Positions 1-64,000 of a stretch of DNA of 64,000 nt are shown here, piece by piece. The notes under the pieces are model-generated. The model had not been told where the DNA came from, did not search any database, and saw only the letters and a program-made list of their open reading frames with translations. The DNA is from Tunicatimonas pelagia (GTDB lineage: Bacteria > Bacteroidota > Bacteroidia > Cytophagales > Cyclobacteriaceae), in assembly GCF_030506325.1 (NCBI RefSeq), contig NZ_CP120683.1, forward strand, positions 2,480,001-2,544,000. The letters run 5' to 3'. Position numbers and translations under genes: made by a program. Position 1 is the first letter of the stretch. Each line of letters opens with the position of its first letter.

Positions 1-82
1 CTTTTTCCTCGTTCAAAATAGGGGTTACTTTAGATAAGCATCCAGTGCAATTGATATTTGATTTGAATTTTAACGTACTCAT
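1..82 (-). CDS. Heavy-metal-associated (HMA) copper chaperone, partial
   Basis: Only the first 27 codons are inside the window; the gene runs off the left edge. The start is the CAT at 80-82 read on the minus strand. The translated start contains the motif NINCTGCLSK, an M/NxCxxC metal site like that of CopZ/Atx1 chaperones, which carry Cu(I) to the N-terminal domain of CopA. It lies 30 bp downstream of copA in the same direction, so it is probably the last gene of an araC-copA-chaperone operon. Too short to call the subfamily. Confidence 0.7.
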   Translation of the reverse strand, partial: MSTLKFKSNINCTGCLSKVTPILNEEK

Positions 83-112
83 TTTTCTAGTATTTACTTG
101 GTTGAACATGGT

Positions 113-2356
113 TTAAAGTTTTGCCGCCTTTAGTCTTAGGCTATTGGCTACCACCGAGACCGAACTAAACGCCATCGCGGCTCCGGCAATCATGGGATCA
201 AGGAGAAAGCCATTCATAAAATACAAGGCTCCGGCAGCGATAGGAATACCGATCACATTGTAGATAAAGGCCCAAAACAGGTTTTGCTTGATGCCTCTGA
301 CCGTTTTCCTGGATAGTTGTAACGCTTTCGGAATGGCTTGTAAGTCCGAGGTGATGAGAGTCATTTTTGCCACATCCATCGTAATGTCTGAGCCTTTACC
401 CATCGCGATGCTAACATCGGCCTGGGCTAAGGCATGGGAGTCATTAATCCCATCACCGACCATCGCCACGACTTTGCCTTGCGACTGCAAGTCTTCCACA
501 AACGCGGCTTTGTCAGATGGCATCACTTCGGCTTGGAAATGTGCTATGCCAACCTGATCGGCAACCGCTTTTGCCGTTTGCTCATTATCTCCGGTGAGCA
601 TGTAGACTTCAATACCTCGGCTTTGCAGGGTTTTGATAGCCTCTGCCGAGCTTTCCTTAATCTCATCGGCAATGGCCAATAGAGCCAGAACGTGGGTATC
701 GTTGGCAAAAAAGATCACGGTCTTGCCCTGGCTTCTCCATTCGCTGGATTGCTTTTCTAAAGAGGCAGAGAAGATAATCCCTTTGCTATGCAGCAAGCGT
801 TGATTTCCAATATAAAAATATTCGCCATCACGAGATTGAGCCTCAGCCCCCATACCGGTGATACTCTGGAAACCGGTAACGGCCTCTGCCTGTAATCCTT
901 CCTCTTTCAACCGGGCTACGACCGCTTCCGCCAACGGATGTTCGGATTGGGATTCAATGGCTAACAGCACCTGTTTGTAATAGTTATTCCCATCTTCCCA
1001 ATACCAATCGGTCACCGTAGGTTTTCCTTTGGTGATGGTGCCGGTTTTGTCCAGGACAATAGCGTTGGTTTTGTGGCCCAGCTCCAGACTTTCCGCATCT
1101 TTGATCAGAATATTGTTCTCGGCCCCTTTGCCGATGCCAACCATTATCGCCGTGGGAGTTGCTAGTCCCAGCGCGCAAGGACAGGCGATAACCAAGACCG
1201 CCACTGAGGTAAGTAAAGCATGAGTAAAGGCATCATCACCGCCTACCAGCATCCAGGTAATGAATGTTGTGATGGCGATAACCATGACGATAGGCACAAA
1301 AACGCCAGCAATCTTATCCACCAGCTTTTGCACCGGGGCTTTGCTCCCCTGCGCTTCCTGTACCATCTTAATAATTTGGGATAGTAAGGTTTCGCCACCG
1401 ACTTTCTTGGCAACGAACTGAAAACTTCCTTTTTGATTGACCGTTCCGGCAAAGACCTGATCGCCTTTGGTTTTTTCTACCGGCACCGGTTCGCCGGTAA
1501 TCATGCTTTCGTCTACAAACGAACTCCCTTCGGATACTTCCCCATCCACCGGTATTTTCTCGCCTGGTCTAACAACAATCGTAAACCCTTTTTGCACCGA
1601 AGCGATTGGCATTTCCATCTCTTGACCGTTTTGGATGACCTTAAGCGTCTTGGTCTGCAATCCCATTAGCTTTTTGATAGCCGATGAGGTATTGGACTTA
1701 GCGCGTTCTTCCAGTAGTTTGCCCAGCGATATAAACGTGATAATCACGGTAGCCGCTTCGTAGTAGACATGAGGATGAATGCCTCTGGCGTGCCAAAAAT
1801 CAGGAAAGAGTGTGTTAAAAACACTGAAGATAAAAGCGATTCCGGTACTGAGGGCAACCAACGTATCCATACTGGCTTTGCCGTGTCGGGCTTGCTTGAA
1901 GGCATTGATGTAAAAGCTTCGTCCAAACCAGAACAGGATCGGTACGCTCAGCACCATTGAAATCCATCTTCCCGGAATCCAGTCCATGTAAAACATGCCC
2001 AGTATAAAAACTGGGAGTGTTAGGACGGCTGCCCAGATGGTTCGCTGCTTGATGCTTTGGTAATGTTGTCTTTGCAGGTTTTCTTGCGCTTCTGCCGGGT
2101 CTTCGGCATCTACAATCAAATCGTAGCCAACAGCCTGCAAGGCATTTTGCAAATCAGTCGGGGCGAGGGCTTGATCATATTCCACCAACACGGATGAAGA
2201 AGCAAAATTCACACTGGCATTGGATACGCCCTCAGTATGGGTCAAAATAGACTCCACACTGGATGCACAAGCGGCACACGTCATTCCGGTGACTGGAAAT
2301 GACTGCTTTGCGATCTTCGTTTTTTTCTTGGGAATTAATATATCGGTAGTCTCCAT
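113..2356 (-). CDS. copA: Cu(I)-exporting P1B-type ATPase CopA
   Basis: Pumps Cu(I) (and probably Ag(I)) out of the cytoplasm using ATP; inner-membrane protein of 747 residues, usual length for CopA. Visible parts in order: one N-terminal HMA domain with MTCAAC at residues 25-30, membrane helices, the TGEP actuator motif, the CPC ion site at residues 392-394, the phosphorylated Asp in DKTGT at residue 436, SEHPLAEAV in the nucleotide domain, and GDGIND. The last two helices carry YN and MAFSS, the residues typical of the Cu(I) subgroup rather than Zn/Cd pumps. It lies between an HMA-AraC regulator and a small HMA chaperone on the same strand, which points to one copper-responsive unit. Confidence 0.95.
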
Positions 2357-2400
2357 TGTTTTTCTATTTTTAGGATACTACAAAGCTCGGAAATCCGCTA

Positions 2401-2415
2401 TGTAAAACTGTTACA
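2401..2415. promoter_or_regulatory. Small inverted repeat upstream of copA
   Basis: The sequence TGTAA-AACTG-TTACA is a perfect 5-bp inverted repeat centred about 50 bp before the copA start, in the short gap between the regulator gene and copA. Position and symmetry suggest an operator. The arms are short and could occur by chance. Confidence 0.3.
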
Positions 2416-2445
2416 CAATTTTGGGTAAGAGTTATATGATTCTGG

Positions 2446-3009
2446 CTAGATGGAATCTAGGGGCTTACGGTCGCTTCTAAGTTTTTTAAAGTGGCTGGGA
2501 GACATGCCGGTTTCTTTTTTGAATTGCACGGAAAGATGGGCTACACTGCTGTAGCCGAGCTGGTAAGCAATCTGGGAGAGGGCCATTTCGTTGTAAAAGA
2601 GCAGCTCTTTTACTTTCTCAATTTTTTGCTTGAGGATAAATTTTTCAATGGTAATCCCTTCCACCGATGAAAAGAGCTTGCTGAGCGAGCTGTATTCCTG
2701 ATGAAGATGATCACTTATCAGGGTAGAAAAGTTCACTTCTAAGGGGGCTTCACGATGGTGGATTTGCTGAATGATGAGCGATTTGATCTGGCTGATCTGT
2801 TTTGATTTTTTATCCTCTAAAAGCTCAAAGCCTCTATCCTCAAGCATAGTGGCCAATTGGGCTTGTTGCTCTTGGGTAAGATCGACTTTCAGTGTGGCCT
2901 CTCCCAACTCAATACTGGTTAATGGCAATTCAAGCTGCTCAAATACCTGGCTGACCGCCTCAACGCAGCGGGGGCAGACCATGTTTTTTATATTAAATGT
3001 TTTGTTCAT
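2446..3009 (-). CDS. AraC-family regulator fused to an HMA metal-binding domain
   Basis: 187 residues. The N-terminal ~70 residues are an HMA-like domain with MVCPRC near residues 10-15, in the position of the MxCxxC copper site. The C-terminal ~100 residues are an AraC helix-turn-helix pair (IAYQLGYSSVAHLSVQFKKE and SPSHFKKL). The simplest reading is a one-component regulator whose HMA domain senses Cu(I), or receives it from the neighbouring chaperone, and controls copA 89 bp downstream. The layout matches a known Bacteroidota architecture, but the sensing role is inferred. No other copper regulator is visible nearby. Start chosen at the first Met, directly before the HMA beta strand. Confidence 0.85.
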   Translation of the reverse strand: MNKTFNIKNMVCPRCVEAVSQVFEQLELPLTSIELGEATLKVDLTQEQQAQLATMLEDRGFELLEDKKSKQISQIKSLIIQQIHHREAPLEVNFSTLISDHLHQEYSSLSKLFSSVEGITIEKFILKQKIEKVKELLFYNEMALSQIAYQLGYSSVAHLSVQFKKETGMSPSHFKKLRSDRKPLDSI

Positions 3010-3073
3010 TGATCTTAAAACTCAACTTCTTGCACAAAAGTAGTAAATGATTCATGTGACCAATTATTGATAG

Positions 3074-3100
3074 GTTTCATACCTTTTGCCGCTATGAAAC
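3074..3100. promoter_or_regulatory. Inverted repeat upstream of the HMA-AraC gene
   Basis: GTTTCATA (3074-3081) and TATGAAAC (3093-3100) form a perfect 8-bp inverted repeat with an 11-bp spacer, 65 bp before the regulator's start. This is a plausible operator for autoregulation, or a site shared with the gene on the other side. Confidence 0.4.
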
Positions 3101-3131
3101 GATAATATAATTAGTATCTGGTCAAATTTCT

Positions 3132-3170
3132 ACTATGCAAATTTAACATCATGTGTTAAATTTGCATAGT
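3132..3170. promoter_or_regulatory. Perfect 17-bp inverted repeat abutting the AAA_14 start codon
   Basis: Positions 3132-3148 and 3154-3170 are exact reverse complements (17 of 17) separated by TCATG. The right arm ends one base before the ATG at 3172, so the repeat occupies the ribosome-binding region. As RNA it would form a strong hairpin that hides the start; as DNA it would be a large dimer operator. Either way it probably controls the downstream ATPase gene. Confidence 0.7.
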
Positions 3171-3171
3171 T

Positions 3172-4356
3172 ATGATTCAGCGCCGATTAGAAGATAAGAT
3201 AAGAAGTGCCCTCAAACGAAGTCCCTCGGTCGCTTTAATGGGGCCTCGGCAGGTAGGGAAAACGACCCTGGCATTCAGTATTTCGGAAGCTATGCCATCG
3301 GTCTACCTTGATCTGGAAGACCGCCTTGATTTGGAAAAGGTGAGGGATATAGCCCTGTTTCATGCTGAAAACAGCGATAAGCTCATCATCCTGGATGAGA
3401 TTCAGCGATTGCCGGAAGTGTTTGCTCCTCTGCGGGGTATTATCGATAAAGAACGGCGCAAAGGGAATAAAGCGGGACAGTTTCTGTTTCTGGGATCGGC
3501 TTCTATCGATTTACTTCAACAGTCCAGTGAATCACTGGCTGGCCGAATAGCTTATATCGAACTCTATCCCGTTGACTTGCACGAATACACAAAAGCTGAA
3601 GGCGGCGGACAGGATGCCTTGAATAGGCTATGGCTACGCGGCGGCTTCCCGGAAAGTCTACTCGCCGAAACAGAACAAGATAGTCTGGATTGGCGAAAAG
3701 ATTTTATCCGTACCTATCTGGAACGCGACATACCACAACTAGGGCCGAGAATTCCGGCAGAAACGCTGGAACGGTTCTGGACGATGCTCGCCCACAACCA
3801 GGGCACCGTACTGAATGCTTCGCATCTGGGGCGTAATCTGGATGTTGCCAGTGTCACCATTGGCCGTTACTTAGACCTGATGGTGGATTTACTGTTAGTT
3901 CGCCGTCTGAAACCCTGGACACGTAATGTAGGGAAACGTCTGGTTCGCTCTCCCAAAATTTATGTCCGTGATAGTGGCTTGACCCATGCCCTGCTCAACA
4001 TCATTACCATGAATGATCTGCTGGGTCATCCGGTAGTCGGGGGCAGTTGGGAAGGGTTCGTGATTGAAAACCTGATGGCGGTTGCCCCATCCAGTATGAA
4101 TCCTTTTTACTATCGTACTTCCGGTGGTACTGAAATAGATTTGGTATTGGAATTTGGGGTGAATGAACGATGGGCAGTAGAGATCAAGCGCAGCTCCTCT
4201 CCTTCGGTATCCAAAGGGTTTCACATAGCGTGTGGGGATATACAAGCCACTAAAAAATACGTGGTCTATTCCGGCCAGGACACGTTTTCAATGACCGGGG
4301 ATGTAAAAGCCATATCCTTGTTTGGTTTAATGGAAGAAGTGAAAAAACAGGGATAA
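3172..4356 (+). CDS. AAA_14 / DUF4143 family ATPase
   Basis: 394 residues. The N-terminal AAA_14 domain has Walker A GPRQVGKTT at residues 24-32 and Walker B LIILDEIQ with Asp75-Glu76. The C-terminal half has the DUF4143 pattern, with a nuclease-like end (TEIDLVLEF...WAVEIKRSSSPS) resembling PD-(D/E)xK cores, where E, D and ExK can be seen. The family is common, often scattered singly in genomes, and its cellular role is not established. It stands alone between metal-resistance operons and converges with czcA. The start is set by the ATG right after the palindrome at 3132-3170. Confidence 0.9.
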   Translation: MIQRRLEDKIRSALKRSPSVALMGPRQVGKTTLAFSISEAMPSVYLDLEDRLDLEKVRDIALFHAENSDKLIILDEIQRLPEVFAPLRGIIDKERRKGNKAGQFLFLGSASIDLLQQSSESLAGRIAYIELYPVDLHEYTKAEGGGQDALNRLWLRGGFPESLLAETEQDSLDWRKDFIRTYLERDIPQLGPRIPAETLERFWTMLAHNQGTVLNASHLGRNLDVASVTIGRYLDLMVDLLLVRRLKPWTRNVGKRLVRSPKIYVRDSGLTHALLNIITMNDLLGHPVVGGSWEGFVIENLMAVAPSSMNPFYYRTSGGTEIDLVLEFGVNERWAVEIKRSSSPSVSKGFHIACGDIQATKKYVVYSGQDTFSMTGDVKAISLFGLMEEVKKQG

Positions 4357-4383
4357 TGCTATTCGCTTTGAGAACCTGTTAGA

Positions 4384-4402
4384 GCCTTGCGTTACTCAAG
4401 GC
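4384..4402. terminator. Weak hairpin between convergent genes
   Basis: GCCTTG (4384-4389) and CAAGGC (4397-4402) pair around a 7-nt loop in the 70-bp gap between the convergent AAA_14 and czcA genes. There is no clear T-run on either side, so the terminator role is only suggested by location. Confidence 0.3.
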
Positions 4403-4426
4403 GTCTGCCAAATGCTGAACGAGGAG

Positions 4427-7400
4427 CTAAACATGGCTTTTCTCTTTTTGATCAAGATAGGAGAGTGAGGCTTTTTCACCAAATTTCCAAAACACCAAAG
4501 GCGTGACGATAAGGTTTAAAAGGGTGGAACTAAATAGCCCTGAGAATATAACGGTTGCTACAGGACTGAGGATTTCTTTTCCTGTCTCTCCAGAGGCTAG
4601 CACAAGTGGCGTAAGGGCCAGCAAAGCTGTTAAGGCAGTCATCAATACGGGCACAAGCCGTTCCTGCGTTCCGCGTTTCAGCATGGTAAGATCAAAGCCC
4701 TCATTTTCATATTTCATAAGGTGGAGATAATGCGAGATCATCATGATACCGTTACGTGATGCGATACCAGTCAGCGTGATAAAGCCGACCATTGTTGCAA
4801 TCGAAAACACACCACCTGTCAGATAAATCCCGATGACTGCCCCAATAAAAGATAAAGGAATAGCGAGCATCACCTGTAGGGTTAGACTTATAGATCGGAA
4901 ATGTGTATAAAGCGCGAGAAACATGCCAAGCAGCGAGAAGATACTTAATATTAGAATGTTACGCTGAGCCGAGGCTTGGCTTTCAAACTGTCCGCCATAG
5001 CTGATGTAATAACCGGGCGCGAGTTCCAGCTCTTTATCTAAAACATTCTGTATGTCTTCTACCACACTCACTACATCGCGGCCTTGCGTATTGGCCTGTA
5101 CGACCATGCGGCGATTAACGCTTTCACGGTTAATCAGATTTGGCCCTTTAGCTTCTTCAATATCGGCGACTAGCTGTAAAGGAACGATATTACCGCGCAG
5201 TGTTTCAAAGGGGATTTTACCAATGGCTTCTTTATCATCCCTTGCTTCATCATTTAGACGCAACATTACATCAAACAGACGGTTGCCATCAATAATATTG
5301 GTGACGGTTTGCCCTTGCATGGCAAGTTCCGCATGCTGCGCGGCCTTACCAATCATCACGCCATGTTGGCGTGCTTTATCACGATCAAAATTAACGTGGA
5401 TTTGCGGGATCAAAAGCTGTTGCTCCATTTGCAGGTCGGCAATGCCTTCAATGTCTTTGACTAGGTTTTGCACTTCGGCAGCTTTGGCTCTCAATATGGT
5501 CAGATCATCGCCAAAGATTTTAATTGCAATCTGCGCCCGAATACCGGAGGTGATAAAATCGATACGATGCGAAATCGGCTGACCAATATTGATAATTACG
5601 CCAGGGATTGAACCAAGCTTATCGCGAATATCGGCAACGATTTCTTCCTTATGCCTTTCTGAAGGTTTGAGTGTCACTTCTAACTCTGTTGAGTTCACCC
5701 CAAGCGCGTGTTCATCCTCTTCGGCACGTCCTGTTCTGCGGCCTGTATGGGCTACTTCGGGAATATTGTGCATGAGATTTTCTGCTAAAATACCAAGGCG
5801 GTTACTCTCTTCTAAAGATGTTCCCGGCGGCAAGGTGACATTGATTGTAAAGCTTCCTTCGTTAAATTCAGGCAGGAACTCGCGCCCAAAGGTCGGTACC
5901 AACATAAGCGCCCCTAAAAACATCACGCCGACAAGGATAAAGACAGTTTTGGGACGTGGTAGAGCCAGATTTAAAATTTTGGCATGGCCCGTCTTTAATT
6001 GCCGTATCAGCCAGCCGTCCTTTTCGTCCGCCATGCGTTTCATGGTCGGCAAGAGATAAGAGCACAAAGCTGTCGTTACTGTTAGCGATACAATCATAGA
6101 GGCAATAATGGCCGTAATGTAAGAAACGCCTAAAGGTAAAAATACACGTCCTTCTAGCCCTGACATTGCAAACAAGGGCATAAAGACCATAATCACAATG
6201 ATTGTTGAAAAGATGATAGAGTTTCTAACTTCTTTGGAAGCATTGAATATAACTTGGGTACTCGATAGAGGAGAGCCTTTTTTTCTATTTTCCCTTAATC
6301 TTCTGAAAGAGTTTTCTACATCAACAATTGCATCATCAACCAACTCACCGATTGCTACGGCAAGGCCACCAAGTGTCATCGTGTTGATGCTCATGCCGAA
6401 CCATTTGAAGATGATTAGAGCTACGACAACAGATAAAGGAATTGCGACGAGTGTGATCGCGGTTGTCCTGAAATTCAATAAAAACAGGAACAGGATAATA
6501 GCCACTAAAATAGAGCCATCACGCAAAGCCTCTATAATATTGTGAATGGCATTTTCGATGAAGTCAGCCTGCTTGAAAATTTCAGGATTAAGAACAATAC
6601 CCTTTGGTAGCGTCTTTTCAATCGAGGCAAGCTCTTGCTCAATACTCTTGGTTAAACCAATCGTATCGGTCCCTGGCTGTTTTGAAACAGCCAACAATAC
6701 ACCGGGCTTGCCATTAATTGAAGCATCCCCGCGTTTGGATATTGGCCCGGCCAGTTTAACTTCGGCAATATCAGCCAGTGTTAGAGCAGGTTTATCTGGC
6801 GAAACCTCCTTCGCGATAACGGTTTTTTCAAGATCATCAAGTGATTGGATGCGTCCTAAATTCCGGATAGAGTGTTCTTTATATGATTCTAATAAAAACC
6901 CGCCTGTTGTATTTACATTGGCATTTTCCAATGCCTCTCGCACCTGATGCAGGGTAACATTGTGGTTAAGCATCTTTTGTGGATCAACCAGCACATGATA
7001 TTGTTTTAGGTCACCACCGATCGCCGTAATCTTGGATACACCACTAATGCCTAAAAGCCTTTGCTTTACGTCCCACTCTGCAATCGTGCGAAGGTCAAGC
7101 GAGTTTATATCGGGGTTTTCGGATGTGATGCCGATAAACATCACTTCGCCCATAATTGAAGATACCGGGCCCATAATAGACTGCACATCTTCGGGTAGGC
7201 TCCCCGCAACCTGGTTTAGTTTTTCTGCGACAATTTGACGGGCGAGATAAATCTCCATATCCCAATCAAACTCGACATAAACAATCGAGAACCCGATAGA
7301 AGAGGAAGAACGCACTCGTACTACACCGCTGGCTCCATTCATAGCGGCCTCTATCGGGAAGGTCACTAATGTTTCTACCTCTTCAGGCGCGAGACCTTCG

Positions 7401-7558
7401 GCTTCACTGATTATCGTTACGGTGGGGCGGTTCAGATCTGGAAATACGTCCACTGGCAGGGAGCGCATGACCTGAAAACCGTATACCAGCATCAGCCCAG
7501 CCACAGTAATCACCAGAAGGCGGTAATTCAGGGCAAAACGAATAATCTTATCAAACAT
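4427..7558 (-). CDS. czcA: RND heavy-metal efflux permease (CzcA/CusA family)
   Basis: 1043 residues, standard length for an HME-RND inner-membrane pump that drives metal export across the envelope by proton antiport. Visible features: N-terminal helix followed by PVDVFPDLNRPTV, the fourth-helix charged motif AIGELVDDAIVDVEN, large periplasmic loops, and the second helix bundle ending in SLSYLDQK. The motif is neither the classic DFGxIxDGAV of Zn/Co pumps nor that of Cu/Ag CusA, so the metal cannot be assigned. It is the last gene of a czcI-czcC-czcB-czcA unit, 14 bp after czcB. Separate subunits and an upstream czcI are the proteobacterial layout and differ from the fused system at 11.0 kb, which suggests transfer. 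Confidence 0.92.
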   Translation of the reverse strand: MFDKIIRFALNYRLLVITVAGLMLVYGFQVMRSLPVDVFPDLNRPTVTIISEAEGLAPEEVETLVTFPIEAAMNGASGVVRVRSSSSIGFSIVYVEFDWDMEIYLARQIVAEKLNQVAGSLPEDVQSIMGPVSSIMGEVMFIGITSENPDINSLDLRTIAEWDVKQRLLGISGVSKITAIGGDLKQYHVLVDPQKMLNHNVTLHQVREALENANVNTTGGFLLESYKEHSIRNLGRIQSLDDLEKTVIAKEVSPDKPALTLADIAEVKLAGPISKRGDASINGKPGVLLAVSKQPGTDTIGLTKSIEQELASIEKTLPKGIVLNPEIFKQADFIENAIHNIIEALRDGSILVAIILFLFLLNFRTTAITLVAIPLSVVVALIIFKWFGMSINTMTLGGLAVAIGELVDDAIVDVENSFRRLRENRKKGSPLSSTQVIFNASKEVRNSIIFSTIIVIMVFMPLFAMSGLEGRVFLPLGVSYITAIIASMIVSLTVTTALCSYLLPTMKRMADEKDGWLIRQLKTGHAKILNLALPRPKTVFILVGVMFLGALMLVPTFGREFLPEFNEGSFTINVTLPPGTSLEESNRLGILAENLMHNIPEVAHTGRRTGRAEEDEHALGVNSTELEVTLKPSERHKEEIVADIRDKLGSIPGVIINIGQPISHRIDFITSGIRAQIAIKIFGDDLTILRAKAAEVQNLVKDIEGIADLQMEQQLLIPQIHVNFDRDKARQHGVMIGKAAQHAELAMQGQTVTNIIDGNRLFDVMLRLNDEARDDKEAIGKIPFETLRGNIVPLQLVADIEEAKGPNLINRESVNRRMVVQANTQGRDVVSVVEDIQNVLDKELELAPGYYISYGGQFESQASAQRNILILSIFSLLGMFLALYTHFRSISLTLQVMLAIPLSFIGAVIGIYLTGGVFSIATMVGFITLTGIASRNGIMMISHYLHLMKYENEGFDLTMLKRGTQERLVPVLMTALTALLALTPLVLASGETGKEILSPVATVIFSGLFSSTLLNLIVTPLVFWKFGEKASLSYLDQKEKSHV

Positions 7559-7572
7559 ATCTCATTTCTCCC

Positions 7573-8676
7573 CTAATGGTCGTGGCTGCTATGATCATCA
7601 TGGCTTTCATGATCGTGCGCTTCGTTTTCATGATCATGGCCTGCATGACTATCCCCTTCATGATTTTGGCCATCGTGATGATCATGACCGTCATCGTGAG
7701 AATGCTCCTTTTGCTCATCATGCGGTGTTTCTTCGTGACCATTATCATCATGGTCTTGAATGCTGCCGACTGAGATATATTGAAGTTGGTAATTGCCGTT
7801 TGTTACTACTCGTTCGTTTGGAAACAGGCCGCTTTTAATTTCGATATGATGGCCTGTCTTTGCACCAAGCGTTACATCACGCTTTTCAACTTCCTGCCCT
7901 TTGATTACATAGACGAAATACGAGCCCAGTTCACCCAGAACAGAGCGTTTTGACACAGCTAGAACAGGTTTGTCATTACCAGTAAAAATTTCCATGGTCC
8001 CTTGCAGACCGGACTGAATATCACTGCTTGGCGTATCAACTAAAGCGTAGACAGAAAATGTACGGCTTTCGGGGTCGATGACGCGGTTAATCCGCTGTAT
8101 TTTTCCCTCTATATGACGGTCAGGATTTACATCAAGGTGCACTTCAACCTTTTGGTCAACGGCGATAGAAGCAATATCAGGTGTTTCATAAGCCACACCA
8201 CGCACCAACATTTGTGTCGCATCGCCGATTTCAAGAATATCGCCGCCTGCTTCTACGATTTCACCAACGCCTGCATAAAGATTGAGAATAAACCCATCCA
8301 TAGGCGCAGATAAAACAACATTGCTATTACCAACGCTAACCGGCTCAAGTGTGACAAGTCTTTGTCCCGTTTTGACCTCCTGTCCCACTTTCACGGCGAT
8401 ATCCAAAATTTTACCGCCAAAACGCGGCGAGATGCGGGTTCGTTTTTCAGGTAATAATTCAGTAAAAGCCAGCATATCAACGGTCTGTGTAATTGGCAGA
8501 AACTCTACCTTTGCCGATTCTATGCCCAGATTACTCATTTGCTGATCGCTCAACTCAAAATAAGGGACCGGGCCTACACTGCCTGCAAAGGCGCTTTCAC
8601 CGTGATCATGCCCTGGGCCAGCATTCGCAGGACTGATAAGCATTAAAAAAGAGAGGGTCAGTATAAGTCTTTTCAT
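7573..8676 (-). CDS. czcB: RND efflux periplasmic adaptor with His-rich tail (CzcB-like)
   Basis: Membrane-fusion protein of 367 residues that links the CzcA pump to the CzcC channel in the periplasm. It has a signal peptide (MKRLILTLSFLMLISPANA), a short His-rich start (GPGHDHGES), a lipoyl/beta-barrel core (VGQEVKTGQRLVTLEPV, ISPRFGGKI), and a C-terminal tail of about 50 residues dominated by His, Asp and Glu in HD/HDH repeats. The tail is likely a metal-capturing extension; similar tails occur in Zn/Co/Cd adaptors. The ATG overlaps the czcC stop by 4 bp (8673-8676), indicating translational coupling. Confidence 0.92.
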   Translation of the reverse strand: MKRLILTLSFLMLISPANAGPGHDHGESAFAGSVGPVPYFELSDQQMSNLGIESAKVEFLPITQTVDMLAFTELLPEKRTRISPRFGGKILDIAVKVGQEVKTGQRLVTLEPVSVGNSNVVLSAPMDGFILNLYAGVGEIVEAGGDILEIGDATQMLVRGVAYETPDIASIAVDQKVEVHLDVNPDRHIEGKIQRINRVIDPESRTFSVYALVDTPSSDIQSGLQGTMEIFTGNDKPVLAVSKRSVLGELGSYFVYVIKGQEVEKRDVTLGAKTGHHIEIKSGLFPNERVVTNGNYQLQYISVGSIQDHDDNGHEETPHDEQKEHSHDDGHDHHDGQNHEGDSHAGHDHENEAHDHESHDDHSSHDH

Positions 8677-9908
8677 GGTCTTAATTCCTTTATATCGGTA
8701 AGGCTCTGTCCAATCAGGCTTTCCAGCTCGATTTGCGCCTCAATAGAGTTCAGATATGTTTGTAGAGCTTCATTCTGCACGCCAACGATCCGTTCACGCA
8801 TTTGGAACAAATCGAGAATAGACGCTTGCCCGTTTTCAAATTTTTTATCCGTAATGGATTGCACTTCGTCCCATGAGGGAACAATTTGAGTACGATAGGT
8901 CGAAGCCGATATTTGCGTGGCTTTGGCCTGTTTAAAAGATGCGGCTAGTACACTGGCAAAGTTTTGTTCATTCAATGCATTGAGGTTGCTTTGCGCTAAC
9001 CGGCGTTCTGCCCTCGCCCGTGAAAGTTCGGCATTATTGCGGTCCCAAATCGGAATGGCGATAGTCACACCAAACAAAATTGCTGTACTGTCTTCGTCAA
9101 AATCCCGTTCAATAACGGCGCGAGGAGCAAATTCAGGAAGCGCATCCTGCCTTGCCACGTTATATCGTCTTTCTGCCAGAGCTTTGCGACTTTCCAAAAG
9201 ACGACGGGTACTGCCTTCTTTACCTGCTAATTCTGTTAAAGATAACAGATCGGGAATTTCCGGGCTTTTAGGGCGACTGACCTCAAAGTTGCGTTGATCC
9301 ATTCCGGCCATACGGAGTAGGTTTGCCGCACCGTTTGTTTTTCTGGCCTGAACACCACGAAGCTGCTCTTCCAGTCTCAAGGCTTCGGCTTTAAACACTT
9401 TTGCATCAGCGGCATCAACACGCCCATCCTGCGCAGCACGTTCAATCAATTTTTGTTTTTTGCGGGCATAGTTTGCATTTTCAGAAAGAATCTTTTCCTG
9501 CTCTTGCAATGCCCAATAGGAGGCGTACCCACGCGTGATCGAATGGATGAGCTCCAGCATTTGTGCTTTTTGCTCAATGTTGGCTGTGCGCCTCAACGCA
9601 TCGGCATATGATCTGCGTGATCCAAAGTTTGAGGGTCGTAACGGTTGTTCAATTTCAATCCCGATTGAGCGTGAGGCACTATCTTCAATCGCTGTTGTAT
9701 TAATTTCAGCCGAAGGGTTGGAGGGTGTTTCTATAGTAAAAGCTTCGGCCTTCGCATCAGCTAAATTATTTAATATGCGAGCCGTTTCGGGACTGTTTTG
9801 AAGGGCCTGCTCAATCACTGTTTCCAGTGATAGTATTTCTGCTTTTACCGCTTGAACAGGTGCAAAAAGGGTAAATAGCAAAAGAACAAATGTGTATTTC
9901 ATTGTCAA
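8673..9908 (-). CDS. czcC: TolC-family outer-membrane channel (CzcC-like)
   Basis: 411 residues with a signal peptide ending near APVQAVKA and two outer-membrane-efflux repeats rich in long helices (LSLETVIEQALQNSPE at the start of repeat one; a second repeat after about residue 220). It forms the outer-membrane tunnel of the efflux complex with the two downstream gene products. It overlaps czcB by 4 bp. A structured 82-bp gap separates it from the upstream czcI-like gene. Confidence 0.9.
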   Translation of the reverse strand: MTMKYTFVLLLFTLFAPVQAVKAEILSLETVIEQALQNSPETARILNNLADAKAEAFTIETPSNPSAEINTTAIEDSASRSIGIEIEQPLRPSNFGSRRSYADALRRTANIEQKAQMLELIHSITRGYASYWALQEQEKILSENANYARKKQKLIERAAQDGRVDAADAKVFKAEALRLEEQLRGVQARKTNGAANLLRMAGMDQRNFEVSRPKSPEIPDLLSLTELAGKEGSTRRLLESRKALAERRYNVARQDALPEFAPRAVIERDFDEDSTAILFGVTIAIPIWDRNNAELSRARAERRLAQSNLNALNEQNFASVLAASFKQAKATQISASTYRTQIVPSWDEVQSITDKKFENGQASILDLFQMRERIVGVQNEALQTYLNSIEAQIELESLIGQSLTDIKELRP

Positions 9909-9911
9909 TTT

Positions 9912-10000
9912 CCGTCTTTAAATGTTCATAGAAAAACGCAGCCCTTATTAAGGGCTTACATAAAATGCAGACGCAACTCGTCTGCGAACATTAAAGACGG
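9912..10000. promoter_or_regulatory. Nested stem-loops between czcI-like gene and czcC
   Basis: Three inverted repeats are nested here. The outer arms are 9912-9927 and 9986-10000, which match except for one extra base. Inside are AGCCCTTA/TAAGGGCT (9940-9956) and GCAGACG/CGTCTGC with a 5-nt loop (9967-9985). The outer arm covers the czcI stop codon. In the polycistronic RNA this would be a multi-branched structure, a candidate attenuator, processing or stability element that sets the ratio of CzcI to CzcCBA. Confidence 0.6.
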
Positions 10001-10311
10001 GGTGGGCGTTTTAAACCGTAAGGCTCGGTAGAATAATAGTTGTCTGTCGATGCGATGAAATTTTGTTTAGTCACACGAAGTGGTACTTTCGTCTGTATCT
10101 CTGGGGTTGCCATCGAATGCGAGTGAATACAGCAACAATCATCACAATGATTTTGATCCTGCTCTGAATGACAAGGTTTATCATCTGTATGATCATCTTG
10201 TTGTAGTTGAAGATGGGCATATGCCTGGTTCGGCGTGGTGGCATGAGCCATATCAATAAAGCCCCCCGCCGTAAGAGCAAATAACAGTACGATTAAGGTC
10301 AAAACACGCAT
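9991..10311 (-). CDS. czcI: CzcI-like small periplasmic His/Cys-rich protein
   Basis: 106 residues with a clear signal peptide (MRVLTLIVLLFALTAGGFIDMAHA) and a metal-ligand cluster containing HSEQDQNHCDDCCCIHSHSM in the middle. It ends in GLKRPPRL, the proline-rich C-terminus seen in CzcI-type proteins placed ahead of czcCBA in Proteobacteria. The role of CzcI is poorly known; it probably binds metal in the periplasm and modulates the operon. Family assignment rests on position, size and composition, not on a search. Promoter sequences must lie in 10312-10567, shared with the divergent gene. Confidence 0.7.
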   Translation of the reverse strand: MRVLTLIVLLFALTAGGFIDMAHATTPNQAYAHLQLQQDDHTDDKPCHSEQDQNHCDDCCCIHSHSMATPEIQTKVPLRVTKQNFIASTDNYYSTEPYGLKRPPRL

Positions 10312-10567
10312 AATATTAGCATAGGCTCATATTGCTTATCTGTAAATGACGAATTTTGTACGAAGTCTGCTCTTGAAACAGTTTAGGTTGGGTAAGCAGT
10401 GACTATATACCTTAAAACTTAATACATTCTTTTTGCTAAAACCTAAGTGCTATATACCGGGGCGAAGTGTTGCTGAGAGAAGATATACAGGATATTGAGG
10501 GGAAGGGGATCTTTAAACAGGCAATTTCAAAAAACGGAAACTAAGCAAGCGCTTCTATCGTTGAGCA
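10312..10567. promoter_or_regulatory. Shared divergent region between two metal-efflux operons
   Basis: 256 bp with no supported gene. Both flanking genes start outward from it, so promoters for the czcI-CBA unit (minus) and the fused-pump unit (plus) should be here. It is AT-rich in the middle (around 10400-10440). I see no strong inverted repeat. Confidence 0.4.
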
Positions 10568-10912
10568 GTGGTAGATAAACACTTTACATCTTTGCGCGTC
10601 TTTTCTCTCGTATGGTCTTTTTATGTACTGCTGCTAGCCTCAGTCCCTTGCAGCGATGAACCCGTATCCGACGTGGCTACCGACCAGACTGTTGTAGCAG
10701 CTAGCCAATCCGATGCGCATCCGCACGGACACGATAGCGAAGATTTTTGTACTCCGTTTTGTCAGTGTCATTGCTGCCATTCCCACGTAGTATTCTTTGC
10801 CGCCTTTGGGTCGCTGGATCGTCCTGAGCCAGTAACTCCATCATTTATAAACTATACTCCTCAGGCCGAACAGTCCTACGCCTTCTCTCTATTTCAGCCT
10901 CCACAAGGGTAG
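10568..10912 (+). CDS. Small secreted His/Cys-rich protein ahead of the fused RND pump
   Basis: 114 residues starting at a GTG. It has a hydrophobic leader (VFSLVWSFYVLLLASVPC, possibly a lipoprotein signal with Cys), then a metal-ligand cluster HPHGHDSEDFCTPFCQCHCCHSH and a C-terminus ending FQPPQG. It resembles the small proteins (DUF6660-like, from memory) that precede CzcA-type pumps in Bacteroidota, and it is the functional counterpart of the divergent CzcI-like protein. Likely a periplasmic metal-binding or sensing partner of the pump 82 bp downstream. The GTG start is the only one giving a full leader; a start a few codons further in is possible. Confidence 0.7.
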   Translation: MVDKHFTSLRVFSLVWSFYVLLLASVPCSDEPVSDVATDQTVVAASQSDAHPHGHDSEDFCTPFCQCHCCHSHVVFFAAFGSLDRPEPVTPSFINYTPQAEQSYAFSLFQPPQG

Positions 10913-10994
10913 ATTAGCTCACTGTTTTTTGCCTCTTTTCCCCTTTATCCGGGAGAGGTATGTCATTTTTTATTGGCTGATCTAATCCATTTAT

Positions 10995-13900
10995 ATGATT
11001 AATAAAATCATTGCCTTCTCGATACACAACAAGTTTATCGTAGGGCTGCTGGTGCTCGCTTTGATCGGTACCGGCCTCTATTCCATGTACACGGTTAACC
11101 TGGGGTCGGTACCGGACATTACCAACAACCAAGTGCAGGTGATTACTGTCTCCCAGAACCTATCGACCGAAGATATGGAGCAATTTGTGACCTACCCGGT
11201 CGAGCTGGCAATGGGCAACTTGCCGGGCGTCGAAGAAATTCGCTCTATTTCCCGTTTTGGCTTGTCAGTGGTCACCATCGTTTTTGCTGACGATATGGGT
11301 ACCTACCTGCCTCGCCAACTGGTGCAGGAACAGCTCAACGAGTTACGAGAAACTATTCCCGAGGCATTTGGCATCCCCTCTCTGGGGCCGATCTCTACCG
11401 GTTTAGGGCAAATCTACGAGTATACTCTTCAGCCTAAAGCGGGCTACGATACGGTCTATTCACCTATGGAGCTACGCACTATTCAGGACTGGATCGTCAA
11501 GCGACAGCTTACGCTGCTGGACGGGGTGGTAGAAGTCAACTCCTTCGGGGGTTACATTAAGCAGTACGAGGTAGCGATCATCCCCGAACGGCTCAACGCG
11601 ATGGACATCAGTATTTCAGAGGTGTACGAAGCCTTAGAGCGCAACAACGTCAATACGGGCGGAGCTTATCTGGAGAACGACCGGATGGCTACCTTCATCC
11701 GGGGCGAAGGGCTTATTCGCTCACTAGACGACATTCGGAAGATTGTGATTAAAAACGAACAAGGCCTTCCAATCACCATTGGCGATATTGCCGAGCGGGT
11801 GGACTTCGGCCATCAGATACGCTACGGGGCCTTTACCCAAGATGGCGAGGAAGCGGTCGGCGGGATCATCATGATGCTGAAGGGGGCTAATCCCAACGCG
11901 GTGATTCAGGACGTAAAGGAACGAATGGCCGAGGTAGAAAAATCGCTGCCTAAAGGACTGGAAATTACTTCCTTCATTGACCGTAGTGCCTTGATCGGCC
12001 GCACCACCGATACGGTACAGCAAAACCTGCTAGAAGGAGCACTGATCGTCATCTTTGCCCTGGTCATCCTGCTAGGTAGTTTGCGGGGCGGCATCATCAC
12101 GGCTACCACCATTCCATTGTCGCTGCTGTTTGCCTTTATCCTGATGAAGCAGTTCGGCGTGTGGGCCAACCTGATGAGCTTAGGGGCTATTGACTTCGGT
12201 ATCATCATCGACGGGGCGGTTATCATCATCGAGGGTACGGTATACGAAATTCAGAAACGCATCCGAGCCGGACAAGCAAAGTTTACCCAAGCCCAAATGG
12301 ACGAGGTGGCCTACGAGGCAGGTAGCACCATGATGAACTCGGCCTTCTTCGGGCAAATCATCATCCTGATTGTGTTTGCCCCTATTCTGTTTTTGACCGG
12401 CGTAGAGGGTAAGATGTTCCGCCCGATGGCCTTTACCTTCGGCTTTGCTATGCTAGGAGCCATTGTGTTGTGTCTGACCTACGTTCCTATGATGTCGGCT
12501 CTACTGATGCGCCCGATCACCAATCAGAAGAACTGGTTTGGGCGATTAGAACGCGGGTTGGAACGGTTCAGTGATCGGCTCATCGGCGGACTGCAACGCG
12601 CTTACCAACCTCTGCTACAAGGGGCCTTACGGTTCAAAATGGTAGTACTGGGCGTAGCCCTATTATTGTTGGTCGGAGCCGGGTTCCTCTTTTCACGGAT
12701 GGGCGGTGAGTTTGTGCCCCAGCTCGACGAGGGTGACCTGGCAATGCAAGCCTTGATCCGACCGGGTAGTTCGCTCACTCAATCACTAGAAGTTTCCAAA
12801 GCGATTGAGACCCTTTTGCTGGATAACTTTCCAGAAGTGAAGACAGTAACTGCTCGCATTGGGGTGGCCGATATTCCGACTGATCCTATGCCGATGGACA
12901 TTGCCGATATGTATATCATTCTAGAAAAGGATCGCGATCAGTGGGTAAGCGCCGACACTAAAGAAGAACTGATTGACCAGATTAAGGATACACTTAATAA
13001 GGAGCTGACCGGGGTCAATCTAGTCTTTACCCAACCGGTAGAGCTGCGCTTCAACGAATTGCTGGAAGGGGTTCGCGAAGACATAGCTGTCAAGCTTTAC
13101 GGCGAAGACCTGGAGGTCTTATCCAGCAAAGTAGAAGAAATGGCTGAGATCATCCGCACTGTTCCCGGTGCCGGGGATGTCAGCCCGGAACGTATTACGG
13201 GACTGCCCCAGATGACAGTGCTCTACAACCGCGATAAGCTCGCCCAGTATGGCTTGGATATTCAAAAGCTCAACGAGTACATCAGCTCAGCCTTCGCGGG
13301 GGGCGTGGCCGGAGTGGTGTTCGAGGGCGAAAAGCGCTTCGATCTGGTCGTGCGGCTTGACGAATCCCACCGCCAGGATATTGATGACCTACGCACCTTG
13401 TACGTTGACCTCTCGGATGGCACCCAGATTCCGATTAAAGAAGTAGCGGATATCCTCTACGTACCCGGGCCCATGCAGATTTCGCGTGATGACACCTACC
13501 GTCGTACCTACGTAGGCGTGAACGCTCGAGGGCGTGATGTGGAGTCAGTGGTAAATGACATCCAGCAACGGCTGGATGAAGAACTAGATCTGCCGCCGGG
13601 CTACTACATTACCTACGGCGGTGAGTTTGAGAACCTGCGGCGAGCCAAACAGCGACTTTCGTTGGTAGTCCCTATCGCTTTGTTTCTAATCTTCGTGCTG
13701 CTCTACTTTGCCCTGGAGTCCTTCTGGCAGTCACTGATGATCTACGTAGCCATTCCACTTGCCACCATCGGAGGTGTGCTGGCCCTATGGCTGCGCGACA
13801 TGCCGTTCAGCATCTCGGCGGGCGTGGGCTTTATCGTGCTGTTCGGCGTGGCAGTGCTTAACGGCTTGGTTTTGATCAACCGCTTCAATTCTCTCAAGGA

Positions 13901-15419
13901 AGAAGGAGTAACCAGCATCCGTGAGCGCATCATGACGGGCACTAAGGAGAGAATCCGGCCCATTATGCTTACGGCTACAACCGATATCTTTGGTTTCCTA
14001 CCAATGGCCTTTTCTTCGTCGGCTGGAGCCGAAGTGCAGCGTCCCCTGGCTACCGTGGTGATTGGCGGGATGCTCAGTGCGACCCTGCTGACGCTGGTGG
14101 TTCTACCTGCACTCTATTCTCTACTGGAACACTGGCGGGCTAACCGTATGGATAAAAGCCCCGAGGAACCTAAAAAACTGGCCTCAACACATTTTATCGT
14201 ACTGCTTATTCTGAGCGGAGGACTTTTAAGCTTTTCTAGCCCAGCATGCGCGCAGTCAGACAGTTTGCCTACGATTAATCTGGAACAGGCGCAAGCACGG
14301 GCGGTGACAAACTATCCCCGGCTACAAGCAGATCGGCTGGAAATTGAAAATCAGCAGATGCTCAAAAAGACCGCCTGGAACTTGGGCAACACTCAGGTAT
14401 TTACCGGGCGGGAAGAAGTCGATGCGAACTTGGATATAGGCAATGGGGTGCAAACAGTAGTGGGGGTACAGCAGCAACAAGTTGCTATCTTCGGGATTGC
14501 TCCCCGATTGCGGCTCCAACAGCAACGGGTCACCTTGGCCGAAGAATCGCTCGAGTTGTCTACCGCCGAAGTGGTGCGAGCAGTAAGCCAGGCGTGGGGC
14601 CAAGCCTACACTACGCAGCGGATTTACCGGGTATACGACAGCTTGGAAGCGGTCTTCGATGACATCGTGCGGGCGGCTAAAATCCGATTGGAAGTAGAAG
14701 AAACTTCTCGGCTCGCCTACCTGGCTACTGCCAATCAGGCCAACGAAGTGCAGATTCAACGAGAACAGGCCTATCGCGATTACCGGGCAGCCCTGCAACG
14801 GCTCAACCGCTGGTTGGTCAGCGATACATTATTTACCGTAGCCGACGTATCAGTCGACATACTGGATGAGCCACTACGTCAACGAACCGATTCACTCACT
14901 GACCACCCTTTGCTGGATGTTTACCAACAACAGCTTCGGGTAGCTGACGCTACGGTTCACGAGCGACGGGCGCAGTTCTATCCGCAACTCCAGGGACAGT
15001 ACGGCTGGCAGCGCGTCGATGGACAGAGCGGATTTTATACGTACCAACTTGGCGTGCGGGTACCGCTGTTCTTCGGTCCCGAGCTGGGCCGCACCCAGTC
15101 TGCCCAAGTGGAGCGCGCCATCGCTGAGCAACATTTGCGGCAAACCCTACAGGACATTCACGCCGCCTACCACGAAGCACAGCAGCAGTATCTGAAGTGG
15201 CGCAACTCCTGGAACTACTATCAGGAAAACGCCCTGCCGCTAGCGCAAGAGCAACGCACTGGGTCGGTGCTAGCCTACCGGGAAGGGGCTATCGACTACG
15301 TGACCTTTCTACAAAATATCCGGGACGCCATTCGTATTGAAGTAGATGCCTGGCAGGCCTTCGGTAACTATCTGAACCGCCGCTACCAACTCACCTATTA
15401 TCTGAACTCATCCAATTAA
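10995..15419 (+). CDS. czcA: CzcA RND permease fused to a CzcC/TolC outer-membrane channel
   Basis: 1474 residues, about 430 longer than a normal CzcA. Residues 1-1050 are a complete HME-RND pump with DFGIIIDGAVIII in the fourth helix, the pattern of divalent-cation (Zn/Co/Cd/Ni) pumps. From about residue 1052 (MDKSPEEPKK) comes a hydrophobic signal-like stretch (FIVLLILSGGLLSF, then SPACAQ), followed by a TolC-type channel of about 390 residues (INLEQAQARAVTNYPRLQAD). For the channel to reach the outer membrane the chain must be cut at the internal signal, or the gene may also be translated from the internal ATG at 14148. Such fusions are known in Bacteroidota. The adaptor gene follows 12 bp later. 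Confidence 0.93.
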   Translation: MINKIIAFSIHNKFIVGLLVLALIGTGLYSMYTVNLGSVPDITNNQVQVITVSQNLSTEDMEQFVTYPVELAMGNLPGVEEIRSISRFGLSVVTIVFADDMGTYLPRQLVQEQLNELRETIPEAFGIPSLGPISTGLGQIYEYTLQPKAGYDTVYSPMELRTIQDWIVKRQLTLLDGVVEVNSFGGYIKQYEVAIIPERLNAMDISISEVYEALERNNVNTGGAYLENDRMATFIRGEGLIRSLDDIRKIVIKNEQGLPITIGDIAERVDFGHQIRYGAFTQDGEEAVGGIIMMLKGANPNAVIQDVKERMAEVEKSLPKGLEITSFIDRSALIGRTTDTVQQNLLEGALIVIFALVILLGSLRGGIITATTIPLSLLFAFILMKQFGVWANLMSLGAIDFGIIIDGAVIIIEGTVYEIQKRIRAGQAKFTQAQMDEVAYEAGSTMMNSAFFGQIIILIVFAPILFLTGVEGKMFRPMAFTFGFAMLGAIVLCLTYVPMMSALLMRPITNQKNWFGRLERGLERFSDRLIGGLQRAYQPLLQGALRFKMVVLGVALLLLVGAGFLFSRMGGEFVPQLDEGDLAMQALIRPGSSLTQSLEVSKAIETLLLDNFPEVKTVTARIGVADIPTDPMPMDIADMYIILEKDRDQWVSADTKEELIDQIKDTLNKELTGVNLVFTQPVELRFNELLEGVREDIAVKLYGEDLEVLSSKVEEMAEIIRTVPGAGDVSPERITGLPQMTVLYNRDKLAQYGLDIQKLNEYISSAFAGGVAGVVFEGEKRFDLVVRLDESHRQDIDDLRTLYVDLSDGTQIPIKEVADILYVPGPMQISRDDTYRRTYVGVNARGRDVESVVNDIQQRLDEELDLPPGYYITYGGEFENLRRAKQRLSLVVPIALFLIFVLLYFALESFWQSLMIYVAIPLATIGGVLALWLRDMPFSISAGVGFIVLFGVAVLNGLVLINRFNSLKEEGVTSIRERIMTGTKERIRPIMLTATTDIFGFLPMAFSSSAGAEVQRPLATVVIGGMLSATLLTLVVLPALYSLLEHWRANRMDKSPEEPKKLASTHFIVLLILSGGLLSFSSPACAQSDSLPTINLEQAQARAVTNYPRLQADRLEIENQQMLKKTAWNLGNTQVFTGREEVDANLDIGNGVQTVVGVQQQQVAIFGIAPRLRLQQQRVTLAEESLELSTAEVVRAVSQAWGQAYTTQRIYRVYDSLEAVFDDIVRAAKIRLEVEETSRLAYLATANQANEVQIQREQAYRDYRAALQRLNRWLVSDTLFTVADVSVDILDEPLRQRTDSLTDHPLLDVYQQQLRVADATVHERRAQFYPQLQGQYGWQRVDGQSGFYTYQLGVRVPLFFGPELGRTQSAQVERAIAEQHLRQTLQDIHAAYHEAQQQYLKWRNSWNYYQENALPLAQEQRTGSVLAYREGAIDYVTFLQNIRDAIRIEVDAWQAFGNYLNRRYQLTYYLNSSN

Positions 15420-15431
15420 CGCAATACAATC

Positions 15432-16646
15432 ATGAATAAGCATCGTATATTCGTAGCAATTCTCGGGCTGATCGGCTTATTGTTCGTAGGCTGTGACAGT
15501 GAATCTGCCGAGCATCAGGAAGGTCAAGGGCTCCATTCTGAGACCAAAGAGACCGAGCATGACGAAGGGGAAATTTCCAGAGTCGTTCATTTATCTGATC
15601 GTAAGTTTCGTAGTCTGGCTATCAAGATAGATACAATTCCTATCCGTCCGCTGACCGGTGTAGTGAAAGCTAACGGACGATTGGAAGTACCGCCCCAGCA
15701 CGAAGCCACCGTGACAGCCATCCTGGGAGCCAATATCTCATCCATCCGGGTGATTGAGGGTGATAAAGTGAGTAAGGGGCAGGTGCTGGCATATATCGCT
15801 CATCCAGACCTCGTTCAGCTTCAAACCAACTATCTGAAGGCTTACCGACAAGCGCAGTTTCTAGAGAAAGAATACCAGCGGCAAAAGCGGCTCTATGAAG
15901 CAGAAGTCGGAGCTGGCAAAACCTTTCAGCAGACCGAGGCCGACTACCTATCTATACGGGATGAGGTGAAGGGTTACGAAGCTCAGTTGCGGCAGCTTTC
16001 GCTCAACGTTAGAAAGATTCAGAACGGCGATATCTACGACTACGTACCAGTGGTCAGCTCGATCAAAGGCTATGTAGAAAAGGTGAAAGTCCAGGTAGGG
16101 CAGTACGTTGACCCCCAGACCGAAATGTTTGCGATTGTAAACACCGAGCACGTCCATGCCGACCTGATGGTCTTTGAAGAGGATGTGTACAAAGTGAAAG
16201 AGGGCCAGCAAGTGTTTTTTACCGTAGCTTCGGTGCCGGGCAATACGCTGCGGGCAGAAATCTATTCGGTAGGTAAACAGTTTGAGCAGAACCCGCGGGC
16301 GGTGCACGTGCATGCTGAGATCAAACAGAAAGAAGACTACCTTATTCCGGGTATGTATATTATGGGTAAGATTCATACGGAAAGCAAGGCAGTGCTGGCC
16401 CTGCCGCAGGAAGCCATCGTCGAAGAAGCGGGTAACCCTTACCTCTTTTTAGCGAAAGCGCATCAGGAAGATGGGCAAACAGAATGGGAGTTTACTCCCG
16501 TGGAAATCCGTACCGGAACTGTTGACGAAGACTGGGTAGAGGTGAATTTGTTGGAGCCACTGCCCTCCGGGGCGCAGGTAGCCTGGAACAACGCCTATTA
16601 CCTGGTTGCCGAAATGAACAAAGGCGAAACTTCGCATGGTCACTAA
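15432..16646 (+). CDS. czcB: RND efflux adaptor lipoprotein (CzcB/CusB family)
   Basis: 404 residues. The N-terminus is a lipoprotein signal (IGLLFVGC with lipidated Cys21), followed by an acidic/His stretch, a lipoyl domain (VIEGDKVSKGQVLAYIAHPD), a coiled-coil hairpin (residues ~130-200), a beta-barrel domain and a membrane-proximal domain. It bridges the CzcA-CzcC fusion at 10995. It is encoded 12 bp downstream of the pump in the same operon and is unlike the His-tailed adaptor at 7573. The lipid anchor, rather than a cleaved signal, is typical of Bacteroidota adaptors. Confidence 0.92.
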   Translation: MNKHRIFVAILGLIGLLFVGCDSESAEHQEGQGLHSETKETEHDEGEISRVVHLSDRKFRSLAIKIDTIPIRPLTGVVKANGRLEVPPQHEATVTAILGANISSIRVIEGDKVSKGQVLAYIAHPDLVQLQTNYLKAYRQAQFLEKEYQRQKRLYEAEVGAGKTFQQTEADYLSIRDEVKGYEAQLRQLSLNVRKIQNGDIYDYVPVVSSIKGYVEKVKVQVGQYVDPQTEMFAIVNTEHVHADLMVFEEDVYKVKEGQQVFFTVASVPGNTLRAEIYSVGKQFEQNPRAVHVHAEIKQKEDYLIPGMYIMGKIHTESKAVLALPQEAIVEEAGNPYLFLAKAHQEDGQTEWEFTPVEIRTGTVDEDWVEVNLLEPLPSGAQVAWNNAYYLVAEMNKGETSHGH

Positions 16647-16663
16647 ACAACACTAGGCACAAC

Positions 16664-17455
16664 ATGAACAAATCGACCTTTAGAATTACGAAGATGGACT
16701 GCCCTTCTGAGGAGCAGATGATCCGGATGAAGCTAGCCCCCTACGAGCAGGTCAAGCAGCTTTCGTTTGATATTCCCAACCGAATCTTGGCAGTATACCA
16801 TACGGGGGATATAAAAAGCATTCACCGGGCCATTGGTGAACTCCAGCTCAACGACCGCTTGGAAAGTACCGAAGAAGCGGAACTACCGGTGGCAACAGAT
16901 GACTCCCGCCAGCGAAAGATACTCTGGTGGGTGCTCGGGATTAATTTCGGATTCTTTGCGGTGGAAATGACTACCGGTTGGATTTCACGCTCTATGGGCT
17001 TGATAGCTGATTCGCTGGATATGCTGGCAGATTCTATTGTCTACGGATTAAGCCTCTTTGCGGTTGGAGCGGCCATTTCCCGAAAGAAGAAAGTAGCACG
17101 TATCAGCGGCTATTTTCAAATGGGATTAGCTCTGTTAGGCTTTTTAGAGGTCTTACGAAGGTTTTTTAGCGATAGTGAAACGCCTCTGTTTGAATGGATG
17201 ATCATTATTTCGGCGTTGGCACTCATCGGCAATTTGGTTTCACTTTGGCTCATCAATAAAGCCAAAAGTGAGGAAGCTCACATGCAGGCTAGTGCTATCT
17301 TTACCTCTAATGATATCGTTGTTAACGGGGGAGTGATTGTCGCTGGGGTATTGGTCTATCTGTTAAACAACAAATGGCCTGATCTGGTGATCGGCGGAAT
17401 TGTCTTCACCTTTGTGGCGCGAGGGGCTATCAGAATACTAAAACTTTCCCAATAA
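16664..17455 (+). CDS. CDF-type cation transporter with an N-terminal HMA-like domain
   Basis: 263 residues. The first ~75 residues resemble an HMA fold (FRITKMDCPSEEQMIRMKL) but keep one Cys only, so a canonical CxxC copper site is missing. Residues ~85-263 form a cation-diffusion-facilitator membrane domain with MGLIADSLDMLADSIVYG in helix 2 and FTSNDIVVNGG in helix 5, where the usual HxxxD ligands are replaced by Asp/Asn. It probably exports a divalent metal into the periplasm for the RND system. It lies 17 bp after czcB and 16 bp before another CDF gene. Substrate not predictable. Confidence 0.85.
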   Translation: MNKSTFRITKMDCPSEEQMIRMKLAPYEQVKQLSFDIPNRILAVYHTGDIKSIHRAIGELQLNDRLESTEEAELPVATDDSRQRKILWWVLGINFGFFAVEMTTGWISRSMGLIADSLDMLADSIVYGLSLFAVGAAISRKKKVARISGYFQMGLALLGFLEVLRRFFSDSETPLFEWMIIISALALIGNLVSLWLINKAKSEEAHMQASAIFTSNDIVVNGGVIVAGVLVYLLNNKWPDLVIGGIVFTFVARGAIRILKLSQ

Positions 17456-17471
17456 AAACAAAACTAAATTT

Positions 17472-18365
17472 ATGGCACACAATCATTCACACGCACACAA
17501 TCAATCAAGTAAGAACCTGAAAATTGCTTTTTTCCTCAATCTAGGCTTCACTATTCTGGAGTTCATCGGCGGTTTGTACGTCAATAGCATCGCTATTGTA
17601 TCGGACGCAGTGCATGACTTGGGTGACAGCCTGTCGCTGGGTACTTCCTGGTACCTAAACCACAAATCCAAGCAGGGAGCCACCGATAAGTTCTCTTTCG
17701 GCTACACTCGCTTTTCGCTCTTGGGTGCTTTGATCAATAGCTTGGTACTGATTGGCGGATCGGTCTACGTTATCTACGAAGCAGTAGGCAGGATTTTGGA
17801 GCCGGAGCACTCAGATGCCCAGGGCATGATTATCTTTGCGATTGTTGGCGTGCTGATTAATGGCTACGCCGCCTGGAAAATGAGCGGTGGAAAATCACTC
17901 AACGAGAAGGTTGTCTCTTGGCATCTGTTAGAAGATGTATTGGGCTGGGTAGCCGTGTTGGTGGTCGCCATTGTGCTAAGCTTTCAGGATAATCACTACT
18001 TAGACCCAGCCCTGTCGCTGTTCATTACAGCATACATCCTGTGGAACGTGATAAAGCGATTGCGCGAAACGTTGTTCATCTTTTTGCAGGGCGTGCCGGA
18101 TGACGTGAGCTTGTCGGAAATAGAAAACAAGTTGCGGGCTATTGATCACGTGGACTCCATTCATCATACCCACGTATGGTCGCTGGATGGGGAACATCAC
18201 GTGCTTACCTCGCATTTAAAATTGAAGAACATTGACAACTTCAAACAGATACTGGCAGTAAAGCAGCAAGCTAAAGAACTGCTGAAGGAATATCCGTTTT
18301 CTCATCACACGCTGGAAACGGAACTGGATCAAGAGACTTGCCGACTTGCTCAGTCTAATGAGTAA
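17472..18365 (+). CDS. czcD: Zn/Co/Cd cation diffusion facilitator (CzcD/ZitB-like)
   Basis: 297 residues. Has a His-rich N-terminus (MAHNHSHAHN), six predicted helices, metal ligands in helix 2 (VSDAVHDLGDS) and helix 5 (HLLEDVLGW, HxxxD), and a cytoplasmic C-terminal domain (SIHHTHVWSLDGEHHVL) typical of zinc exporters. It exchanges cytoplasmic Zn(II)/Co(II)/Cd(II) for protons and would feed the periplasmic RND complex. It is the last gene of the plus-strand metal operon and converges with the transglutaminase gene. Confidence 0.93.
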   Translation: MAHNHSHAHNQSSKNLKIAFFLNLGFTILEFIGGLYVNSIAIVSDAVHDLGDSLSLGTSWYLNHKSKQGATDKFSFGYTRFSLLGALINSLVLIGGSVYVIYEAVGRILEPEHSDAQGMIIFAIVGVLINGYAAWKMSGGKSLNEKVVSWHLLEDVLGWVAVLVVAIVLSFQDNHYLDPALSLFITAYILWNVIKRLRETLFIFLQGVPDDVSLSEIENKLRAIDHVDSIHHTHVWSLDGEHHVLTSHLKLKNIDNFKQILAVKQQAKELLKEYPFSHHTLETELDQETCRLAQSNE

Positions 18366-18445
18366 GGAAATAACCTCAAGTAGTCAGAACGTGCAGTTGC
18401 CCTAGTAGGGTGTTGTTGTTCTATACCAGAACGATTCGTACATCT

Positions 18446-19207
18446 TTATGGTATCAGCATCGGGTTCGCTGGTGGATCGGCTTCAACTAGAGCAGTTGTA
18501 ACCGGAAACCGGCCCTGGTCCCGGATACCCCGTACGTTATCATTGATTTGGTGACGGATCAGATAGCGGAAGGCCAGACGCTTGACTAAAGACATTTTCT
18601 GCTGGTGCTTACTGTAGAACGAGTCCGGCTCGCTAAACAGACCAAAATCCTGATTGATCCCCAAACGTTGAATAAACGTATCGTTGTTCTGCCAATCAAT
18701 CGCTGGGTTTTGTAAGTCTTCCGTATAAGCACCAAATCCGCAAAAAGTAGTACACCCTTCAAACTTACTTTGTAACTGCGTTAAATACGCTCGGTCCAGA
18801 ATGACCCCTTCCAGATAAAACCATCGTTCATCGTGCCAGACTTCTACCCAACTGTGCAAAATATTCTGTGGTGCCAGTTTGTACCACAGACCACTGATGG
18901 CCCCCTTTTGTAACGCTTTATTAATGGTAAAGCCATGAAAGCGGCAAGGAACATCCACCGCCCGCAGTAAAGCCATCAGTAGCGTAGACTTGGTATTACA
19001 CTGACCGTACCCGTCGGCTAGTATCCGGGTAGCTGAAATGTCATCGGCTGCATTGTAGCCAAACAGTATTTCATCACGTACAAAAAGATAGATACTGCGG
19101 ATTTTATCTTCGGTAGAAAGATATCGCCACCCTCTTTGATCCACTAATTGTTGAATCTGCGGGTGAGGGTAGTTCAATAAAGCCGTTTCTTTCAGATATT
19201 GTTTCAT
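18446..19207 (-). CDS. Transglutaminase-like cysteine protease-fold protein
   Basis: 253 residues, no signal peptide, so cytoplasmic. The transglutaminase core is visible: GYGQCNTKSTLLMALLRA with Cys70, HSWVEVWHDERW with His118, and an Asp at 138 in LEGVILDRAY, giving a plausible Cys-His-Asp triad. Substrates of these bacterial proteins are mostly unknown; they may act as peptidases or amidases. It lies 51 bp downstream of an AraC gene in the same direction and may be its target. Confidence 0.8.
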   Translation of the reverse strand: MKQYLKETALLNYPHPQIQQLVDQRGWRYLSTEDKIRSIYLFVRDEILFGYNAADDISATRILADGYGQCNTKSTLLMALLRAVDVPCRFHGFTINKALQKGAISGLWYKLAPQNILHSWVEVWHDERWFYLEGVILDRAYLTQLQSKFEGCTTFCGFGAYTEDLQNPAIDWQNNDTFIQRLGINQDFGLFSEPDSFYSKHQQKMSLVKRLAFRYLIRHQINDNVRGIRDQGRFPVTTALVEADPPANPMLIP

Positions 19208-19258
19208 GTCTACTACAGGTTTAATACTTAGTTAGCAAAGATAGCTAGGGTAGCAGCC

Positions 19259-20029
19259 TCAATCTTGAATAAAACGGCTATTGTTAAAAAGCTGGGTAGG
19301 CGACAAGCCAAAGGTTTCTTTAAATGTTCGGCTCAAGTGAGCACTATCTGAGAAGCCATGCTCATGCGCTAGCTCGGTCAGCGACTTTGCTGGTGAATAG
19401 GTCTGAAAAACTTGTACGAGTTTGTTCCATAACTGAAGCCGCCGAAATGTGATGCCGGTTTCCGCTTGGAATAGGTGCCGGAATCGTTCGGGTGATAGAA
19501 AGACGTGCGAGGCCGCTTCAGCGAGCGGCACCACTTTATCGGCATTGGCTTCCAGAAAGTCTAACGCATCGAGGATTCTCGAATCGGTGTGATGAGAAGC
19601 AGTCAAACAGGTCTGGACAAACGATTGGATAAGCTGGGTATAGGCCAAATAAAACGCCTCTGCCGGTAATTGTCCGGTGAACCACTGCTGACCGAGGGAC
19701 TGTAGGAGACTTGTCAATTCTTCAGGTAAACGGTCAATGTCACTCGATAAAAAGTGATGGTGAAAAAAGTGGCCGGTGCGGCTGGCAGGGTTGAGCAGGA
19801 TAATCAACATAGGTGACCGGCTAACCAATCGATGCTCTATCATAGGTTTAATGGCAATGCCGCTGGTTAGTAACAGCAAACCGTTTTGGCCGTATAGCGT
19901 CAGCGGTTCCTGTAGCGAAACAGAGCATTGTAGGGCGTAGTGCCGATGGGCAAGGTTATCAGAAAGGTATCCAACGAAGAACCCAGCTCTGTCTTTCAGT
20001 AAAATCTTATTGAAAGATGTGCTACTCAT
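19259..20029 (-). CDS. AraC-family transcriptional regulator
   Basis: 256 residues. The N-terminal ~150 residues show no clear named domain and may sense a small molecule. The C-terminal ~100 residues hold the AraC double helix-turn-helix (AEAASHVFLSPERFRHLFQA and LAHEHGFSDSAHLSRTFKET, ending GLSPTQLF). It is followed on the same strand by the transglutaminase gene, the most likely target. Its upstream region starts the recombinase-rich segment at 20030. Confidence 0.88.
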   Translation of the reverse strand: MSSTSFNKILLKDRAGFFVGYLSDNLAHRHYALQCSVSLQEPLTLYGQNGLLLLTSGIAIKPMIEHRLVSRSPMLIILLNPASRTGHFFHHHFLSSDIDRLPEELTSLLQSLGQQWFTGQLPAEAFYLAYTQLIQSFVQTCLTASHHTDSRILDALDFLEANADKVVPLAEAASHVFLSPERFRHLFQAETGITFRRLQLWNKLVQVFQTYSPAKSLTELAHEHGFSDSAHLSRTFKETFGLSPTQLFNNSRFIQD

Positions 20030-20216
20030 TATTAATTTCTTACAATGGGATTTAAATGAAGAGCCGGAAGATTATCACTTACCCCCATACAACAGTAGAC
20101 CACTTCACAAGTATGGCTCGACATCTAAATTTGGGCTCATACAATTTTCTATTATAAGTATTTTTCTAGGCAGACTTTACACTAATCTATAAGCAAAATT
20201 TTTATCACCATGAAAC

Positions 20217-20233
20217 GTAGGTTCAATTCCTGT
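20217..20233 (+). other. T-arm-like sequence, possible tRNA remnant
   Basis: GTAGGTTCAATTCCTGT has the universal T-loop pattern GGTTCAATTCC with a 5-bp stem that needs two G-U pairs. No acceptor end or anticodon arm is found around it. It may be an old attachment-site scar or a chance match. Confidence 0.25.
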
Positions 20234-20321
20234 TTTACTATAAAAATATTAAGAGTATAGTTTGTGCAAGTGTTTTTAATGGTTACATCTTTTATTTGGT
20301 TACTACCTTCACTAATGCGAT

Positions 20322-20340
20322 GTTCACGGATTTTTCACAG
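20322..20340. repeat. 19-bp direct repeat, copy 1
   Basis: GTTCACGGATTTTTCACAG is identical to 20550-20568, 228 bp apart, and the two copies bracket the tRNA 3' end. Copy 2 covers the last codons of the integrase gene, so this copy may be the stump of another integrase 3' end, or half of an attachment repeat. Confidence 0.6.
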
Positions 20341-20468
20341 AAAATGTCTTTTAGAAGATTGAAACCCGTGAATTATTAGGAAAATATGCTTATATCAAGA
20401 AGTGATAACTATTTATAATCAAAGATATAGGTTGTAGTCATTCCTATTGTTTCCTACCTGGCAGCGAA

Positions 20469-20502
20469 GAGGTCAGCGGTTCGATCCCGCTAGGGTCCAC
20501 CA
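20469..20502 (+). tRNA. tRNA 3'-end fragment with encoded CCA (attachment-site remnant)
   Basis: The fragment shows the variable loop GAGGTC, a perfect 5-bp T-arm (AGCGG-TTCGATC-CCGCT), seven acceptor bases AGGGTCC and then ACCA. No matching 5' half (GGACCCT acceptor strand, D-arm) is present upstream, so it is not a working tRNA gene. Encoded CCA is unusual for Bacteroidota and fits a proteobacterial origin, as does the neighbouring integrase. Best read as the tRNA-derived attachment core carried by an incoming element. The amino-acid identity cannot be told from this part. Confidence 0.65.
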
Positions 20503-20549
20503 TTAAAATCAATCACTTAGCAGATTTTGGAAAAGCATTCATCAGCCAG

Positions 20550-20568
20550 GTTCACGGATTTTTCACAG
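20550..20568. repeat. 19-bp direct repeat, copy 2
   Basis: Identical to 20322-20340. It includes the integrase stop codon (TCA at 20552-20554 on the plus strand) and the codons for VKNP, so the repeat unit is partly coding. Confidence 0.6.
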
Positions 20569-21577
20569 TAGCACCCGGTAACAGATCTGCTTTCTGTCCT
20601 TCTTCACTGGCAACTGTATGAGTATAGCGAATAACGGACTTGATATCTTGCCATCGTCCAGTACCTAACATTTGACGTGGATTAAGCCCGGCATAGCGCA
20701 TCATCCAGGTAGCATAGGTGTGAGAGCCAAGTTTATGAGTAGAAAGGTACTCTAGCTCTTCTTTAGGCTGATCGGGATGATTATGATTATGGTGCTGTAT
20801 ATCGCGGTTGATGCGCTCTACTGTTCGTCGTATGGCTCTGTTGACAGCATCTTTGGCACGATACATAGAAAAAACCCGACCTTGCCGATGAGGTAATTCT
20901 AGCAAAGCGTTCATCACAATATCAGGTAAATGTACACTGCGGCTTACCCCTGTTTTTGTGGTCTTGATAAAGGCTGTCTTTTTCTCAAGATCAATATCTT
21001 TCCAGTTCAAGCTTAGCACTTCGGTAATCCGGCAGCCAGTATAGGGTAAGAAGGTTGTGATAATCCGAAGATTGTCATTGCAGTATGGCCAGAAGGTTTC
21101 AAAATACGCCGGGGTTGCCCATTTCGGCGGAACCGGTTTGATTTTCAGTTTCTTAAAGCGTTTGTATTCACAAAGACCATGCTCGGCAGCCTTATGCATG
21201 ACTGCCGAAATAGGGTCATACCATAGCCGGTTGATAGATGAGTTCTTGTGGTTTTTAAATGTAGCTCTTGCTCCCTTATCAACGGCAGTCTGGTCAATGT
21301 CTCGTAGCTTCCATCGCCCGAAATAGTCAAAGGCAGCTTTCAGAAACTTCTTTTCTCCGTCATGGGTCAAATAGACTTCAATGGCATCGGCGAATGTAGA
21401 TACCTGCTTTCTTCCGTGAAGAAAACAGTCCCAGATTTCCGTTTCCCGTTTGTGAGCGACGTGTTCGGCTACTTTTCGTTCAGAAGTTCCCGTACTTTCA
21501 TAAACGTCTTGTCCACGGACGGTACCGCGCATGTACCAGTTCGTTGATTTTTTGATTTTGATAAGTTTGAGGGACAT
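20552..21577 (-). CDS. Tyrosine recombinase/integrase, proteobacterial phage type
   Basis: 341 residues. The N-terminal ~150 residues are an arm-binding/core-binding region; the catalytic domain shows the first Arg in TGCRITEVLSLNW, the strand KTTKTGVSRSVHLP, and the C-terminal box GTGRWQDIKSVIRYTHT with the nucleophilic Tyr. The HTYATW box is preceded by Ser (KLGSHTYATW) where the family normally has the second catalytic Arg (xRHTxAT), so activity may be lost. The overall type resembles integrases of alphaproteobacterial elements more than the 410-residue Bacteroidota integrase at 28.5 kb. Its 3' end faces the tRNA fragment 50 bp away, the usual integrase-att arrangement. Confidence 0.85.
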   Translation of the reverse strand: MSLKLIKIKKSTNWYMRGTVRGQDVYESTGTSERKVAEHVAHKRETEIWDCFLHGRKQVSTFADAIEVYLTHDGEKKFLKAAFDYFGRWKLRDIDQTAVDKGARATFKNHKNSSINRLWYDPISAVMHKAAEHGLCEYKRFKKLKIKPVPPKWATPAYFETFWPYCNDNLRIITTFLPYTGCRITEVLSLNWKDIDLEKKTAFIKTTKTGVSRSVHLPDIVMNALLELPHRQGRVFSMYRAKDAVNRAIRRTVERINRDIQHHNHNHPDQPKEELEYLSTHKLGSHTYATWMMRYAGLNPRQMLGTGRWQDIKSVIRYTHTVASEEGQKADLLPGATVKNP

Positions 21578-21792
21578 TTCATCATCTCCACTAAGGTTTC
21601 TATATCGTTACGAGTGAGAAGAATGGTCGCGCCATCCTTCCGGTGAGGTGCGCCAAGCTGGTGAATGAGCTTGCGTACTTTAAGCTCCGGGTGTTTAAGC
21701 TTGACCCATTTGGGGTTGATCATTTTGGCGGCTTGCACTTCGTCATAAAGCATTGGGTCGGGCATTCTTGGTTTTCCTCGAAGCAGTATCAA
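21469..21792 (-). CDS. Small DNA-binding, excisionase-like protein
   Basis: 107 residues overlapping the first 109 bp of the integrase gene in another frame. It begins upstream of the integrase and contains a helical DNA-binding-like stretch (VRKLIHQLGAPHRKDGATIL, then LTRNDIETLVEMM) of the kind seen in excisionase or MerR-like helix-turn-helix proteins encoded next to phage integrases. The large overlap makes the C-terminal third uncertain; translation might stop earlier if the frame is not all used. Likely function is directing excision or regulating int. Confidence 0.5.
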   Translation of the reverse strand: MILLRGKPRMPDPMLYDEVQAAKMINPKWVKLKHPELKVRKLIHQLGAPHRKDGATILLTRNDIETLVEMMKCPSNLSKSKNQRTGTCAVPSVDKTFMKVRELLNEK

Positions 21793-21907
21793 TCCCTGAT
21801 CACAGTATGATTCTACCGGATAATATTCAGATAGTCGACTGATATTCGATGAAAAAATAGTTATGACCAGAGCGTGGTAATAAAAATGGAACGAGCGGCT
21901 TTAGAGC

Positions 21908-22327
21908 TCAATTATGGTCTTCATAGCCTAGTGCTTGCCTGAGTTCCATGAAGGTCACGCCGGTGGCATCTAGTAACTGCCGTAGGCTGTTATGGCAGTC
22001 TTTGGTGAATAGATAGGTTTGATAAGCCGTTTGGCGGTCGGATATGCGATATCGCTCCATCATGAAGCTACTGGGGCTTGCACAACTGAACCTAGCATCC
22101 AGGTAGATTCTGGTCTTCTGATAGAGGAACATCAACAGTTCTTCAATGGATGGCGTATGATCGTAGCGACAGGGATATTCGGGAATAACGGTTGAGTTTC
22201 CAGTGCTATGTTCACGTATAGTGACTTTCAGGTATTTCAGCGGCTGCGTAGGCTGGGCAATTGACAATCTTTCGGTACGAATGCTAAAAATAAGTTCATT
22301 CCAATTCGGGGTGTGGGCAGTATACAC
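21908..22327 (-). CDS. Hypothetical protein in recombinase-rich segment
   Basis: 139 residues, not recognised. It is soluble, with no signal or membrane segment, and alpha-helical in the C-terminal half (TKDCHNSLRQLLDATGVTFMELRQALGY). It is on the same strand as the small element genes at 22.4-23.4 kb and the integrase, so it is probably part of the same accessory module. Confidence 0.5.
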   Translation of the reverse strand: MYTAHTPNWNELIFSIRTERLSIAQPTQPLKYLKVTIREHSTGNSTVIPEYPCRYDHTPSIEELLMFLYQKTRIYLDARFSCASPSSFMMERYRISDRQTAYQTYLFTKDCHNSLRQLLDATGVTFMELRQALGYEDHN

Positions 22328-22439
22328 ATTGCTCTCCTTCGGATAGGTTTGTTTCTCACAAAGAACCCCGCATTCGTTTGTCGCTAAACTTTCCGAATGT
22401 GGGGTTTATAGTTCCTCTATCAAGTATGGGATGATATTC

Positions 22440-22814
22440 CTATTTTGTCAATATATTCCTTTTTTCATTATTGCCGCTGGGCTTATTGTTAGGCTGGTTT
22501 AGTTCATCGTAAGGCCAACTTCTTCTATCTTTATCGTCTAAATTATTTGCGGCGGCGTATTGACGATAACGCTCTGTCCAGAGATCAATAATCTCTTGCT
22601 CCTCTGGGGTATGTTGATGATCTTTGGGAAAGCGTTCAATTTGCATGTAGATTTGCTCTTCTATATTAGGCATTGTTCCTTCCTCTGCATGTAATAGGCC
22701 GTAAATCCAAGTCCATATATCATGGTACTTGTACTGCCTATCGTGGTATTCACATCCTTTATCATGGTGTTCCCAGCGCTTATAGTAATAGCGTTTTTGC
22801 TTTGATTGACACAT
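22440..22814 (-). CDS. Hypothetical protein with YHD-rich start
   Basis: 124 residues, not recognised. The N-terminal 35 residues are rich in Tyr, His and Asp with a repeated EHHD/EYHD/KYHD pattern that comes from a repetitive DNA stretch (about 22718-22780). The C-terminal part (EEQIYMQIERFPKDHQHTPE and onward) looks like an ordinary soluble helical protein. An alternative start at Met48 (MPNIEEQ) would drop the repetitive part and is equally possible. Confidence 0.45.
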   Translation of the reverse strand: MCQSKQKRYYYKRWEHHDKGCEYHDRQYKYHDIWTWIYGLLHAEEGTMPNIEEQIYMQIERFPKDHQHTPEEQEIIDLWTERYRQYAAANNLDDKDRRSWPYDELNQPNNKPSGNNEKRNILTK

Positions 22815-22873
22815 GAGGGTATTTCTGGTTTAGATTGATGTTCTATTTACAGGCTACTGAGACTATGATGACC

Positions 22874-23155
22874 CTAATCCATATCATAGCTAGGACCTTT
22901 CTCTTTGGGATTTTCAGGCTTCTTCTCAGCATCCGGTCGTCGGGATTGATCTTGCATGTTTTTATGCTTTTCCGACCAACGGGCAATTTCTTTATCAAGC
23001 TCCTGTTCGTACTGTTGTTTGCCGTCCTTAAGACCCTGTACATAATCTTGAGAACTATCCAGTTTATCAATGACTGTATCGGCTAGTTCGTTGGCGTAAC
23101 GGCTAAACAGATAGCCATTATTGAAGCCTTTAATATAATCCTTCGTTGCTTCCAT
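22874..23155 (-). CDS. Small conserved element protein (GFNNGY/GLKDGK repeats)
   Basis: 93 residues with two similar short motifs, DYIKGFNNGYLFSRY and DYVQGLKDGKQQYEQE, about 30 residues apart. I recall proteins of this form next to excisionase-like genes in Bacteroidota mobile elements; the function is unknown. The C-terminus is charged and probably disordered. It starts 2 bp after the stop of the helix-turn-helix gene upstream, so the two are co-transcribed. Confidence 0.6.
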   Translation of the reverse strand: MEATKDYIKGFNNGYLFSRYANELADTVIDKLDSSQDYVQGLKDGKQQYEQELDKEIARWSEKHKNMQDQSRRPDAEKKPENPKEKGPSYDMD

Positions 23156-23157
23156 CG

Positions 23158-23427
23158 TTAAAAAGTGTTTTGTGCGTTTCTATCTAAGTGAGCAAGAATA
23201 GAATCTCGGTCGTAGAGAATGATTTTCTTTTGGGGCTGGCTGTAGCGGATTTTTCCTTCGTCTCTGAGTTTTTGCAGGGTCGTTTTGGACTTAACCTTAA
23301 GCAAGTCCATCGCATCTTCGGTACTGAGCCACTTATCTTGTTGGATTTGCTCGTTGTCCTGTATCCGCTTGACGACTTCTTCCACCAGCGCATAAAACGC
23401 CTTTGTTTCCAGACAAATGACTTCCAT
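23158..23427 (-). CDS. Helix-turn-helix (HTH_17/excisionase-type) DNA-binding protein
   Basis: 89 residues. The central helix-turn-helix reads WLSTEDAMDLLKVKSKTTLQ followed by KLRDEGKIRYSQPQKKIILY, the winged pattern of the small DNA-binding proteins of Bacteroidota conjugative and integrative elements. It probably controls excision or transfer genes, or itself. First gene of a minus-strand pair with the 93-residue protein. A 12-bp inverted repeat lies 120 bp upstream. Confidence 0.75.
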   Translation of the reverse strand: MEVICLETKAFYALVEEVVKRIQDNEQIQQDKWLSTEDAMDLLKVKSKTTLQKLRDEGKIRYSQPQKKIILYDRDSILAHLDRNAQNTF

Positions 23428-23862
23428 AAGGTATAGGTTTCAGCCCAAAAATGTGAAATCCAATAGAGAATTGAAAGTCTGGGAAGCAATCAACGGGTAG
23501 AAATTCCAACTTCTTTGAACTGTTGTCTTATAGAACGAACGAGGCCTATCTTTTCTTTTCCCACAGAGCAAAGAAAAGATAATGCAATAACTTTTCTTTG
23601 ATGGCTACTTTTGTCATCTACTAACAACCTTTGAAATCAAAACCCCTTATTCAGAAGTACGATTTCAGTGAATTCTTTGCTGAAAATTTGTTCGTATGTA
23701 AACCATCATCTACCCCTAAACAGAAACCCTCATTTTTTGGAAGGCAGAGAGTTTGTAACCATCTCTTATCCAACAACTTGCTATTCTTCACTAAGCAAAT
23801 TTTAAGCTCATCCTGTCCAAATATAAACGATCCTTAACATCTGAACATAACAGGGGTGCCAC
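23428..23862. other. 435-bp gap between divergent HTH and recombinase genes
   Basis: No convincing gene. An AT-rich open frame at 23631-23837 has unlikely composition and no family resemblance. The stretch contains one strong inverted repeat (23547-23581) and presumably the promoters of both divergent genes. Confidence 0.5.
23547..23581. promoter_or_regulatory. 12-bp inverted repeat upstream of HTH gene
   Basis: TATCTTTTCTTT (23547-23558) and AAAGAAAAGATA (23570-23581) are exact reverse complements with an 11-bp spacer. Located 120 bp before the HTH gene start and 282 bp before the serine recombinase. Candidate operator for the HTH protein. Confidence 0.45.
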
Positions 23863-24501
23863 ATGAAGCAGGCTATTGCCTATTATCGGGTATCCACTAC
23901 GCGGCAGGGTCGTAGTGGCTTAGGACTGGAAGCACAGCAAAGCGCGGTGAGAAATTACTGTGCACTCCATGAATACGCTTTGATAACGGAAGTCAAAGAA
24001 GTCAAATCTACTCGTAAACATCGGATAGGTTTGTTTGAAGCCTTAGACCTCTGCCGACAGCATCGGGCTACTTTAATCGTTGCTCGGCTGGATAGGTTAG
24101 GGCGGGATGTAGAACAAATTGCAGGGATTGTTAAATCCAAAGTGGATATTATCGTAACCGATAACCCCCATGCAAACCGCTTTACAATTCACATTCTAGC
24201 AGCAGTAGCCGAAGAGCAACGGCAACGCATTAGTGAGGCTACGAAGGCTGCTTTACAAGCGGCTAAAGAGCGCGGTGTTGAGTTGGGTAAAAACGGCAAA
24301 CTCCTTTCTGTTACCAACCGGAAGGCGGCTCAGGATTTTGCTCATCAGCTCTCGCCGGTGCTGAGGCGATTGCAACGCCGTGGCATTACCTCGGTGCGAG
24401 CTATCTCAAAAGAGCTAAATAGGAAAGGGATACCAACCTTTCATGAGGGGGGCAAGTGGCATCCCAGCACGGTGCATACACTAATGAACCGACTAAAGTA
24501 A
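23863..24501 (+). CDS. Serine recombinase (resolvase/invertase family)
   Basis: 212 residues, standard size for a small serine recombinase. The catalytic Ser11 is in YYRVSTTRQGRSGLGLEAQ. The conserved ARLDRLGRD motif and EEQRQRISEATKAALQAAKERG linker follow, and the C-terminal ~45 residues form a helix-turn-helix (ITSVRAISKELNRKGIPTF). It would resolve or invert DNA at a short site. No inverted repeat pair marking an invertible segment was found nearby. It lies 43 bp upstream of the RiPP-like precursor, so it may have helped mobilise that cluster. Confidence 0.92.
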   Translation: MKQAIAYYRVSTTRQGRSGLGLEAQQSAVRNYCALHEYALITEVKEVKSTRKHRIGLFEALDLCRQHRATLIVARLDRLGRDVEQIAGIVKSKVDIIVTDNPHANRFTIHILAAVAEEQRQRISEATKAALQAAKERGVELGKNGKLLSVTNRKAAQDFAHQLSPVLRRLQRRGITSVRAISKELNRKGIPTFHEGGKWHPSTVHTLMNRLK

Positions 24502-24544
24502 ACGAATACGAAGTCTACATAATTTATAACTAATCCATACGACG

Positions 24545-24721
24545 ATGACTGATTTTAATCACGACCTCCAGTTTGATGATACCGCTATCCTGGAAGATAC
24601 ATTAGGCGAAGGCTCGTTAAGTCTTACGGCTGTGACCGGTAATTGCGACTGCTCAGGCTATACCTCTATTCAAGAAGATGAAGAGATTGATACCCCAGAA
24701 AGCACCAGAACTCCTGCTTAA
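24545..24721 (+). CDS. Candidate RiPP precursor peptide
   Basis: 58 residues from the ATG at 24545 to the TAA at 24719-24721. The first ~32 residues are acidic and hydrophilic like a leader (DLQFDDTAILEDTL, then GEGSLSL). Then comes TGNCDCSGYTS with Cys34 and Cys36, and an acidic tail rich in Glu, Asp, Thr and Pro. The gene precedes a radical SAM/SPASM enzyme and overlaps its start by 44 bp in another frame. Small size, leader-like N-terminus, Cys in the second half and the maturase next door are the usual marks of a ribosomally made, post-translationally modified peptide. It matches no precursor family I know. Confidence 0.6.
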   Translation: MTDFNHDLQFDDTAILEDTLGEGSLSLTAVTGNCDCSGYTSIQEDEEIDTPESTRTPA

Positions 24722-26012
24722 GCAAATTGATGAGAAGTACGGGTATGCAGTCAACTGTTCATATCCGAATTCATTTCGGCTTCTGAACCGCTCCCAATAT
24801 GAAATACTCCACGCGATTAACAACCGCGACGATCTGGAAACTCTATCTCGCCGGTTCGGCATTTCTTCGGAAGAACTAAAAAAGTTTTTGGTGCTGCTGG
24901 GTAAGACTGATCTTGTAAGGTTCGATGATGAATTCAGTGTACCACAGCGACCAGAAGAGCCTAAATCGCTGAACTTTTGGATTCACACGACCGATGCCTG
25001 TAATCTCGGATGTAGCTATTGTTATATCTCTACACTGAACACCCGTAAGGGCATGTCGGATGAAGTACGGCGGCAACTTCTGTTGAAGCTTACTGAGACC
25101 GTAAGAAAGAGGGGTATCAAGCATATCAAACTTCGCCTGGCTGGTGGCGAACCTCTCAGTCAGTTCAAGGTTTGGAAGTCTTTTATTCCTGAAGCAAAAG
25201 TCAGTTTGACGGACTTAGGATGCAAGCTGGATGTAGCGTTTATTACCAATCTCACTATCCTTAGTGATGATATTCTGAAATTCTCAAAAGAGTATAGCAT
25301 TGGCTATGGCATCTCGTTGGATGGTGTGGAAGATACGCATGATGCCACCCGATCCTTCCGCTCAGGAAGAGGCTCATTTCAAGTAGTTGACGCGAATCTG
25401 CGAAAGCTCTTGGCAGAAAACATTCCGGTTTCAGTCAATACCGTTATTAGCAACCATATTCTGGCCGGACTGCCGGAACTCACCCGATATCTTATCGCCT
25501 TGGATGTTCCTTTTCGCTACTCCATTGTCAAGGGCGAATCTATCCAGGCGGACTTACTGGAACAGTATCTGTTGGAATCCTACACCATCATGGAAAAGGC
25601 GATAGCCTCTGGTTGGCAATTTGCCAAGCGATACCAGTTTTGTGACTTAAAACCCAATGAACTAGGGTTTCAAACTTGCACTTCCGGCTTTTCCGGTGGG
25701 GCTATCTACGTAGATGGTTCGTTAAAGTATTGCCACGTGCATTTTGGACAAGACGATCATCCAGGCTCCTCAATATTCAATGACGAACTGGATTTGGTGG
25801 ATATGATTGAGCAAGGTGAGCATCATGAAGAGGCTAAGTCCGAGGATTGCCGGACTTGCCGTTACCGCTCGGTTTGCACGAGTGGATGCCCCGTCTATCG
25901 GGTGGATGGGAAAGATCCACAATGCAGCCTGTATTACCGGGTGATCCCAATGTACTATGAACTCCAGGCAAAAGAGCGATTGCACCTCTTGCAAAAACAT
26001 GGGATGGTATAG
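24678..26012 (+). CDS. Radical SAM/SPASM peptide-modifying enzyme with N-terminal recognition domain
   Basis: 444 residues. Residues ~25-85 (NSFRLLNRSQYEILHAINNR and onward) resemble a PqqD-like RiPP recognition element. The radical SAM barrel has the 4Fe-4S motif CNLGCSYC at residues 108-115 and the SAM-binding GGEP at 156-159. The C-terminal SPASM region holds seven Cys (334, 352, 391, 394, 400, 404, 416), enough for two auxiliary clusters. The enzyme would install a radical-derived crosslink or epimerisation in the small peptide encoded just upstream. Start chosen at the ATG at 24678, which overlaps the precursor gene. Related enzymes make sactipeptides, ranthipeptides and similar products; the exact bond is not predictable. 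Confidence 0.9.
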   Translation: MKRLIPQKAPELLLKQIDEKYGYAVNCSYPNSFRLLNRSQYEILHAINNRDDLETLSRRFGISSEELKKFLVLLGKTDLVRFDDEFSVPQRPEEPKSLNFWIHTTDACNLGCSYCYISTLNTRKGMSDEVRRQLLLKLTETVRKRGIKHIKLRLAGGEPLSQFKVWKSFIPEAKVSLTDLGCKLDVAFITNLTILSDDILKFSKEYSIGYGISLDGVEDTHDATRSFRSGRGSFQVVDANLRKLLAENIPVSVNTVISNHILAGLPELTRYLIALDVPFRYSIVKGESIQADLLEQYLLESYTIMEKAIASGWQFAKRYQFCDLKPNELGFQTCTSGFSGGAIYVDGSLKYCHVHFGQDDHPGSSIFNDELDLVDMIEQGEHHEEAKSEDCRTCRYRSVCTSGCPVYRVDGKDPQCSLYYRVIPMYYELQAKERLHLLQKHGMV

Positions 26013-26051
26013 CTTATACACATCAATTTCTTTTGTTAGGATGGGAACGCT

Positions 26052-26525
26052 TTGGCACTCGCAATCTCCCTGATGGCTTTGCTTGCCACTGTTTATCAGT
26101 TGCACCTTCAACGGCGGCATAACGAAAATTCGCTCAAACCCTTAGCCCAGATTACCCTTACGGATAGAGGCAAACTATTAGCTGTCCACATTGAAAACAA
26201 CGGGGTTGGACCTTTGATCGTGGAGAAGCTGACCTTTACGAGGGATGGTAAGCATTACACCAACATAGAGGACTGCTTGAACCTCGACCCTCGCTCCTAT
26301 CAGCACATACCGGTTACAGAAGATGTAAAGCAGGTTATTTTGCCTGGCTCTCACGAAGAAGTCTTCTCCATGCAATTCGGGGAAGATACTACAGACAAAG
26401 AAATGAATAGTGTACGCAAACAGCTTGCGGCTCTCAAGCTAAAAGTAGATGGCCGAGATATCTACGATAATAAGATCTCCGTTGAGCGTGATTTGCAATG
26501 GTTTGTCCGACACAATATCGCCTAA
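26052..26525 (+). CDS. Membrane-anchored hypothetical protein after the radical SAM gene
   Basis: 157 residues from a TTG start, with an in-frame stop 12 bp further upstream. One N-terminal membrane helix (ALAISLMALLATVYQL) is followed by a soluble domain of about 130 residues with beta-rich character (LAQITLTDRGKLLAVHIENN, then VGPLIVEKLTF), reminiscent of single-pass proteins with an immunoglobulin-like fold. No family recognised. It is 39 bp after the maturase on the same strand and may belong to the peptide cluster, for example in localisation or immunity; this is inference from position only. Confidence 0.6.
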   Translation: MALAISLMALLATVYQLHLQRRHNENSLKPLAQITLTDRGKLLAVHIENNGVGPLIVEKLTFTRDGKHYTNIEDCLNLDPRSYQHIPVTEDVKQVILPGSHEEVFSMQFGEDTTDKEMNSVRKQLAALKLKVDGRDIYDNKISVERDLQWFVRHNIA

Positions 26526-26562
26526 CTATTAGAAGATACTGAAAAATTCAATGCGTTGGTTT

Positions 26563-27015
26563 CTACCATTTTGCAATCATAACCATAGCCTCACCGATTA
26601 GATTGACCTCTTTTCCTCCCAGTTTATTGTACTCAATAACATCACACTTGTTCTCGTTAAACTTTGGATAACAACTGTGTCCATCACACTTTATAATATC
26701 TGTGAGAAACTGGCCTAGTCCTCTAAAGACAGAAGACTTTATTTTATTTTTTCTCTCGTCATTGACGGGGTTATTAATGTCGGAAACTTCTTCTTCTGAC
26801 ATATAATCCAAATGGTATGTTGATTCATCCACGAAATTAATTTCAAGAGAATCAAGTAATAAAGGAGTATCAAATAAGTACCCTCTCTGGTCATAATTTA
26901 AGGACATGTTAGATATATCATAGCTATCATCATAAAAGAATATTTTGAAACTATTTTTAGGGTTGCTGAAAAACAGGTTATATTTCATTCTCAAAACTCC
27001 AAATAAACTAGTCAA
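26563..27015 (-). CDS. Hypothetical protein
   Basis: 150 residues, not recognised. Soluble, acidic, with aromatic-rich stretches (NLFFSNPKNSFKIFFYDDSY), no signal peptide or membrane helix. It is AT-rich compared with the neighbouring genes. Convergent with the 157-residue gene 38 bp away. Codon-level impression is of a recently acquired accessory gene. Confidence 0.5.
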   Translation of the reverse strand: MTSLFGVLRMKYNLFFSNPKNSFKIFFYDDSYDISNMSLNYDQRGYLFDTPLLLDSLEINFVDESTYHLDYMSEEEVSDINNPVNDERKNKIKSSVFRGLGQFLTDIIKCDGHSCYPKFNENKCDVIEYNKLGGKEVNLIGEAMVMIAKW

Positions 27016-27409
27016 AAGACTTGTACATTTTTTTCATAATATTGTCAAGGGGATGTTTACTAGATTTCTGGAATCAATTGAGTCAACATGCTTTCTGCTT
27101 ATCTGTGAAACCATCATTCATTGAGATGCAGCCAAGGGCCACTCCATAATGCTTTGCCAAAGCAACGTCATGTTTACAATCTTCAAATTGCTTTCTACCG
27201 CTTGCGCTTAGTTGGAAGTTATATGCCTCCAATATATGTGCCTTAATAATCAATAATGCTATGTAGTGAGTAAGGAAATGGCAGGCAAAAGTACTTGATC
27301 AGCTTTACAGTTTGACTTTTTAGAAATTTCTAAAATATCTATATGGCATTTCTAAAAAAAAATATGACTATTTTAGAGGTCTCAGAATGGCCATCAACCT
27401 TTATTTCAA
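27016..27409. other. 394-bp gap with an unassigned open frame
   Basis: On the minus strand the frame 27086-27298 is open for 71 codons and reads protein-like (LEAYNFQLSASGRKQFEDCK, with HDVALAKHYGVAL after it) but has no ATG at its beginning; a TTG could give about 57 residues. It may be a truncated gene. The gap also contains an 18-bp palindrome at 27318-27335. Nothing else seen. Confidence 0.3.
27318..27335. promoter_or_regulatory. 18-bp perfect palindrome upstream of unknown gene
   Basis: TTTTAGAAATTTCTAAAA is a perfect palindrome 75 bp before the gene at 27410. A half-site-like GGCATTTCTAAAA lies 10 bp downstream. Candidate operator. Confidence 0.45.
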
Positions 27410-28450
27410 ATGAGCACCCATTCACAAATGCATATTCCTTTAAAGGCTTACCGAGTATTATACGATAAGCTAATAAAGAAATTCACTAAAGACGAACTAA
27501 CTGACGAAGAACGTAAACGATATGCCAATTGCGCACCTTACAATGTATGGTCGGCAGTGGATAATGAAGGAAAAAGCAAATTCAAAAAGGTTTTCGGTCA
27601 CGATAGATACGAGAACTACTTGTATGGCAAGCTTAGCTCAGATGAAGAAAAAAGGCCTTATGTGTCTTTTAAAGTTGAGACCTTAATTAAAGCACTGGAA
27701 TATCTTGGTCTAAGAATCCCCAGTGACCTCAAAGGGGCTGACATATCACTACCCAAAATGAAAGCTGAAGCCCTTTTTCAACTATTTCTAGAGAAATACT
27801 ACCCTAATTTCTTAGAAGAAAAATCTTATAAGAATACCAGTGCCACTAAATCAATGGCAGATGTTGTATCTTCAAAAACAGAAATAGTTGCAATAAAGCG
27901 GCTCATTAATGAATTCTATGGTTCTATCTCACAAGGAGAATATAAAGATGCTTGGGATTTGCTAGCTCCAAGCTATCAGAAGCGAAAATGGAGGGAAGAT
28001 TTTGAAAGATTTGAAATCGGCTATACCAATACGGTTTCCATATACAATATTCATGTGTTTGATGTCACAAATAAAGTAGATGATTTGTCATGTAAAGTTT
28101 ACTATAAAGATGAAATTATGACTCATACATCATATGATCTAACTAGGCTTAATAAGATTACAATTTCACAGATAGATGACTTCGTAAAGCAGATCAAACA
28201 TTTACAAGATGTGGCCGTAACAAAAGAATGGAAGGAATTTGAGAGAATTGAGTTATATAAATTCTTTGAACCTGCGGTGAGTGAATATATATGGTATAAA
28301 TGTGGTATAGAGCCAGAGCAAATAAAAGAGCTGTTAGATCGTGATGAAAACATAACCGTATCTCGCCTTTGCCGTGTTTCCTGCACAAGTATCGATGGCA
28401 ATTGGTTGATTAAAGGAATTGAACCGCTCAGGAACTATGCAATTAGATAA
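27410..28450 (+). CDS. Hypothetical protein, possible NTF2-like middle domain
   Basis: 346 residues, not recognised. The N-terminal ~130 residues are helical and basic (YRVLYDKLIKKFTKDEL) and could bind nucleic acid. Residues ~160-230 (RLINEFYGSISQGEYKDAWD followed by LLAPSYQKR) look like an NTF2/SnoaL-type cone fold. The C-terminal third is helical with two Cys near the end. No signal or membrane segment. It is AT-rich, lies alone between a palindrome and an integrase at the edge of an island, a typical place for accessory or defence genes, but nothing in the sequence proves such a role. Confidence 0.55.
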   Translation: MSTHSQMHIPLKAYRVLYDKLIKKFTKDELTDEERKRYANCAPYNVWSAVDNEGKSKFKKVFGHDRYENYLYGKLSSDEEKRPYVSFKVETLIKALEYLGLRIPSDLKGADISLPKMKAEALFQLFLEKYYPNFLEEKSYKNTSATKSMADVVSSKTEIVAIKRLINEFYGSISQGEYKDAWDLLAPSYQKRKWREDFERFEIGYTNTVSIYNIHVFDVTNKVDDLSCKVYYKDEIMTHTSYDLTRLNKITISQIDDFVKQIKHLQDVAVTKEWKEFERIELYKFFEPAVSEYIWYKCGIEPEQIKELLDRDENITVSRLCRVSCTSIDGNWLIKGIEPLRNYAIR

Positions 28451-28532
28451 ATAAATTTCATAACTACTCTTACTGGGGCAGCTCCCTTTCAGAGCTATAC
28501 TCATAACTATGAAGGCAACTATTTCTAAACAC

Positions 28533-29765
28533 TCAGTCACTCATAATTAGCTCATCGTACTCATCAATTACGCTGTTCTCAAAAGAGTCCAGATAGGTTT
28601 GCGTAATCTCTTCGGTAGCATGACCCATACTTTCCTGAATAACGGCCGTTGGTACGCCTTTGCGCTTTCCGGTTGTGGCGTAAGTGTGGCGAGCAGTATA
28701 AATGGTAAACGGGCTAATATCACATAGTGCTGCTATTTTTTTCAGCCGTCCGTTAAGCCGCTTACGCCGGTCTCGTATAATGTCGGTATAGCGTTCAGGA
28801 GCATCTGTTGGCTTTAGAATGGGAAAGATGAAATCATTTGGATTGAGGGTTTCACTAAGATAAGAGAGTAGTAATTCTTTTAAGGCTGGACTGATTTTGA
28901 TACTGAAAGGTTTGCCGGTTTTCTGGCGCACGTAGTGTATGCGCTCAAAGTCTCCGCGAATGTTAGCAACTTTCAGTAAGGCCATATCCATCCAGTTCAT
29001 GCCACGCATAAAGAAGCTAGCCATGAACATATTGCGGGCATGAAACAGAGGGGAACCCTGCTCCAGGGCAATATCACGTAAGGCTTTGAATTCTGCCTCA
29101 GTTAGTGAGATACGAACCGGCGTTTGGCCTTTAATCTTATACTGGGCAAAAGGATACGCCTCCTTTGAGACGATTCCGGATTTGATGGCCTTATTATAAG
29201 CACTGCGAAGCGTGCGTAGGTATACGCTGAGCGATCCTGCACTTGAGCCATTGGCGAAATGCCAGTTTTCAAAACGGGTCAGGAATGCATAGTTGACGGC
29301 CTCAAAGGGTAAGTCTTTTCCCTTTCTGAATGATTGCAGGCGATTGAGGGCCTGGGCGTAGACATTAGCATTACCTGTCCTACGGGCTTTTTTAAGGTCG
29401 GCTATCAGATGCTCCAAAAAGACAAAAACAGTTTGCTTCTCTGTCTTTTTGCCGCCTGTAAGAGTTACTTTCAGATCAGCCATACTCATATATAAGAGCT
29501 TACCTTCATCATCCAGTCGGGCAATGACATCATAGGCGGTTGTCCTCTTTTTATGCAGAGCGTTATTGAAACGAGTAGTATTCTCGACCACTTGCGACGA
29601 TTTCTTGAGCTTCTCGTTTTTACTGTCCCAGTCCTTTTCAAGTAGGCTATAGCCGAGACTGACATTGATACTTTTACGGTTATGGAGGACACGCATAACC
29701 AATGGATAGGTTCCGTCTTTACGGGCACGACGGGTATCCAGCAGAAGTTTGATGTTTGTTGCCAT
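28533..29765 (-). CDS. Bacteroidota-type tyrosine recombinase (integrase)
   Basis: 410 residues, the usual length. Domains in order: arm-type DNA-binding (KLLLDTRRARKDGTYPLVMR), SAM-like core-binding (~100-200), and the catalytic domain with Arg in FFMRGMNWMDMALL, the box YTARHTYATTGKRKGV, GHATEEITQTYLDSF with the nucleophilic Tyr. Box residues are those normal for this Bacteroidota group, so it is probably active. Its start is 130 bp from a displaced tRNA-Pro 3' end, so this is most likely the enzyme that inserted the island into tRNA-Pro. Confidence 0.95.
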   Translation of the reverse strand: MATNIKLLLDTRRARKDGTYPLVMRVLHNRKSINVSLGYSLLEKDWDSKNEKLKKSSQVVENTTRFNNALHKKRTTAYDVIARLDDEGKLLYMSMADLKVTLTGGKKTEKQTVFVFLEHLIADLKKARRTGNANVYAQALNRLQSFRKGKDLPFEAVNYAFLTRFENWHFANGSSAGSLSVYLRTLRSAYNKAIKSGIVSKEAYPFAQYKIKGQTPVRISLTEAEFKALRDIALEQGSPLFHARNMFMASFFMRGMNWMDMALLKVANIRGDFERIHYVRQKTGKPFSIKISPALKELLLSYLSETLNPNDFIFPILKPTDAPERYTDIIRDRRKRLNGRLKKIAALCDISPFTIYTARHTYATTGKRKGVPTAVIQESMGHATEEITQTYLDSFENSVIDEYDELIMSD

Positions 29766-29772
29766 AAGAAAA

Positions 29773-29792
29773 TTTGCAAGCTATTTGCAAGC
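29773..29792. repeat. Tandem 9-bp repeats beside the att site
   Basis: TTTGCAAGC occurs at 29773-29781 and again at 29784-29792, an 11-bp period (one helical turn), just upstream of the integrase start. Possible arm-type binding sites for the integrase or an accessory factor. Confidence 0.4.
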
Positions 29793-29894
29793 AAATATAG
29801 GTATTTTCTGGCTTAATCTGAAATCATCGAAAACATAAATTGCTGATAATCAGATATATAAAACCATATTAGATCATATGAATACAGGAATTTA

Positions 29895-29941
29895 CCTGCT
29901 TTGGGAGCAGGGGGTCGCAGGTTCGAATCCTGCCGCCCCGA
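29895..29941 (+). tRNA. Displaced 3' part of tRNA-Pro(UGG), island attachment site
   Basis: 47 bases match the 3' two-thirds of a tRNA-Pro: the anticodon arm CCTGC-TTTGGGA-GCAGG (anticodon TGG), variable GGGTC, T-arm GCAGG-TTCGAAT-CCTGC, acceptor CGCCCCG and A73, with no encoded CCA. The 5' part is missing; the bases before it do not form a D-arm. A terminator follows. This is the classic trace of an element inserted at the anticodon arm, with the original tRNA 3' end pushed to the far side. The intact tRNA is expected beyond the left edge of the window. Confidence 0.85.
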
Positions 29942-29965
29942 CTCTTTACTAATCAAAAGTCATCG

Positions 29966-30001
29966 AAACCCTCTAAATTGTATGTTTAGGGGTTTTTCTT
30001 T
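29966..30001 (+). terminator. Rho-independent terminator of tRNA-Pro
   Basis: AAACCCTCTAAA (29966-29977) pairs with TTTAGGGGTTT (29985-29995) with one bulge, followed by a T-rich run to 30001. It lies 25 bp after the tRNA 3' end, where the original tRNA-Pro transcript would have ended, supporting that the DNA to the right is the pre-insertion chromosome. Confidence 0.75.
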
Positions 30002-30060
30002 CCCCCCCTTTAAATCGCACATTATTTTCCAATTCTTAGTGGACACCACGCGAGTGAACC

Positions 30061-30139
30061 ATTCGGCGACCTTTTTTCTACTTTTAGGAAGATCGCCGAA
30101 TTGCTTGTAAATTACTGCAAAACAGCATTTTACAAGCAA
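30061..30139. repeat. Two adjoining inverted repeats
   Basis: ATTCGGCGA (30061-30069) pairs with TCGCCGAAT (30093-30101). TTGCTTGTAAA (30101-30111) pairs with TTTACAAGCAA (30129-30139). The repeats share base 30101, giving two stem-loops in a row upstream of the integrase relic. Function unknown; may be recombination sites of the older element. Confidence 0.55.
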
Positions 30140-30208
30140 CTCGTTTTGTTAGTTTTTGTGAAAGAACAAGACCGTGTTTGTAATCAAAATCATCTAAAAA
30201 CCAACAAA

Positions 30209-30505
30209 ATGCAAAACAAGGATACCTTCAGTACTGCTTTCCTGTTGAGAGCGGCTAAAATGAAAAATGATTTGGAGTCGGGTACACTGAAGAGTTACTT
30301 TACTACCCAAAGCTACGGCGAGCAGTTTTTAGCCGAGTGGCTTCGGAAAAAGGATATTTACCTGCCTTAGCTTTCTCATCAGTTCATGACCGAACTGAAA
30401 ATGTATCTGCAGACGTACTAGCCGAAAGACCATCGGAAACCGATGGGCGACAATCCGGTGATGAAGCATCTGGAACGACTGTGAAAAATGGTAAGCTTAG
30501 CTTGA
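30209..30505 (+). pseudogene. Relic of a Bacteroidota tyrosine recombinase
   Basis: One reading frame gives an integrase-like N-terminal and SAM-like region: AKMKNDLESGTLKSYFTTQ at the start, then after a TAG the stretch LSHQFMTELKMYLQTY, another TAG, PKDHRKPMGDNPVMKHLERL, then TGA, KMVSLA and TGA. Homology continues across the stops in the same frame, so these are point mutations (CAG or CGA to stop is enough for most). The catalytic domain is gone. It is probably the remains of an older element at the same tRNA-Pro locus. Confidence 0.65.
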
Positions 30506-30935
30506 CTTTAGCCTTTTTACTCTCGAATGGTCAAAGATGTCTACTTTAGATAAATTTATAATATTCTGAATTACAGCGATTTGTAATATTTTACCTAGCG
30601 TGTTGTCTACCACCCGCATAAGTCGGATTAATTTTCAACCTCCCTTCTGCACATTGAGGTTGAAAAATAACCTGAGAAGAGCATAGCCCATGAACGCAAG
30701 CCCTCTCTGTACCCGCATAGAGCTATAGTCCATAGTAAGAATTATTCCCAAAAGGCTAAAGTCGAGCTTAGAGGCTGTTTTAAAACACCTCTTAAAAACG
30801 CGCCTGCGTGATATAGTACAAGAATCTTTCATTAGCACAAGAATATCCCAGACCGAAGTAAGCTTACCAACGACCTTTATAGTACGAAAAAGCAAGTACC
30901 ACCGAAAACCTCTGACCTACTCAACCAAGTGGCCT
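30506..30935. other. 430-bp decayed intergenic stretch
   Basis: No supported gene. A minus-strand open frame at 30635-30895 ends with MGYALLRLFFNLNVQKGG, which faintly recalls the last helix of some transposases; too weak to call. The ABC transporter promoter should lie near its right end. Confidence 0.4.
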
Positions 30936-33107
30936 ATGAATCACCCACAGCTTATCTCTGTGATTAAGCAGTTTAGCCAGGCACTACGCCACGAGCTGCC
31001 ACCCGATTTTGGTGAGGAGTTACCCTCTGATACCGACTTACATACTCCCGAAGCCTTTGCCCGAACACTGTCAGAAAATGGCACTCCGTTGCGTTTGGTT
31101 TTTACTACCAACACAGCAGGTAGCTATCAAGCGCTTGTCGACAGGCTTAGTTTTCCGGTGCTGGTGTTTTTTGCTGAAGAGGCAACTGTAACTCCGGCGA
31201 TTATCCAGCCTGGTAAGGATTTACAGCCAAAGGCTGATCTAGTACGCCCCGACGGAACCCAGCAGCCCGTGGCGATTGATACCTTGGCCGAAAACATTTA
31301 TACCACTGCCAAAGAGCAAGTGTTGTTTGTGGCAGCTTTTCCGTTTCGAAGTATGGTGGGGGAAGCGACCGATGATCCAGCCTTATCCCCGGTCAAACGC
31401 CTACTTAACCTGCTGCGGGGCGAACGGCGCGATATTAGCTACCTGTACGTCTACGCGGTGGCGGTAGGTATCATCAACCTTACCCTGCCACTGGGAACTC
31501 AAGCCATCGTGGGATTCATCTCCGGAGGAATGTGGCTTAATTCTATCGTTATTCTCATTGGCTTAGTCGTGATCGGAGTGATTGTGGGCGGAGGCTTACA
31601 GATTATGCAGTTGTCAATGGTAGAGATCATGCAACGCCGTCTTTTCGCCAAAACGGCTCTTGAGCTGGCCTACCGCATCCCTCGCGTCGAAACGGAAGCC
31701 GTACTTCGGTATTATACTCCCGAACTCGTCAATCGCTTTTTTGATGTCCTCACCATACAAAAAGGGCTCCCCACACTATTGATCAGTTTACTTACGGCCA
31801 TCATTCAAATTAATTTCTGCTTGATCTTGCTGTCGTTCTATCACCCGTTCTTTGTGTTCTTTGGCTTATTACTGGTATCGCTGCTGGTGCTCATGTTTTA
31901 TCTGACGGGGAAACGAGGGCTTGACTCGTCGCTTACCGAATCGAAATACAAGTATAAAGTGGCTTATTGGTTGGAGGAATTAGGGCGCGCCTTGCCTACG
32001 TTTAAAATGGCAGGTACCAGCCAACTACCCACTCAGCGGGTAAACCACGAAGTAGGCAATTACCTGATGCATCGCAAAGCCCACTTTGGGGTACTCATTC
32101 GCCAATATTCCTACGTGATTGCCTTTAAAACATTAGTCACCGCTGGACTGCTCATCATCGGGGCTGTTTTAGTGATTGACCGTCAGATTACGCTGGGGCA
32201 ATTTGTGGCTTCGGAATTAATCATTGTCCTGGTCATTGGTTCCGTAGAAACCATCATCCTCAACCTGGATACGGTATACGATATGCTGACGGCAGTGGAC
32301 AAGATCGGGCAAGTTACTGACTTACCGCTGGAACCCGAAGGCAAGGCTACGCTCACCACCGAACAAGGCATTCGGATTCAAACCCGAAATCTGCGCTACC
32401 GCTACCCCGGTGAGTCCGAATACGTACTCAACAATATTAATCTGGATATTGCCCCCGGCGAACGAGTATGCATCACGGGCTACAACGATAGCGGCAAGTC
32501 AACGTTGGTGAACATCCTGGACGGAAGCTACCGTTCCTACGAAGGAGTAGTCGCCGTAAATGACATACCACTCTCCAATCTCAACGTAGCGCAATGGCGC
32601 AACCATATCGCTAAAAACGTGTCTGTCGAAGATATTTTCAACGGCTCAGTGCTGGACAATGTGACACTCCGCAAACCTACCACCTCCTACCAAACCGCCG
32701 TGGAGGCACTTCAGGCGGTCGGGGCAATGGAGGCCATTCAACGATTGCCCCAAGGGTTGGATACCACCTTAGTTAGTGGGGGCACGAGTGTCTCAACCAG
32801 TCTGGCTCGTAAGATTATACTAGCTCGTTGTATCGCTAAACGACCAAAAGTACTCATGCTCAACGATTTCTTTTCGTTTTTTACCAGTGCCGAACAGCAG
32901 AAGTTTATACGCTACCTCACCGACGATCAGCATGCCTGGAGTCTGATTGTGACATCTACCGACCCGCTGATCTTGAGCCAATGCACTAAAATCGTTGTAT
33001 TGCAGGCCGGCGAAAAAGTAGCCGAAGGCACCTACGAAACACTGAAAGAGCATGCGTTTTTTCAGGAGTTGACGGTCTCCACACTAGTAGCCGATGCTCC
33101 CTGTTAG
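30936..33107 (+). CDS. ABC transporter of a type I secretion system, degenerate ATPase
   Basis: 723 residues. The N-terminal ~150 residues lack a recognisable C39 peptidase. Residues ~165-450 are the six-helix ABC membrane domain, and ~470-715 the nucleotide domain. Walker A is intact (GYNDSGKST, residues 515-523), but the signature is VSGGTSVS instead of LSGGQ, Walker B ends in Asn643-Asp644 (LMLNDFF) where Asp-Glu is normal, and the switch His is absent (VTSTDPL). ATP hydrolysis may therefore be slow or dependent on a partner. It is followed by a HlyD-like and a TolC-like gene, so it is the inner-membrane part of a type I exporter. No obvious cargo gene is adjacent. Confidence 0.85.
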   Translation: MNHPQLISVIKQFSQALRHELPPDFGEELPSDTDLHTPEAFARTLSENGTPLRLVFTTNTAGSYQALVDRLSFPVLVFFAEEATVTPAIIQPGKDLQPKADLVRPDGTQQPVAIDTLAENIYTTAKEQVLFVAAFPFRSMVGEATDDPALSPVKRLLNLLRGERRDISYLYVYAVAVGIINLTLPLGTQAIVGFISGGMWLNSIVILIGLVVIGVIVGGGLQIMQLSMVEIMQRRLFAKTALELAYRIPRVETEAVLRYYTPELVNRFFDVLTIQKGLPTLLISLLTAIIQINFCLILLSFYHPFFVFFGLLLVSLLVLMFYLTGKRGLDSSLTESKYKYKVAYWLEELGRALPTFKMAGTSQLPTQRVNHEVGNYLMHRKAHFGVLIRQYSYVIAFKTLVTAGLLIIGAVLVIDRQITLGQFVASELIIVLVIGSVETIILNLDTVYDMLTAVDKIGQVTDLPLEPEGKATLTTEQGIRIQTRNLRYRYPGESEYVLNNINLDIAPGERVCITGYNDSGKSTLVNILDGSYRSYEGVVAVNDIPLSNLNVAQWRNHIAKNVSVEDIFNGSVLDNVTLRKPTTSYQTAVEALQAVGAMEAIQRLPQGLDTTLVSGGTSVSTSLARKIILARCIAKRPKVLMLNDFFSFFTSAEQQKFIRYLTDDQHAWSLIVTSTDPLILSQCTKIVVLQAGEKVAEGTYETLKEHAFFQELTVSTLVADAPC

Positions 33108-33133
33108 TCTTCATTTTTAAAGCCTATTTTTCT

Positions 33134-34480
33134 ATGAAATCTGATAAAGAAACCATTCCCCCCGTCAATGTTGAGTTAGAACCCCTGGAGGTGCTGGAGT
33201 CACCTTGGGCAGGAAAGATAGTAGCCCGCTGGCTCGTCGGCATCGGAGTCTTTCTACTTATGGTGCTTCTCTTACCCTGGCAGCAGAACATTCGGGCCAC
33301 GGGTGAAGTGACCGCCCTTTCGCCAGAGAACCGTCCTCAGACCGTTCAGTCGGCCATTCCGGGGCGCATTGATCGCTGGTACGTGCAAGAGGGTGATTTT
33401 GTTCTACGGGGAGATACTATCCTCAATATTCAGGAGATTCAAGACGATTATTTCAATCCCGAACTGCTGGTACGGCTTGAGGAGCAACTGGTAGCTCAGC
33501 AGGCAGCGATTCAGTCGCGAGAGGCCAACGCCGAAGCCCTGCGCCGCCAGATCAAAGCCCTGCAACGAGGGCTTCAGTTAGCGTTGCAGCAAGCCGAAAA
33601 TGTAGTTCGGCAAACCGAGTTGCAAATTGTGGGCGAGAGCTTAGCCTACGTGGCTTCCCGCAGAAACTTTGCTATCGTAGAAAACCAACTGGAACGGGAG
33701 CAGTCGCTCTACGACGACGGCCTCAAATCCCTTACCGACTTGCAAGAACGGGAGCAGGAGCAACAACTGTCGCGAGCAGACCTCGGAGTAGCCGAAAATC
33801 AGTTCCTCACTACTCAGAACCAGCTTATCAACGCCCGCATTGAGCTACAGGCCGTAGAAGCTAGTTACCTAGAAAATATCAGCAGTGCTGAGTCGAGCCT
33901 GAACACGACCCTAGCGGGGATCTACGATGCCCAGCGTAGCCTGGCCGAGCTGCAAAACGAGTACGCCAACATGCAGATCCGGAACGAGCAATACTACATG
34001 ATTGCCCCCCAAGATGGCTACGTAGTACGTGCTTTACGCACCGGCATTGGTGAAACGATTAGTGCCGGGGAGGGCGTGGTAACGGTCATGCCCGAAAATC
34101 CGGACAAAGCAGTGGCCATGTACGTGCAGCCGATGGATGTTCCCCTGCTATCGGTGGGCCGTCAGGTGCGGCTGGAATTTGATGGCTGGCCCGCCTTACA
34201 GTTTTCGGGCTGGCCCATTGTGGCCGTGGGCACATTCGGAGGCATTGTGCAGGTGATCGACTACGTGGAGACCGAAGAGCAGGACGGACGCTACCGGGTG
34301 CTGGTGATCCCTGATCCGAACGATGATGGCGATTGGCCCGAGTTACTGCGCTTGGGTTCCGAAGTGCAAGGCTTCGCCATGCTGGATGAGGTGCCGCTGT
34401 GGTACGAGCTGTGGCGATTGTATAACGGCTTCCCCCCTAGCCTACAAGCCGCGCCCGAAGCTACTGCCGCTAATTATTAA
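33134..34480 (+). CDS. HlyD-type membrane-fusion protein
   Basis: 448 residues. One membrane helix at about residues 30-52 (WLVGIGVFLLMVLLLPW), a lipoyl half-motif (PGRIDRWYVQEGDFVLRGDT), a long coiled coil (~110-290, Gln/Glu/Leu-rich), the second lipoyl half (MIAPQDGYVVRALRTGIGE), and a beta-barrel end. It bridges the ABC protein 26 bp upstream and the channel 11 bp downstream. All three belong to one operon. Confidence 0.9.
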   Translation: MKSDKETIPPVNVELEPLEVLESPWAGKIVARWLVGIGVFLLMVLLLPWQQNIRATGEVTALSPENRPQTVQSAIPGRIDRWYVQEGDFVLRGDTILNIQEIQDDYFNPELLVRLEEQLVAQQAAIQSREANAEALRRQIKALQRGLQLALQQAENVVRQTELQIVGESLAYVASRRNFAIVENQLEREQSLYDDGLKSLTDLQEREQEQQLSRADLGVAENQFLTTQNQLINARIELQAVEASYLENISSAESSLNTTLAGIYDAQRSLAELQNEYANMQIRNEQYYMIAPQDGYVVRALRTGIGETISAGEGVVTVMPENPDKAVAMYVQPMDVPLLSVGRQVRLEFDGWPALQFSGWPIVAVGTFGGIVQVIDYVETEEQDGRYRVLVIPDPNDDGDWPELLRLGSEVQGFAMLDEVPLWYELWRLYNGFPPSLQAAPEATAANY

Positions 34481-34491
34481 ACTCAGCAACC

Positions 34492-35982
34492 ATGTTCCGG
34501 TACCTATTTTGTCTCATTATTTTTTGGGGAATTGCACTTGCCACCCTTGCCCAGTCTGATACGACGGTTCAGGTACGTAGCACTTTGTCCTTGGAGGATT
34601 TTTTTCAGACCGTATTGGTCAATCATCCGGTAGCTCGGCAGGCTTACTTGTTGCAGCCTTTGGCCCAGCAAGAGCTTCGCCTGGCTCGGGGTAGTTTTGA
34701 CCCTACCCTGTCCTCCAATTTCTCTACCAAGGAGTACGGCGGTTCTCCCTACTACGAAATCTGGAACACCCAACTGGATATACCAATGTGGTTTCCGGCG
34801 GATCTCAGTATTGGCTACGAACAGAATCGCGGTCAGTTTATCAATAACGAAGAATCCAATACGGAAGATGGGCTAATTTCAGCCGGAGTTTCTATGCCTA
34901 TTGGCCGGGGCTTGTTTATTGACGAGCGACGGGCGGCGGTCAGAATCGCGCAGCAAATGCAGGAGATGGCCGAAGCCGATCAGGTCAACGCCATCAATCA
35001 GGTGTTGCTCGATGCAGGGGAGGCTTACTGGGATTGGTACTACGCCCACCAAGCCTACGAAGTGACCAACGAAGTAGCCCAACTGGCCGAAGTCCGCCTC
35101 CGGGGAGTAGTGCAGCAGGTGAAAAAAGGCGATGCCGCTCCTTTCGACTCACTCACAGCCTACATCAACTACCAGGAGCGCGAAGTGCAACGCGATCAGG
35201 CCCGGCTAGCCGACGAAAATGCCCGGCTAACTGCTTCGGTGTTTGTGTGGCAGCACCAGCAAGATGGATTTATTCCACAGGATATTAGGGAAAGCACCCA
35301 GCCCATTCGCCCGGATAGCTTATTCATGCTATCGCTGAACCAACTGGCCGAACTACAGCAACAGGCTCGCACCCAACATCCTGACCTGATTGTGCTTGCC
35401 GGAGAGAATCAACAATTACGCATTACTGAGCGGCTCAACAAAGAATACCTCAAACCGACCGTGGACCTCACCTACAACTTCCTGGCGCAGTCGGTCTGGG
35501 GCAATGCGCCCTCCCTACTAAGCAACGGACGATTTAGCGAACCAGCTTGGTGGCGAAATAACTACACCGCCGAAATTGCGTTTGCTTTTCCACTATTCCT
35601 TCGGCAGGAGCGAGCTGCACTGGCGCAAACTCGCTTGCAGCTTAAGCAGAATACGTTTGAGCAGGGTTGGGTGCAACGAACCATTGAGAACGAGGTTACA
35701 ATGGCTTACAATACGCTCTTCAACCTGCGCGGGGTGATCGGCCGGCAGCAAAAGATGGTAGCCAACTACGAGCAGCTACTAGCCGGTGAGCAGCGGCGGT
35801 TTCGTTTTGGCGAAAGCTCGCTATTCTTGATCAACACCCGGGAGACCGAACTACTGGATGCCCGCATTGAGCTGCTCGACTTGCAAACGCAGTACGAGAA
35901 AGCCCGATTGAACCTCCAATACGCCGCTGGCGTACCTAATTTGGCCTACGAAACAAGCACTAGCGACCAAGATGTGCCATGA
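34492..35982 (+). CDS. TolC-family outer-membrane channel of the type I system
   Basis: 496 residues with a signal peptide (MFRYLFCLIIFWGIALATLA) and two outer-membrane-efflux helical repeats (LSLEDFFQTVLVNHPVARQA at the start). Forms the outer-membrane exit of the exporter. Longer than the CzcC proteins in the window and clearly a different lineage. Last gene of the operon; an IS1 remnant lies 10 bp downstream. Confidence 0.9.
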   Translation: MFRYLFCLIIFWGIALATLAQSDTTVQVRSTLSLEDFFQTVLVNHPVARQAYLLQPLAQQELRLARGSFDPTLSSNFSTKEYGGSPYYEIWNTQLDIPMWFPADLSIGYEQNRGQFINNEESNTEDGLISAGVSMPIGRGLFIDERRAAVRIAQQMQEMAEADQVNAINQVLLDAGEAYWDWYYAHQAYEVTNEVAQLAEVRLRGVVQQVKKGDAAPFDSLTAYINYQEREVQRDQARLADENARLTASVFVWQHQQDGFIPQDIRESTQPIRPDSLFMLSLNQLAELQQQARTQHPDLIVLAGENQQLRITERLNKEYLKPTVDLTYNFLAQSVWGNAPSLLSNGRFSEPAWWRNNYTAEIAFAFPLFLRQERAALAQTRLQLKQNTFEQGWVQRTIENEVTMAYNTLFNLRGVIGRQQKMVANYEQLLAGEQRRFRFGESSLFLINTRETELLDARIELLDLQTQYEKARLNLQYAAGVPNLAYETSTSDQDVP

Positions 35983-35992
35983 ACTGAGACTT

Positions 35993-36402
35993 TTAGAGTG
36001 GTTTTCTTACTTCTCGGCTCAGAGTAATATAGTCTTCTACCGCTTCCTCAAGGTAAAACCTGCCATTCGTATTTTCGTATTGAACAATACACCGAACCCG
36101 AACTAATGCCAGTGAATCTTGCTGGTAGTGTACTCGACGTAAGGATGGCTTTTTTGCCAATCTCTCAAGATTGTAGCATACCAGAAAATACTTGATTGCT
36201 AGATAATGGTTTTCCCAAGTCTTAGAGAAAGGTAACGCTTTCCGAACTAGACGAGCGCATCGTTGGCGACCGGCGTCCCAGCGAAGCGTATTATTGAACC
36301 GCTCTATCAGCGTGGTTTGCTGTTTACCTTCTACCTGATGCTGTCCCTTGGCGAATACAGTAGCGTAGGCATCCCAATCGTCAGTAAAGACCAACGCCTT
36401 TT
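35993..36402 (-). pseudogene. Truncated IS1-family transposase with 15-bp insert
   Basis: Similarity to IS1-type (InsB) transposases starts abruptly at about 36402 (KALVFTDDWDAYATVF) and runs through FAKGQHQVEGKQQ, LIERFNNTLR, QRCARLVRKALPFSKTWENH and YLAIKYFLVCYN. The N-terminal zinc finger and first catalytic Asp region are missing. Between NNTLR and QRCAR sit five extra residues (WDAGR) encoded by a GC-rich 15-bp insert at 36266-36280 that the copy at 63.8 kb lacks. After YN the frame runs on for about 60 residues of unrelated sequence. A dead remnant between the secretion operon and the sulfatase. Confidence 0.75.
36266..36280. repeat. GC-rich 15-bp insert, copy A
   Basis: Plus strand GCGACCGGCGTCCCA; in the transposase sense strand TGGGACGCCGGTCGC. 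It inserts five codons and keeps the frame. Same family as the inserts in the IS1 copy at 63.2-64.0 kb. Confidence 0.6.
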
Positions 36403-36420
36403 GCTAGTGTTGCTGGTATA

Positions 36421-37812
36421 CTATTGATAGTTTTGTTGTTCTTGTTGCAATGTGCGTTTTAGCTGTTGTACAAGGTGGTTGTGCGTTTGATCTACGGCTA
36501 GATTATTAAGCTCGTACGGGTCTTCTTGTAGATCGTAGAGTTCCTGAAATACTACCTGAGTGGTATCTGCCTCATCATACGTTTCAATGTATTTGTAGCG
36601 ATCGGTACGGATAGCTGCTAGTGGTTGGCTACCCAATTGAGGAGTAGGTGCTTCATAATAAATATGCGCTCTTTTTTCCGGCCATTCTTCCTCGGTTAGG
36701 GCCGGTAGCAAACTTACACCATGCAACTGAGGCGGACTATCTTCGCCTAGCATGGCCAGCAGCGTAGGAAAGATGTCAATATTGAGCACTAAATCTTGAT
36801 TTGTTCCCGGCTCAATGCCCGGGCCACTGATGATCAGAGGCACCCGGATGGATTCTTCGTAGGCCAGCACTTTACTAGTAAATAAATGATCACCGATGAA
36901 CCAGCCATTATCGCTCATAAAAATAATGTAAGTATTATCCGCGTTGGGCAATTGACTCACTTTGTTCAGCATTCGCCCCATAGCTGCATCCATTTCGGTG
37001 ATGGCGGCATAGTAGCGCTGAGTCTGGTACAGAAGCGTATCAGGGTTTTGATAGCCGTAACTCAATGCTTTTTGACGATGCCTTTCGGTAAGCAAATATT
37101 CGGGTTTACCTTCTAGCTTTTCATCCGGCCAGTTTTGGGGCAACTTAATTGTCCTCTCTTCGTACCGAGCGAGTGTTTCTTCTGTCACATCCCAATTGAA
37201 GTGGTTATCAAGGTGGGGAAGCTGAGGACAGTAAAACAATAGGTAGGGATCTTGTTGGTCAACAGTACTTTCCAGGAATTTAATTGCTTGGCGAGCATTA
37301 TAATCCTCGATGAAGCCTTCGGCTACTTTTTCCTCACCTTCTTCTATCACAGTACGATTGTACCAGGAGCCGTTCGAGAAAAAATAGCGAGCGTAATTAA
37401 ATCCGAGTGAGGTAGGACTATCCGCTAAATGCCACTTACCGACGAGTCCGGTTTGGTACCCCTGGTCTCTTAGTAGCTGAGCAAAGGTGCGCTCCCCTTC
37501 GTTCAAGCGAGCCTTTCCGAAGGTGGTTACTCCGTTGGCACTTCCGTACCTACCCGTGAGTAAAGCCGCCCGACTGGGACTACAAATGGACAACGTAACA
37601 AAAGCGTTTTCAAAGTACATGCCTGACGCACAGAGGCTATCTAGTGTAGGGGTAATGGCGGTATCAGACGTACGACATCCCAGGGCATCATAGCGCTGAT
37701 CGTCTGAATAGATGATGACGAAGTTGGGAGGAGCATCGCTAATGGACTGGGCTTCTGCACTGAGAAGACTGGCTATAGTCAGCCAGCATAAGATAAAACC
37801 ACAACGTAGCAT
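36421..37812 (-). CDS. Secreted sulfatase, formylglycine type
   Basis: 463 residues with a signal peptide (cut near SAEAQ). The alkaline-phosphatase-fold sulfatase core shows FVIIYSDDQRYDALG with metal-binding Asp37-Asp38 and the activation site CSPSRAALLTGR with Cys77, the residue oxidised to formylglycine. Other conserved pieces are GLVGKWHLA and IIFMSDNGWFIGDH. It removes sulfate from a glycan or similar substrate, probably in the periplasm. Last gene of the ECF-FecR-SusCD locus, 17 bp after the 827-residue protein, so sulfated polysaccharide is the likely target. No maturase gene is in the window. Confidence 0.93.
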   Translation of the reverse strand: MLRCGFILCWLTIASLLSAEAQSISDAPPNFVIIYSDDQRYDALGCRTSDTAITPTLDSLCASGMYFENAFVTLSICSPSRAALLTGRYGSANGVTTFGKARLNEGERTFAQLLRDQGYQTGLVGKWHLADSPTSLGFNYARYFFSNGSWYNRTVIEEGEEKVAEGFIEDYNARQAIKFLESTVDQQDPYLLFYCPQLPHLDNHFNWDVTEETLARYEERTIKLPQNWPDEKLEGKPEYLLTERHRQKALSYGYQNPDTLLYQTQRYYAAITEMDAAMGRMLNKVSQLPNADNTYIIFMSDNGWFIGDHLFTSKVLAYEESIRVPLIISGPGIEPGTNQDLVLNIDIFPTLLAMLGEDSPPQLHGVSLLPALTEEEWPEKRAHIYYEAPTPQLGSQPLAAIRTDRYKYIETYDEADTTQVVFQELYDLQEDPYELNNLAVDQTHNHLVQQLKRTLQQEQQNYQ

Positions 37813-37829
37813 AAGTTATATGATTCAGT

Positions 37830-40313
37830 TTATCGGTACTCTAACCAGGCTGTAGCGGTACAGTCAGCGTTGCTGCGAAAACGAACCCAACGACTCTGGA
37901 AATGATCCGGAAAAGTATGCTCGTAGATCTCGCCCGGAGCTACGGTGACTTCCTGGTAGACCATCCAGGGACCGTGGCCTACTGGCTCTACCTCTATGGT
38001 GAACGTAATAGGCTGGTCAGACTGATGAGAAAGCTGAAGGCTTCGTTGATCGTAAAAACCAATCAGGTACGGATCGGAAGGTTCGTTGGTTTTCACCGCA
38101 GTGTCTTTCCAGGGGCCACCCCGACCGGTAGGTTTACCCAGCTTCCACAGATCATCAATTACCCCTACCCAAACAGCAGCTTTTTTATCATCGGAGATGA
38201 CTACATGTTCGTTCTCAGGACTAGCATTCGGATCAATACCAGTCATCACGAGCAAGCCTCGGTAACTGGCGTAGTCGTGGATACGGAAGTTGTGGGAGCT
38301 AATCGGACGAATTTTGGCAAAACCATCGGCATTCTCCGCGGGAAGCTCGTAGAAGGTGCCATGACAGTTCATCAGGTCTCGTTCCGTAGCCACTTCCCGG
38401 TCAATCCGCAATGCAGCCTGATTGGTTAGTGGGGTAAATTCCTCGGCTCCTAGTGGCAACCGCCAGCGTCGTTCCTGATCGTCTACAATCAATACCGAAG
38501 AGGCTTCAACGGTAACGACCTGCTCAGGAATCGTAAACTTCTCGTTGATGAAGGTTTGGGTAGCCCCATCGTCTTTGGATTGCAACCGCAAGGCGGAATC
38601 TAATTCATAGTAGCCCTCAGTTCGTTTACCGTTCTCATCAAAGTGTACGGCACTAATGCCCAGTGTCCGGCGGTTGTCACCCAGTCCGTACAGCAAACCT
38701 CCTATTGCCCCAGATTGATCTACTGTAGCCAATCCCGAAAACATAGCATTCGGTTGAGCAGGCCGTTGATCTTCATCGGTATAGAAAAAGTGGGCGGTCG
38801 CCTGGGTAGATTCACTGCTTACTACGCGTACCCACTCGCCAGGAGTGTCCGGCGAAAACTCTACCAATTGACTGCTTTGGCTATCTATATTTATTTCCTG
38901 CAACGTTTCCCATTCTCCTTGTCCCGAAGCATCAACTTCTAGCGTGAAAGTAGTGGGCTGTTCACCGGCATTGTGCAACCAGGCTGCCCGTTGCGGCCAT
39001 CCAGCTAATAGGAAAGGCTCCGAAGGCGTATTAGCCGCTACCGCTTCATTCAGCCAGACGGCTCCCTCGGCGGTGTTAGGCCCCAGTTCATCGGGCATAT
39101 TCATATCCGTAAACCACAGATTAGAGTTGGATTGGCCGGGACCTTCAATACCTCCCTTTATTTTCCTTTTATTCAAGAATTCTCGTTGCGCTGAATCATC
39201 ACAACCAAACACTAACCGATCATTCCAGCGAGTGAAATCACCAATAACCTTCAGGTAGGCTGAGCGGGGGCGGATACCCGCTGATTGACTGGCGGTAAAG
39301 TTGCCAGGAAATTGCCAGAACATACCGTGCATGGTCATCAGGTAATCTGGTTCTTCAGACGTGCCCACATCCCGAATACGCGGCCACTCGGTGTTCCAGC
39401 CGTGGGCACCATCGTAGCTATGGCTAGCCTTGGGTAAGCGGAAAAATGACCAACCGTTCTCAGCATCCCGCACTCCCAACAGGACTGACTTATGATCCCA
39501 GCCAGTAGCCCAGATGGGATCAGTATCAGGGTTCTTATTTCCATAGATGCCACCCGGCCCAGTGACCTCTACAAACTGATTTCGACGGACCACCTGCCAG
39601 TCATTGCCATCCCATTCAGCAAGGACTCCGGCTTCAATATCAAACTGGGTACGAGCCTCCGGTACATCCTCCCCATTGTTGGAGTAGACTAAAACCCCCT
39701 GTCCGGAATACAGTCCTTTGCCGTGTGCCCCCGGTAGAAGCGCACTATACTCGGCTAAGTTCCCCGCTCGCCGGGCAATATTCCCGTCCTGGTGAAGCAT
39801 TTTAGCTTGCAGTGTACGTACATCTACTTCGTAGAATCCTTCTTCCATCGTGCCGTGATAAACGAAATTAGCTGGGTCAGTCAGGTGACGGGCGGTACCC
39901 GTATGACGACCCGGAGCTTCCGTGTAAGGAAGGACGCGTACCTGCCGATTGGTATCGATAGCGTAGGGGCCGATGAATAACTGCTGGCTCTCCGGATGAA
40001 TTAATCGGTTAGCCGGGGTGCCGCCTATACTCTCGGGCCGGACGATCTGCTGGAGATCGGGAGTAATCTCATAGAGCTTGTCCGATGAACCGGTAGGAAA
40101 GTGAGGGCCATAGGTGATGACCCACAAACGTCCCGCCCAGGGGACTACGGCGCCCGTACCGCATTCCCCTTCGTTATTGTAGTACGCCAAATGCGGATAG
40201 ATACCGCTGATAGACGGATAGGAATTAGCAGTGCTGTTCTGCGCAAATCCGCTGATGCTACACAACAAGATAAATACGACCGCTACAACTCGTCTGACTG
40301 GAAGTTTATGCAT
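37830..40313 (-). CDS. Secreted 827-residue protein with internal duplication, unknown function
   Basis: A signal peptide (VVAVVFILLCSISGFAQ) is followed by a beta-rich protein of unknown family. Two segments repeat. HGMFWQFPGNF...GIRPR...AVWLNEAV...SEPFLLAGWPQRAAWL...GEWVRVVSS in the middle matches HGTFYELPAEN...KIRPI...AVWVGVID...SDPYLIGFYDQRSLQL...SRWVRFRSN at the C-terminus, an internal duplication of roughly 200 residues. The N-terminal part has Trp/Tyr-rich blades that suggest a propeller. It sits between SusD and the sulfatase with gaps of 14 and 17 bp and is surely part of the same glycan locus, perhaps as a lyase, hydrolase or binding protein. Confidence 0.8.
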   Translation of the reverse strand: MHKLPVRRVVAVVFILLCSISGFAQNSTANSYPSISGIYPHLAYYNNEGECGTGAVVPWAGRLWVITYGPHFPTGSSDKLYEITPDLQQIVRPESIGGTPANRLIHPESQQLFIGPYAIDTNRQVRVLPYTEAPGRHTGTARHLTDPANFVYHGTMEEGFYEVDVRTLQAKMLHQDGNIARRAGNLAEYSALLPGAHGKGLYSGQGVLVYSNNGEDVPEARTQFDIEAGVLAEWDGNDWQVVRRNQFVEVTGPGGIYGNKNPDTDPIWATGWDHKSVLLGVRDAENGWSFFRLPKASHSYDGAHGWNTEWPRIRDVGTSEEPDYLMTMHGMFWQFPGNFTASQSAGIRPRSAYLKVIGDFTRWNDRLVFGCDDSAQREFLNKRKIKGGIEGPGQSNSNLWFTDMNMPDELGPNTAEGAVWLNEAVAANTPSEPFLLAGWPQRAAWLHNAGEQPTTFTLEVDASGQGEWETLQEINIDSQSSQLVEFSPDTPGEWVRVVSSESTQATAHFFYTDEDQRPAQPNAMFSGLATVDQSGAIGGLLYGLGDNRRTLGISAVHFDENGKRTEGYYELDSALRLQSKDDGATQTFINEKFTIPEQVVTVEASSVLIVDDQERRWRLPLGAEEFTPLTNQAALRIDREVATERDLMNCHGTFYELPAENADGFAKIRPISSHNFRIHDYASYRGLLVMTGIDPNASPENEHVVISDDKKAAVWVGVIDDLWKLGKPTGRGGPWKDTAVKTNEPSDPYLIGFYDQRSLQLSHQSDQPITFTIEVEPVGHGPWMVYQEVTVAPGEIYEHTFPDHFQSRWVRFRSNADCTATAWLEYR

Positions 40314-40327
40314 TGGGAGAGACCCGG

Positions 40328-42019
40328 TTAATATCCGGGATTTTGGGTTAAGTTATCGTTAAGCAAAATATCATCGGCCGGAATAGGCCAGAGATACATT
40401 CGTTCTTCAAAATCGTAATCTTCCAGCAAACGAGCGTAGCCATTATCTATCAGCTGCTGAGCCTTGAGATCAACCAAGCCATTTTCGTCAATTTCGGGCA
40501 AAATTTGATTATTGAACGGCCACTGGCTTCGGTCTTGATCTTGCGGCTCGGGTAATCCTACTACTAGCTGATCTAGCGCTTGCTCAGCTAACCGCCATCT
40601 CCGCAGGTCTTGAAACCGTAGGCTTCCTTCAAACATGAGTTCTACCCGGCGCTCCCGGCGTAAACGTGCGCGCAGTCCCGCCTGATCGGTTTCTGTAATC
40701 GCCGGATAGCCCGCCAGGTTATCCGCCGTGGTTCCGTAGGCACGGGCTCGAAGTTGATTTAGTAGTCCCTGGGCCTCTTCCAAATTTTCTCCTAGTTCAA
40801 TCAGTGCTTCGGCGTACATTAGCAAAATATCACCGTAGCGCAATATAATGACGTTGCGATCGGCGGTGCGGTTGTCAGACCAGGATTGCTCCACTCCTTT
40901 CTTCCAGACTAGGCCAGTAAACGAGGCAAAGATAGCGACCGAACGGGTATCATTATTATTAACAATGGTATTGCTGGTTGTATTGAGGGTCGTTAGTGAA
41001 TCGGGATGGGGCTGATAAATATACCCTAGCCACTCCGAGCCAAATTCTACAATCGTCTGCGCCAACCGAGGATCACGGTTAGAAAAAGGATCAAAAGGGT
41101 CATACAAAGGTGATTCATCAATGGTGAGTCCGTCGGTGCAGTCAAAAATACTGATGGCCTCCCAAGTAGGCATATTGGCCCCGAAGCCCCCGGCGTTACG
41201 GGTAATAATGCCTCGCGCTCCACCCTCAAAACTCCAAGTAATCCCCAACTCGAAGGAATACGGAATAAAATAAATATGTTCAGGGCTACTAGCTCCTGAT
41301 TTTAAAAACATCCCCTGAAAGTCAGGATCCAGGCTATACGTGTCAGCATCAATTACTGCCTTCGCCGCATCGCGCGCAATAGCGTAGTCGCCCATGTAAA
41401 GGGCAAAACGGGCTTTAATGCCTAAAGCAAAACCTTGGGTGGCTCTATTATCATTTCCATCGGGCAGAACAGCAGCAGCAGCATCCAACTCGTCGTAAAC
41501 AAACTGCTTTACCTCTTCCTGAGAGGTTCGCACTACTTCCAGTGACTCCTGGATGGTAAGCGGTTCCGTAATCAATGGTACCGCTCCAAACCTAAAGGTA
41601 AGCTTGCTGTAAAAGTAAGCACGAATAGCCCGGGCTTCAGCTTCTACCTGATCTACAATAGCACTCTCCACCCGCTCTCGTGCCTGAAGAAGCTGAGCCA
41701 ATAGCACATTCGCCCGCTTAATAGCTTCATAAGACAAATCCCAAGCTGGTTCAATTACTCCCGAGGTAGGGTTGAGTGTAGCACGGGAAATGGCATTGTT
41801 TCGCTGCCCCCCTCTGTGGTGCCCATCATCGTCCCAGTAAGATTCATCCAGTTTCCATAAGCGTTGCTGATAAAGGCCATTGAGGGCAATTTGTAACTCA
41901 TCCGCATTATTGAAAAAGTTAGTGGTAGATACCGCCGTTTGAGGTTCTAGATCGAGGGTTTCACAGCTGGTGAAGAATAGCCAGGTTGCGGTGATAATTA
42001 CTATATATCTTTTCATCAT
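40328..42019 (-). CDS. susD: SusD/RagB-family glycan-binding lipoprotein
   Basis: 563 residues from the MMKRY start at 42019; a longer frame to 42043 would overlap susC and shift the signal. Lipoprotein signal with Cys after FFTS, then the SusD helical repeats (FFNNADELQIALNGLYQQ; ANVLLAQLLQAR) and the C-terminal RagB half ending DDILLNDNLTQNPGY, a typical SusD terminus. It forms a surface-exposed lid on the SusC transporter and binds the oligosaccharide. Directly follows susC by 1 bp. Confidence 0.95.
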   Translation of the reverse strand: MMKRYIVIITATWLFFTSCETLDLEPQTAVSTTNFFNNADELQIALNGLYQQRLWKLDESYWDDDGHHRGGQRNNAISRATLNPTSGVIEPAWDLSYEAIKRANVLLAQLLQARERVESAIVDQVEAEARAIRAYFYSKLTFRFGAVPLITEPLTIQESLEVVRTSQEEVKQFVYDELDAAAAVLPDGNDNRATQGFALGIKARFALYMGDYAIARDAAKAVIDADTYSLDPDFQGMFLKSGASSPEHIYFIPYSFELGITWSFEGGARGIITRNAGGFGANMPTWEAISIFDCTDGLTIDESPLYDPFDPFSNRDPRLAQTIVEFGSEWLGYIYQPHPDSLTTLNTTSNTIVNNNDTRSVAIFASFTGLVWKKGVEQSWSDNRTADRNVIILRYGDILLMYAEALIELGENLEEAQGLLNQLRARAYGTTADNLAGYPAITETDQAGLRARLRRERRVELMFEGSLRFQDLRRWRLAEQALDQLVVGLPEPQDQDRSQWPFNNQILPEIDENGLVDLKAQQLIDNGYARLLEDYDFEERMYLWPIPADDILLNDNLTQNPGY

Positions 42020-42020
42020 T

Positions 42021-45000
42021 TTAAAACTTAACGTTAATACCAAACAGGACTGATTTCATGATAGGGTGGCCCGTGAAGTCTACTTCAGGGTCCCAGCCTT
42101 CTAGTAGGTCACCTCCTCGAAGGGTAGCGAAGTTTCTCAGAGCCACGTATACCCTGACTTTCTGAAGTGACGCTCGCTGGGATAAGCTAGTAGGAAGCGA
42201 ATAGCCTAGCGTAATATTTTGGATGCGTAAGTAGGCCGCGTTGTATAGCCAAAAATCCGATACTGCGTAGTTCAATCTTGAGGCCCCGGAAAACCTAGGA
42301 AAGTTGGCCGCCTGATTCTGAGCTTCGGTATTACCAGGTCGCCAGGATTCCTCCGCCACGTAAGTAGGAATATTGCCAAAAGCCTGGGTGAGTGGCTGCA
42401 CTTGAACATCATTGTACCGTTGATTGTGGTTGCCCACCCCGTTGAGAACCAATGAAAAATCTAGGTTCCGGTAGTTCAACGTGATATTTCCTCCGTAGGT
42501 AAATGTTGGTAACGAGGTGCCAAGGGGTACCCGGTCTTGCCCATTGATCACATTATCGCGCTCGTCAGGAACGCCATCGTTGTCGGTATCTACGGTCAGC
42601 TGATCAATAATCCGTACATCTCCGGGACGAGTAGGGTTGGTTATCCCATATTCATCAATTTGCTCTTGCGTCTGATACAGCCCGTCGGTTTGGTAGCCAA
42701 ACCATTCCCCAAATGCCGCACCTTCCGTATGAATTTGTGTTCCTCTATTAACCAAGAATGTCTCTATACCTCCCACATCCAGTATCTCGCTACGCAATAC
42801 GGAAGCATTGGCATTTACAGCGTACCTCAGATTGCCTATCTGATTCCGATAACCTACTTCAAAGTCCAATCCTTCTACTTCAATGCTCCCAACGTTAGTT
42901 TTTGTATTGTTCGGATATCCCAAGTAGTTGGGTAAATCTTGGGTGATAATAATATCGTCGGTTGTTTTTCGGTACGCATCTACCACCACAGTAATACGGT
43001 CATCCAAAAATCCCAGGTCTATCCCGGCATCTATGGTGCGGGTAGTTTCCCATACTAAAAATTGATCTGCTAAGAAATCCTGCGTTACTCCAATGCCAGA
43101 CACGAAGCTATTACCATCGTAAAAAACCGTATTGACTAGCTCAAACAGTCCTTGATACGGGTAGAAATTAAAGAATTCGTCTCCCTCAATTCGCCTATTC
43201 CCGATCTGTTCGTTACCTACCTCGCCATAAGAACCTCGTACCTTGAGAAACGAGATAAAAGTAGGAAGATCAAAGCTCTCTTCCGACACAACCCAACCCA
43301 GGGATAACGAAGGGAAGAAGCCCCACCGTTCGTCAGGCGCAAAGCGGGAAGAGCCATCGGCACGAAAGTTAGACTGGAGTAAGTACTTCCCTTTGTAGTT
43401 ATAACCAATTCGTCCGAAGAAGGAACGGATATTGTTTTCAGAAGTGTTTTGTTCGTTTTGCGTAAGCAGTGGATCACCAAATGCCAATGCATCCAACTCT
43501 ATTCCTAGATCGCGACTGGTGGTGGAAATACGATCCCAATCAGTGTTTACTTCCTCATAGCCTCCCAGCAGATTAAGTTGATGATCCCCGATAGTCTTGT
43601 CGTACGAAACAATCGCTTGGGAAGTAAGGGTTGTTACGTTGGTCTGCCTTTTTTCTAAGCTGGAGACAGACTGAGGCCAAAATTCAGTGGTACTGCCTAG
43701 CCGTGGTATATCGGGTGGGGTGAAGAAACGGTCGTATCGGTCAAAGTCAAAGGTTGGAGAAAAGTTTAGCCGCAGCGATAGTGAACTAGTCGGCTTAATG
43801 GTTACCCCGATGATACCATTGAGTTGGTTGAGGGTTTGCGTTCGTGATCCACCTTCAATAGTTTGGGCTAAGGGGTTCTCCCCGTCTTTTCCTTCCCCCC
43901 ATTCGCCATCGGTTCTGATGGCCGAAAAAATACCAGGGTACCGACGAGATAGCGCAATCGGATTCTCCGCTGCACTTTGTATTTGGCGTGCAGGATCGGT
44001 AGTATTCGTCCGTTTATAGTAAAGGTCAATGTTAGCCTCTATGATGCTCCCTAAGGTGAGCCCGTTGTTAACCCGGAAAGTAAACCGCTGGAAATCGTTA
44101 TTGGCGTACATGCCATCTTCGGTCACGTAGCTCATAGAAGCGCGGGTATTCACATTTTGTGAGCCTACCGTCAGTGCTAGGTTGTGGCGATGTCTGGCCG
44201 TTGGTACATCACTAAGGATCGCGTCCTGCCAATCGGTATCGGGGTACAGATCCGGGTCTTGGGCGTGTAGCTCATCGTACTGCTCGGTAATTTCCGGATC
44301 AAAGGTTTCCCCCCCACCGTCATTGGTAGAGTATTCGGTAGCAATTTCTCGGTAGGTCTTCGCATTTACGTACTCCGGAAGCTCCGTAGGGTAGTTTGAC
44401 CCAAATTCGTAATCATATTCAATCCTGAGCTGCCCTTCCGTACCTCTCTTCGTTGTTACCAATACTACTCCCGCAGCGGCTCTCGCTCCGTATATTGCCT
44501 GAGAAGCAGCATCTTTCAGTACCGTAACCGACTCTACGTCGTTGGGGTTAATGTCGTCTAAGGTCAAACCTTGGATACCATCTACAATTACTAGTGGATC
44601 ATTTACATTGAGTGAAGTAACGCCTCTAACACGGATGCTGCTACCCTCCCCAGAGCCACCTCCGTCTCGAGTAACAGTAACCCCAGCCACACTTCCTTGC
44701 AAAGCATCCGACAATTGAACCGCTTGCCGATTTTCTATGGTCTCAGATGACACTTCGGCCACGGCTCCCGTCAGGTCTTTCTTTTGGGTAGTACCGTAGC
44801 CCACTACCACGACTTCCGAGAGCGACTGAATATCCGGTGCCAAGGAAATATTGATTTCAGCACGACCACTGATTTCTTCCTCAATGGTCTCAAAACCAAT
44901 AGAAGAAAACACCAGCGTCGTTACTTCATCAGCTACCGTTAGCCGATAATTACCATCTATATCGGTAACTGTTCCAATACTAGTCCCTTTAACCAGAATA

Positions 45001-45539
45001 TTAACCCCCGGTAGTGGTTCGTTGGTAGATAGATCGACTACTTGTCCACTAATAGTTTGTTCCACTTGTTTTTTAACTATCCTTAGCAAATTCTTAGCGG
45101 GCAACACCACCGAGTTTAACATCGGCTTCTTTGCCCTTTGCTCTTCAGGAGCCAACCGAATCACTCTACTAATATCGTCACGAGGTTGGATAACGTAGTA
45201 GCCTTCTTCCAGCTTGCGATAGTTAAGTTGATGTGGGGCTAGTAATTCTGTCAAATTAGCATCTAAATTTTGCTCTAGTGAAAGAGCTTTTTTTACCAGT
45301 TTTTCTTTCAGCAGAGCGGGGTCATACGAAATACTTACTTGGTAGTGATCTGCTAACTTGTTTAAAGCCACTGATAAAGATTGCCCTTGATCCTGGTCAA
45401 CCGCATTACCTGCTCCTGCTACCGGATACTGGTAATCGAGCACTGAATTGCTTGCTAACTTCAGCTGCTGGGTATGACCCGGACTGAACCACAGCAAAAA
45501 AGTGAGGTTAGCTACGATAAAAATGTAACATTTGCTCAT
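42021..45539 (-). CDS. susC: SusC/RagA-type TonB-dependent transporter with STN domain
   Basis: 1172 residues. Domains in order: signal peptide; N-terminal STN secretin/TonB domain (LADHYQVSISYDPALL); carboxypeptidase-like domain (ISGQVVDLSTNEPLPGVNIL); plug (VVVGYGTTQKKDLTGAV); 22-strand outer-membrane barrel ending LFGINVKF. The STN domain passes the substrate signal to the FecR-like anti-sigma factor encoded just upstream, so the transporter both imports oligosaccharide and triggers its own operon. It pairs with SusD, 1 bp downstream. Confidence 0.96.
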   Translation of the reverse strand: MSKCYIFIVANLTFLLWFSPGHTQQLKLASNSVLDYQYPVAGAGNAVDQDQGQSLSVALNKLADHYQVSISYDPALLKEKLVKKALSLEQNLDANLTELLAPHQLNYRKLEEGYYVIQPRDDISRVIRLAPEEQRAKKPMLNSVVLPAKNLLRIVKKQVEQTISGQVVDLSTNEPLPGVNILVKGTSIGTVTDIDGNYRLTVADEVTTLVFSSIGFETIEEEISGRAEINISLAPDIQSLSEVVVVGYGTTQKKDLTGAVAEVSSETIENRQAVQLSDALQGSVAGVTVTRDGGGSGEGSSIRVRGVTSLNVNDPLVIVDGIQGLTLDDINPNDVESVTVLKDAASQAIYGARAAAGVVLVTTKRGTEGQLRIEYDYEFGSNYPTELPEYVNAKTYREIATEYSTNDGGGETFDPEITEQYDELHAQDPDLYPDTDWQDAILSDVPTARHRHNLALTVGSQNVNTRASMSYVTEDGMYANNDFQRFTFRVNNGLTLGSIIEANIDLYYKRTNTTDPARQIQSAAENPIALSRRYPGIFSAIRTDGEWGEGKDGENPLAQTIEGGSRTQTLNQLNGIIGVTIKPTSSLSLRLNFSPTFDFDRYDRFFTPPDIPRLGSTTEFWPQSVSSLEKRQTNVTTLTSQAIVSYDKTIGDHQLNLLGGYEEVNTDWDRISTTSRDLGIELDALAFGDPLLTQNEQNTSENNIRSFFGRIGYNYKGKYLLQSNFRADGSSRFAPDERWGFFPSLSLGWVVSEESFDLPTFISFLKVRGSYGEVGNEQIGNRRIEGDEFFNFYPYQGLFELVNTVFYDGNSFVSGIGVTQDFLADQFLVWETTRTIDAGIDLGFLDDRITVVVDAYRKTTDDIIITQDLPNYLGYPNNTKTNVGSIEVEGLDFEVGYRNQIGNLRYAVNANASVLRSEILDVGGIETFLVNRGTQIHTEGAAFGEWFGYQTDGLYQTQEQIDEYGITNPTRPGDVRIIDQLTVDTDNDGVPDERDNVINGQDRVPLGTSLPTFTYGGNITLNYRNLDFSLVLNGVGNHNQRYNDVQVQPLTQAFGNIPTYVAEESWRPGNTEAQNQAANFPRFSGASRLNYAVSDFWLYNAAYLRIQNITLGYSLPTSLSQRASLQKVRVYVALRNFATLRGGDLLEGWDPEVDFTGHPIMKSVLFGINVKF

Positions 45540-45608
45540 AGTTTAAGTATATTGGAAGTGAACACTATATATAGTCCGTCGGAATGTTTGCCGCATCCGG
45601 CGGATTTT

Positions 45609-46631
45609 TTATTCTTCTTTTTCTGCAATGTTTATCGACTGTCCGGTTCTGGTGAGCCGTACTGATAAGGTAACCTCTATAGCCGTTAGCATAAGGTCCA
45701 ATCGGTCAGCAGGAAACTGCCCGCTAAAGGTTCGCTGACTTAACGCCGCACTTGATATATTGACTTCTAATCCGTAGTAGTCTTCAATCATCATCGCTAT
45801 ATCCGAGAGGGAGTGGTTATCAAACCAAAAGCGTTGATTCCGCCAGGCGGTGTAGCTGGCGGGTATTAGATGGTCTTTAGTAAGTTGCTGCCCTTCTTTA
45901 GAGAAAGTAACCCAGTCACCAGGCTGCATCTCCACCTCTGATACATCCTCATCCAAGGAAAGTTTTACTTTACCACTGTGCAGCCCCACTTGCGTCTCTC
46001 CTCGGCGGGAGAGCACATTAAACTCCGTACCGACTACACGAACAGCTAACTCACTAGTATGTACAATAAAAGGAATACGCTGTCCGGATGTACCTTCGTG
46101 GTGATGAATATCAAAAAAGGCTTCTCCTTCCAGCCACACCTCTCGCTTTTCATTCCAGTGGTGGCTAACCCGAAGCGTAGAGTTGGCGTTTAGCTCTACC
46201 GTACTTTGGTCGGACAGTAAAATGGTCCGGGTTGTTCCGTACTCCACAGTGTAGACGGTTTCGGCCGATCTTTCCCACCATAAGTAGGCGACCACTATTA
46301 GTGCCAGCGAGGCAGCAATACCCGTTGTCCATCTCCAAGCTCTACCAATAGAAGAACTCTGTGAGGTAGTAGCCGGAATAGGAAGCGAGCGTTGCTGGCG
46401 AATCTGATGCCAGATTTGATCTTTTTCTTCAGTACTGACGGAGTACTCTTTAAACTGAATTGCTAAAAGTACAGAGCGCGCTTCTGCTACCTCCGTTTGT
46501 TTTTCTGGATGTTCAGCTAACCAGTTTTTCCAAAAACGGTCACTGACTTGATCCGGTTGATAAACCCACCTGCGAAAGTAGTCGTCTTCAATAAACGCTT
46601 GAACCGAAAAATCTTGATAGCGCATGAACAT
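45609..46631 (-). CDS. FecR-family anti-sigma factor
   Basis: 340 residues. Cytoplasmic N-terminal anti-sigma part (~1-90), one membrane helix (TTGIAASLALIVVAYLWW), then the periplasmic FecR domain (VEYGTTRTILLSDQSTVELN; WLEGEAFFDIHHHEG) and a C-terminal STN-interacting end (MIEDYYGLEVNISSAALSQR). It holds the ECF sigma factor until the STN domain of the adjacent SusC signals substrate. Gap of 69 bp to susC. Confidence 0.93.
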   Translation of the reverse strand: MFMRYQDFSVQAFIEDDYFRRWVYQPDQVSDRFWKNWLAEHPEKQTEVAEARSVLLAIQFKEYSVSTEEKDQIWHQIRQQRSLPIPATTSQSSSIGRAWRWTTGIAASLALIVVAYLWWERSAETVYTVEYGTTRTILLSDQSTVELNANSTLRVSHHWNEKREVWLEGEAFFDIHHHEGTSGQRIPFIVHTSELAVRVVGTEFNVLSRRGETQVGLHSGKVKLSLDEDVSEVEMQPGDWVTFSKEGQQLTKDHLIPASYTAWRNQRFWFDNHSLSDIAMMIEDYYGLEVNISSAALSQRTFSGQFPADRLDLMLTAIEVTLSVRLTRTGQSINIAEKEE

Positions 46632-46819
46632 AGGTTGATACTAGCCTCTACTTATACAAAGGAAGCCAATATCAAATCCGCCCTACTTACCCGAAAAAAT
46701 AATCAAATTTTTACAATTCGATCATAAATAAGCGGTTATCATTATTACTATTACAAAGAGATGAGTATAATACTATAAATATAGTACCTCAGTAGTGGAG
46801 CTGTTTATAGTGAGTTGTG

Positions 46820-47464
46820 TTAAGTTGATCCGAATAACCAATCTAACAAAACAACCATCCCCAGAAAAAAGGGAAAAGTGATGCTTTTGCGAAGAGTTTG
46901 TAGTGCTTTACCTACCAAGTTCCGGGCGGTCTTAACCTCTATTGTGAGCAAATCAGCAATTTGCGGATAAGTCAAGCTCTCGTAAAATAATAAAAAAATC
47001 ACCTCTCGTTGGCGAGGAGATAAAGCATTAACGGCTTGTTGTATTTTTTCTTTACTTTCAGTTGCCCTTTGAGAAGAAATGATATTCTCTTCGATAGATG
47101 AAACAATCTCAAATGGGGGAGTTTGTGCTACTAGTTGTTGGCGTTTACGTAATTTTTTTTCCGAGCGGGCAATACTCCGCTTTAGCGACTTAAAAAGATA
47201 GTATTTAATAGAACTGGTATCACTTAACTCTTTTTTAGATTGCCATAGCGTTATAAATACTTCCTGAACGCAGTCCTTGACTTGTTCCCGGTTTGGACAA
47301 AACTGCCGGCCGTAATTATATAGCACCGGAAAGTAGGTAGTATATATATAGTGGTAGGCTTCTTCATTGCCCTGCTTAAAGTTAGTCCAAATCTGAGTAT
47401 CAGAAAGCGTTTGTGAAGTTTGAAGGGATTCTGTGTTAGGTTGAGTAAATGGTAAAGCCGACAT
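46820..47464 (-). CDS. ECF RNA polymerase sigma factor
   Basis: 214 residues. Sigma-70 region 2 (YNYGRQFCPNREQVKDCVQE then VFITLWQ) and region 4 (LSPRQREVIFLLFYESLTYP then QIADLL) are clear. The C-terminus carries a hydrophobic tail (FPFFLGMVVLLDWLFGS), seen in a Bacteroidota subgroup whose sigma factor may be membrane-tethered. It should transcribe the susCD-sulfatase genes after release from FecR. The gap to fecR is 188 bp and may contain its target promoter. Confidence 0.93.
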   Translation of the reverse strand: MSALPFTQPNTESLQTSQTLSDTQIWTNFKQGNEEAYHYIYTTYFPVLYNYGRQFCPNREQVKDCVQEVFITLWQSKKELSDTSSIKYYLFKSLKRSIARSEKKLRKRQQLVAQTPPFEIVSSIEENIISSQRATESKEKIQQAVNALSPRQREVIFLLFYESLTYPQIADLLTIEVKTARNLVGKALQTLRKSITFPFFLGMVVLLDWLFGST

Positions 47465-47611
47465 ATGGCTGATTTTTATAATGCACAGCTTGAAGCTTTT
47501 AAAATATAGTCTCTTACAAAGTAGCTATTTTTTTTAAATTCTCAACTATTGCCCATAAATACCATTGAAATGAGAGATTTTCATCTATCTTCTCTCCCTT
47601 TTACTTTACTA
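47465..47611. promoter_or_regulatory. Region upstream of the ECF sigma gene
   Basis: 147 bp between the sigma factor and an IS66 relic. It contains TCTCAACTATTG at 47540-47551, which recurs exactly at 52829-52840 in front of the sigma-54 activator. No other structure seen. Confidence 0.3.
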
Positions 47612-47883
47612 TTACCACTGCTTTAAGAGCTTGTAGGGCACGTACTGGTACACGCTCAGATAGCTCACGTAAGCTTCCACGCTCTCTCCGTATTAGATAG
47701 GCGCGTTCACCCCTTCGGGATACCCCATTGCTCATGTGAGCCGTAAGGGCACTGGCTATTGTACTGATTGTATTGTGTGGAGATGGGCATAAATGGCGGA
47801 ATATCTACCACCTGACGCTTAGAGACAAGATGGACGGGCTGACTTTGAAGCCCATGGCCACATCGCCGGCAGTAATGCGGAAT
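47612..47883 (-). pseudogene. IS66-family transposase fragment
   Basis: The minus strand from 47883 reads YCRRCGHGLQSQPVHLVSKR, then QVVDIPPFMP and CPYGSHEQWGIPKG, the zinc-finger and linker region of IS66 TnpC-type transposases, ending at a TGA. One base later, in the next frame, it continues VNAPI, a TAA, then YGESVEAYVSYLSVYQYVPY to 47612. So there is one frameshift and one internal stop. Neither end of the IS is present. Confidence 0.75.
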
Positions 47884-47993
47884 TTATCGTTCATTATCCA
47901 CAATTAGGGATTTTTCCCGTAACTTTAAACTCTCTCTATGGGTTCCTGAGTAGTTACTAAAATCTAACCGCGCTCTAAGCGATTGATTTTTGA

Positions 47994-50900
47994 TCAGGCT
48001 TCTTTCCCAATCACCATTTGCTTGGTGATGCCCGCGCGCCGCATACGGTACTCGAGGGTAGAGGGGGGCACTCCTAGCACCTCGGCCGCTCCGTGTTTTC
48101 CACTGATTTTGCCCTGGCATCGCTTCAAGGTTTCAAAGATAAGTTCGGTCTCCGCTTCCTGTAGGGTTTTAAACATAAAAGCGTGCTCCTGCTTAGCTGT
48201 CGTTTGCCGGGCACGATCCAATGCCAACTGCAGCGGCTTGCCCGATTCGGAAAGTAGCACTGAGCGCTCTATGACCTGCTCTAGCTCCCGTACATTGCCC
48301 GGCCAGGGATAACTGTTTAATAAATTTGCTGAGGCTTTCGTAATGCCCTTCAATCGCTTCCCGGTTTTATGCTCGTATTTCTTTAGAAAATAGTCGGCTA
48401 ACGCTTCTATATCTTCGCCGCGTTCTCGCAGCGGCGGAAGCTCAATGGGAAAGATACTGAGGCGGAAGTAGAGATCCGACCGAAAATTTCCTTCCTTGAC
48501 TTCCTCTTCCAGGTTACGGTTAGTAGCGGCAATAATTCGGGTGTCGATCCGAATGGTTTTATTTCCTCCCAATCGCTCGAACTCTTTCTCTTGAATCGCC
48601 CGTAGTAACTTGGGTTGTAGCTCTAACGGTAGCTCCCCAATTTCATCCAGAAACAAAGTACCTTGGTGGGCTAACTCAAACTTTCCGATACGCTGTGATA
48701 TGGCACCCGTGAAGGCTCCTTTTTCGTGACCAAACAGCTCCGACTCAATCAACTCTCGGGGGAGTGCCGCGCAATTCACTTTGATCAGGGGCTTGGATTT
48801 TCTTTCGGAAGCATTGTGCAAGGCTCGAGCCACCAGTTCTTTTCCCGTACCAGTCTCACCCAGAATCAGTACGGTGGTGTCCGTATTGACCACAATTTTT
48901 ACTTTTTCAAACACCTGCTGCATAACAGCACTGGTGCCCACCATTTCTTCAAAGTTGTATTGTTGTATTACCTCCTCTTCTAAATAGTTTTTCTCTTCTT
49001 TAAGTAGGCGGTTCAAGCGGATTACTTCTTCATACCCCAGTAGCTTTTCCATAGAAAGGACAAAAGACGATTGAATACGTTCGAGAAGTGAGATATGGCG
49101 TTCCTGATAAGCACTTGCTTCCTTATGATAAAAAGAAATATAAAACCGCTCATTATTCACAGTCAGTGGGGCTACCATAAAACTGTTCACCCCGAATGCT
49201 TCGTGGATTCCTTTTTTTACCGAATCAGTTTTTACGCTTTTTAAGTAGTCTTTAAAAGTACCGATGGTTATATCATCCAATAGCTTATTTTGTACCTGAT
49301 GTTTAAACGCGTCCTTGTTCAACCCGGTCATCTTCAAAAAGGCAGGAATAGAAATAGAGCGGTATTCATCACTACCTATCCGCTCAAAACCGAAGTTAAT
49401 ATCGTCCATTCTCTTGCCCATCATACCAAAAGAGATTAAATGAAACGGGATAATATTTTGCAGGGCACGAGCCACTAATAGCAGCCGGTCTTCCCAGGTT
49501 TTTCCACCATTGAGAGCGTTGATTACGGCGATTTGCAGCACTTTTTCCCGTTCGCGCTGTTGGACTTCCTCACTGGCCAGTGATTTTTCCAGCGATTGCG
49601 CAAAAGAAGGGGCAATACGCTTGAACATCTCAACGTGTTTCTGATGATAGCTGTTTGATTTTTTACTGTTGATATAGATATAAAAAGGCGCATTGTCTAC
49701 TTGCATGCGTACTGCCAGCACGCTTTTTAGACCCAGTAATTCCAATGACTTTTTACGAATGGGGTTGAGGTACTGTCCTGATTCAGCGTGCTCCTTTATT
49801 TCTAAAATAAAGGGCAGTTGGCCTTCCTCTTCCTTTAGTACTTTTTCAAAAGCTTTCAGGTTCAAATTAGTCTTGTTCAGAAAATCCATGAGGGTCACTT
49901 TCCGGTATTCACCAGGGTCTGTTTTTTCAAAACCAGTAGAGATCTCGTACATTCCTTCCTTCGCATAATGGAAACCGATGAAATCAGCCGGGAAAATTTG
50001 ACTGAGTACGTGCGCAAATTTTTTCTGTCGGCTTTCCCAGTTCGTTTCTTTGTTCAGGCTGTCAATCAGGGCAATCTGCACGCTCTTTTCTAGGTGGCTT
50101 TGCTGTATCGCTTCATTGGCCAACACATTGCTTACGGCTATCGATAGTTGTTCAGAGATGGCTTGGAACAGCGGAAAGTCTTTTTCGGTGTAAAACCCTT
50201 TTTGCTTTGACCAGAAGCAGAGCATGCCGACGACCTCCCCACCTTGCTTCATAGGGCCACCCAATATTTGAGTAAGCCCCTCTTCTTTCAGCCTTTTGTA
50301 ATGCGGATGACCTGGATATTCCTCCATCAGGGAGTCTAATGACTTCGTTAGTGGTCCGTGCTCCATAAAATGATCAATACCCGGATCGCGATCTAACCAC
50401 CCCTCCACGTAATAGTCTAAAAATATCCCAAACTGCTCATCAACAGCCAAATCTCGCTGGTACTTTCGGGTTTCATCGTAGACAAATACGCCGAGGTCAT
50501 CGAACGGAAAAATGGGTTTGATATTTTCTACGATGGTTCTGAACAGATCCTTACGGTCTTTAATAGCAGCAACCGCTTCGCTAATGTCCAGTAGCGTTTC
50601 TTTGAATTGCTTTTCTTCAACTAATTGTTCGTTGGCAATAATATTGTTCAACGCCACGCTTAACTGATCACAGATAGATTTGAATTGAGGCAGGGATTGA
50701 TCAAAAAAATCTTCGGTTTTACTCCAGAAATAGAGTAAGCCGATAGTTTGACCCCCGTGATTGAGAGCCGCACCGATGACACTTTTAAAATTACGTATCT
50801 CAGGGTTTTGAAAATGGGGATGATCCAGTTTTTCATAAATATCGGCTCCCATTACAATAAGCTTGTGATCTATGACATGTTTACTTGCCCCAGTGATAGG

Positions 50901-52775
50901 CATCCAACCTCCAAGCCCGTCTTCCTTGAGTGCGGCATTAATGCCAATATCGTAACAGTAGTCTACCACCAAGTCACGCTCCATTTGCCGATCTAGGTCT
51001 AGGTGAAATAAGCCAGCATCATTAAAGGGAAAGACTTGTTGCAAACGGTCGAAGATAGCACGCACCAATTCCGGACCGGTATTGATATTGGCGATGGATT
51101 CAGTGATCTTGAGTAGGTTTTCCGTCTTTTGCTTTTCTTCTAAGACCTGCTCGTTGGCCAGAATATTCGCTACTGCAACGGAAATCTGCTCGGCGATTGA
51201 CTTAAAAAACGTGGTGTGTTTTTCGGTATAGAAATTTTCTTCGGTAGAAGTAAAACAGAGCATACCAAAGATTTTTCCACCAGAAACGAGAGGTCCGCCG
51301 ATGAGCGATTTCAGGCCCCCTTCTACCATGTACTGGTGTTGCGGATGCGGTGCATTTTTATCCAGTTGCTCTACGGAGATAGCCGTTGGTCCATTTTCCA
51401 TCAGCCACGCTACTGAGGTGCCTTTGTGCGGGAATAACGTGTGCTTTCCTAGTACTTCTTCTATAAGTCTTTGTGATACTGGTTGGTCAAAAGCCGACGA
51501 ATCAATAAGCTCATAGTGCATGTCACCGGTGTCATCCAGTGTAAACAATCCAAATTCATTAAAGGGGAATACAGGCTTAATGGTGTCAAAAATGGTTCTG
51601 TAGAGCTGTTGGGTGTTATTGACCGAGGCTACGGCTTCGGTAATTTGAAGCAGGGTATTGCTAAAGTTTTTTTCTTCGATCAACTGCTCATTGGCCAGTA
51701 CATTGCTAACGGCCACAGCCAGTTGGTCGGCAATGGCCTGAAAGAGAAGAAAATGCTTTTCACTGTAAAAGTCTTTTTCCTTATACAGGAAACATAATAG
51801 TCCATTAAAATTTGATCCTGATGTAAGTGATCCGGCTATCATCTGTACCAAGCCTTCTGCTTTTATAGCTTCCCACTGGGGGTTAGGGTAGATTTTAGAT
51901 TGTTCTTCGACATCAAACAGGGCGGGTTGCTTTATGTAGATCCAACTCTTTGGATTATGGCCTGCGTAGGGCCATGGTCCCAAAAGGTTAGAACGGGCAG
52001 CGCTATCCTGCAAAGTATCCAGTGTTCCCTCATCCAGTATTTCCCAAAAAATATCTTTTTCTTTATCGATGACAAAAAGACCAGCATGGTCGAAAGGAAA
52101 AATAGATCGTACGTGGTCGAAAATAACTTTCAATAACTCCGGGCGGCTGTATGTTTTAGCCACTTCTCGCGTGATGCGGAAAAGCATATCCTTAAACTGC
52201 TTTTCTTCCAGCAGTTGTTCATTAGCCAATATATTACTCACCACTATGGCAAGTTGATCACTAATACTTTTAAAAAGCGGGAAATCGCTTGTTCTAAAAT
52301 TTCCACTATTGAGTGAGTTCAGACAAAATATACCAAGGGTTTTCCCTTGTACCCGAAGAGGGGCAACTAAGCTTTCTTCAAAACCAATTTTTTTGAGTAC
52401 AGGTACCTGGGGATAATTGGGAAACTTCTCAAATAAATCCCTAAAGTTCAAAACTTGAACATCATTGGTTTCAACCAGCTGCTCCAGCATCCATCCTACT
52501 GCACTCTCCTGATGAGGTATTTTATCGGGCTGGTTTTCAAAATGATGAATATTCGCTTCGGAAGGGCTTATCTCGGGCATGGTTGCGGCCCAATCTATAT
52601 GGTAGTTTTCTTCCTCGTTGATAACAAACAGTCCTACGTCATAGAATTGAAATGCAGGCTGGAGCTTCTCCACGATTGTTTTAAGCAGTTGCTTTTTATC
52701 AGCTACTGAGGCAATAGCCATATTAACATCCAGTAGCAATTGATAATCCTTCTTATCCATAGACTTAATGTACAT
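47994..52775 (-). CDS. Sigma-54-dependent activator with seven tandem GAF-like domains
   Basis: 1593 residues, three to four times the usual length of an NtrC-type activator. Seven GAF-like units of about 170-180 residues start near residues 20, 194, 370, 550, 720, 897 and 1076. Most are joined by a short signalling helix ([20 protein letters not shown]). Units 1-5 share a pattern of the type IxPxFPFxDxGLF, while units 6 and 7 are more divergent. The AAA+ domain has Walker A GETGTGKE at 1306-1313 and the sigma-54 contact loop GAFTGA. A Fis-type helix-turn-helix is at the C-terminus ([20 protein letters not shown]). It is cytoplasmic, with no membrane helix, and probably integrates several ligands. 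Divergent from an AraC gene. Confidence 0.92.
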
Positions 52776-52989
52776 TTATTTAGGTGCGTATTGGACACCC
52801 CCATTATTGGGTATAAAAATTTGAGAACTCTCAACTATTGGGGAGTATTGTAAGAACCCCCGAGCAGGCAATTGGTTATATGATTGTATTTAAATAGCTT
52901 AATATCAACAATTTACTTATGATTGTTGATCTTTCGTATTCATCGGCACCGCAGTTGATTTAGCACGAGTAAATCAACTGCTGTTTGCT
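52776..52989. promoter_or_regulatory. Divergent promoter region with ATTGG motif cluster
   Basis: 214 bp between the sigma-54 activator (minus) and AraC gene (plus). Contains CCCATTATTGGG (52798-52809, inverted repeat), GAGAACTCTC (52823-52832, inverted repeat) and ATTGG elements near 52787, 52804 and 52836. TCTCAACTATTG at 52829-52840 is shared with 47540. Likely holds operators for one or both regulators. Confidence 0.4.
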
Positions 52990-53745
52990 ATGGATAAGCT
53001 AGGAACAATATCATTGGTAGAAGAAATCTATAAACACCCCTCGCAGGTGCCTATTCACCGAAACCCGGTGCTGTTGGTAATTACGTACTTCGACATAAAT
53101 CAGAGTACCCAACAGAACTTTTTCTTTCGCTTTCGTCACGATCACCACTCGCGAAGCAGTCCGCTGCTCTTGGGCACCGAAAACGGAAGTTGTGGGGAGT
53201 ACCTTTGTCAACCTGGCCCGTCATTAGTATTCAAGGAGCTTGGGTGCCTCACCGATACCCTGAGTTGCCTGATCTCCATTCATTTGGTGAAAGAGCTCCG
53301 AGCCAACGGACACGCCGATGTCAACCACGTACATCATATGGCCATCTCGCTGATGAGCTATCTGATGAAAAAATATCAGGATTTCAAACTCCGGGAGCAG
53401 CAAAATAATACGGGGGGCATTGCACCCTTTCGCCTTCGCAAGATCGAGGAGTACGTCCTCAACCATATCTCTTCGCCCATTGCAATTGCCGAACTGGCCG
53501 AGATTGCGGGCACCAGTGTTTACTATTTCGTTCGCATGTTTAAGCAGTCAACTGGAGAAACGCCTCACCAGTACATTGCCCGTCACAAAATTAATCGGGC
53601 TAAGGAGCTACTCACCCAAACGGATATGAAGATTATTCAAATTGGTTTGGAGGTGGGCTTTGACGATCCGGGACACTTTACCCGGGTGTTCAAGCGGCTC
53701 TTGGGGGTAACCCCATCAGGTTTTCGTAAGGTGCTACGAACGTGA
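52990..53745 (+). CDS. AraC-family transcriptional regulator
   Basis: 251 residues. N-terminal ~145 residues of unknown fold with a His-rich stretch (FRHDHHSRSS); C-terminal AraC domain with both helix-turn-helix motifs (AELAEIAGTSVYYFVRMFKQ; GLEVGFDDPGHFTRVFKRL, then TPSGFRKV). It precedes and may regulate the stress-type genes on the same strand. Start at the ATG giving the longest frame; not otherwise supported. Confidence 0.88.
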   Translation: MDKLGTISLVEEIYKHPSQVPIHRNPVLLVITYFDINQSTQQNFFFRFRHDHHSRSSPLLLGTENGSCGEYLCQPGPSLVFKELGCLTDTLSCLISIHLVKELRANGHADVNHVHHMAISLMSYLMKKYQDFKLREQQNNTGGIAPFRLRKIEEYVLNHISSPIAIAELAEIAGTSVYYFVRMFKQSTGETPHQYIARHKINRAKELLTQTDMKIIQIGLEVGFDDPGHFTRVFKRLLGVTPSGFRKVLRT

Positions 53746-53965
53746 GAGTGCCAATATCAACGGAGTAGGCTAACGCTGAAGATATAGTGCAATAAATACC
53801 CATCTCAACAAAATAGTCTCAGAACATCGCTGGGAAGATCGCTTCTTTTGCTTAAGTAACCTGCTTACGGGTACCATGAACCTAAGGGATCATTTACAAC
53901 CCAACAGCACTATTAAAAAATTTAACAAAAGAAATTCAATTGTAACATTTAAAACAATTCACGCT

Positions 53966-54502
53966 ATGAAAATGGTAGTTCAAAAATTCTCGAAGGAGCA
54001 ACTCGTCAGAAACTGGACAGTAATAGGCACTGTGTTACTGGTAGCGTCAGTAGCTCAACCCATTGTATCATCTTTTCTGAGCGACATTCCGCCTGAGGAG
54101 CTTCTGTCGCCTATGACCACCATGATGAACGGTCGCCCTATGCCCGAAGAGGTCACCTCACTATTTGCCGGGGTGTTTTCTAACATTGAGTTTTCTTTGG
54201 CGTTCGCCGCGCTGAAATTGCTATTGGGATCATCCATTCTTTTAGCCGTTCGCTCGCTGGAAAAATCATCCTGGGCTAAGAAAATCCTTGAAGGGGCTTC
54301 TATTTTTGGGATAGCCGCTTTTGTTGGCATTGGCCTTTTCTTCGTTTATTCTTCATTTGTAATTGCCAGTGTTATGGAAATTCCGGTGGTAATGACAATA
54401 GCCATGAGTTTGATGGGCCTCGTGGTAGCCTACTTTCCCGCCCGGTGGCTCTGGGGAAATTACGTTAGCCTTCGGCAGCAACCACTGGTGGCCGTCTCTT
54501 AA
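53966..54502 (+). CDS. Membrane protein of unknown function
   Basis: 178 residues from the ATG at 53966 (MKMVVQKF); the longer frame to 53876 adds an unlikely Asn/Lys-rich leader. Four predicted helices (VIGTVLLVASVAQPIV; LKLLLGSSILLAV; IFGIAAFVGIGLFFVYS; MTIAMSLMGLVVAYF). No family recognised. Starts the run of plus-strand genes that contains dps and hsp20. Confidence 0.7.
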   Translation: MKMVVQKFSKEQLVRNWTVIGTVLLVASVAQPIVSSFLSDIPPEELLSPMTTMMNGRPMPEEVTSLFAGVFSNIEFSLAFAALKLLLGSSILLAVRSLEKSSWAKKILEGASIFGIAAFVGIGLFFVYSSFVIASVMEIPVVMTIAMSLMGLVVAYFPARWLWGNYVSLRQQPLVAVS

Positions 54503-54554
54503 CGCCAATAACACCTTGGTTCATATTATTGATACATAGCACAACCCTATTATT

Positions 54555-55031
54555 ATGGAAACTACCGACATTGGTATTCACGACACCAACCGCGAAAGCG
54601 TAGCGTATCTGCTTAATATGCTACTGGCCGACGAGCATATACTGTATCTCAAAACCCGAAATTATCACTGGAATGTGAAGGGAATGCACTTTCAGTCGCT
54701 GCACGGATTTTTTGAAACTCAGTACCAGGAACTGGAAGAAATGATTGACCAAATTGCGGAGCGAATCCGGGCCATTGGTCACTACGCTACGGCCGCCATG
54801 AAGGACTACGTGAAACTAGCTCGCCTGCTGGAAACTAATCACGTAGACGGCTCAGCCGAAACCATGCTTCGTAATCTCCTGCAAGACCACGAAACGATTA
54901 TCCGTATCCTACGGAAAGACCTGGTAGAAGAGGCAGATAAATACCGCGACGTGGGCACCAGCGACTTCGTGACCGGCCTTATGGAACGACACGAAAAAAT
55001 GGCCTGGATGATTCGCTCGTATCTGGGATAA
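54555..55031 (+). CDS. dps: Dps-family ferritin-like DNA-protection protein
   Basis: 158 residues, normal Dps length. The ferroxidase motif YHWNVKGMHFQSLHGFFETQ is present with His, and the acidic partners in YQELEEMIDQIAERI follow. The dodecamer oxidises and stores Fe(II), using H2O2, and shields DNA during starvation or oxidative stress. It is 12 bp upstream of a histidine kinase gene and probably co-transcribed with it. Confidence 0.95.
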   Translation: METTDIGIHDTNRESVAYLLNMLLADEHILYLKTRNYHWNVKGMHFQSLHGFFETQYQELEEMIDQIAERIRAIGHYATAAMKDYVKLARLLETNHVDGSAETMLRNLLQDHETIIRILRKDLVEEADKYRDVGTSDFVTGLMERHEKMAWMIRSYLG

Positions 55032-55043
55032 AGCAACAGATAG

Positions 55044-55760
55044 ATGAAGAAGAATCAAAATATCCGGAAGCACCAGTATATGCACGATCTGCGTAACGTA
55101 ATCGGCAGTATACTTTCCCTAAGTGACTTATACAGCCAGGAAGTTGACCGACAGGCTGTCGGTTTGTCTATTGACTACCCTAACCTGATTCGTAGCCAGT
55201 GCCAACAAGCCCGAGAACTGATGGACTGCTTCTGTGAGGAACAGCAAAGCAACGAAGTGTCGCAGTTCTCGCCAACAGCAAAATTGCAGCTCCGCCCCCG
55301 CAACCTAGTCGCTTACCTTTCGAAAAAAACGGCTCTGCTGCGAGCTACTACTGCCCGGCACAAGCTGTATTTTTCGTCCGTATTGCCCAATGGCTCTCTG
55401 CTCGTCAATATAGATCCGGTGCAGTTCGACCGCATCTTACTCAATCTGCTTTCTAACGCGGTAAAATTTACGCCCGAGGGGGGAAAGATTGAGCTATTAG
55501 CCGAACGTCAAAACGATCAGATCAGCGTACGGATGAGCGATACCGGGGTAGGAATGAATGCGGCCATGCTACGGCATCTGTTTCTCCGATATACCAAAGC
55601 GGCTCGTTCCGGTCTGCGTAACGAACCCTCTCAAGGGCTAGGCTTATATATTGTCCGCCAGCTTGTAGCGCAACACGGCGGCACTATCTCGGTAGCTAGC
55701 CAGCCTAACCAAGGTTCCTGTTTTGAAATACTGCTCCCTGCTCTTGAGTCGCAAAACTAG
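55044..55760 (+). CDS. Small soluble sensor-less histidine kinase
   Basis: 238 residues without membrane helix or sensor domain. An N-terminal dimerisation helix has the phospho-acceptor-like HDLRNVIGSILSLSDL. The ATPase domain has the N box (LLNLLSNAVKFTPEGG), DTGVGMN (G1), a G2 box (QGLGLYIVRQLVAQHGGTIS) and a final strand. No response regulator gene is adjacent. It may act on a distant regulator or sense through a partner protein. Co-transcription with dps suggests a stress role. Confidence 0.88.
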   Translation: MKKNQNIRKHQYMHDLRNVIGSILSLSDLYSQEVDRQAVGLSIDYPNLIRSQCQQARELMDCFCEEQQSNEVSQFSPTAKLQLRPRNLVAYLSKKTALLRATTARHKLYFSSVLPNGSLLVNIDPVQFDRILLNLLSNAVKFTPEGGKIELLAERQNDQISVRMSDTGVGMNAAMLRHLFLRYTKAARSGLRNEPSQGLGLYIVRQLVAQHGGTISVASQPNQGSCFEILLPALESQN

Positions 55761-55908
55761 TATTGTAGTCGAAGTAACCCTAAAGGACGTTGGAAACCCC
55801 ACCGCGAACGTGACGGTAAGCTAAGAACACCTCGGGAATCACCGTACAAGGGAGCTTCGATTGACCGTTATTTTTCACTTTTTATTATCAACTTTTATTC
55901 TAAAAACT

Positions 55909-56679
55909 ATGAAACGATTTGTTTATTTTACGTTACTCATGGCCATTGCTTGGTCTGAAAGCACCGCTCAAACCTACGATTCTACCAGCGGTTGGAGGCA
56001 CTCTTTTTACATGGGCATCTCCACTCAACTCATTGACATTGATGGGCTGAATGTAGCTCTTGAAGAAGCGCAGCTTGCTGAATTAAACCCAACCATGCTT
56101 GGGTTTTCGGTGGGCACCGCCATACGCCAGCGGAATCAAAACTCTTATGCTACCGGCGTACTGTCCTACATGATGCTTGCAGATGATCATTCTGACGACC
56201 TGCGGAGCAGCCAGATCAACTACTTGGATTTTTCAGTTTCCGGTCAATATGATATTATAGCCAACCCGAAATGGCTGGCCTATCCCTACCTGAGTGTCGG
56301 AACCGGAATTGGGTTTCTCAGTGTCTCGGAGGTATCCGGTGAGGCATCGTTTGAGAGTGGACTTAGCAATTTGGGGACAGACGACCTAGACATCAAGCGA
56401 TATAATACCGGTTTTATGATTAACGGTGGCTTAGGTGTAGGGGCAGAACGCCAAGTCCTCCTGCCTGGCATCCGAAGTTTCGTTGGGCTTAGTGCTGGGT
56501 ATGAGATCAGCAGTAGCGAAAAATGGCAACTGCGTAGCACCTCACGCTATTTGGAAGATAGCCCAGCGTTCCAAACCAGTGGCTGGTTATTTGAGCTTAG
56601 ATTTCGGGTAGAATACGATCCTTCTTCTAAACGAGACACGTTTGGAAAATCCCGTGGCCCGTTCAAGTTCTTCCAGTAA
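55909..56679 (+). CDS. Predicted outer-membrane beta-barrel protein
   Basis: 256 residues from the ATG at 55909, which places a clean signal peptide (MKRFVYFTLLMAIAWSESTA) at the front. The body has alternating aromatic/hydrophobic strands and glycines (SVGTGIGFLSVSEVSGEAS; MINGGLGVGAERQ) and a penultimate strand LFELRFRVEYD, typical of Bacteroidota porin-like barrels. The C-terminal KSRGPFKFFQ is unusual as the very last strand. Function unknown. Confidence 0.7.
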   Translation: MKRFVYFTLLMAIAWSESTAQTYDSTSGWRHSFYMGISTQLIDIDGLNVALEEAQLAELNPTMLGFSVGTAIRQRNQNSYATGVLSYMMLADDHSDDLRSSQINYLDFSVSGQYDIIANPKWLAYPYLSVGTGIGFLSVSEVSGEASFESGLSNLGTDDLDIKRYNTGFMINGGLGVGAERQVLLPGIRSFVGLSAGYEISSSEKWQLRSTSRYLEDSPAFQTSGWLFELRFRVEYDPSSKRDTFGKSRGPFKFFQ

Positions 56680-56775
56680 TCCTTGCTTACCTACAAAATC
56701 AATGACCCGACAAGGTAAGCGGAACACGGGAGAGTGCTCGTTTACCAACCTTCACCTACAATATTTTACCTGACT

Positions 56776-57270
56776 ATGGAAACCTTACAAGAGACTCTTG
56801 ACAAGATTGAGATATTTCAGCTGGCCTATAAGTTTGCTGATGCTGCCAACCGAAAAGATGGTAAGATGTTTCAGTGCCTTTGGGACCACCAGCAAGCGGT
56901 GTGGATCATTGGCCCGCCAATCAATGCCTTGTTCAGTGGCCGCGAGCAAATGGGAACCTCGTTAGTTCAGATGCTCAACCGATGGGAATTTTTCGTTCAG
57001 ATGGTCTCTGGGGGCGTTGTGGAAGTGCACGGTAGGGAGGCTTATGCCCGCTTTTATATCCACGAAGTGGCAAACTCAAGGGAGAGCCAGGGAAACAATA
57101 ATTTATCGATGTACGAGGATGAACTGATTAAGAAGGATGGTTTTTGGTTCTTTACCAAACGAACCTACCATACGATCTTCCAGTCCGCCGAACGGCAAGT
57201 GGGTGAAGTAATTGGCGTTCCTGAAGTACCCAACTGGATACGGACTGCTTCCCTGGCTAGCCGCCAATGA
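56776..57270 (+). CDS. SnoaL-like / NTF2-fold protein
   Basis: 164 residues from the ATG at 56776 (METLQETLDK); the longer frame to 56734 adds 14 unsupported residues. The pattern IEIFQLAYKFADAANRKDGK...MFQCLWDHQQAVW and a final strand GFWFFTKRTYHTIF are those of SnoaL-like proteins with a conical ligand pocket. These proteins are isomerases, hydratases or binding proteins, mostly of unknown substrate. Confidence 0.78.
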   Translation: METLQETLDKIEIFQLAYKFADAANRKDGKMFQCLWDHQQAVWIIGPPINALFSGREQMGTSLVQMLNRWEFFVQMVSGGVVEVHGREAYARFYIHEVANSRESQGNNNLSMYEDELIKKDGFWFFTKRTYHTIFQSAERQVGEVIGVPEVPNWIRTASLASRQ

Positions 57271-57311
57271 CCCGGAAAGCGCAAGAATGTCCGAGAAAGA
57301 GTCACTTATTT

Positions 57312-57343
57312 GAAGTTTATTAGAGAATATTCTGATAAACTTC
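57312..57343. promoter_or_regulatory. Imperfect 32-bp palindrome upstream of hsp20
   Basis: Arms GAAGTTTAT (57312-57320) and ATAAACTTC (57335-57343) are exact, with further pairing AGA/TCT inside. A copy of the inner motif TATCAGAATA lies at about 57381-57390. It ends 91 bp before the small heat-shock gene. Candidate heat-shock operator; it is not the classical CIRCE sequence. Confidence 0.5.
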
Positions 57344-57434
57344 TAAGGTGCATGACGACACGAACCTCGGGGGTAAATAATTATCAGAATAAGGTTTATT
57401 GAGTAAAGAAACATAACTAACAAAATCTAATAGT

Positions 57435-57860
57435 ATGGCTATTCTTGTAAGAAACACGATTTCGCCCTCTTGGAGCGACCGGTTGAATCAGTTGATGCTT
57501 CATGACCCAATGTGGAAGAAAATGCATCCTGACCGTATTTCACCTCCTGCCAACATCGTTACGCAAGAAGATCGTTACGAGGTTGAGCTTTCTATTCCTG
57601 GCATGAATAAAGAAGACCTAGAAATTTATGTAGATCACGACGTTCTACATATCTCCGGTAATCATCAGGAAGAAGCATCCGCCGACCGAAAGTACGCGCA
57701 CCAGGAATTTGTGCGAACCTCCTTCCATCGCTCATTTACGCTACCGGCTAACTTGGAAGATAACCAAGTTGAAGCTCACTACGACCAAGGAGTGCTTCGG
57801 GTAGTTTTATACAAAAAGGAGACTCACCACCACGAAAGAAAAAAAATTGAAATTCAGTAG
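57435..57860 (+). CDS. hsp20: Small heat-shock protein (Hsp20/alpha-crystallin)
   Basis: 141 residues. The alpha-crystallin domain spans about residues 38-130 (PANIVTQEDRYEVELSIPGM then NKEDLEIYVDHDVL...) and ends with the conserved AHYDQGVLRVVLYKKE. An ATP-independent chaperone that holds unfolded protein. An inverted repeat upstream may control it. The C-terminal IXI-like motif is IEIQ. Confidence 0.95.
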   Translation: MAILVRNTISPSWSDRLNQLMLHDPMWKKMHPDRISPPANIVTQEDRYEVELSIPGMNKEDLEIYVDHDVLHISGNHQEEASADRKYAHQEFVRTSFHRSFTLPANLEDNQVEAHYDQGVLRVVLYKKETHHHERKKIEIQ

Positions 57861-58192
57861 GCCGGGGGTGGTTCTAACTTTATGAAATTGCTTAGCTAAT
57901 TTTCGCACCAGCTATTTCTTTAGTAAAACAATGGCCGATGCGCTGGCGGGTGGATTTCAGCGGGTGATTCTTACGCTTGATCGCTTCCAGCAAGCCTCTG
58001 CAAGCCACCCTAGAACCCATGAAATTACCCGGGCGGGACATACCTAACGTAGATATTTTGAGTCAGTGCTCAGCTATCCGCAACAACGTGCTGTCCTGAC
58101 AAGATCGTCCCAGCAAGCCCGCCGATTTACCCCTTTCTTTATAACATATTCTTTTAAAACAAAATTAAGCAGTCACTTAATCTATTTTTGCT
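57861..58192. other. 332-bp gap, no gene
   Basis: No open frame of note. A short stretch (about 57930-58020) is GC-richer than normal intergenic DNA and may be a decayed gene. The last 60 bp are AT-rich and precede the next gene, so they probably hold its promoter. Confidence 0.4.
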
Positions 58193-58597
58193 ATGAACGA
58201 AACAAATGCCACCGACCAATTGGCCATTATGGCCCTGACCGCCACCTTTGAACGCGCCTTCGATCTGGGAGACCACGACCTGCATATGAGCACCTGGCAC
58301 GACGAACTGAAGTTTGAGAGCCAGTTTGGGAATTACGACAACCATCAGGATTACCGCGCTTGGCTGGTTGGCTTCTACGAACAGATGAAAGAACGGGGCG
58401 GTACCCGTCACCTGATTACCAACCACGAGATTAGTGTGCAGGGAGACTCTGCCGAAATGATGTGTTACCTGACGATCTTGAGCCAGAGGGAGGTCGTTGT
58501 TTTTGCTACCGCCATGTTCGAGGACCGGCTGGTCAAGGTAGACGGGCAGTGGAAGTTTACCCACCGAAAGCTTCATGTTGACCAACAGTTTCCGTGA
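58193..58597 (+). CDS. SnoaL-like protein
   Basis: 134 residues. NTF2-type cone fold: helix LAIMALTATFERAFDLGDHD, strand HMSTWHDELKFESQFG, and C-terminal strands MFEDRLVKVDGQWKFTHRKL with the typical W-K/R-F ending. Putative small-molecule isomerase or binding protein. It overlaps the next gene by 4 bp, so the two are translationally coupled. Confidence 0.82.
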   Translation: MNETNATDQLAIMALTATFERAFDLGDHDLHMSTWHDELKFESQFGNYDNHQDYRAWLVGFYEQMKERGGTRHLITNHEISVQGDSAEMMCYLTILSQREVVVFATAMFEDRLVKVDGQWKFTHRKLHVDQQFP

Positions 58598-58827
58598 AGT
58601 ACTCAGTCAACATCCGCAGTACGAGAACATTTGCTAGCCAGGATGAGAAACAAGCGTGGCTTGACCGTCTGCAACAGATTGCCGAAAAGTACCAAGACAC
58701 GCTAGAAATTAAGCTGATAACCAGTGAAGAGAACGACGCCCCTTCTACGGTGAGCGTTGTTCTCTCCCCAAAAATCGAACAAGACCGTAGCTACTCTCCT
58801 GCCCGACTATGCCAGGATAATCAGTAG
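58594..58827 (+). CDS. Small hypothetical protein coupled to SnoaL-like gene
   Basis: 77 residues with no recognised domain. Start ATG? The frame begins at GTG 58594 overlapping the upstream stop by 4 bp. N-terminal region (KYSVNIRSTRTFASQDEKQA) is mixed alpha/beta, and the C-terminus is likely disordered. The tight overlap is the main evidence that it is real. Confidence 0.5.
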   Translation: MKYSVNIRSTRTFASQDEKQAWLDRLQQIAEKYQDTLEIKLITSEENDAPSTVSVVLSPKIEQDRSYSPARLCQDNQ

Positions 58828-58864
58828 AAGATAATTGTACCTATCAGCAAAAATTCGCCAAAAA

Positions 58865-59803
58865 ATGACTAATAAGAAAATAGTACTAGCCGGAGCCACC
58901 GGCCAACTCGGCAGCCTAATTGCCGCAGAATTATTGAAAGACCCTCACATCACGTTAGAAGTACTCTCTCGTCAGCATTCGGAACAGACCGATGTGCTTG
59001 CCCGGCAGGGAGCTACCATTCACGTGACCGACTACACCGACTTGCATCCAATAAAGTCCGCTTTTGAGGGTACCTTTAGTGTAATATCAGCCTTGCAGGG
59101 TGACGAATCAGTCATTGTAGATGCTCAACTGAGGCTGTACCAGCAAGTCATTGAAGCCGGATGCCAATGCTTTATTCCTTCTGATTATTCCTTTAACCTC
59201 TTTGCGTTGGAGAAAGGAGAAAACTGGCTATCCGACATCCGTAGAACATTCGCTCAGCAAGCCACAGCACTCAACGCGCCTACCCAACTGGTACACGTTA
59301 ACAATGGCTGTTTTTTAGATACCCGAGTACTGTTTGGCTTCCTTGGAGCGGTTGATCTGAAATCCCGCACGGCAAACTATTGGGGCGACGGTCAGTTTCC
59401 GCTGGACTTCACCACCTTTGCCGATACAGCGGCCTACACCGCCCAAATGGCTACCGACGAACGAGACATGCCAAATAAATTTTACGTAGTGGGTGATCGG
59501 TGTAACTTTCACGAATTGGTAGCCTCGTTAGAAAGAGAAACCGGGCAGGCATTTAAAGTAATCCACAATGGTTCAATGGATGAATTAGATCAAACGATTG
59601 CGCGCCGTATTCAGAAAAGCCCGAACAACCTCTTCTCCTTCATACCGCTAATGTACTACCGAGCTATGCTCAACGGCAAGGGAAGTTTACCAACAACTCA
59701 TAATCATCTGTTTCCCGAAATTCAACCTACGGGAGTAGCAGCGTACATTCGGCATATCGTTCGTCCGTTGGTAGCCTCACCCGCAACAGCAAGCTCGCAG
59801 TAA
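58865..59803 (+). CDS. NmrA/isoflavone-reductase-like NAD(P)-binding protein
   Basis: 312 residues from the ATG at 58865 (MTNKKIVLAG); the longer frame to 58835 adds ten residues before the strand. Rossmann motif VLAGATGQLGSLIAAEL, then NmrA-type features (SVISALQGDESVIVDAQLRL; FIPSDYSFNLFALEKGEN). Either a redox enzyme on an aromatic or small substrate, or an NADP-sensing regulator. Third gene of a probable operon with the SnoaL-like and 77-residue genes. Confidence 0.85.
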   Translation: MTNKKIVLAGATGQLGSLIAAELLKDPHITLEVLSRQHSEQTDVLARQGATIHVTDYTDLHPIKSAFEGTFSVISALQGDESVIVDAQLRLYQQVIEAGCQCFIPSDYSFNLFALEKGENWLSDIRRTFAQQATALNAPTQLVHVNNGCFLDTRVLFGFLGAVDLKSRTANYWGDGQFPLDFTTFADTAAYTAQMATDERDMPNKFYVVGDRCNFHELVASLERETGQAFKVIHNGSMDELDQTIARRIQKSPNNLFSFIPLMYYRAMLNGKGSLPTTHNHLFPEIQPTGVAAYIRHIVRPLVASPATASSQ

Positions 59804-59897
59804 AACAATCAGTGGCAACAAAGTGCAAGTAGGACAAAATTCTCCTGGAATCCGGAGTAGTTTTGCCGGTTCTTGAGAAGAAAATCACCCTAACATT

Positions 59898-60770
59898 ATG
59901 AAACTATTAATCACCGGAGCCACCGGCTTTGTCGGACGGCACGTAGCTCAGGCATCATTAGCGAAAGGACATCAGGTAACGGGTATCGTGCGAAGTAGCG
60001 ACCAGGCAAAAACGCTGAAGGCACAAGACATTGAGTCCGTGGTGAGCGATTTGTCAGAGACTGATTTGCTCCGCCAGCTTACCCGGGCAAGCGATGGGGT
60101 AGTCCACGCTGCTGCCGCCAATAGTCCTGATTGGGAAGAAACGAACCATCGAGTGGTCACTACGTTCCTGGATGCGCTTGAGGATACGGGGAAACCACTG
60201 GCCATGCAAGGGGGCACCATGGTGTTTGGCGATACCGGAGCCAGCCCGCTGGCGGAAGAAGCGGCTACGTTCAACGGTCCCCCACCCTTGCAAGGCCGCA
60301 TCGCGCTGGAACGTCAGTTCCTGGAAGCCTCTCAGCGGGGCATTCGCCCTCTCATGATTTACGGAAGTTACGTATACGGTGGCTCAGGAGCTGCTATTCC
60401 TTCTATCATGAAAGCCGCCGCCCAATCCAGCGGTTACAGTGCCTACGTAGGTGAAGGGGCTAACGGCTGGGCAAGTGTGCATATTCGCGACTGGGCCGAT
60501 TTGTTTGTACTCGCCCTGGAAAATCCGCAGGCACAGGGAGCTTACTTTGCGGCTACTGAGGTTAACTCCTTGAAAGAGATTGCTACCATCATAGATGAGG
60601 CTACTGAGCAGTCATCGGGCACCCGATCGGTTTCTCCGGAACAGGCGCAAGCATTGTGGAGCTTCTTTTCCCAGCCTTTATCGTTCATGAACCAGCGTTT
60701 TTCGGCTGAAAAAGCAATCACTACGCTGGGGTGGCACCCTAAGTATTCACTAGAAGCTTCTACACTGTAA
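59898..60770 (+). CDS. NAD-dependent epimerase/dehydratase family protein
   Basis: 290 residues, atypical extended SDR. Rossmann motif ITGATGFVGRHVAQASL; SDLSETDLLRQLTRASDGVV; the active-site region reads MVFGDTG then IYGSYVYGGSG with YxxxS rather than a clear YxxxK, so activity is unsure. Probably reduces a small carbonyl compound. Same strand as its neighbours, 14 bp before the bestrophin gene. Confidence 0.85.
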   Translation: MKLLITGATGFVGRHVAQASLAKGHQVTGIVRSSDQAKTLKAQDIESVVSDLSETDLLRQLTRASDGVVHAAAANSPDWEETNHRVVTTFLDALEDTGKPLAMQGGTMVFGDTGASPLAEEAATFNGPPPLQGRIALERQFLEASQRGIRPLMIYGSYVYGGSGAAIPSIMKAAAQSSGYSAYVGEGANGWASVHIRDWADLFVLALENPQAQGAYFAATEVNSLKEIATIIDEATEQSSGTRSVSPEQAQALWSFFSQPLSFMNQRFSAEKAITTLGWHPKYSLEASTL

Positions 60771-60784
60771 TTCCTTGGTTCACT

Positions 60785-61813
60785 ATGTATATCAAAAGAA
60801 ACTTAAGCCTCGATTTACTGCTACGCTACTCTTGGCCCATACTCACGCCGGCTCTGCTTTGGGCAGCGATGGTGCTATCGGCCTATCACCTGCTGGGGTG
60901 GACGTTCCTGAGCTTTAGCTTTCAGCCGATCACGGTCATCGGCATTGCCGTTTCGTTTTTGATTGGCTTCAAGAACAACCAGAGCTACGACCGTTTTTGG
61001 GAAGGACGTAAAATCTGGGGAGCCATTGTCAACTATAGCCGTACCTGGGCCAATCAGGTGCTTCATTTGGTGACCAACCTGGAAAACAGTGCTATTGCTA
61101 AAGAAGAATTGGCTCACCACCATCAGGTATTAATTCATCGGCACATCGCCTGGCTACACGCTTTACGCATTCAACTGCGCCAGCCTGTTTCATTTTCGCT
61201 GAAGGAAAATAAGCTGGTAGAACAATTTATGGATCGTCATCGGAATAATGAGTTGATCTGCGAGACAATCGCACCCTACATTAGCGAAACTGAGGTAGAA
61301 GAAGTGCGTCACCGTCGCAATGTGGCTACCCATCTGGTTAAAAACCAGGGAAGGTACCTTCGGGCATTGCGAAAAGAAGGCTTGGTTAACGGATTCGACT
61401 TGTTAATGCTGATGAAGTGTCTGGAAGAGTGTTACAATTTTCAGGGCCGGTGCGAACGTATCAAGAACACGCCTTTTCCCCGGCAGTATGCCTTCTTTGG
61501 CAAAGTGTTTACGTATATTTTCGTATTACTGCTTCCTCTTGGCTTACTGGATGTTTTCATCGGTTCATCGGCTACAGCCTCGCCAATGCCCAGCATAGAT
61601 ATTTTTCTATTCTTAATTGTCTCAGTGCTGACCACTTGGATATTCTTGACCTGGGAGCTGGTGGGCAACAACAGCGAAGACCCTTTTGAAAACCGCAGTA
61701 GCGATGTTCCGATGACGGCACTCACCCGAACCATTGAAATCGATTTGCGAGATATGCTCGATGAGTCGGAGCTTCCCGAAAAGCTACAGCCGAAGGACAA
61801 TATTCTTTACTAA
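60785..61813 (+). CDS. Bestrophin-family anion channel
   Basis: 342 residues. Four hydrophobic segments and the family core NNQSYDRFWEGRKIWGAIVN, with HVALHALR-type region AWLHALRIQL and C-terminal EDPFENRSSDVPMTALTRTI. Bestrophins form pentameric inner-membrane channels for chloride and bicarbonate. The carbonic anhydrase gene starts 9 bp downstream, which supports a bicarbonate role here. Confidence 0.92.
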   Translation: MYIKRNLSLDLLLRYSWPILTPALLWAAMVLSAYHLLGWTFLSFSFQPITVIGIAVSFLIGFKNNQSYDRFWEGRKIWGAIVNYSRTWANQVLHLVTNLENSAIAKEELAHHHQVLIHRHIAWLHALRIQLRQPVSFSLKENKLVEQFMDRHRNNELICETIAPYISETEVEEVRHRRNVATHLVKNQGRYLRALRKEGLVNGFDLLMLMKCLEECYNFQGRCERIKNTPFPRQYAFFGKVFTYIFVLLLPLGLLDVFIGSSATASPMPSIDIFLFLIVSVLTTWIFLTWELVGNNSEDPFENRSSDVPMTALTRTIEIDLRDMLDESELPEKLQPKDNILY

Positions 61814-61822
61814 ACCCTAATC

Positions 61823-62407
61823 ATGATGGCTATCACCTGCGTTGACGCTTACCGAACGTTAAGAAAAGGAAATGAAAACTACGTTACCGGACAATCTACT
61901 CACCCCAATACGGATATTAGTGCTCGGGAGAAAGTGGTAGACGGACAACATCCGTTCGCGGTTGTGCTCTGCTGCTCTGATTCTCGGGTAGTCCCCGAAC
62001 TCATCTTTGATACCGGCATCGGCGACCTGTTCGTCATTCGGGTAGCAGGTAATGTGCTCGATGATGCCATCATTGCTAGCATTGAGTACGCAGTTGCTAA
62101 CCTAGGCTCCTCACTGGTCGTGGTGCTCGGACACGAAAAGTGCGGAGCAGTGACCGCAGCGGTTAACCAAGTAGCAGGAGGGCACTTGATTGCGCTGACT
62201 GATAAGATTAACCCGGCTATTGATCAAGCGCAGCAGCAGGATGGTGATTTGGTCGACAACAGCATTCGCCAGAATGCCATCAATATGGCCGAACAACTAC
62301 AGAAATCAGCCCCGGTGCTTCGCCCTCAATACGAAGCAAAAACGCTAAAAATACTGCCCGCTTACTACGCCCTGACCACGGGAAAAGTCGCCTTCCTCAA
62401 AGGTTAG
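61823..62407 (+). CDS. Beta-class carbonic anhydrase
   Basis: 194 residues, short for the class but complete in the core. Zn ligands are Cys51 with Asp53-Arg55 (CSDSRVVPE), His104 and Cys107 (LGHEKCGAV). Interconverts CO2 and bicarbonate in the cytoplasm, or in the periplasm if exported, but no signal peptide is seen. It is coupled to the bestrophin gene, suggesting that the pair moves and equilibrates inorganic carbon or buffers pH. Confidence 0.95.
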   Translation: MMAITCVDAYRTLRKGNENYVTGQSTHPNTDISAREKVVDGQHPFAVVLCCSDSRVVPELIFDTGIGDLFVIRVAGNVLDDAIIASIEYAVANLGSSLVVVLGHEKCGAVTAAVNQVAGGHLIALTDKINPAIDQAQQQDGDLVDNSIRQNAINMAEQLQKSAPVLRPQYEAKTLKILPAYYALTTGKVAFLKG

Positions 62408-62470
62408 TTATGATCTACCGCCTCTATCTATTGATTACTTTCAGGCGAAGACTTTGATACTACATACGCA

Positions 62471-63163
62471 ATGAAATTACAAGATAAAACAGTGGTTGTG
62501 GGGGGAGGCACCGGGGCGGTAGGCGAAGGCATTGTGAAAGCTTTACTATCGCACGGTGCGACGGTCATCGTTCCAGCGCGTTCATCCGAGAAGGAAGAAA
62601 AACTGCGACAATACGTTGCTCCAGTCAACACTGGCTCGCTAGCCACTTACGCGTACGATATTGGGCAAATTGATCAGGCCGAAGCGTTCCGCGAAGTAGT
62701 ACTTCGCGCATTTGGTCGTATTGATATGGTGGTAGCTAGCTTGGGCGGCTGGTCAATGGGCTACGACTTGGTGGATACGCCCCTGGCAATGTGGAACAAT
62801 GTGCTGCATAATAATTTGACCACCCACTTTGGGTTCGTGAAAACGTTTATTCCGGTTCTCAAAAAGCAAAACGACGGTTTGTACATCAATATCAACGGAG
62901 GGGCGCAGGAAAACATCGCTCCATTGGCTGGGGCTATGACTATCATCTCTTCGGCGCAGAACCGGATGGTAGAAGTATTGCACCACGAAGCAAGGGAAGC
63001 CAACTACCGGGTACGATCCGTCGCCGCATTTACGCCCGTTCGCACCCGGGCCCGCGGTAGTGCCGTCGATTCCAGCTGGGTCAGTGCCGAAGACGTAGGA
63101 AACCACATAGCGAAACTCTACCTCGGCACAGTTAAGCCCGACCCGGTAGTGTACTTTAGATAA
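62471..63163 (+). CDS. Short-chain dehydrogenase-like protein lacking YxxxK
   Basis: 230 residues. The nucleotide-binding motif VVVGGGTGAVGEGIVKALL and core NAG-like ASLGGWSMG are present. In the active-site region the sequence is IISSAQNRM where classical SDRs have YxxxK, so the catalytic Tyr and Lys are replaced by Ile and Gln. It may use another chemistry or serve as a binding protein. Last intact gene before the IS1 copy. Confidence 0.8.
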   Translation: MKLQDKTVVVGGGTGAVGEGIVKALLSHGATVIVPARSSEKEEKLRQYVAPVNTGSLATYAYDIGQIDQAEAFREVVLRAFGRIDMVVASLGGWSMGYDLVDTPLAMWNNVLHNNLTTHFGFVKTFIPVLKKQNDGLYININGGAQENIAPLAGAMTIISSAQNRMVEVLHHEAREANYRVRSVAAFTPVRTRARGSAVDSSWVSAEDVGNHIAKLYLGTVKPDPVVYFR

Positions 63164-63218
63164 GGATGAAAAAATTAAGAATTTGGCAATGGGGTAGTAA
63201 ATCGTATTATTGGGTTGA

Positions 63219-63233
63219 CCGCGCGGCGAACCG
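63219..63233. repeat. GC-rich 15-bp insert, copy B
   Basis: CCGCGCGGCGAACCG in the untranslated leader of the IS1 copy. Its reverse complement differs by one base from copy C. Removing it joins GGGTTGA to CCAAAAC. Confidence 0.55.
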
Positions 63234-63574
63234 CCAAAACATCAATAATATGCTCACTTGTCCTCATTGCCCAAGTAGCAAGATCGTAAAGAAGGGATTT
63301 ACTTCCTACGGAAAGCAAAATTATCTGCCATTCTTGCCAACGCCAAGCCGTAGAAAGAACGGATTCTGTACGTTTTAAGCGGGAAGAAATACTACAGAGT
63401 CTGCTACTAGAGTGCATCTCATTACGGGCGATTGCCCGCACGCTAAACGTCAGTCTGGGTTGGGTAGTCAAACGTGCTAAACAATACTGGCAATCGGTTG
63501 ATAAAGCGCTTCCCGTTGGACGACTAGAACAGCCTGAATTAGCCCTCTATTGCCTAGAGGCGGATGAAATGTGG

Positions 63575-63589
63575 CGGTCCGCCGCGCGG
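63575..63589. repeat. GC-rich 15-bp insert, copy C
   Basis: CGGTCCGCCGCGCGG between DEMW and SFVGAK, adding RSAAR in frame. In opposite orientation to copies B, D and E. Confidence 0.6.
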
Positions 63590-63810
63590 TCGTTTGTAGG
63601 AGCCAAAGACTGTCCCGAATGGATATGGCCACTATGGAATGGCTGGCGATCGAGCGACGTAGTAGACTCGTGGTGGGTTTTCACCTTGGGGGGCGTGACC
63701 AAGAAGGGGCCTTTGGTCTGTGGTTAAGTGTTCCTAAAAAGCTCAGAAAGAAGGCATTATGCTTCACCGATGATGGGGAGGCCTATGTGCCTGTGTTCGC
63801 TAAAGGCCAA

Positions 63811-63825
63811 CCGGGCGCCGGAGCG
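63811..63825. repeat. GC-rich 15-bp insert, copy D
   Basis: CCGGGCGCCGGAGCG between FAKGQ and HQREGK, adding PGAGA. The 36-kb copy has FAKGQHQVEGK with no insert here. Confidence 0.65.
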
Positions 63826-63867
63826 CATCAGCGCGAAGGGAAGTGGCAAACTAGGATAATAGAACGT

Positions 63868-63882
63868 CCGCTCGGCGGTCCG
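63868..63882. repeat. GC-rich 15-bp insert, copy E
   Basis: CCGCTCGGCGGTCCG between IIER and INNT, adding PLGGP. The 36-kb copy reads LIERFNNT without it. Confidence 0.65.
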
Positions 63883-63989
63883 ATCAATAATACGGTTCGT
63901 CAGCGGTGTGCCCGGTGAGTCCGTAAAACATTATCTTTCTCTAAAAATTGGGAAGATCATTATTTGGCGATCAAATATTTCCTAGTTCA

Positions 63990-64000
63990 CCGGGCGTCGG
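63990..64000. repeat. GC-rich 15-bp insert, copy F (cut by window edge)
   Basis: CCGGGCGTCGG matches the first 11 bases of copy D with one change, inserted after KYFLVH. The rest is outside the window. Confidence 0.45.

Follow-up and report, generated by a model that had tools for sequence, protein, structure and literature searches.

The SDRs of Nostoc are reportedly 21-27 nt long and defined as sequence families; they are said to share a secondary structure with compensatory changes, to be inserted into one another, to lie in minitransposons and heptamer repeats, and to be confined to one bacterial subgroup. The palindromic elements of Rickettsia measure about 100-150 bp and occur in functional genes, and template-switch mutations at quasi-palindromes create short inverted copies of neighboring sequence via fold-back synthesis, with varying length and site. 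The SDR work (Elhai et al., 2008, Genome Res 18:1484) is cited in PMC4390886 and PMC3116915, the former adding that SDR5 inserts precisely into HIP1 and the latter describing REP/REPIN elements, with their RAYT (Y1) transposases, as short palindromes dispersed in bacterial genomes; REP elements, which have a tagged end, are given as 20-40 bp in the abstract of PMC3733652. According to Wu and Hao (2015, PMC4478555), the yeast mitochondrial GC clusters are GC-rich palindromic mobile DNA of an AT-rich genome, characterized by rapid change, merger and shuffling, and putative target duplications.

The inserts described here are best read as akin to the Nostoc SDRs and the yeast mitochondrial GC clusters, yet as smaller and partly target-templated; searches of open-licence PMC papers listed none describing inserts of this kind in the phylum. 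Like the SDRs, they are small dispersed inserts which share a common structure with compensatory changes, are nested and reside in MITE-like repeats, and a case beside a heptamer array (with the target ACAG) resembles the setting reported for Nostoc. Unlike the SDRs with their reported families of 21-27 nt, they measure 14-16 bp, are defined by a rule, include a subclass containing the inverted target and occur in another phylum. The elements of Rickettsia are likewise palindromic and able to sit in frame within coding sequence, but the present inserts are ten times shorter and are found in broken genes, and, unlike template switches, they hardly vary in length (14-16), in the size of stem (4) or loop (3-4), or in the GGG/CCC motif. 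With the yeast GC clusters, as well as with double-hairpin elements, they have in common GC-rich palindromic DNA in AT-rich genomes, a fast-changing sequence, merger and shuffling, and putative target duplications (PMC4478555), but they are bacterial and 14-16 bp long as compared to a 42-nt main case in an organelle, and the inverted-target rule does not appear in the abstract and introduction of that paper. Unlike REP/REPIN elements, they sit inside other mobile elements and are shorter; by eye, no REP-type tag (GTAG/CGTC) next to a palindrome was noticed in 51 inserts.

The window, i.e., the whole stretch of 64,000 nucleotides analyzed, represents G000:C1:2480001-2544000 of the 7.29-Mb genome of Tunicatimonas pelagia, and its end falls inside an IS1-family element. 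The features discussed are listed below, with S and L denoting stem and loop segments of the inserts and S' and L' their reverse complements.

63145..64000, running on to 64056 beyond the window, plus strand: IS1-family element with ends GGTAGTGTA..TACACTACC and a broken transposase gene
63219..63233, plus strand: insert 1, CCGCGCGGCGAACCG, after TTGA; 15-bp gap versus the intact copy L004
63575..63589, minus strand: insert 2, CCGCGCGGCGGACCG; perfect S-L-S'-AC-L' counting the next base C
63811..63825, plus strand: insert 3, CCGGGCGCCGGAGCG; architecture perfect when the next base is included
63868..63882, plus strand: insert 4, CCGCTCGGCGGTCCG; architecture perfect including the next base (A)
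63990..64000, continuing beyond the window, plus strand: insert 5, CCGGGCGTCGGTCGC; net 14 bp versus L004
36124..36400, minus strand: 3' remnant of another IS1-family copy (L006)
36266..36280, minus strand: insert in this IS1 remnant, TGGGACGCCGGTCGC on the minus strand

Two copies of the IS1 element in the same genome, L003 and L004, are identical in sequence, measure 826 bp, code for an uninterrupted transposase of 264 amino acids, are flanked by 8-bp direct repeats and contain no inserts. The transposase, as identified by a Pfam match on an intact relative (PF03400, DDE_Tnp_IS1, 74.4 bits), the ends and the duplication are all those of the IS1 family. The copy in the window is interrupted by a frameshift and a stop, and no clear target duplication was seen there, though the ends are present; a twin (L008, about G000:C1:1276.4-1277.3 kb) with 902 of 914 positions identical (99%) is broken as well. 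When aligned to L004, the window copy shows GC-rich extra DNA at five places, amounting to 15 bp at four of them and to net 14 bp at the fifth (63990); its twin has all five of these insertions as well. In addition, a low-GC stretch of 14 bp at 63640-63660, which shifts the reading frame and lies outside the GC-rich insert family, is present in the window copy as well as in L057 and L063 but not in L004.

Insert 1 shares its site with L063 from G003 and is near-identical to an insert at TTGA^C in a MITE-like repeat, M1 (TCGCGCGGCGAACCG); the site of insert 4 is also filled in L057 of G001, and the IS1 relatives in these two genomes of the same genus are filled at further sites. The remnant at 36124-36400 holds one insert and lacks those of the window IS1, while a further remnant (L005) has two elsewhere. 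All six sequences of the initial annotation are present, at or no more than 2 bases off the coordinates it gave, and its view of them as true recurrent tiny insertions, occurring in both orientations and clustered in non-functional DNA, is supported. Its statement that sites filled in one copy are empty in another applies to the comparison with L003/L004 and other IS1 copies, but not to the window-type pair, which shares every insert. Nor are the inserts fixed at the same places in all IS1 copies, L003 and L004 being empty and L005, L006 and copies in G001 and G003 being filled elsewhere.

The length of the inserts is narrowly confined. Gap lengths in self-BLAST alignments of the DNA compared peak at 14 (56 gaps, 31 of them GC-rich) and 15 (98 gaps, 76 GC-rich), while each remaining length from 4 to 24 is represented by 0-8 gaps, all of these being pairwise and non-independent counts. 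A catalog of 51 filled/empty inserts with their flanks, typed by hand from alignments and not equivalent to 51 independent events, comprises 23 from M1, 15 from IS1, ten from an IS3 family, two from a second IS1 type and one from another MITE-like repeat (MITE2). The typed lengths are 15 (27 inserts), 14 (20) and 16 bp (4), where at least two rows (63990 and MITE2) were entered as 15 while the alignment gives 14, and insert boundaries are uncertain by one base in several of the 51 rows; the GC content amounts to 80.5%. Since 24 of the 51 lengths as typed cannot be divided by three, there is no general conservation of the reading frame, and the in-frame pentapeptide proposed initially does not describe the inserts, lengths of 14 and 16 being common. 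Their assignment to IS1 alone was too narrow, and an IS1-specific decoration is ruled out by inserts in IS3, M1 and MITE2 copies. Neither a consistent target duplication nor the ends of a parent transposon, as expected of MITEs, were found in the 15-bp class, and scars of the pentapeptide-scanning type (10 bp plus a 5-bp duplication) were discarded, as the inserts show no consistent 5-bp duplication.

The unifying feature of the inserts is an interleaved inverted-repeat architecture rather than a fixed consensus. Its common form is S(4)-L(3-4)-S'(4)-spacer(0-2)-L'(3-4), with S' and L' as reverse complements of S and L. When searched for on both strands and scored out of 7, it reaches a mean of 6.18 in the 51 inserts, versus 4.98 (sd 0.10, maximum of 300 shuffles 5.25) for inserts shuffled in place; the full score is reached by 22 of the 51 and a score of 6 by 18, while the other 11, at 5 or 4, remain at the level of the shuffles. 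Only 5 of 7 is obtained for the insert at 36266-36280, which has TCGC direct repeats on both sides if written as CT-TCGC-TGGGACGCCGG-TCGC-CAACG. L' often takes its final base from the flank, whose first base then completes the pairing, as is the case with C for the loop GCG, A for TCG and T for ACG; L059 is among the exceptions. Covariation was assessed in 25 inserts with hand-set registers and 5000 permutations: 157 of 175 pairs match, versus a permuted mean of 105 and with 0/5000 permutations as high. Stem pairs (90/100, permuted 54.6) and loop-tail pairs (67/75, permuted 50.2) contribute separately, neither value being reached in any of the 5000 permutations, and the outcome is the same for the 21 distinct rows (stems 74/84, loop-tail 55/63). 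An earlier set of 28 rows, which included three pre-selected for perfect fit, gave 179/196 versus 122. An H-type pseudoknot as a folded molecule is judged unlikely, because the connecting loops would measure 0-2 nt.

The consensus offered initially, CCGSNCGSCGGWSCG, fits three of the six sites exactly and one with 1 mismatch, but the sites at 36266-36280 and 63990 are loose, with no match at up to 2 mismatches. Counted genome-wide, the exact sequence occurs six times in 7.29 Mb as compared to 0 for the reversed control, these being the same three sites in the window IS1 and in its 99% twin. At up to 2 mismatches, it is barely enriched (283 versus 205 in the control), and the matches lie mostly inside long ORFs (400 kb inspected), which makes a fixed consensus weak as a unifying feature. 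The remark that no named element of this kind is known agrees with our searches, which returned no known family.

Apart from IS1, inserts of 14-16 bp distinguish members of an IS3 family from one another, comprising a copy at 3780.5-3781.7 kb and relatives in G000 and G001, and their site ATGAG^CGGAAG is filled in three copies (two alike, one different) and empty in two. The M1 repeat (GTTCATTTTTGTCTTGACACAAAAACGAACCAAAAAAGTCAAG..; L176-L205, L216-L245, L286-L309) likewise exists in filled and empty forms at several sites. Within the genus, 21 of 29 distinct loci (33 rows before removal of four loci present twice) are decorated at the counted sites, namely 6/7 in G000, 2/3 in G001, 2/2 in G002 and 11/17 in G003. 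Inserted lengths, tallied where they fell into one of the preset windows (13-17, 26-32 or 40-46 bp), were 14 (18), 15 (14), 28 (6), 30 (2), 13 (1) and 42 (1). The insertions of 28, 30 and 42 bp at single sites are read as inserts within inserts (L183, L185, L188, L195, L198, L202), corresponding to the nesting and the minitransposon setting of SDRs. The inserts also recur at hot spots, and near-identical units are found at unrelated loci, as seen for window insert 1 and M1 site 2, for AGCGCGGCTGCCGC in both M1 and locus 3784932, and for ATCGGACTGCCGACGC in both an IS1 copy of G001 and locus 3773434.

A MITE-like repeat (L206, L208, L209, L213, L214) with ends TACACTGT..ACAGTGTA and arms GTCATTGCGAG carries the further GC-rich units TCGGACGGCCGATGC and CCGCTCGCCGTAGCG, of which no clean empty copy was found. 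At G000:C1:56272-56300 (L086), GTGGCGCCCACCGC is arranged in tandem with a period of 14, as if S-L-S'-L' were repeated head to tail. The loci L088 and L089 (G000 3773434 and 3536379) contain ATCGGACTGCCGACRC with AGYGA on each side, where Y is locus-specific and agrees within the locus; for these two loci, no empty counterpart was found.

In a small subclass of the form X-GGG-X'-CCC-X, the 4-bp target X is duplicated and also stands in inverted form within the insert. With X duplicated and the inverted X' in the middle, such inserts are therefore taken to be made from their target. Among the M1 insertions, this form is found with GTCT, AAGC and, with one mismatch, ATGC (L187), while a fourth case, AGGC (L183), has three mismatches. 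A scan of 1.63 Mb for X-L-X'-L'-X with any loop L returned four perfect cases at an X length of 4, every one with L = GGG; the same 1.63 Mb contained no GGG cases at X lengths of 5 or 6, and GGG was absent among the 14 loops listed for length 3. In 2.40 Mb of non-N sequence, part of the added DNA having been chosen for holding M1, eight perfect cases were present, seven with GGG and one with TCT. The former are represented by GTCT (four times) and AAGC in M1, TAGC in an intergenic position and ACAG beside a heptamer array; GGG accounts for 3 of 21 one-mismatch cases. A one-mismatch match in G003:C1 lies inside an ORF and was taken as chance. The subclass rests on few distinct events, part of them in one repeat family. 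Tandem heptamer arrays (CCGGTCT)n occur at G000:C1:376080-376115 and 5641290-5641370, and the ACAG case adjoins one such array.

As to the location of the inserts, GC spikes, scanned for by composition alone in some 150 kb of noncoding sequence, number 32, versus 13-36 in 20 Markov sequences, and show no excess. The perfect architecture occurs eight times in 151 kb of noncoding DNA of G000, versus a mean of 0.3, but seven of these cases come from 20-kb stretches picked for consensus matches and one from two unselected blocks (878 kb). The noncoding DNA of G003:C61 (43 kb) contains 1 versus 0.1, and the ORFs contain 20 versus 10-17 in G000 and 2 versus 2-4 in C61. The inserts are therefore concentrated in decayed mobile elements and repeats, either because selection removes insertions elsewhere or because such DNA is the preferred target. 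The supposed preference for non-essential DNA is borne out only in part, because unselected intergenic DNA holds few inserts. Present mobility is not evident, since the 99% identical pair differs in no insert: no insertion event younger than the split of this pair was seen, nor did recent copies show any polymorphism of the inserts.

M1 was found in 47 of 148 family genomes sampled. Among 51 M1 copies from 27 genomes belonging to other genera, the filter marked three as decorated, two from G028 and one from G123 (L307), the latter of which looks misaligned; this comparison with the genus is biased, because the copies of the genus were found by a decorated query and the others by an empty-form query. 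The inserts of G028, which belongs to another genus and also has empty M1 copies, occupy the same M1 sites as in the genus. One of them, GCCGACGTGGCGCG, differs by one base from the insert of L194 in G000, and GCCGACGYGGCGCG is seen in both genera (G000 L194, G028 L295). A complete restriction to the genus is overturned by these decorated copies. In the M1 family sample, 4 of 17 rows of the genus exceed the query span by 14-16 bp, with none seen in other genera, where two exceed it by 12. No GC-rich gaps of 14-15 bp were seen in six IS1 relatives (Rufibacter, Pontibacter and Adhaeribacter), which says little, as most look intact.

We give about even credence to a recurrent, lineage-restricted, hairpin-based micro-insertion process which adds 14-16 bp in the form S-L-S'-(n)-L', and the inserts point to a DNA-writing process whose insertion units rank with the smallest known. 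For the target-derived subclass, fold-back synthesis at a staggered break is favored, which would yield X-GGG-X'-CCC-X exactly. After a nick or break staggered by 4 nt, the two ends would carry an identical tetranucleotide X; each 3' terminus would gain GGG, fold back on X to form a hairpin with the stem X and the loop GGG, and copy X into X'. The new 3' tails X' and X would then anneal mutually, and filling and ligation would complete X-GGG-X'-CCC-X. In its behavior, the GC-rich 15-bp class comes closer to copied units: a similar hairpin (stem S, loop L, loop-pairing tail L') may be re-used as the copied unit, and a few near-fixed sequences would therefore recur at unrelated loci. As the 15-bp class shows no consistent target duplication, its link to X-GGG-X'-CCC-X can only be presumed. 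It is also possible, if somewhat doubtful, that the reaction is target-templated in that an enzyme reads X and inserts GGG-X'-CCC-X, thereby duplicating X, with the 15-bp hairpins representing later rounds or relatives; if so, this would be an insertion process without an element sequence of its own, consisting only of a rule.

Rather unlikely, as compared to the micro-insertion process, is a very small non-autonomous element of the SDR or REP type, i.e., few fixed hairpins copied by a trans-acting enzyme via RNA or single-stranded DNA, whose structure would be maintained through being read by the enzyme. Units nearly identical between unrelated loci and between two genera, the covarying structure, the nesting and the insertion into MITE-like repeats and heptamer arrays would all be expected of it; however, the sequence is not fixed, stems and loops changing compensatorily, and the inverted target inside X-GGG-X'-CCC-X is unexpected of a fixed element. 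The search for reverse transcriptases also argues against it, as RVT_1 has 0 matches in G000 and G001, though three in G002 and six in G003. RVT_1 was accordingly rejected as the agent, and a host reverse transcriptase is not needed for the inserts of G000 unless it has been lost, past activity being possible; the window from 36000 to 64000 contains no Rfam match at gathering score.

Scars left by imprecise excision of a larger transposon with GGG..CCC ends and a 4-bp target duplication, combined with hairpin-mediated filling, would explain the duplication of X over 4 bp and the GGG/CCC symmetry of the subclass. This origin is improbable, since no full element with GGG..CCC ends was noticed in the DNA compared, the target duplication is absent in the 15-bp class, and the constant length and architecture are unusual for scars. 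It is more improbable still that the inserts are old and were inherited with their hosts, decorated IS1, IS3 and M1 lineages having transposed as units after few events and without independent mobility of the inserts. The identical insert sets of the window IS1 and its twin and the sites common to species or genera (insert 1 and L063; M1 sites) fit this view, but related copies are filled at differing sites, one and the same site may hold unrelated inserts or none (IS3 ATGAG^CGGAAG; M1 sites 3 and 4), and at least four repeat families are affected. Errors of assembly or sequencing, or chance GC-rich words, have hardly any probability left: the same inserts are present at two loci within an assembly that is 99.9% complete, the assemblies of other species contain similar ones, and the length peak at 14-15 bp and the covariation likewise argue against this view.

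If the preferred micro-insertion reading is right, few recurrent insertion units in bacteria are as small as these inserts, and the subclass with the inverted target makes a mechanism testable from sequence, as each new insert would be predictable from its site. The process would then bear on the long-open origin of palindromic mini-repeats such as SDRs, GC clusters and REPs, and the inserts would provide a datable mark of foreign DNA gathering in decayed transposons.
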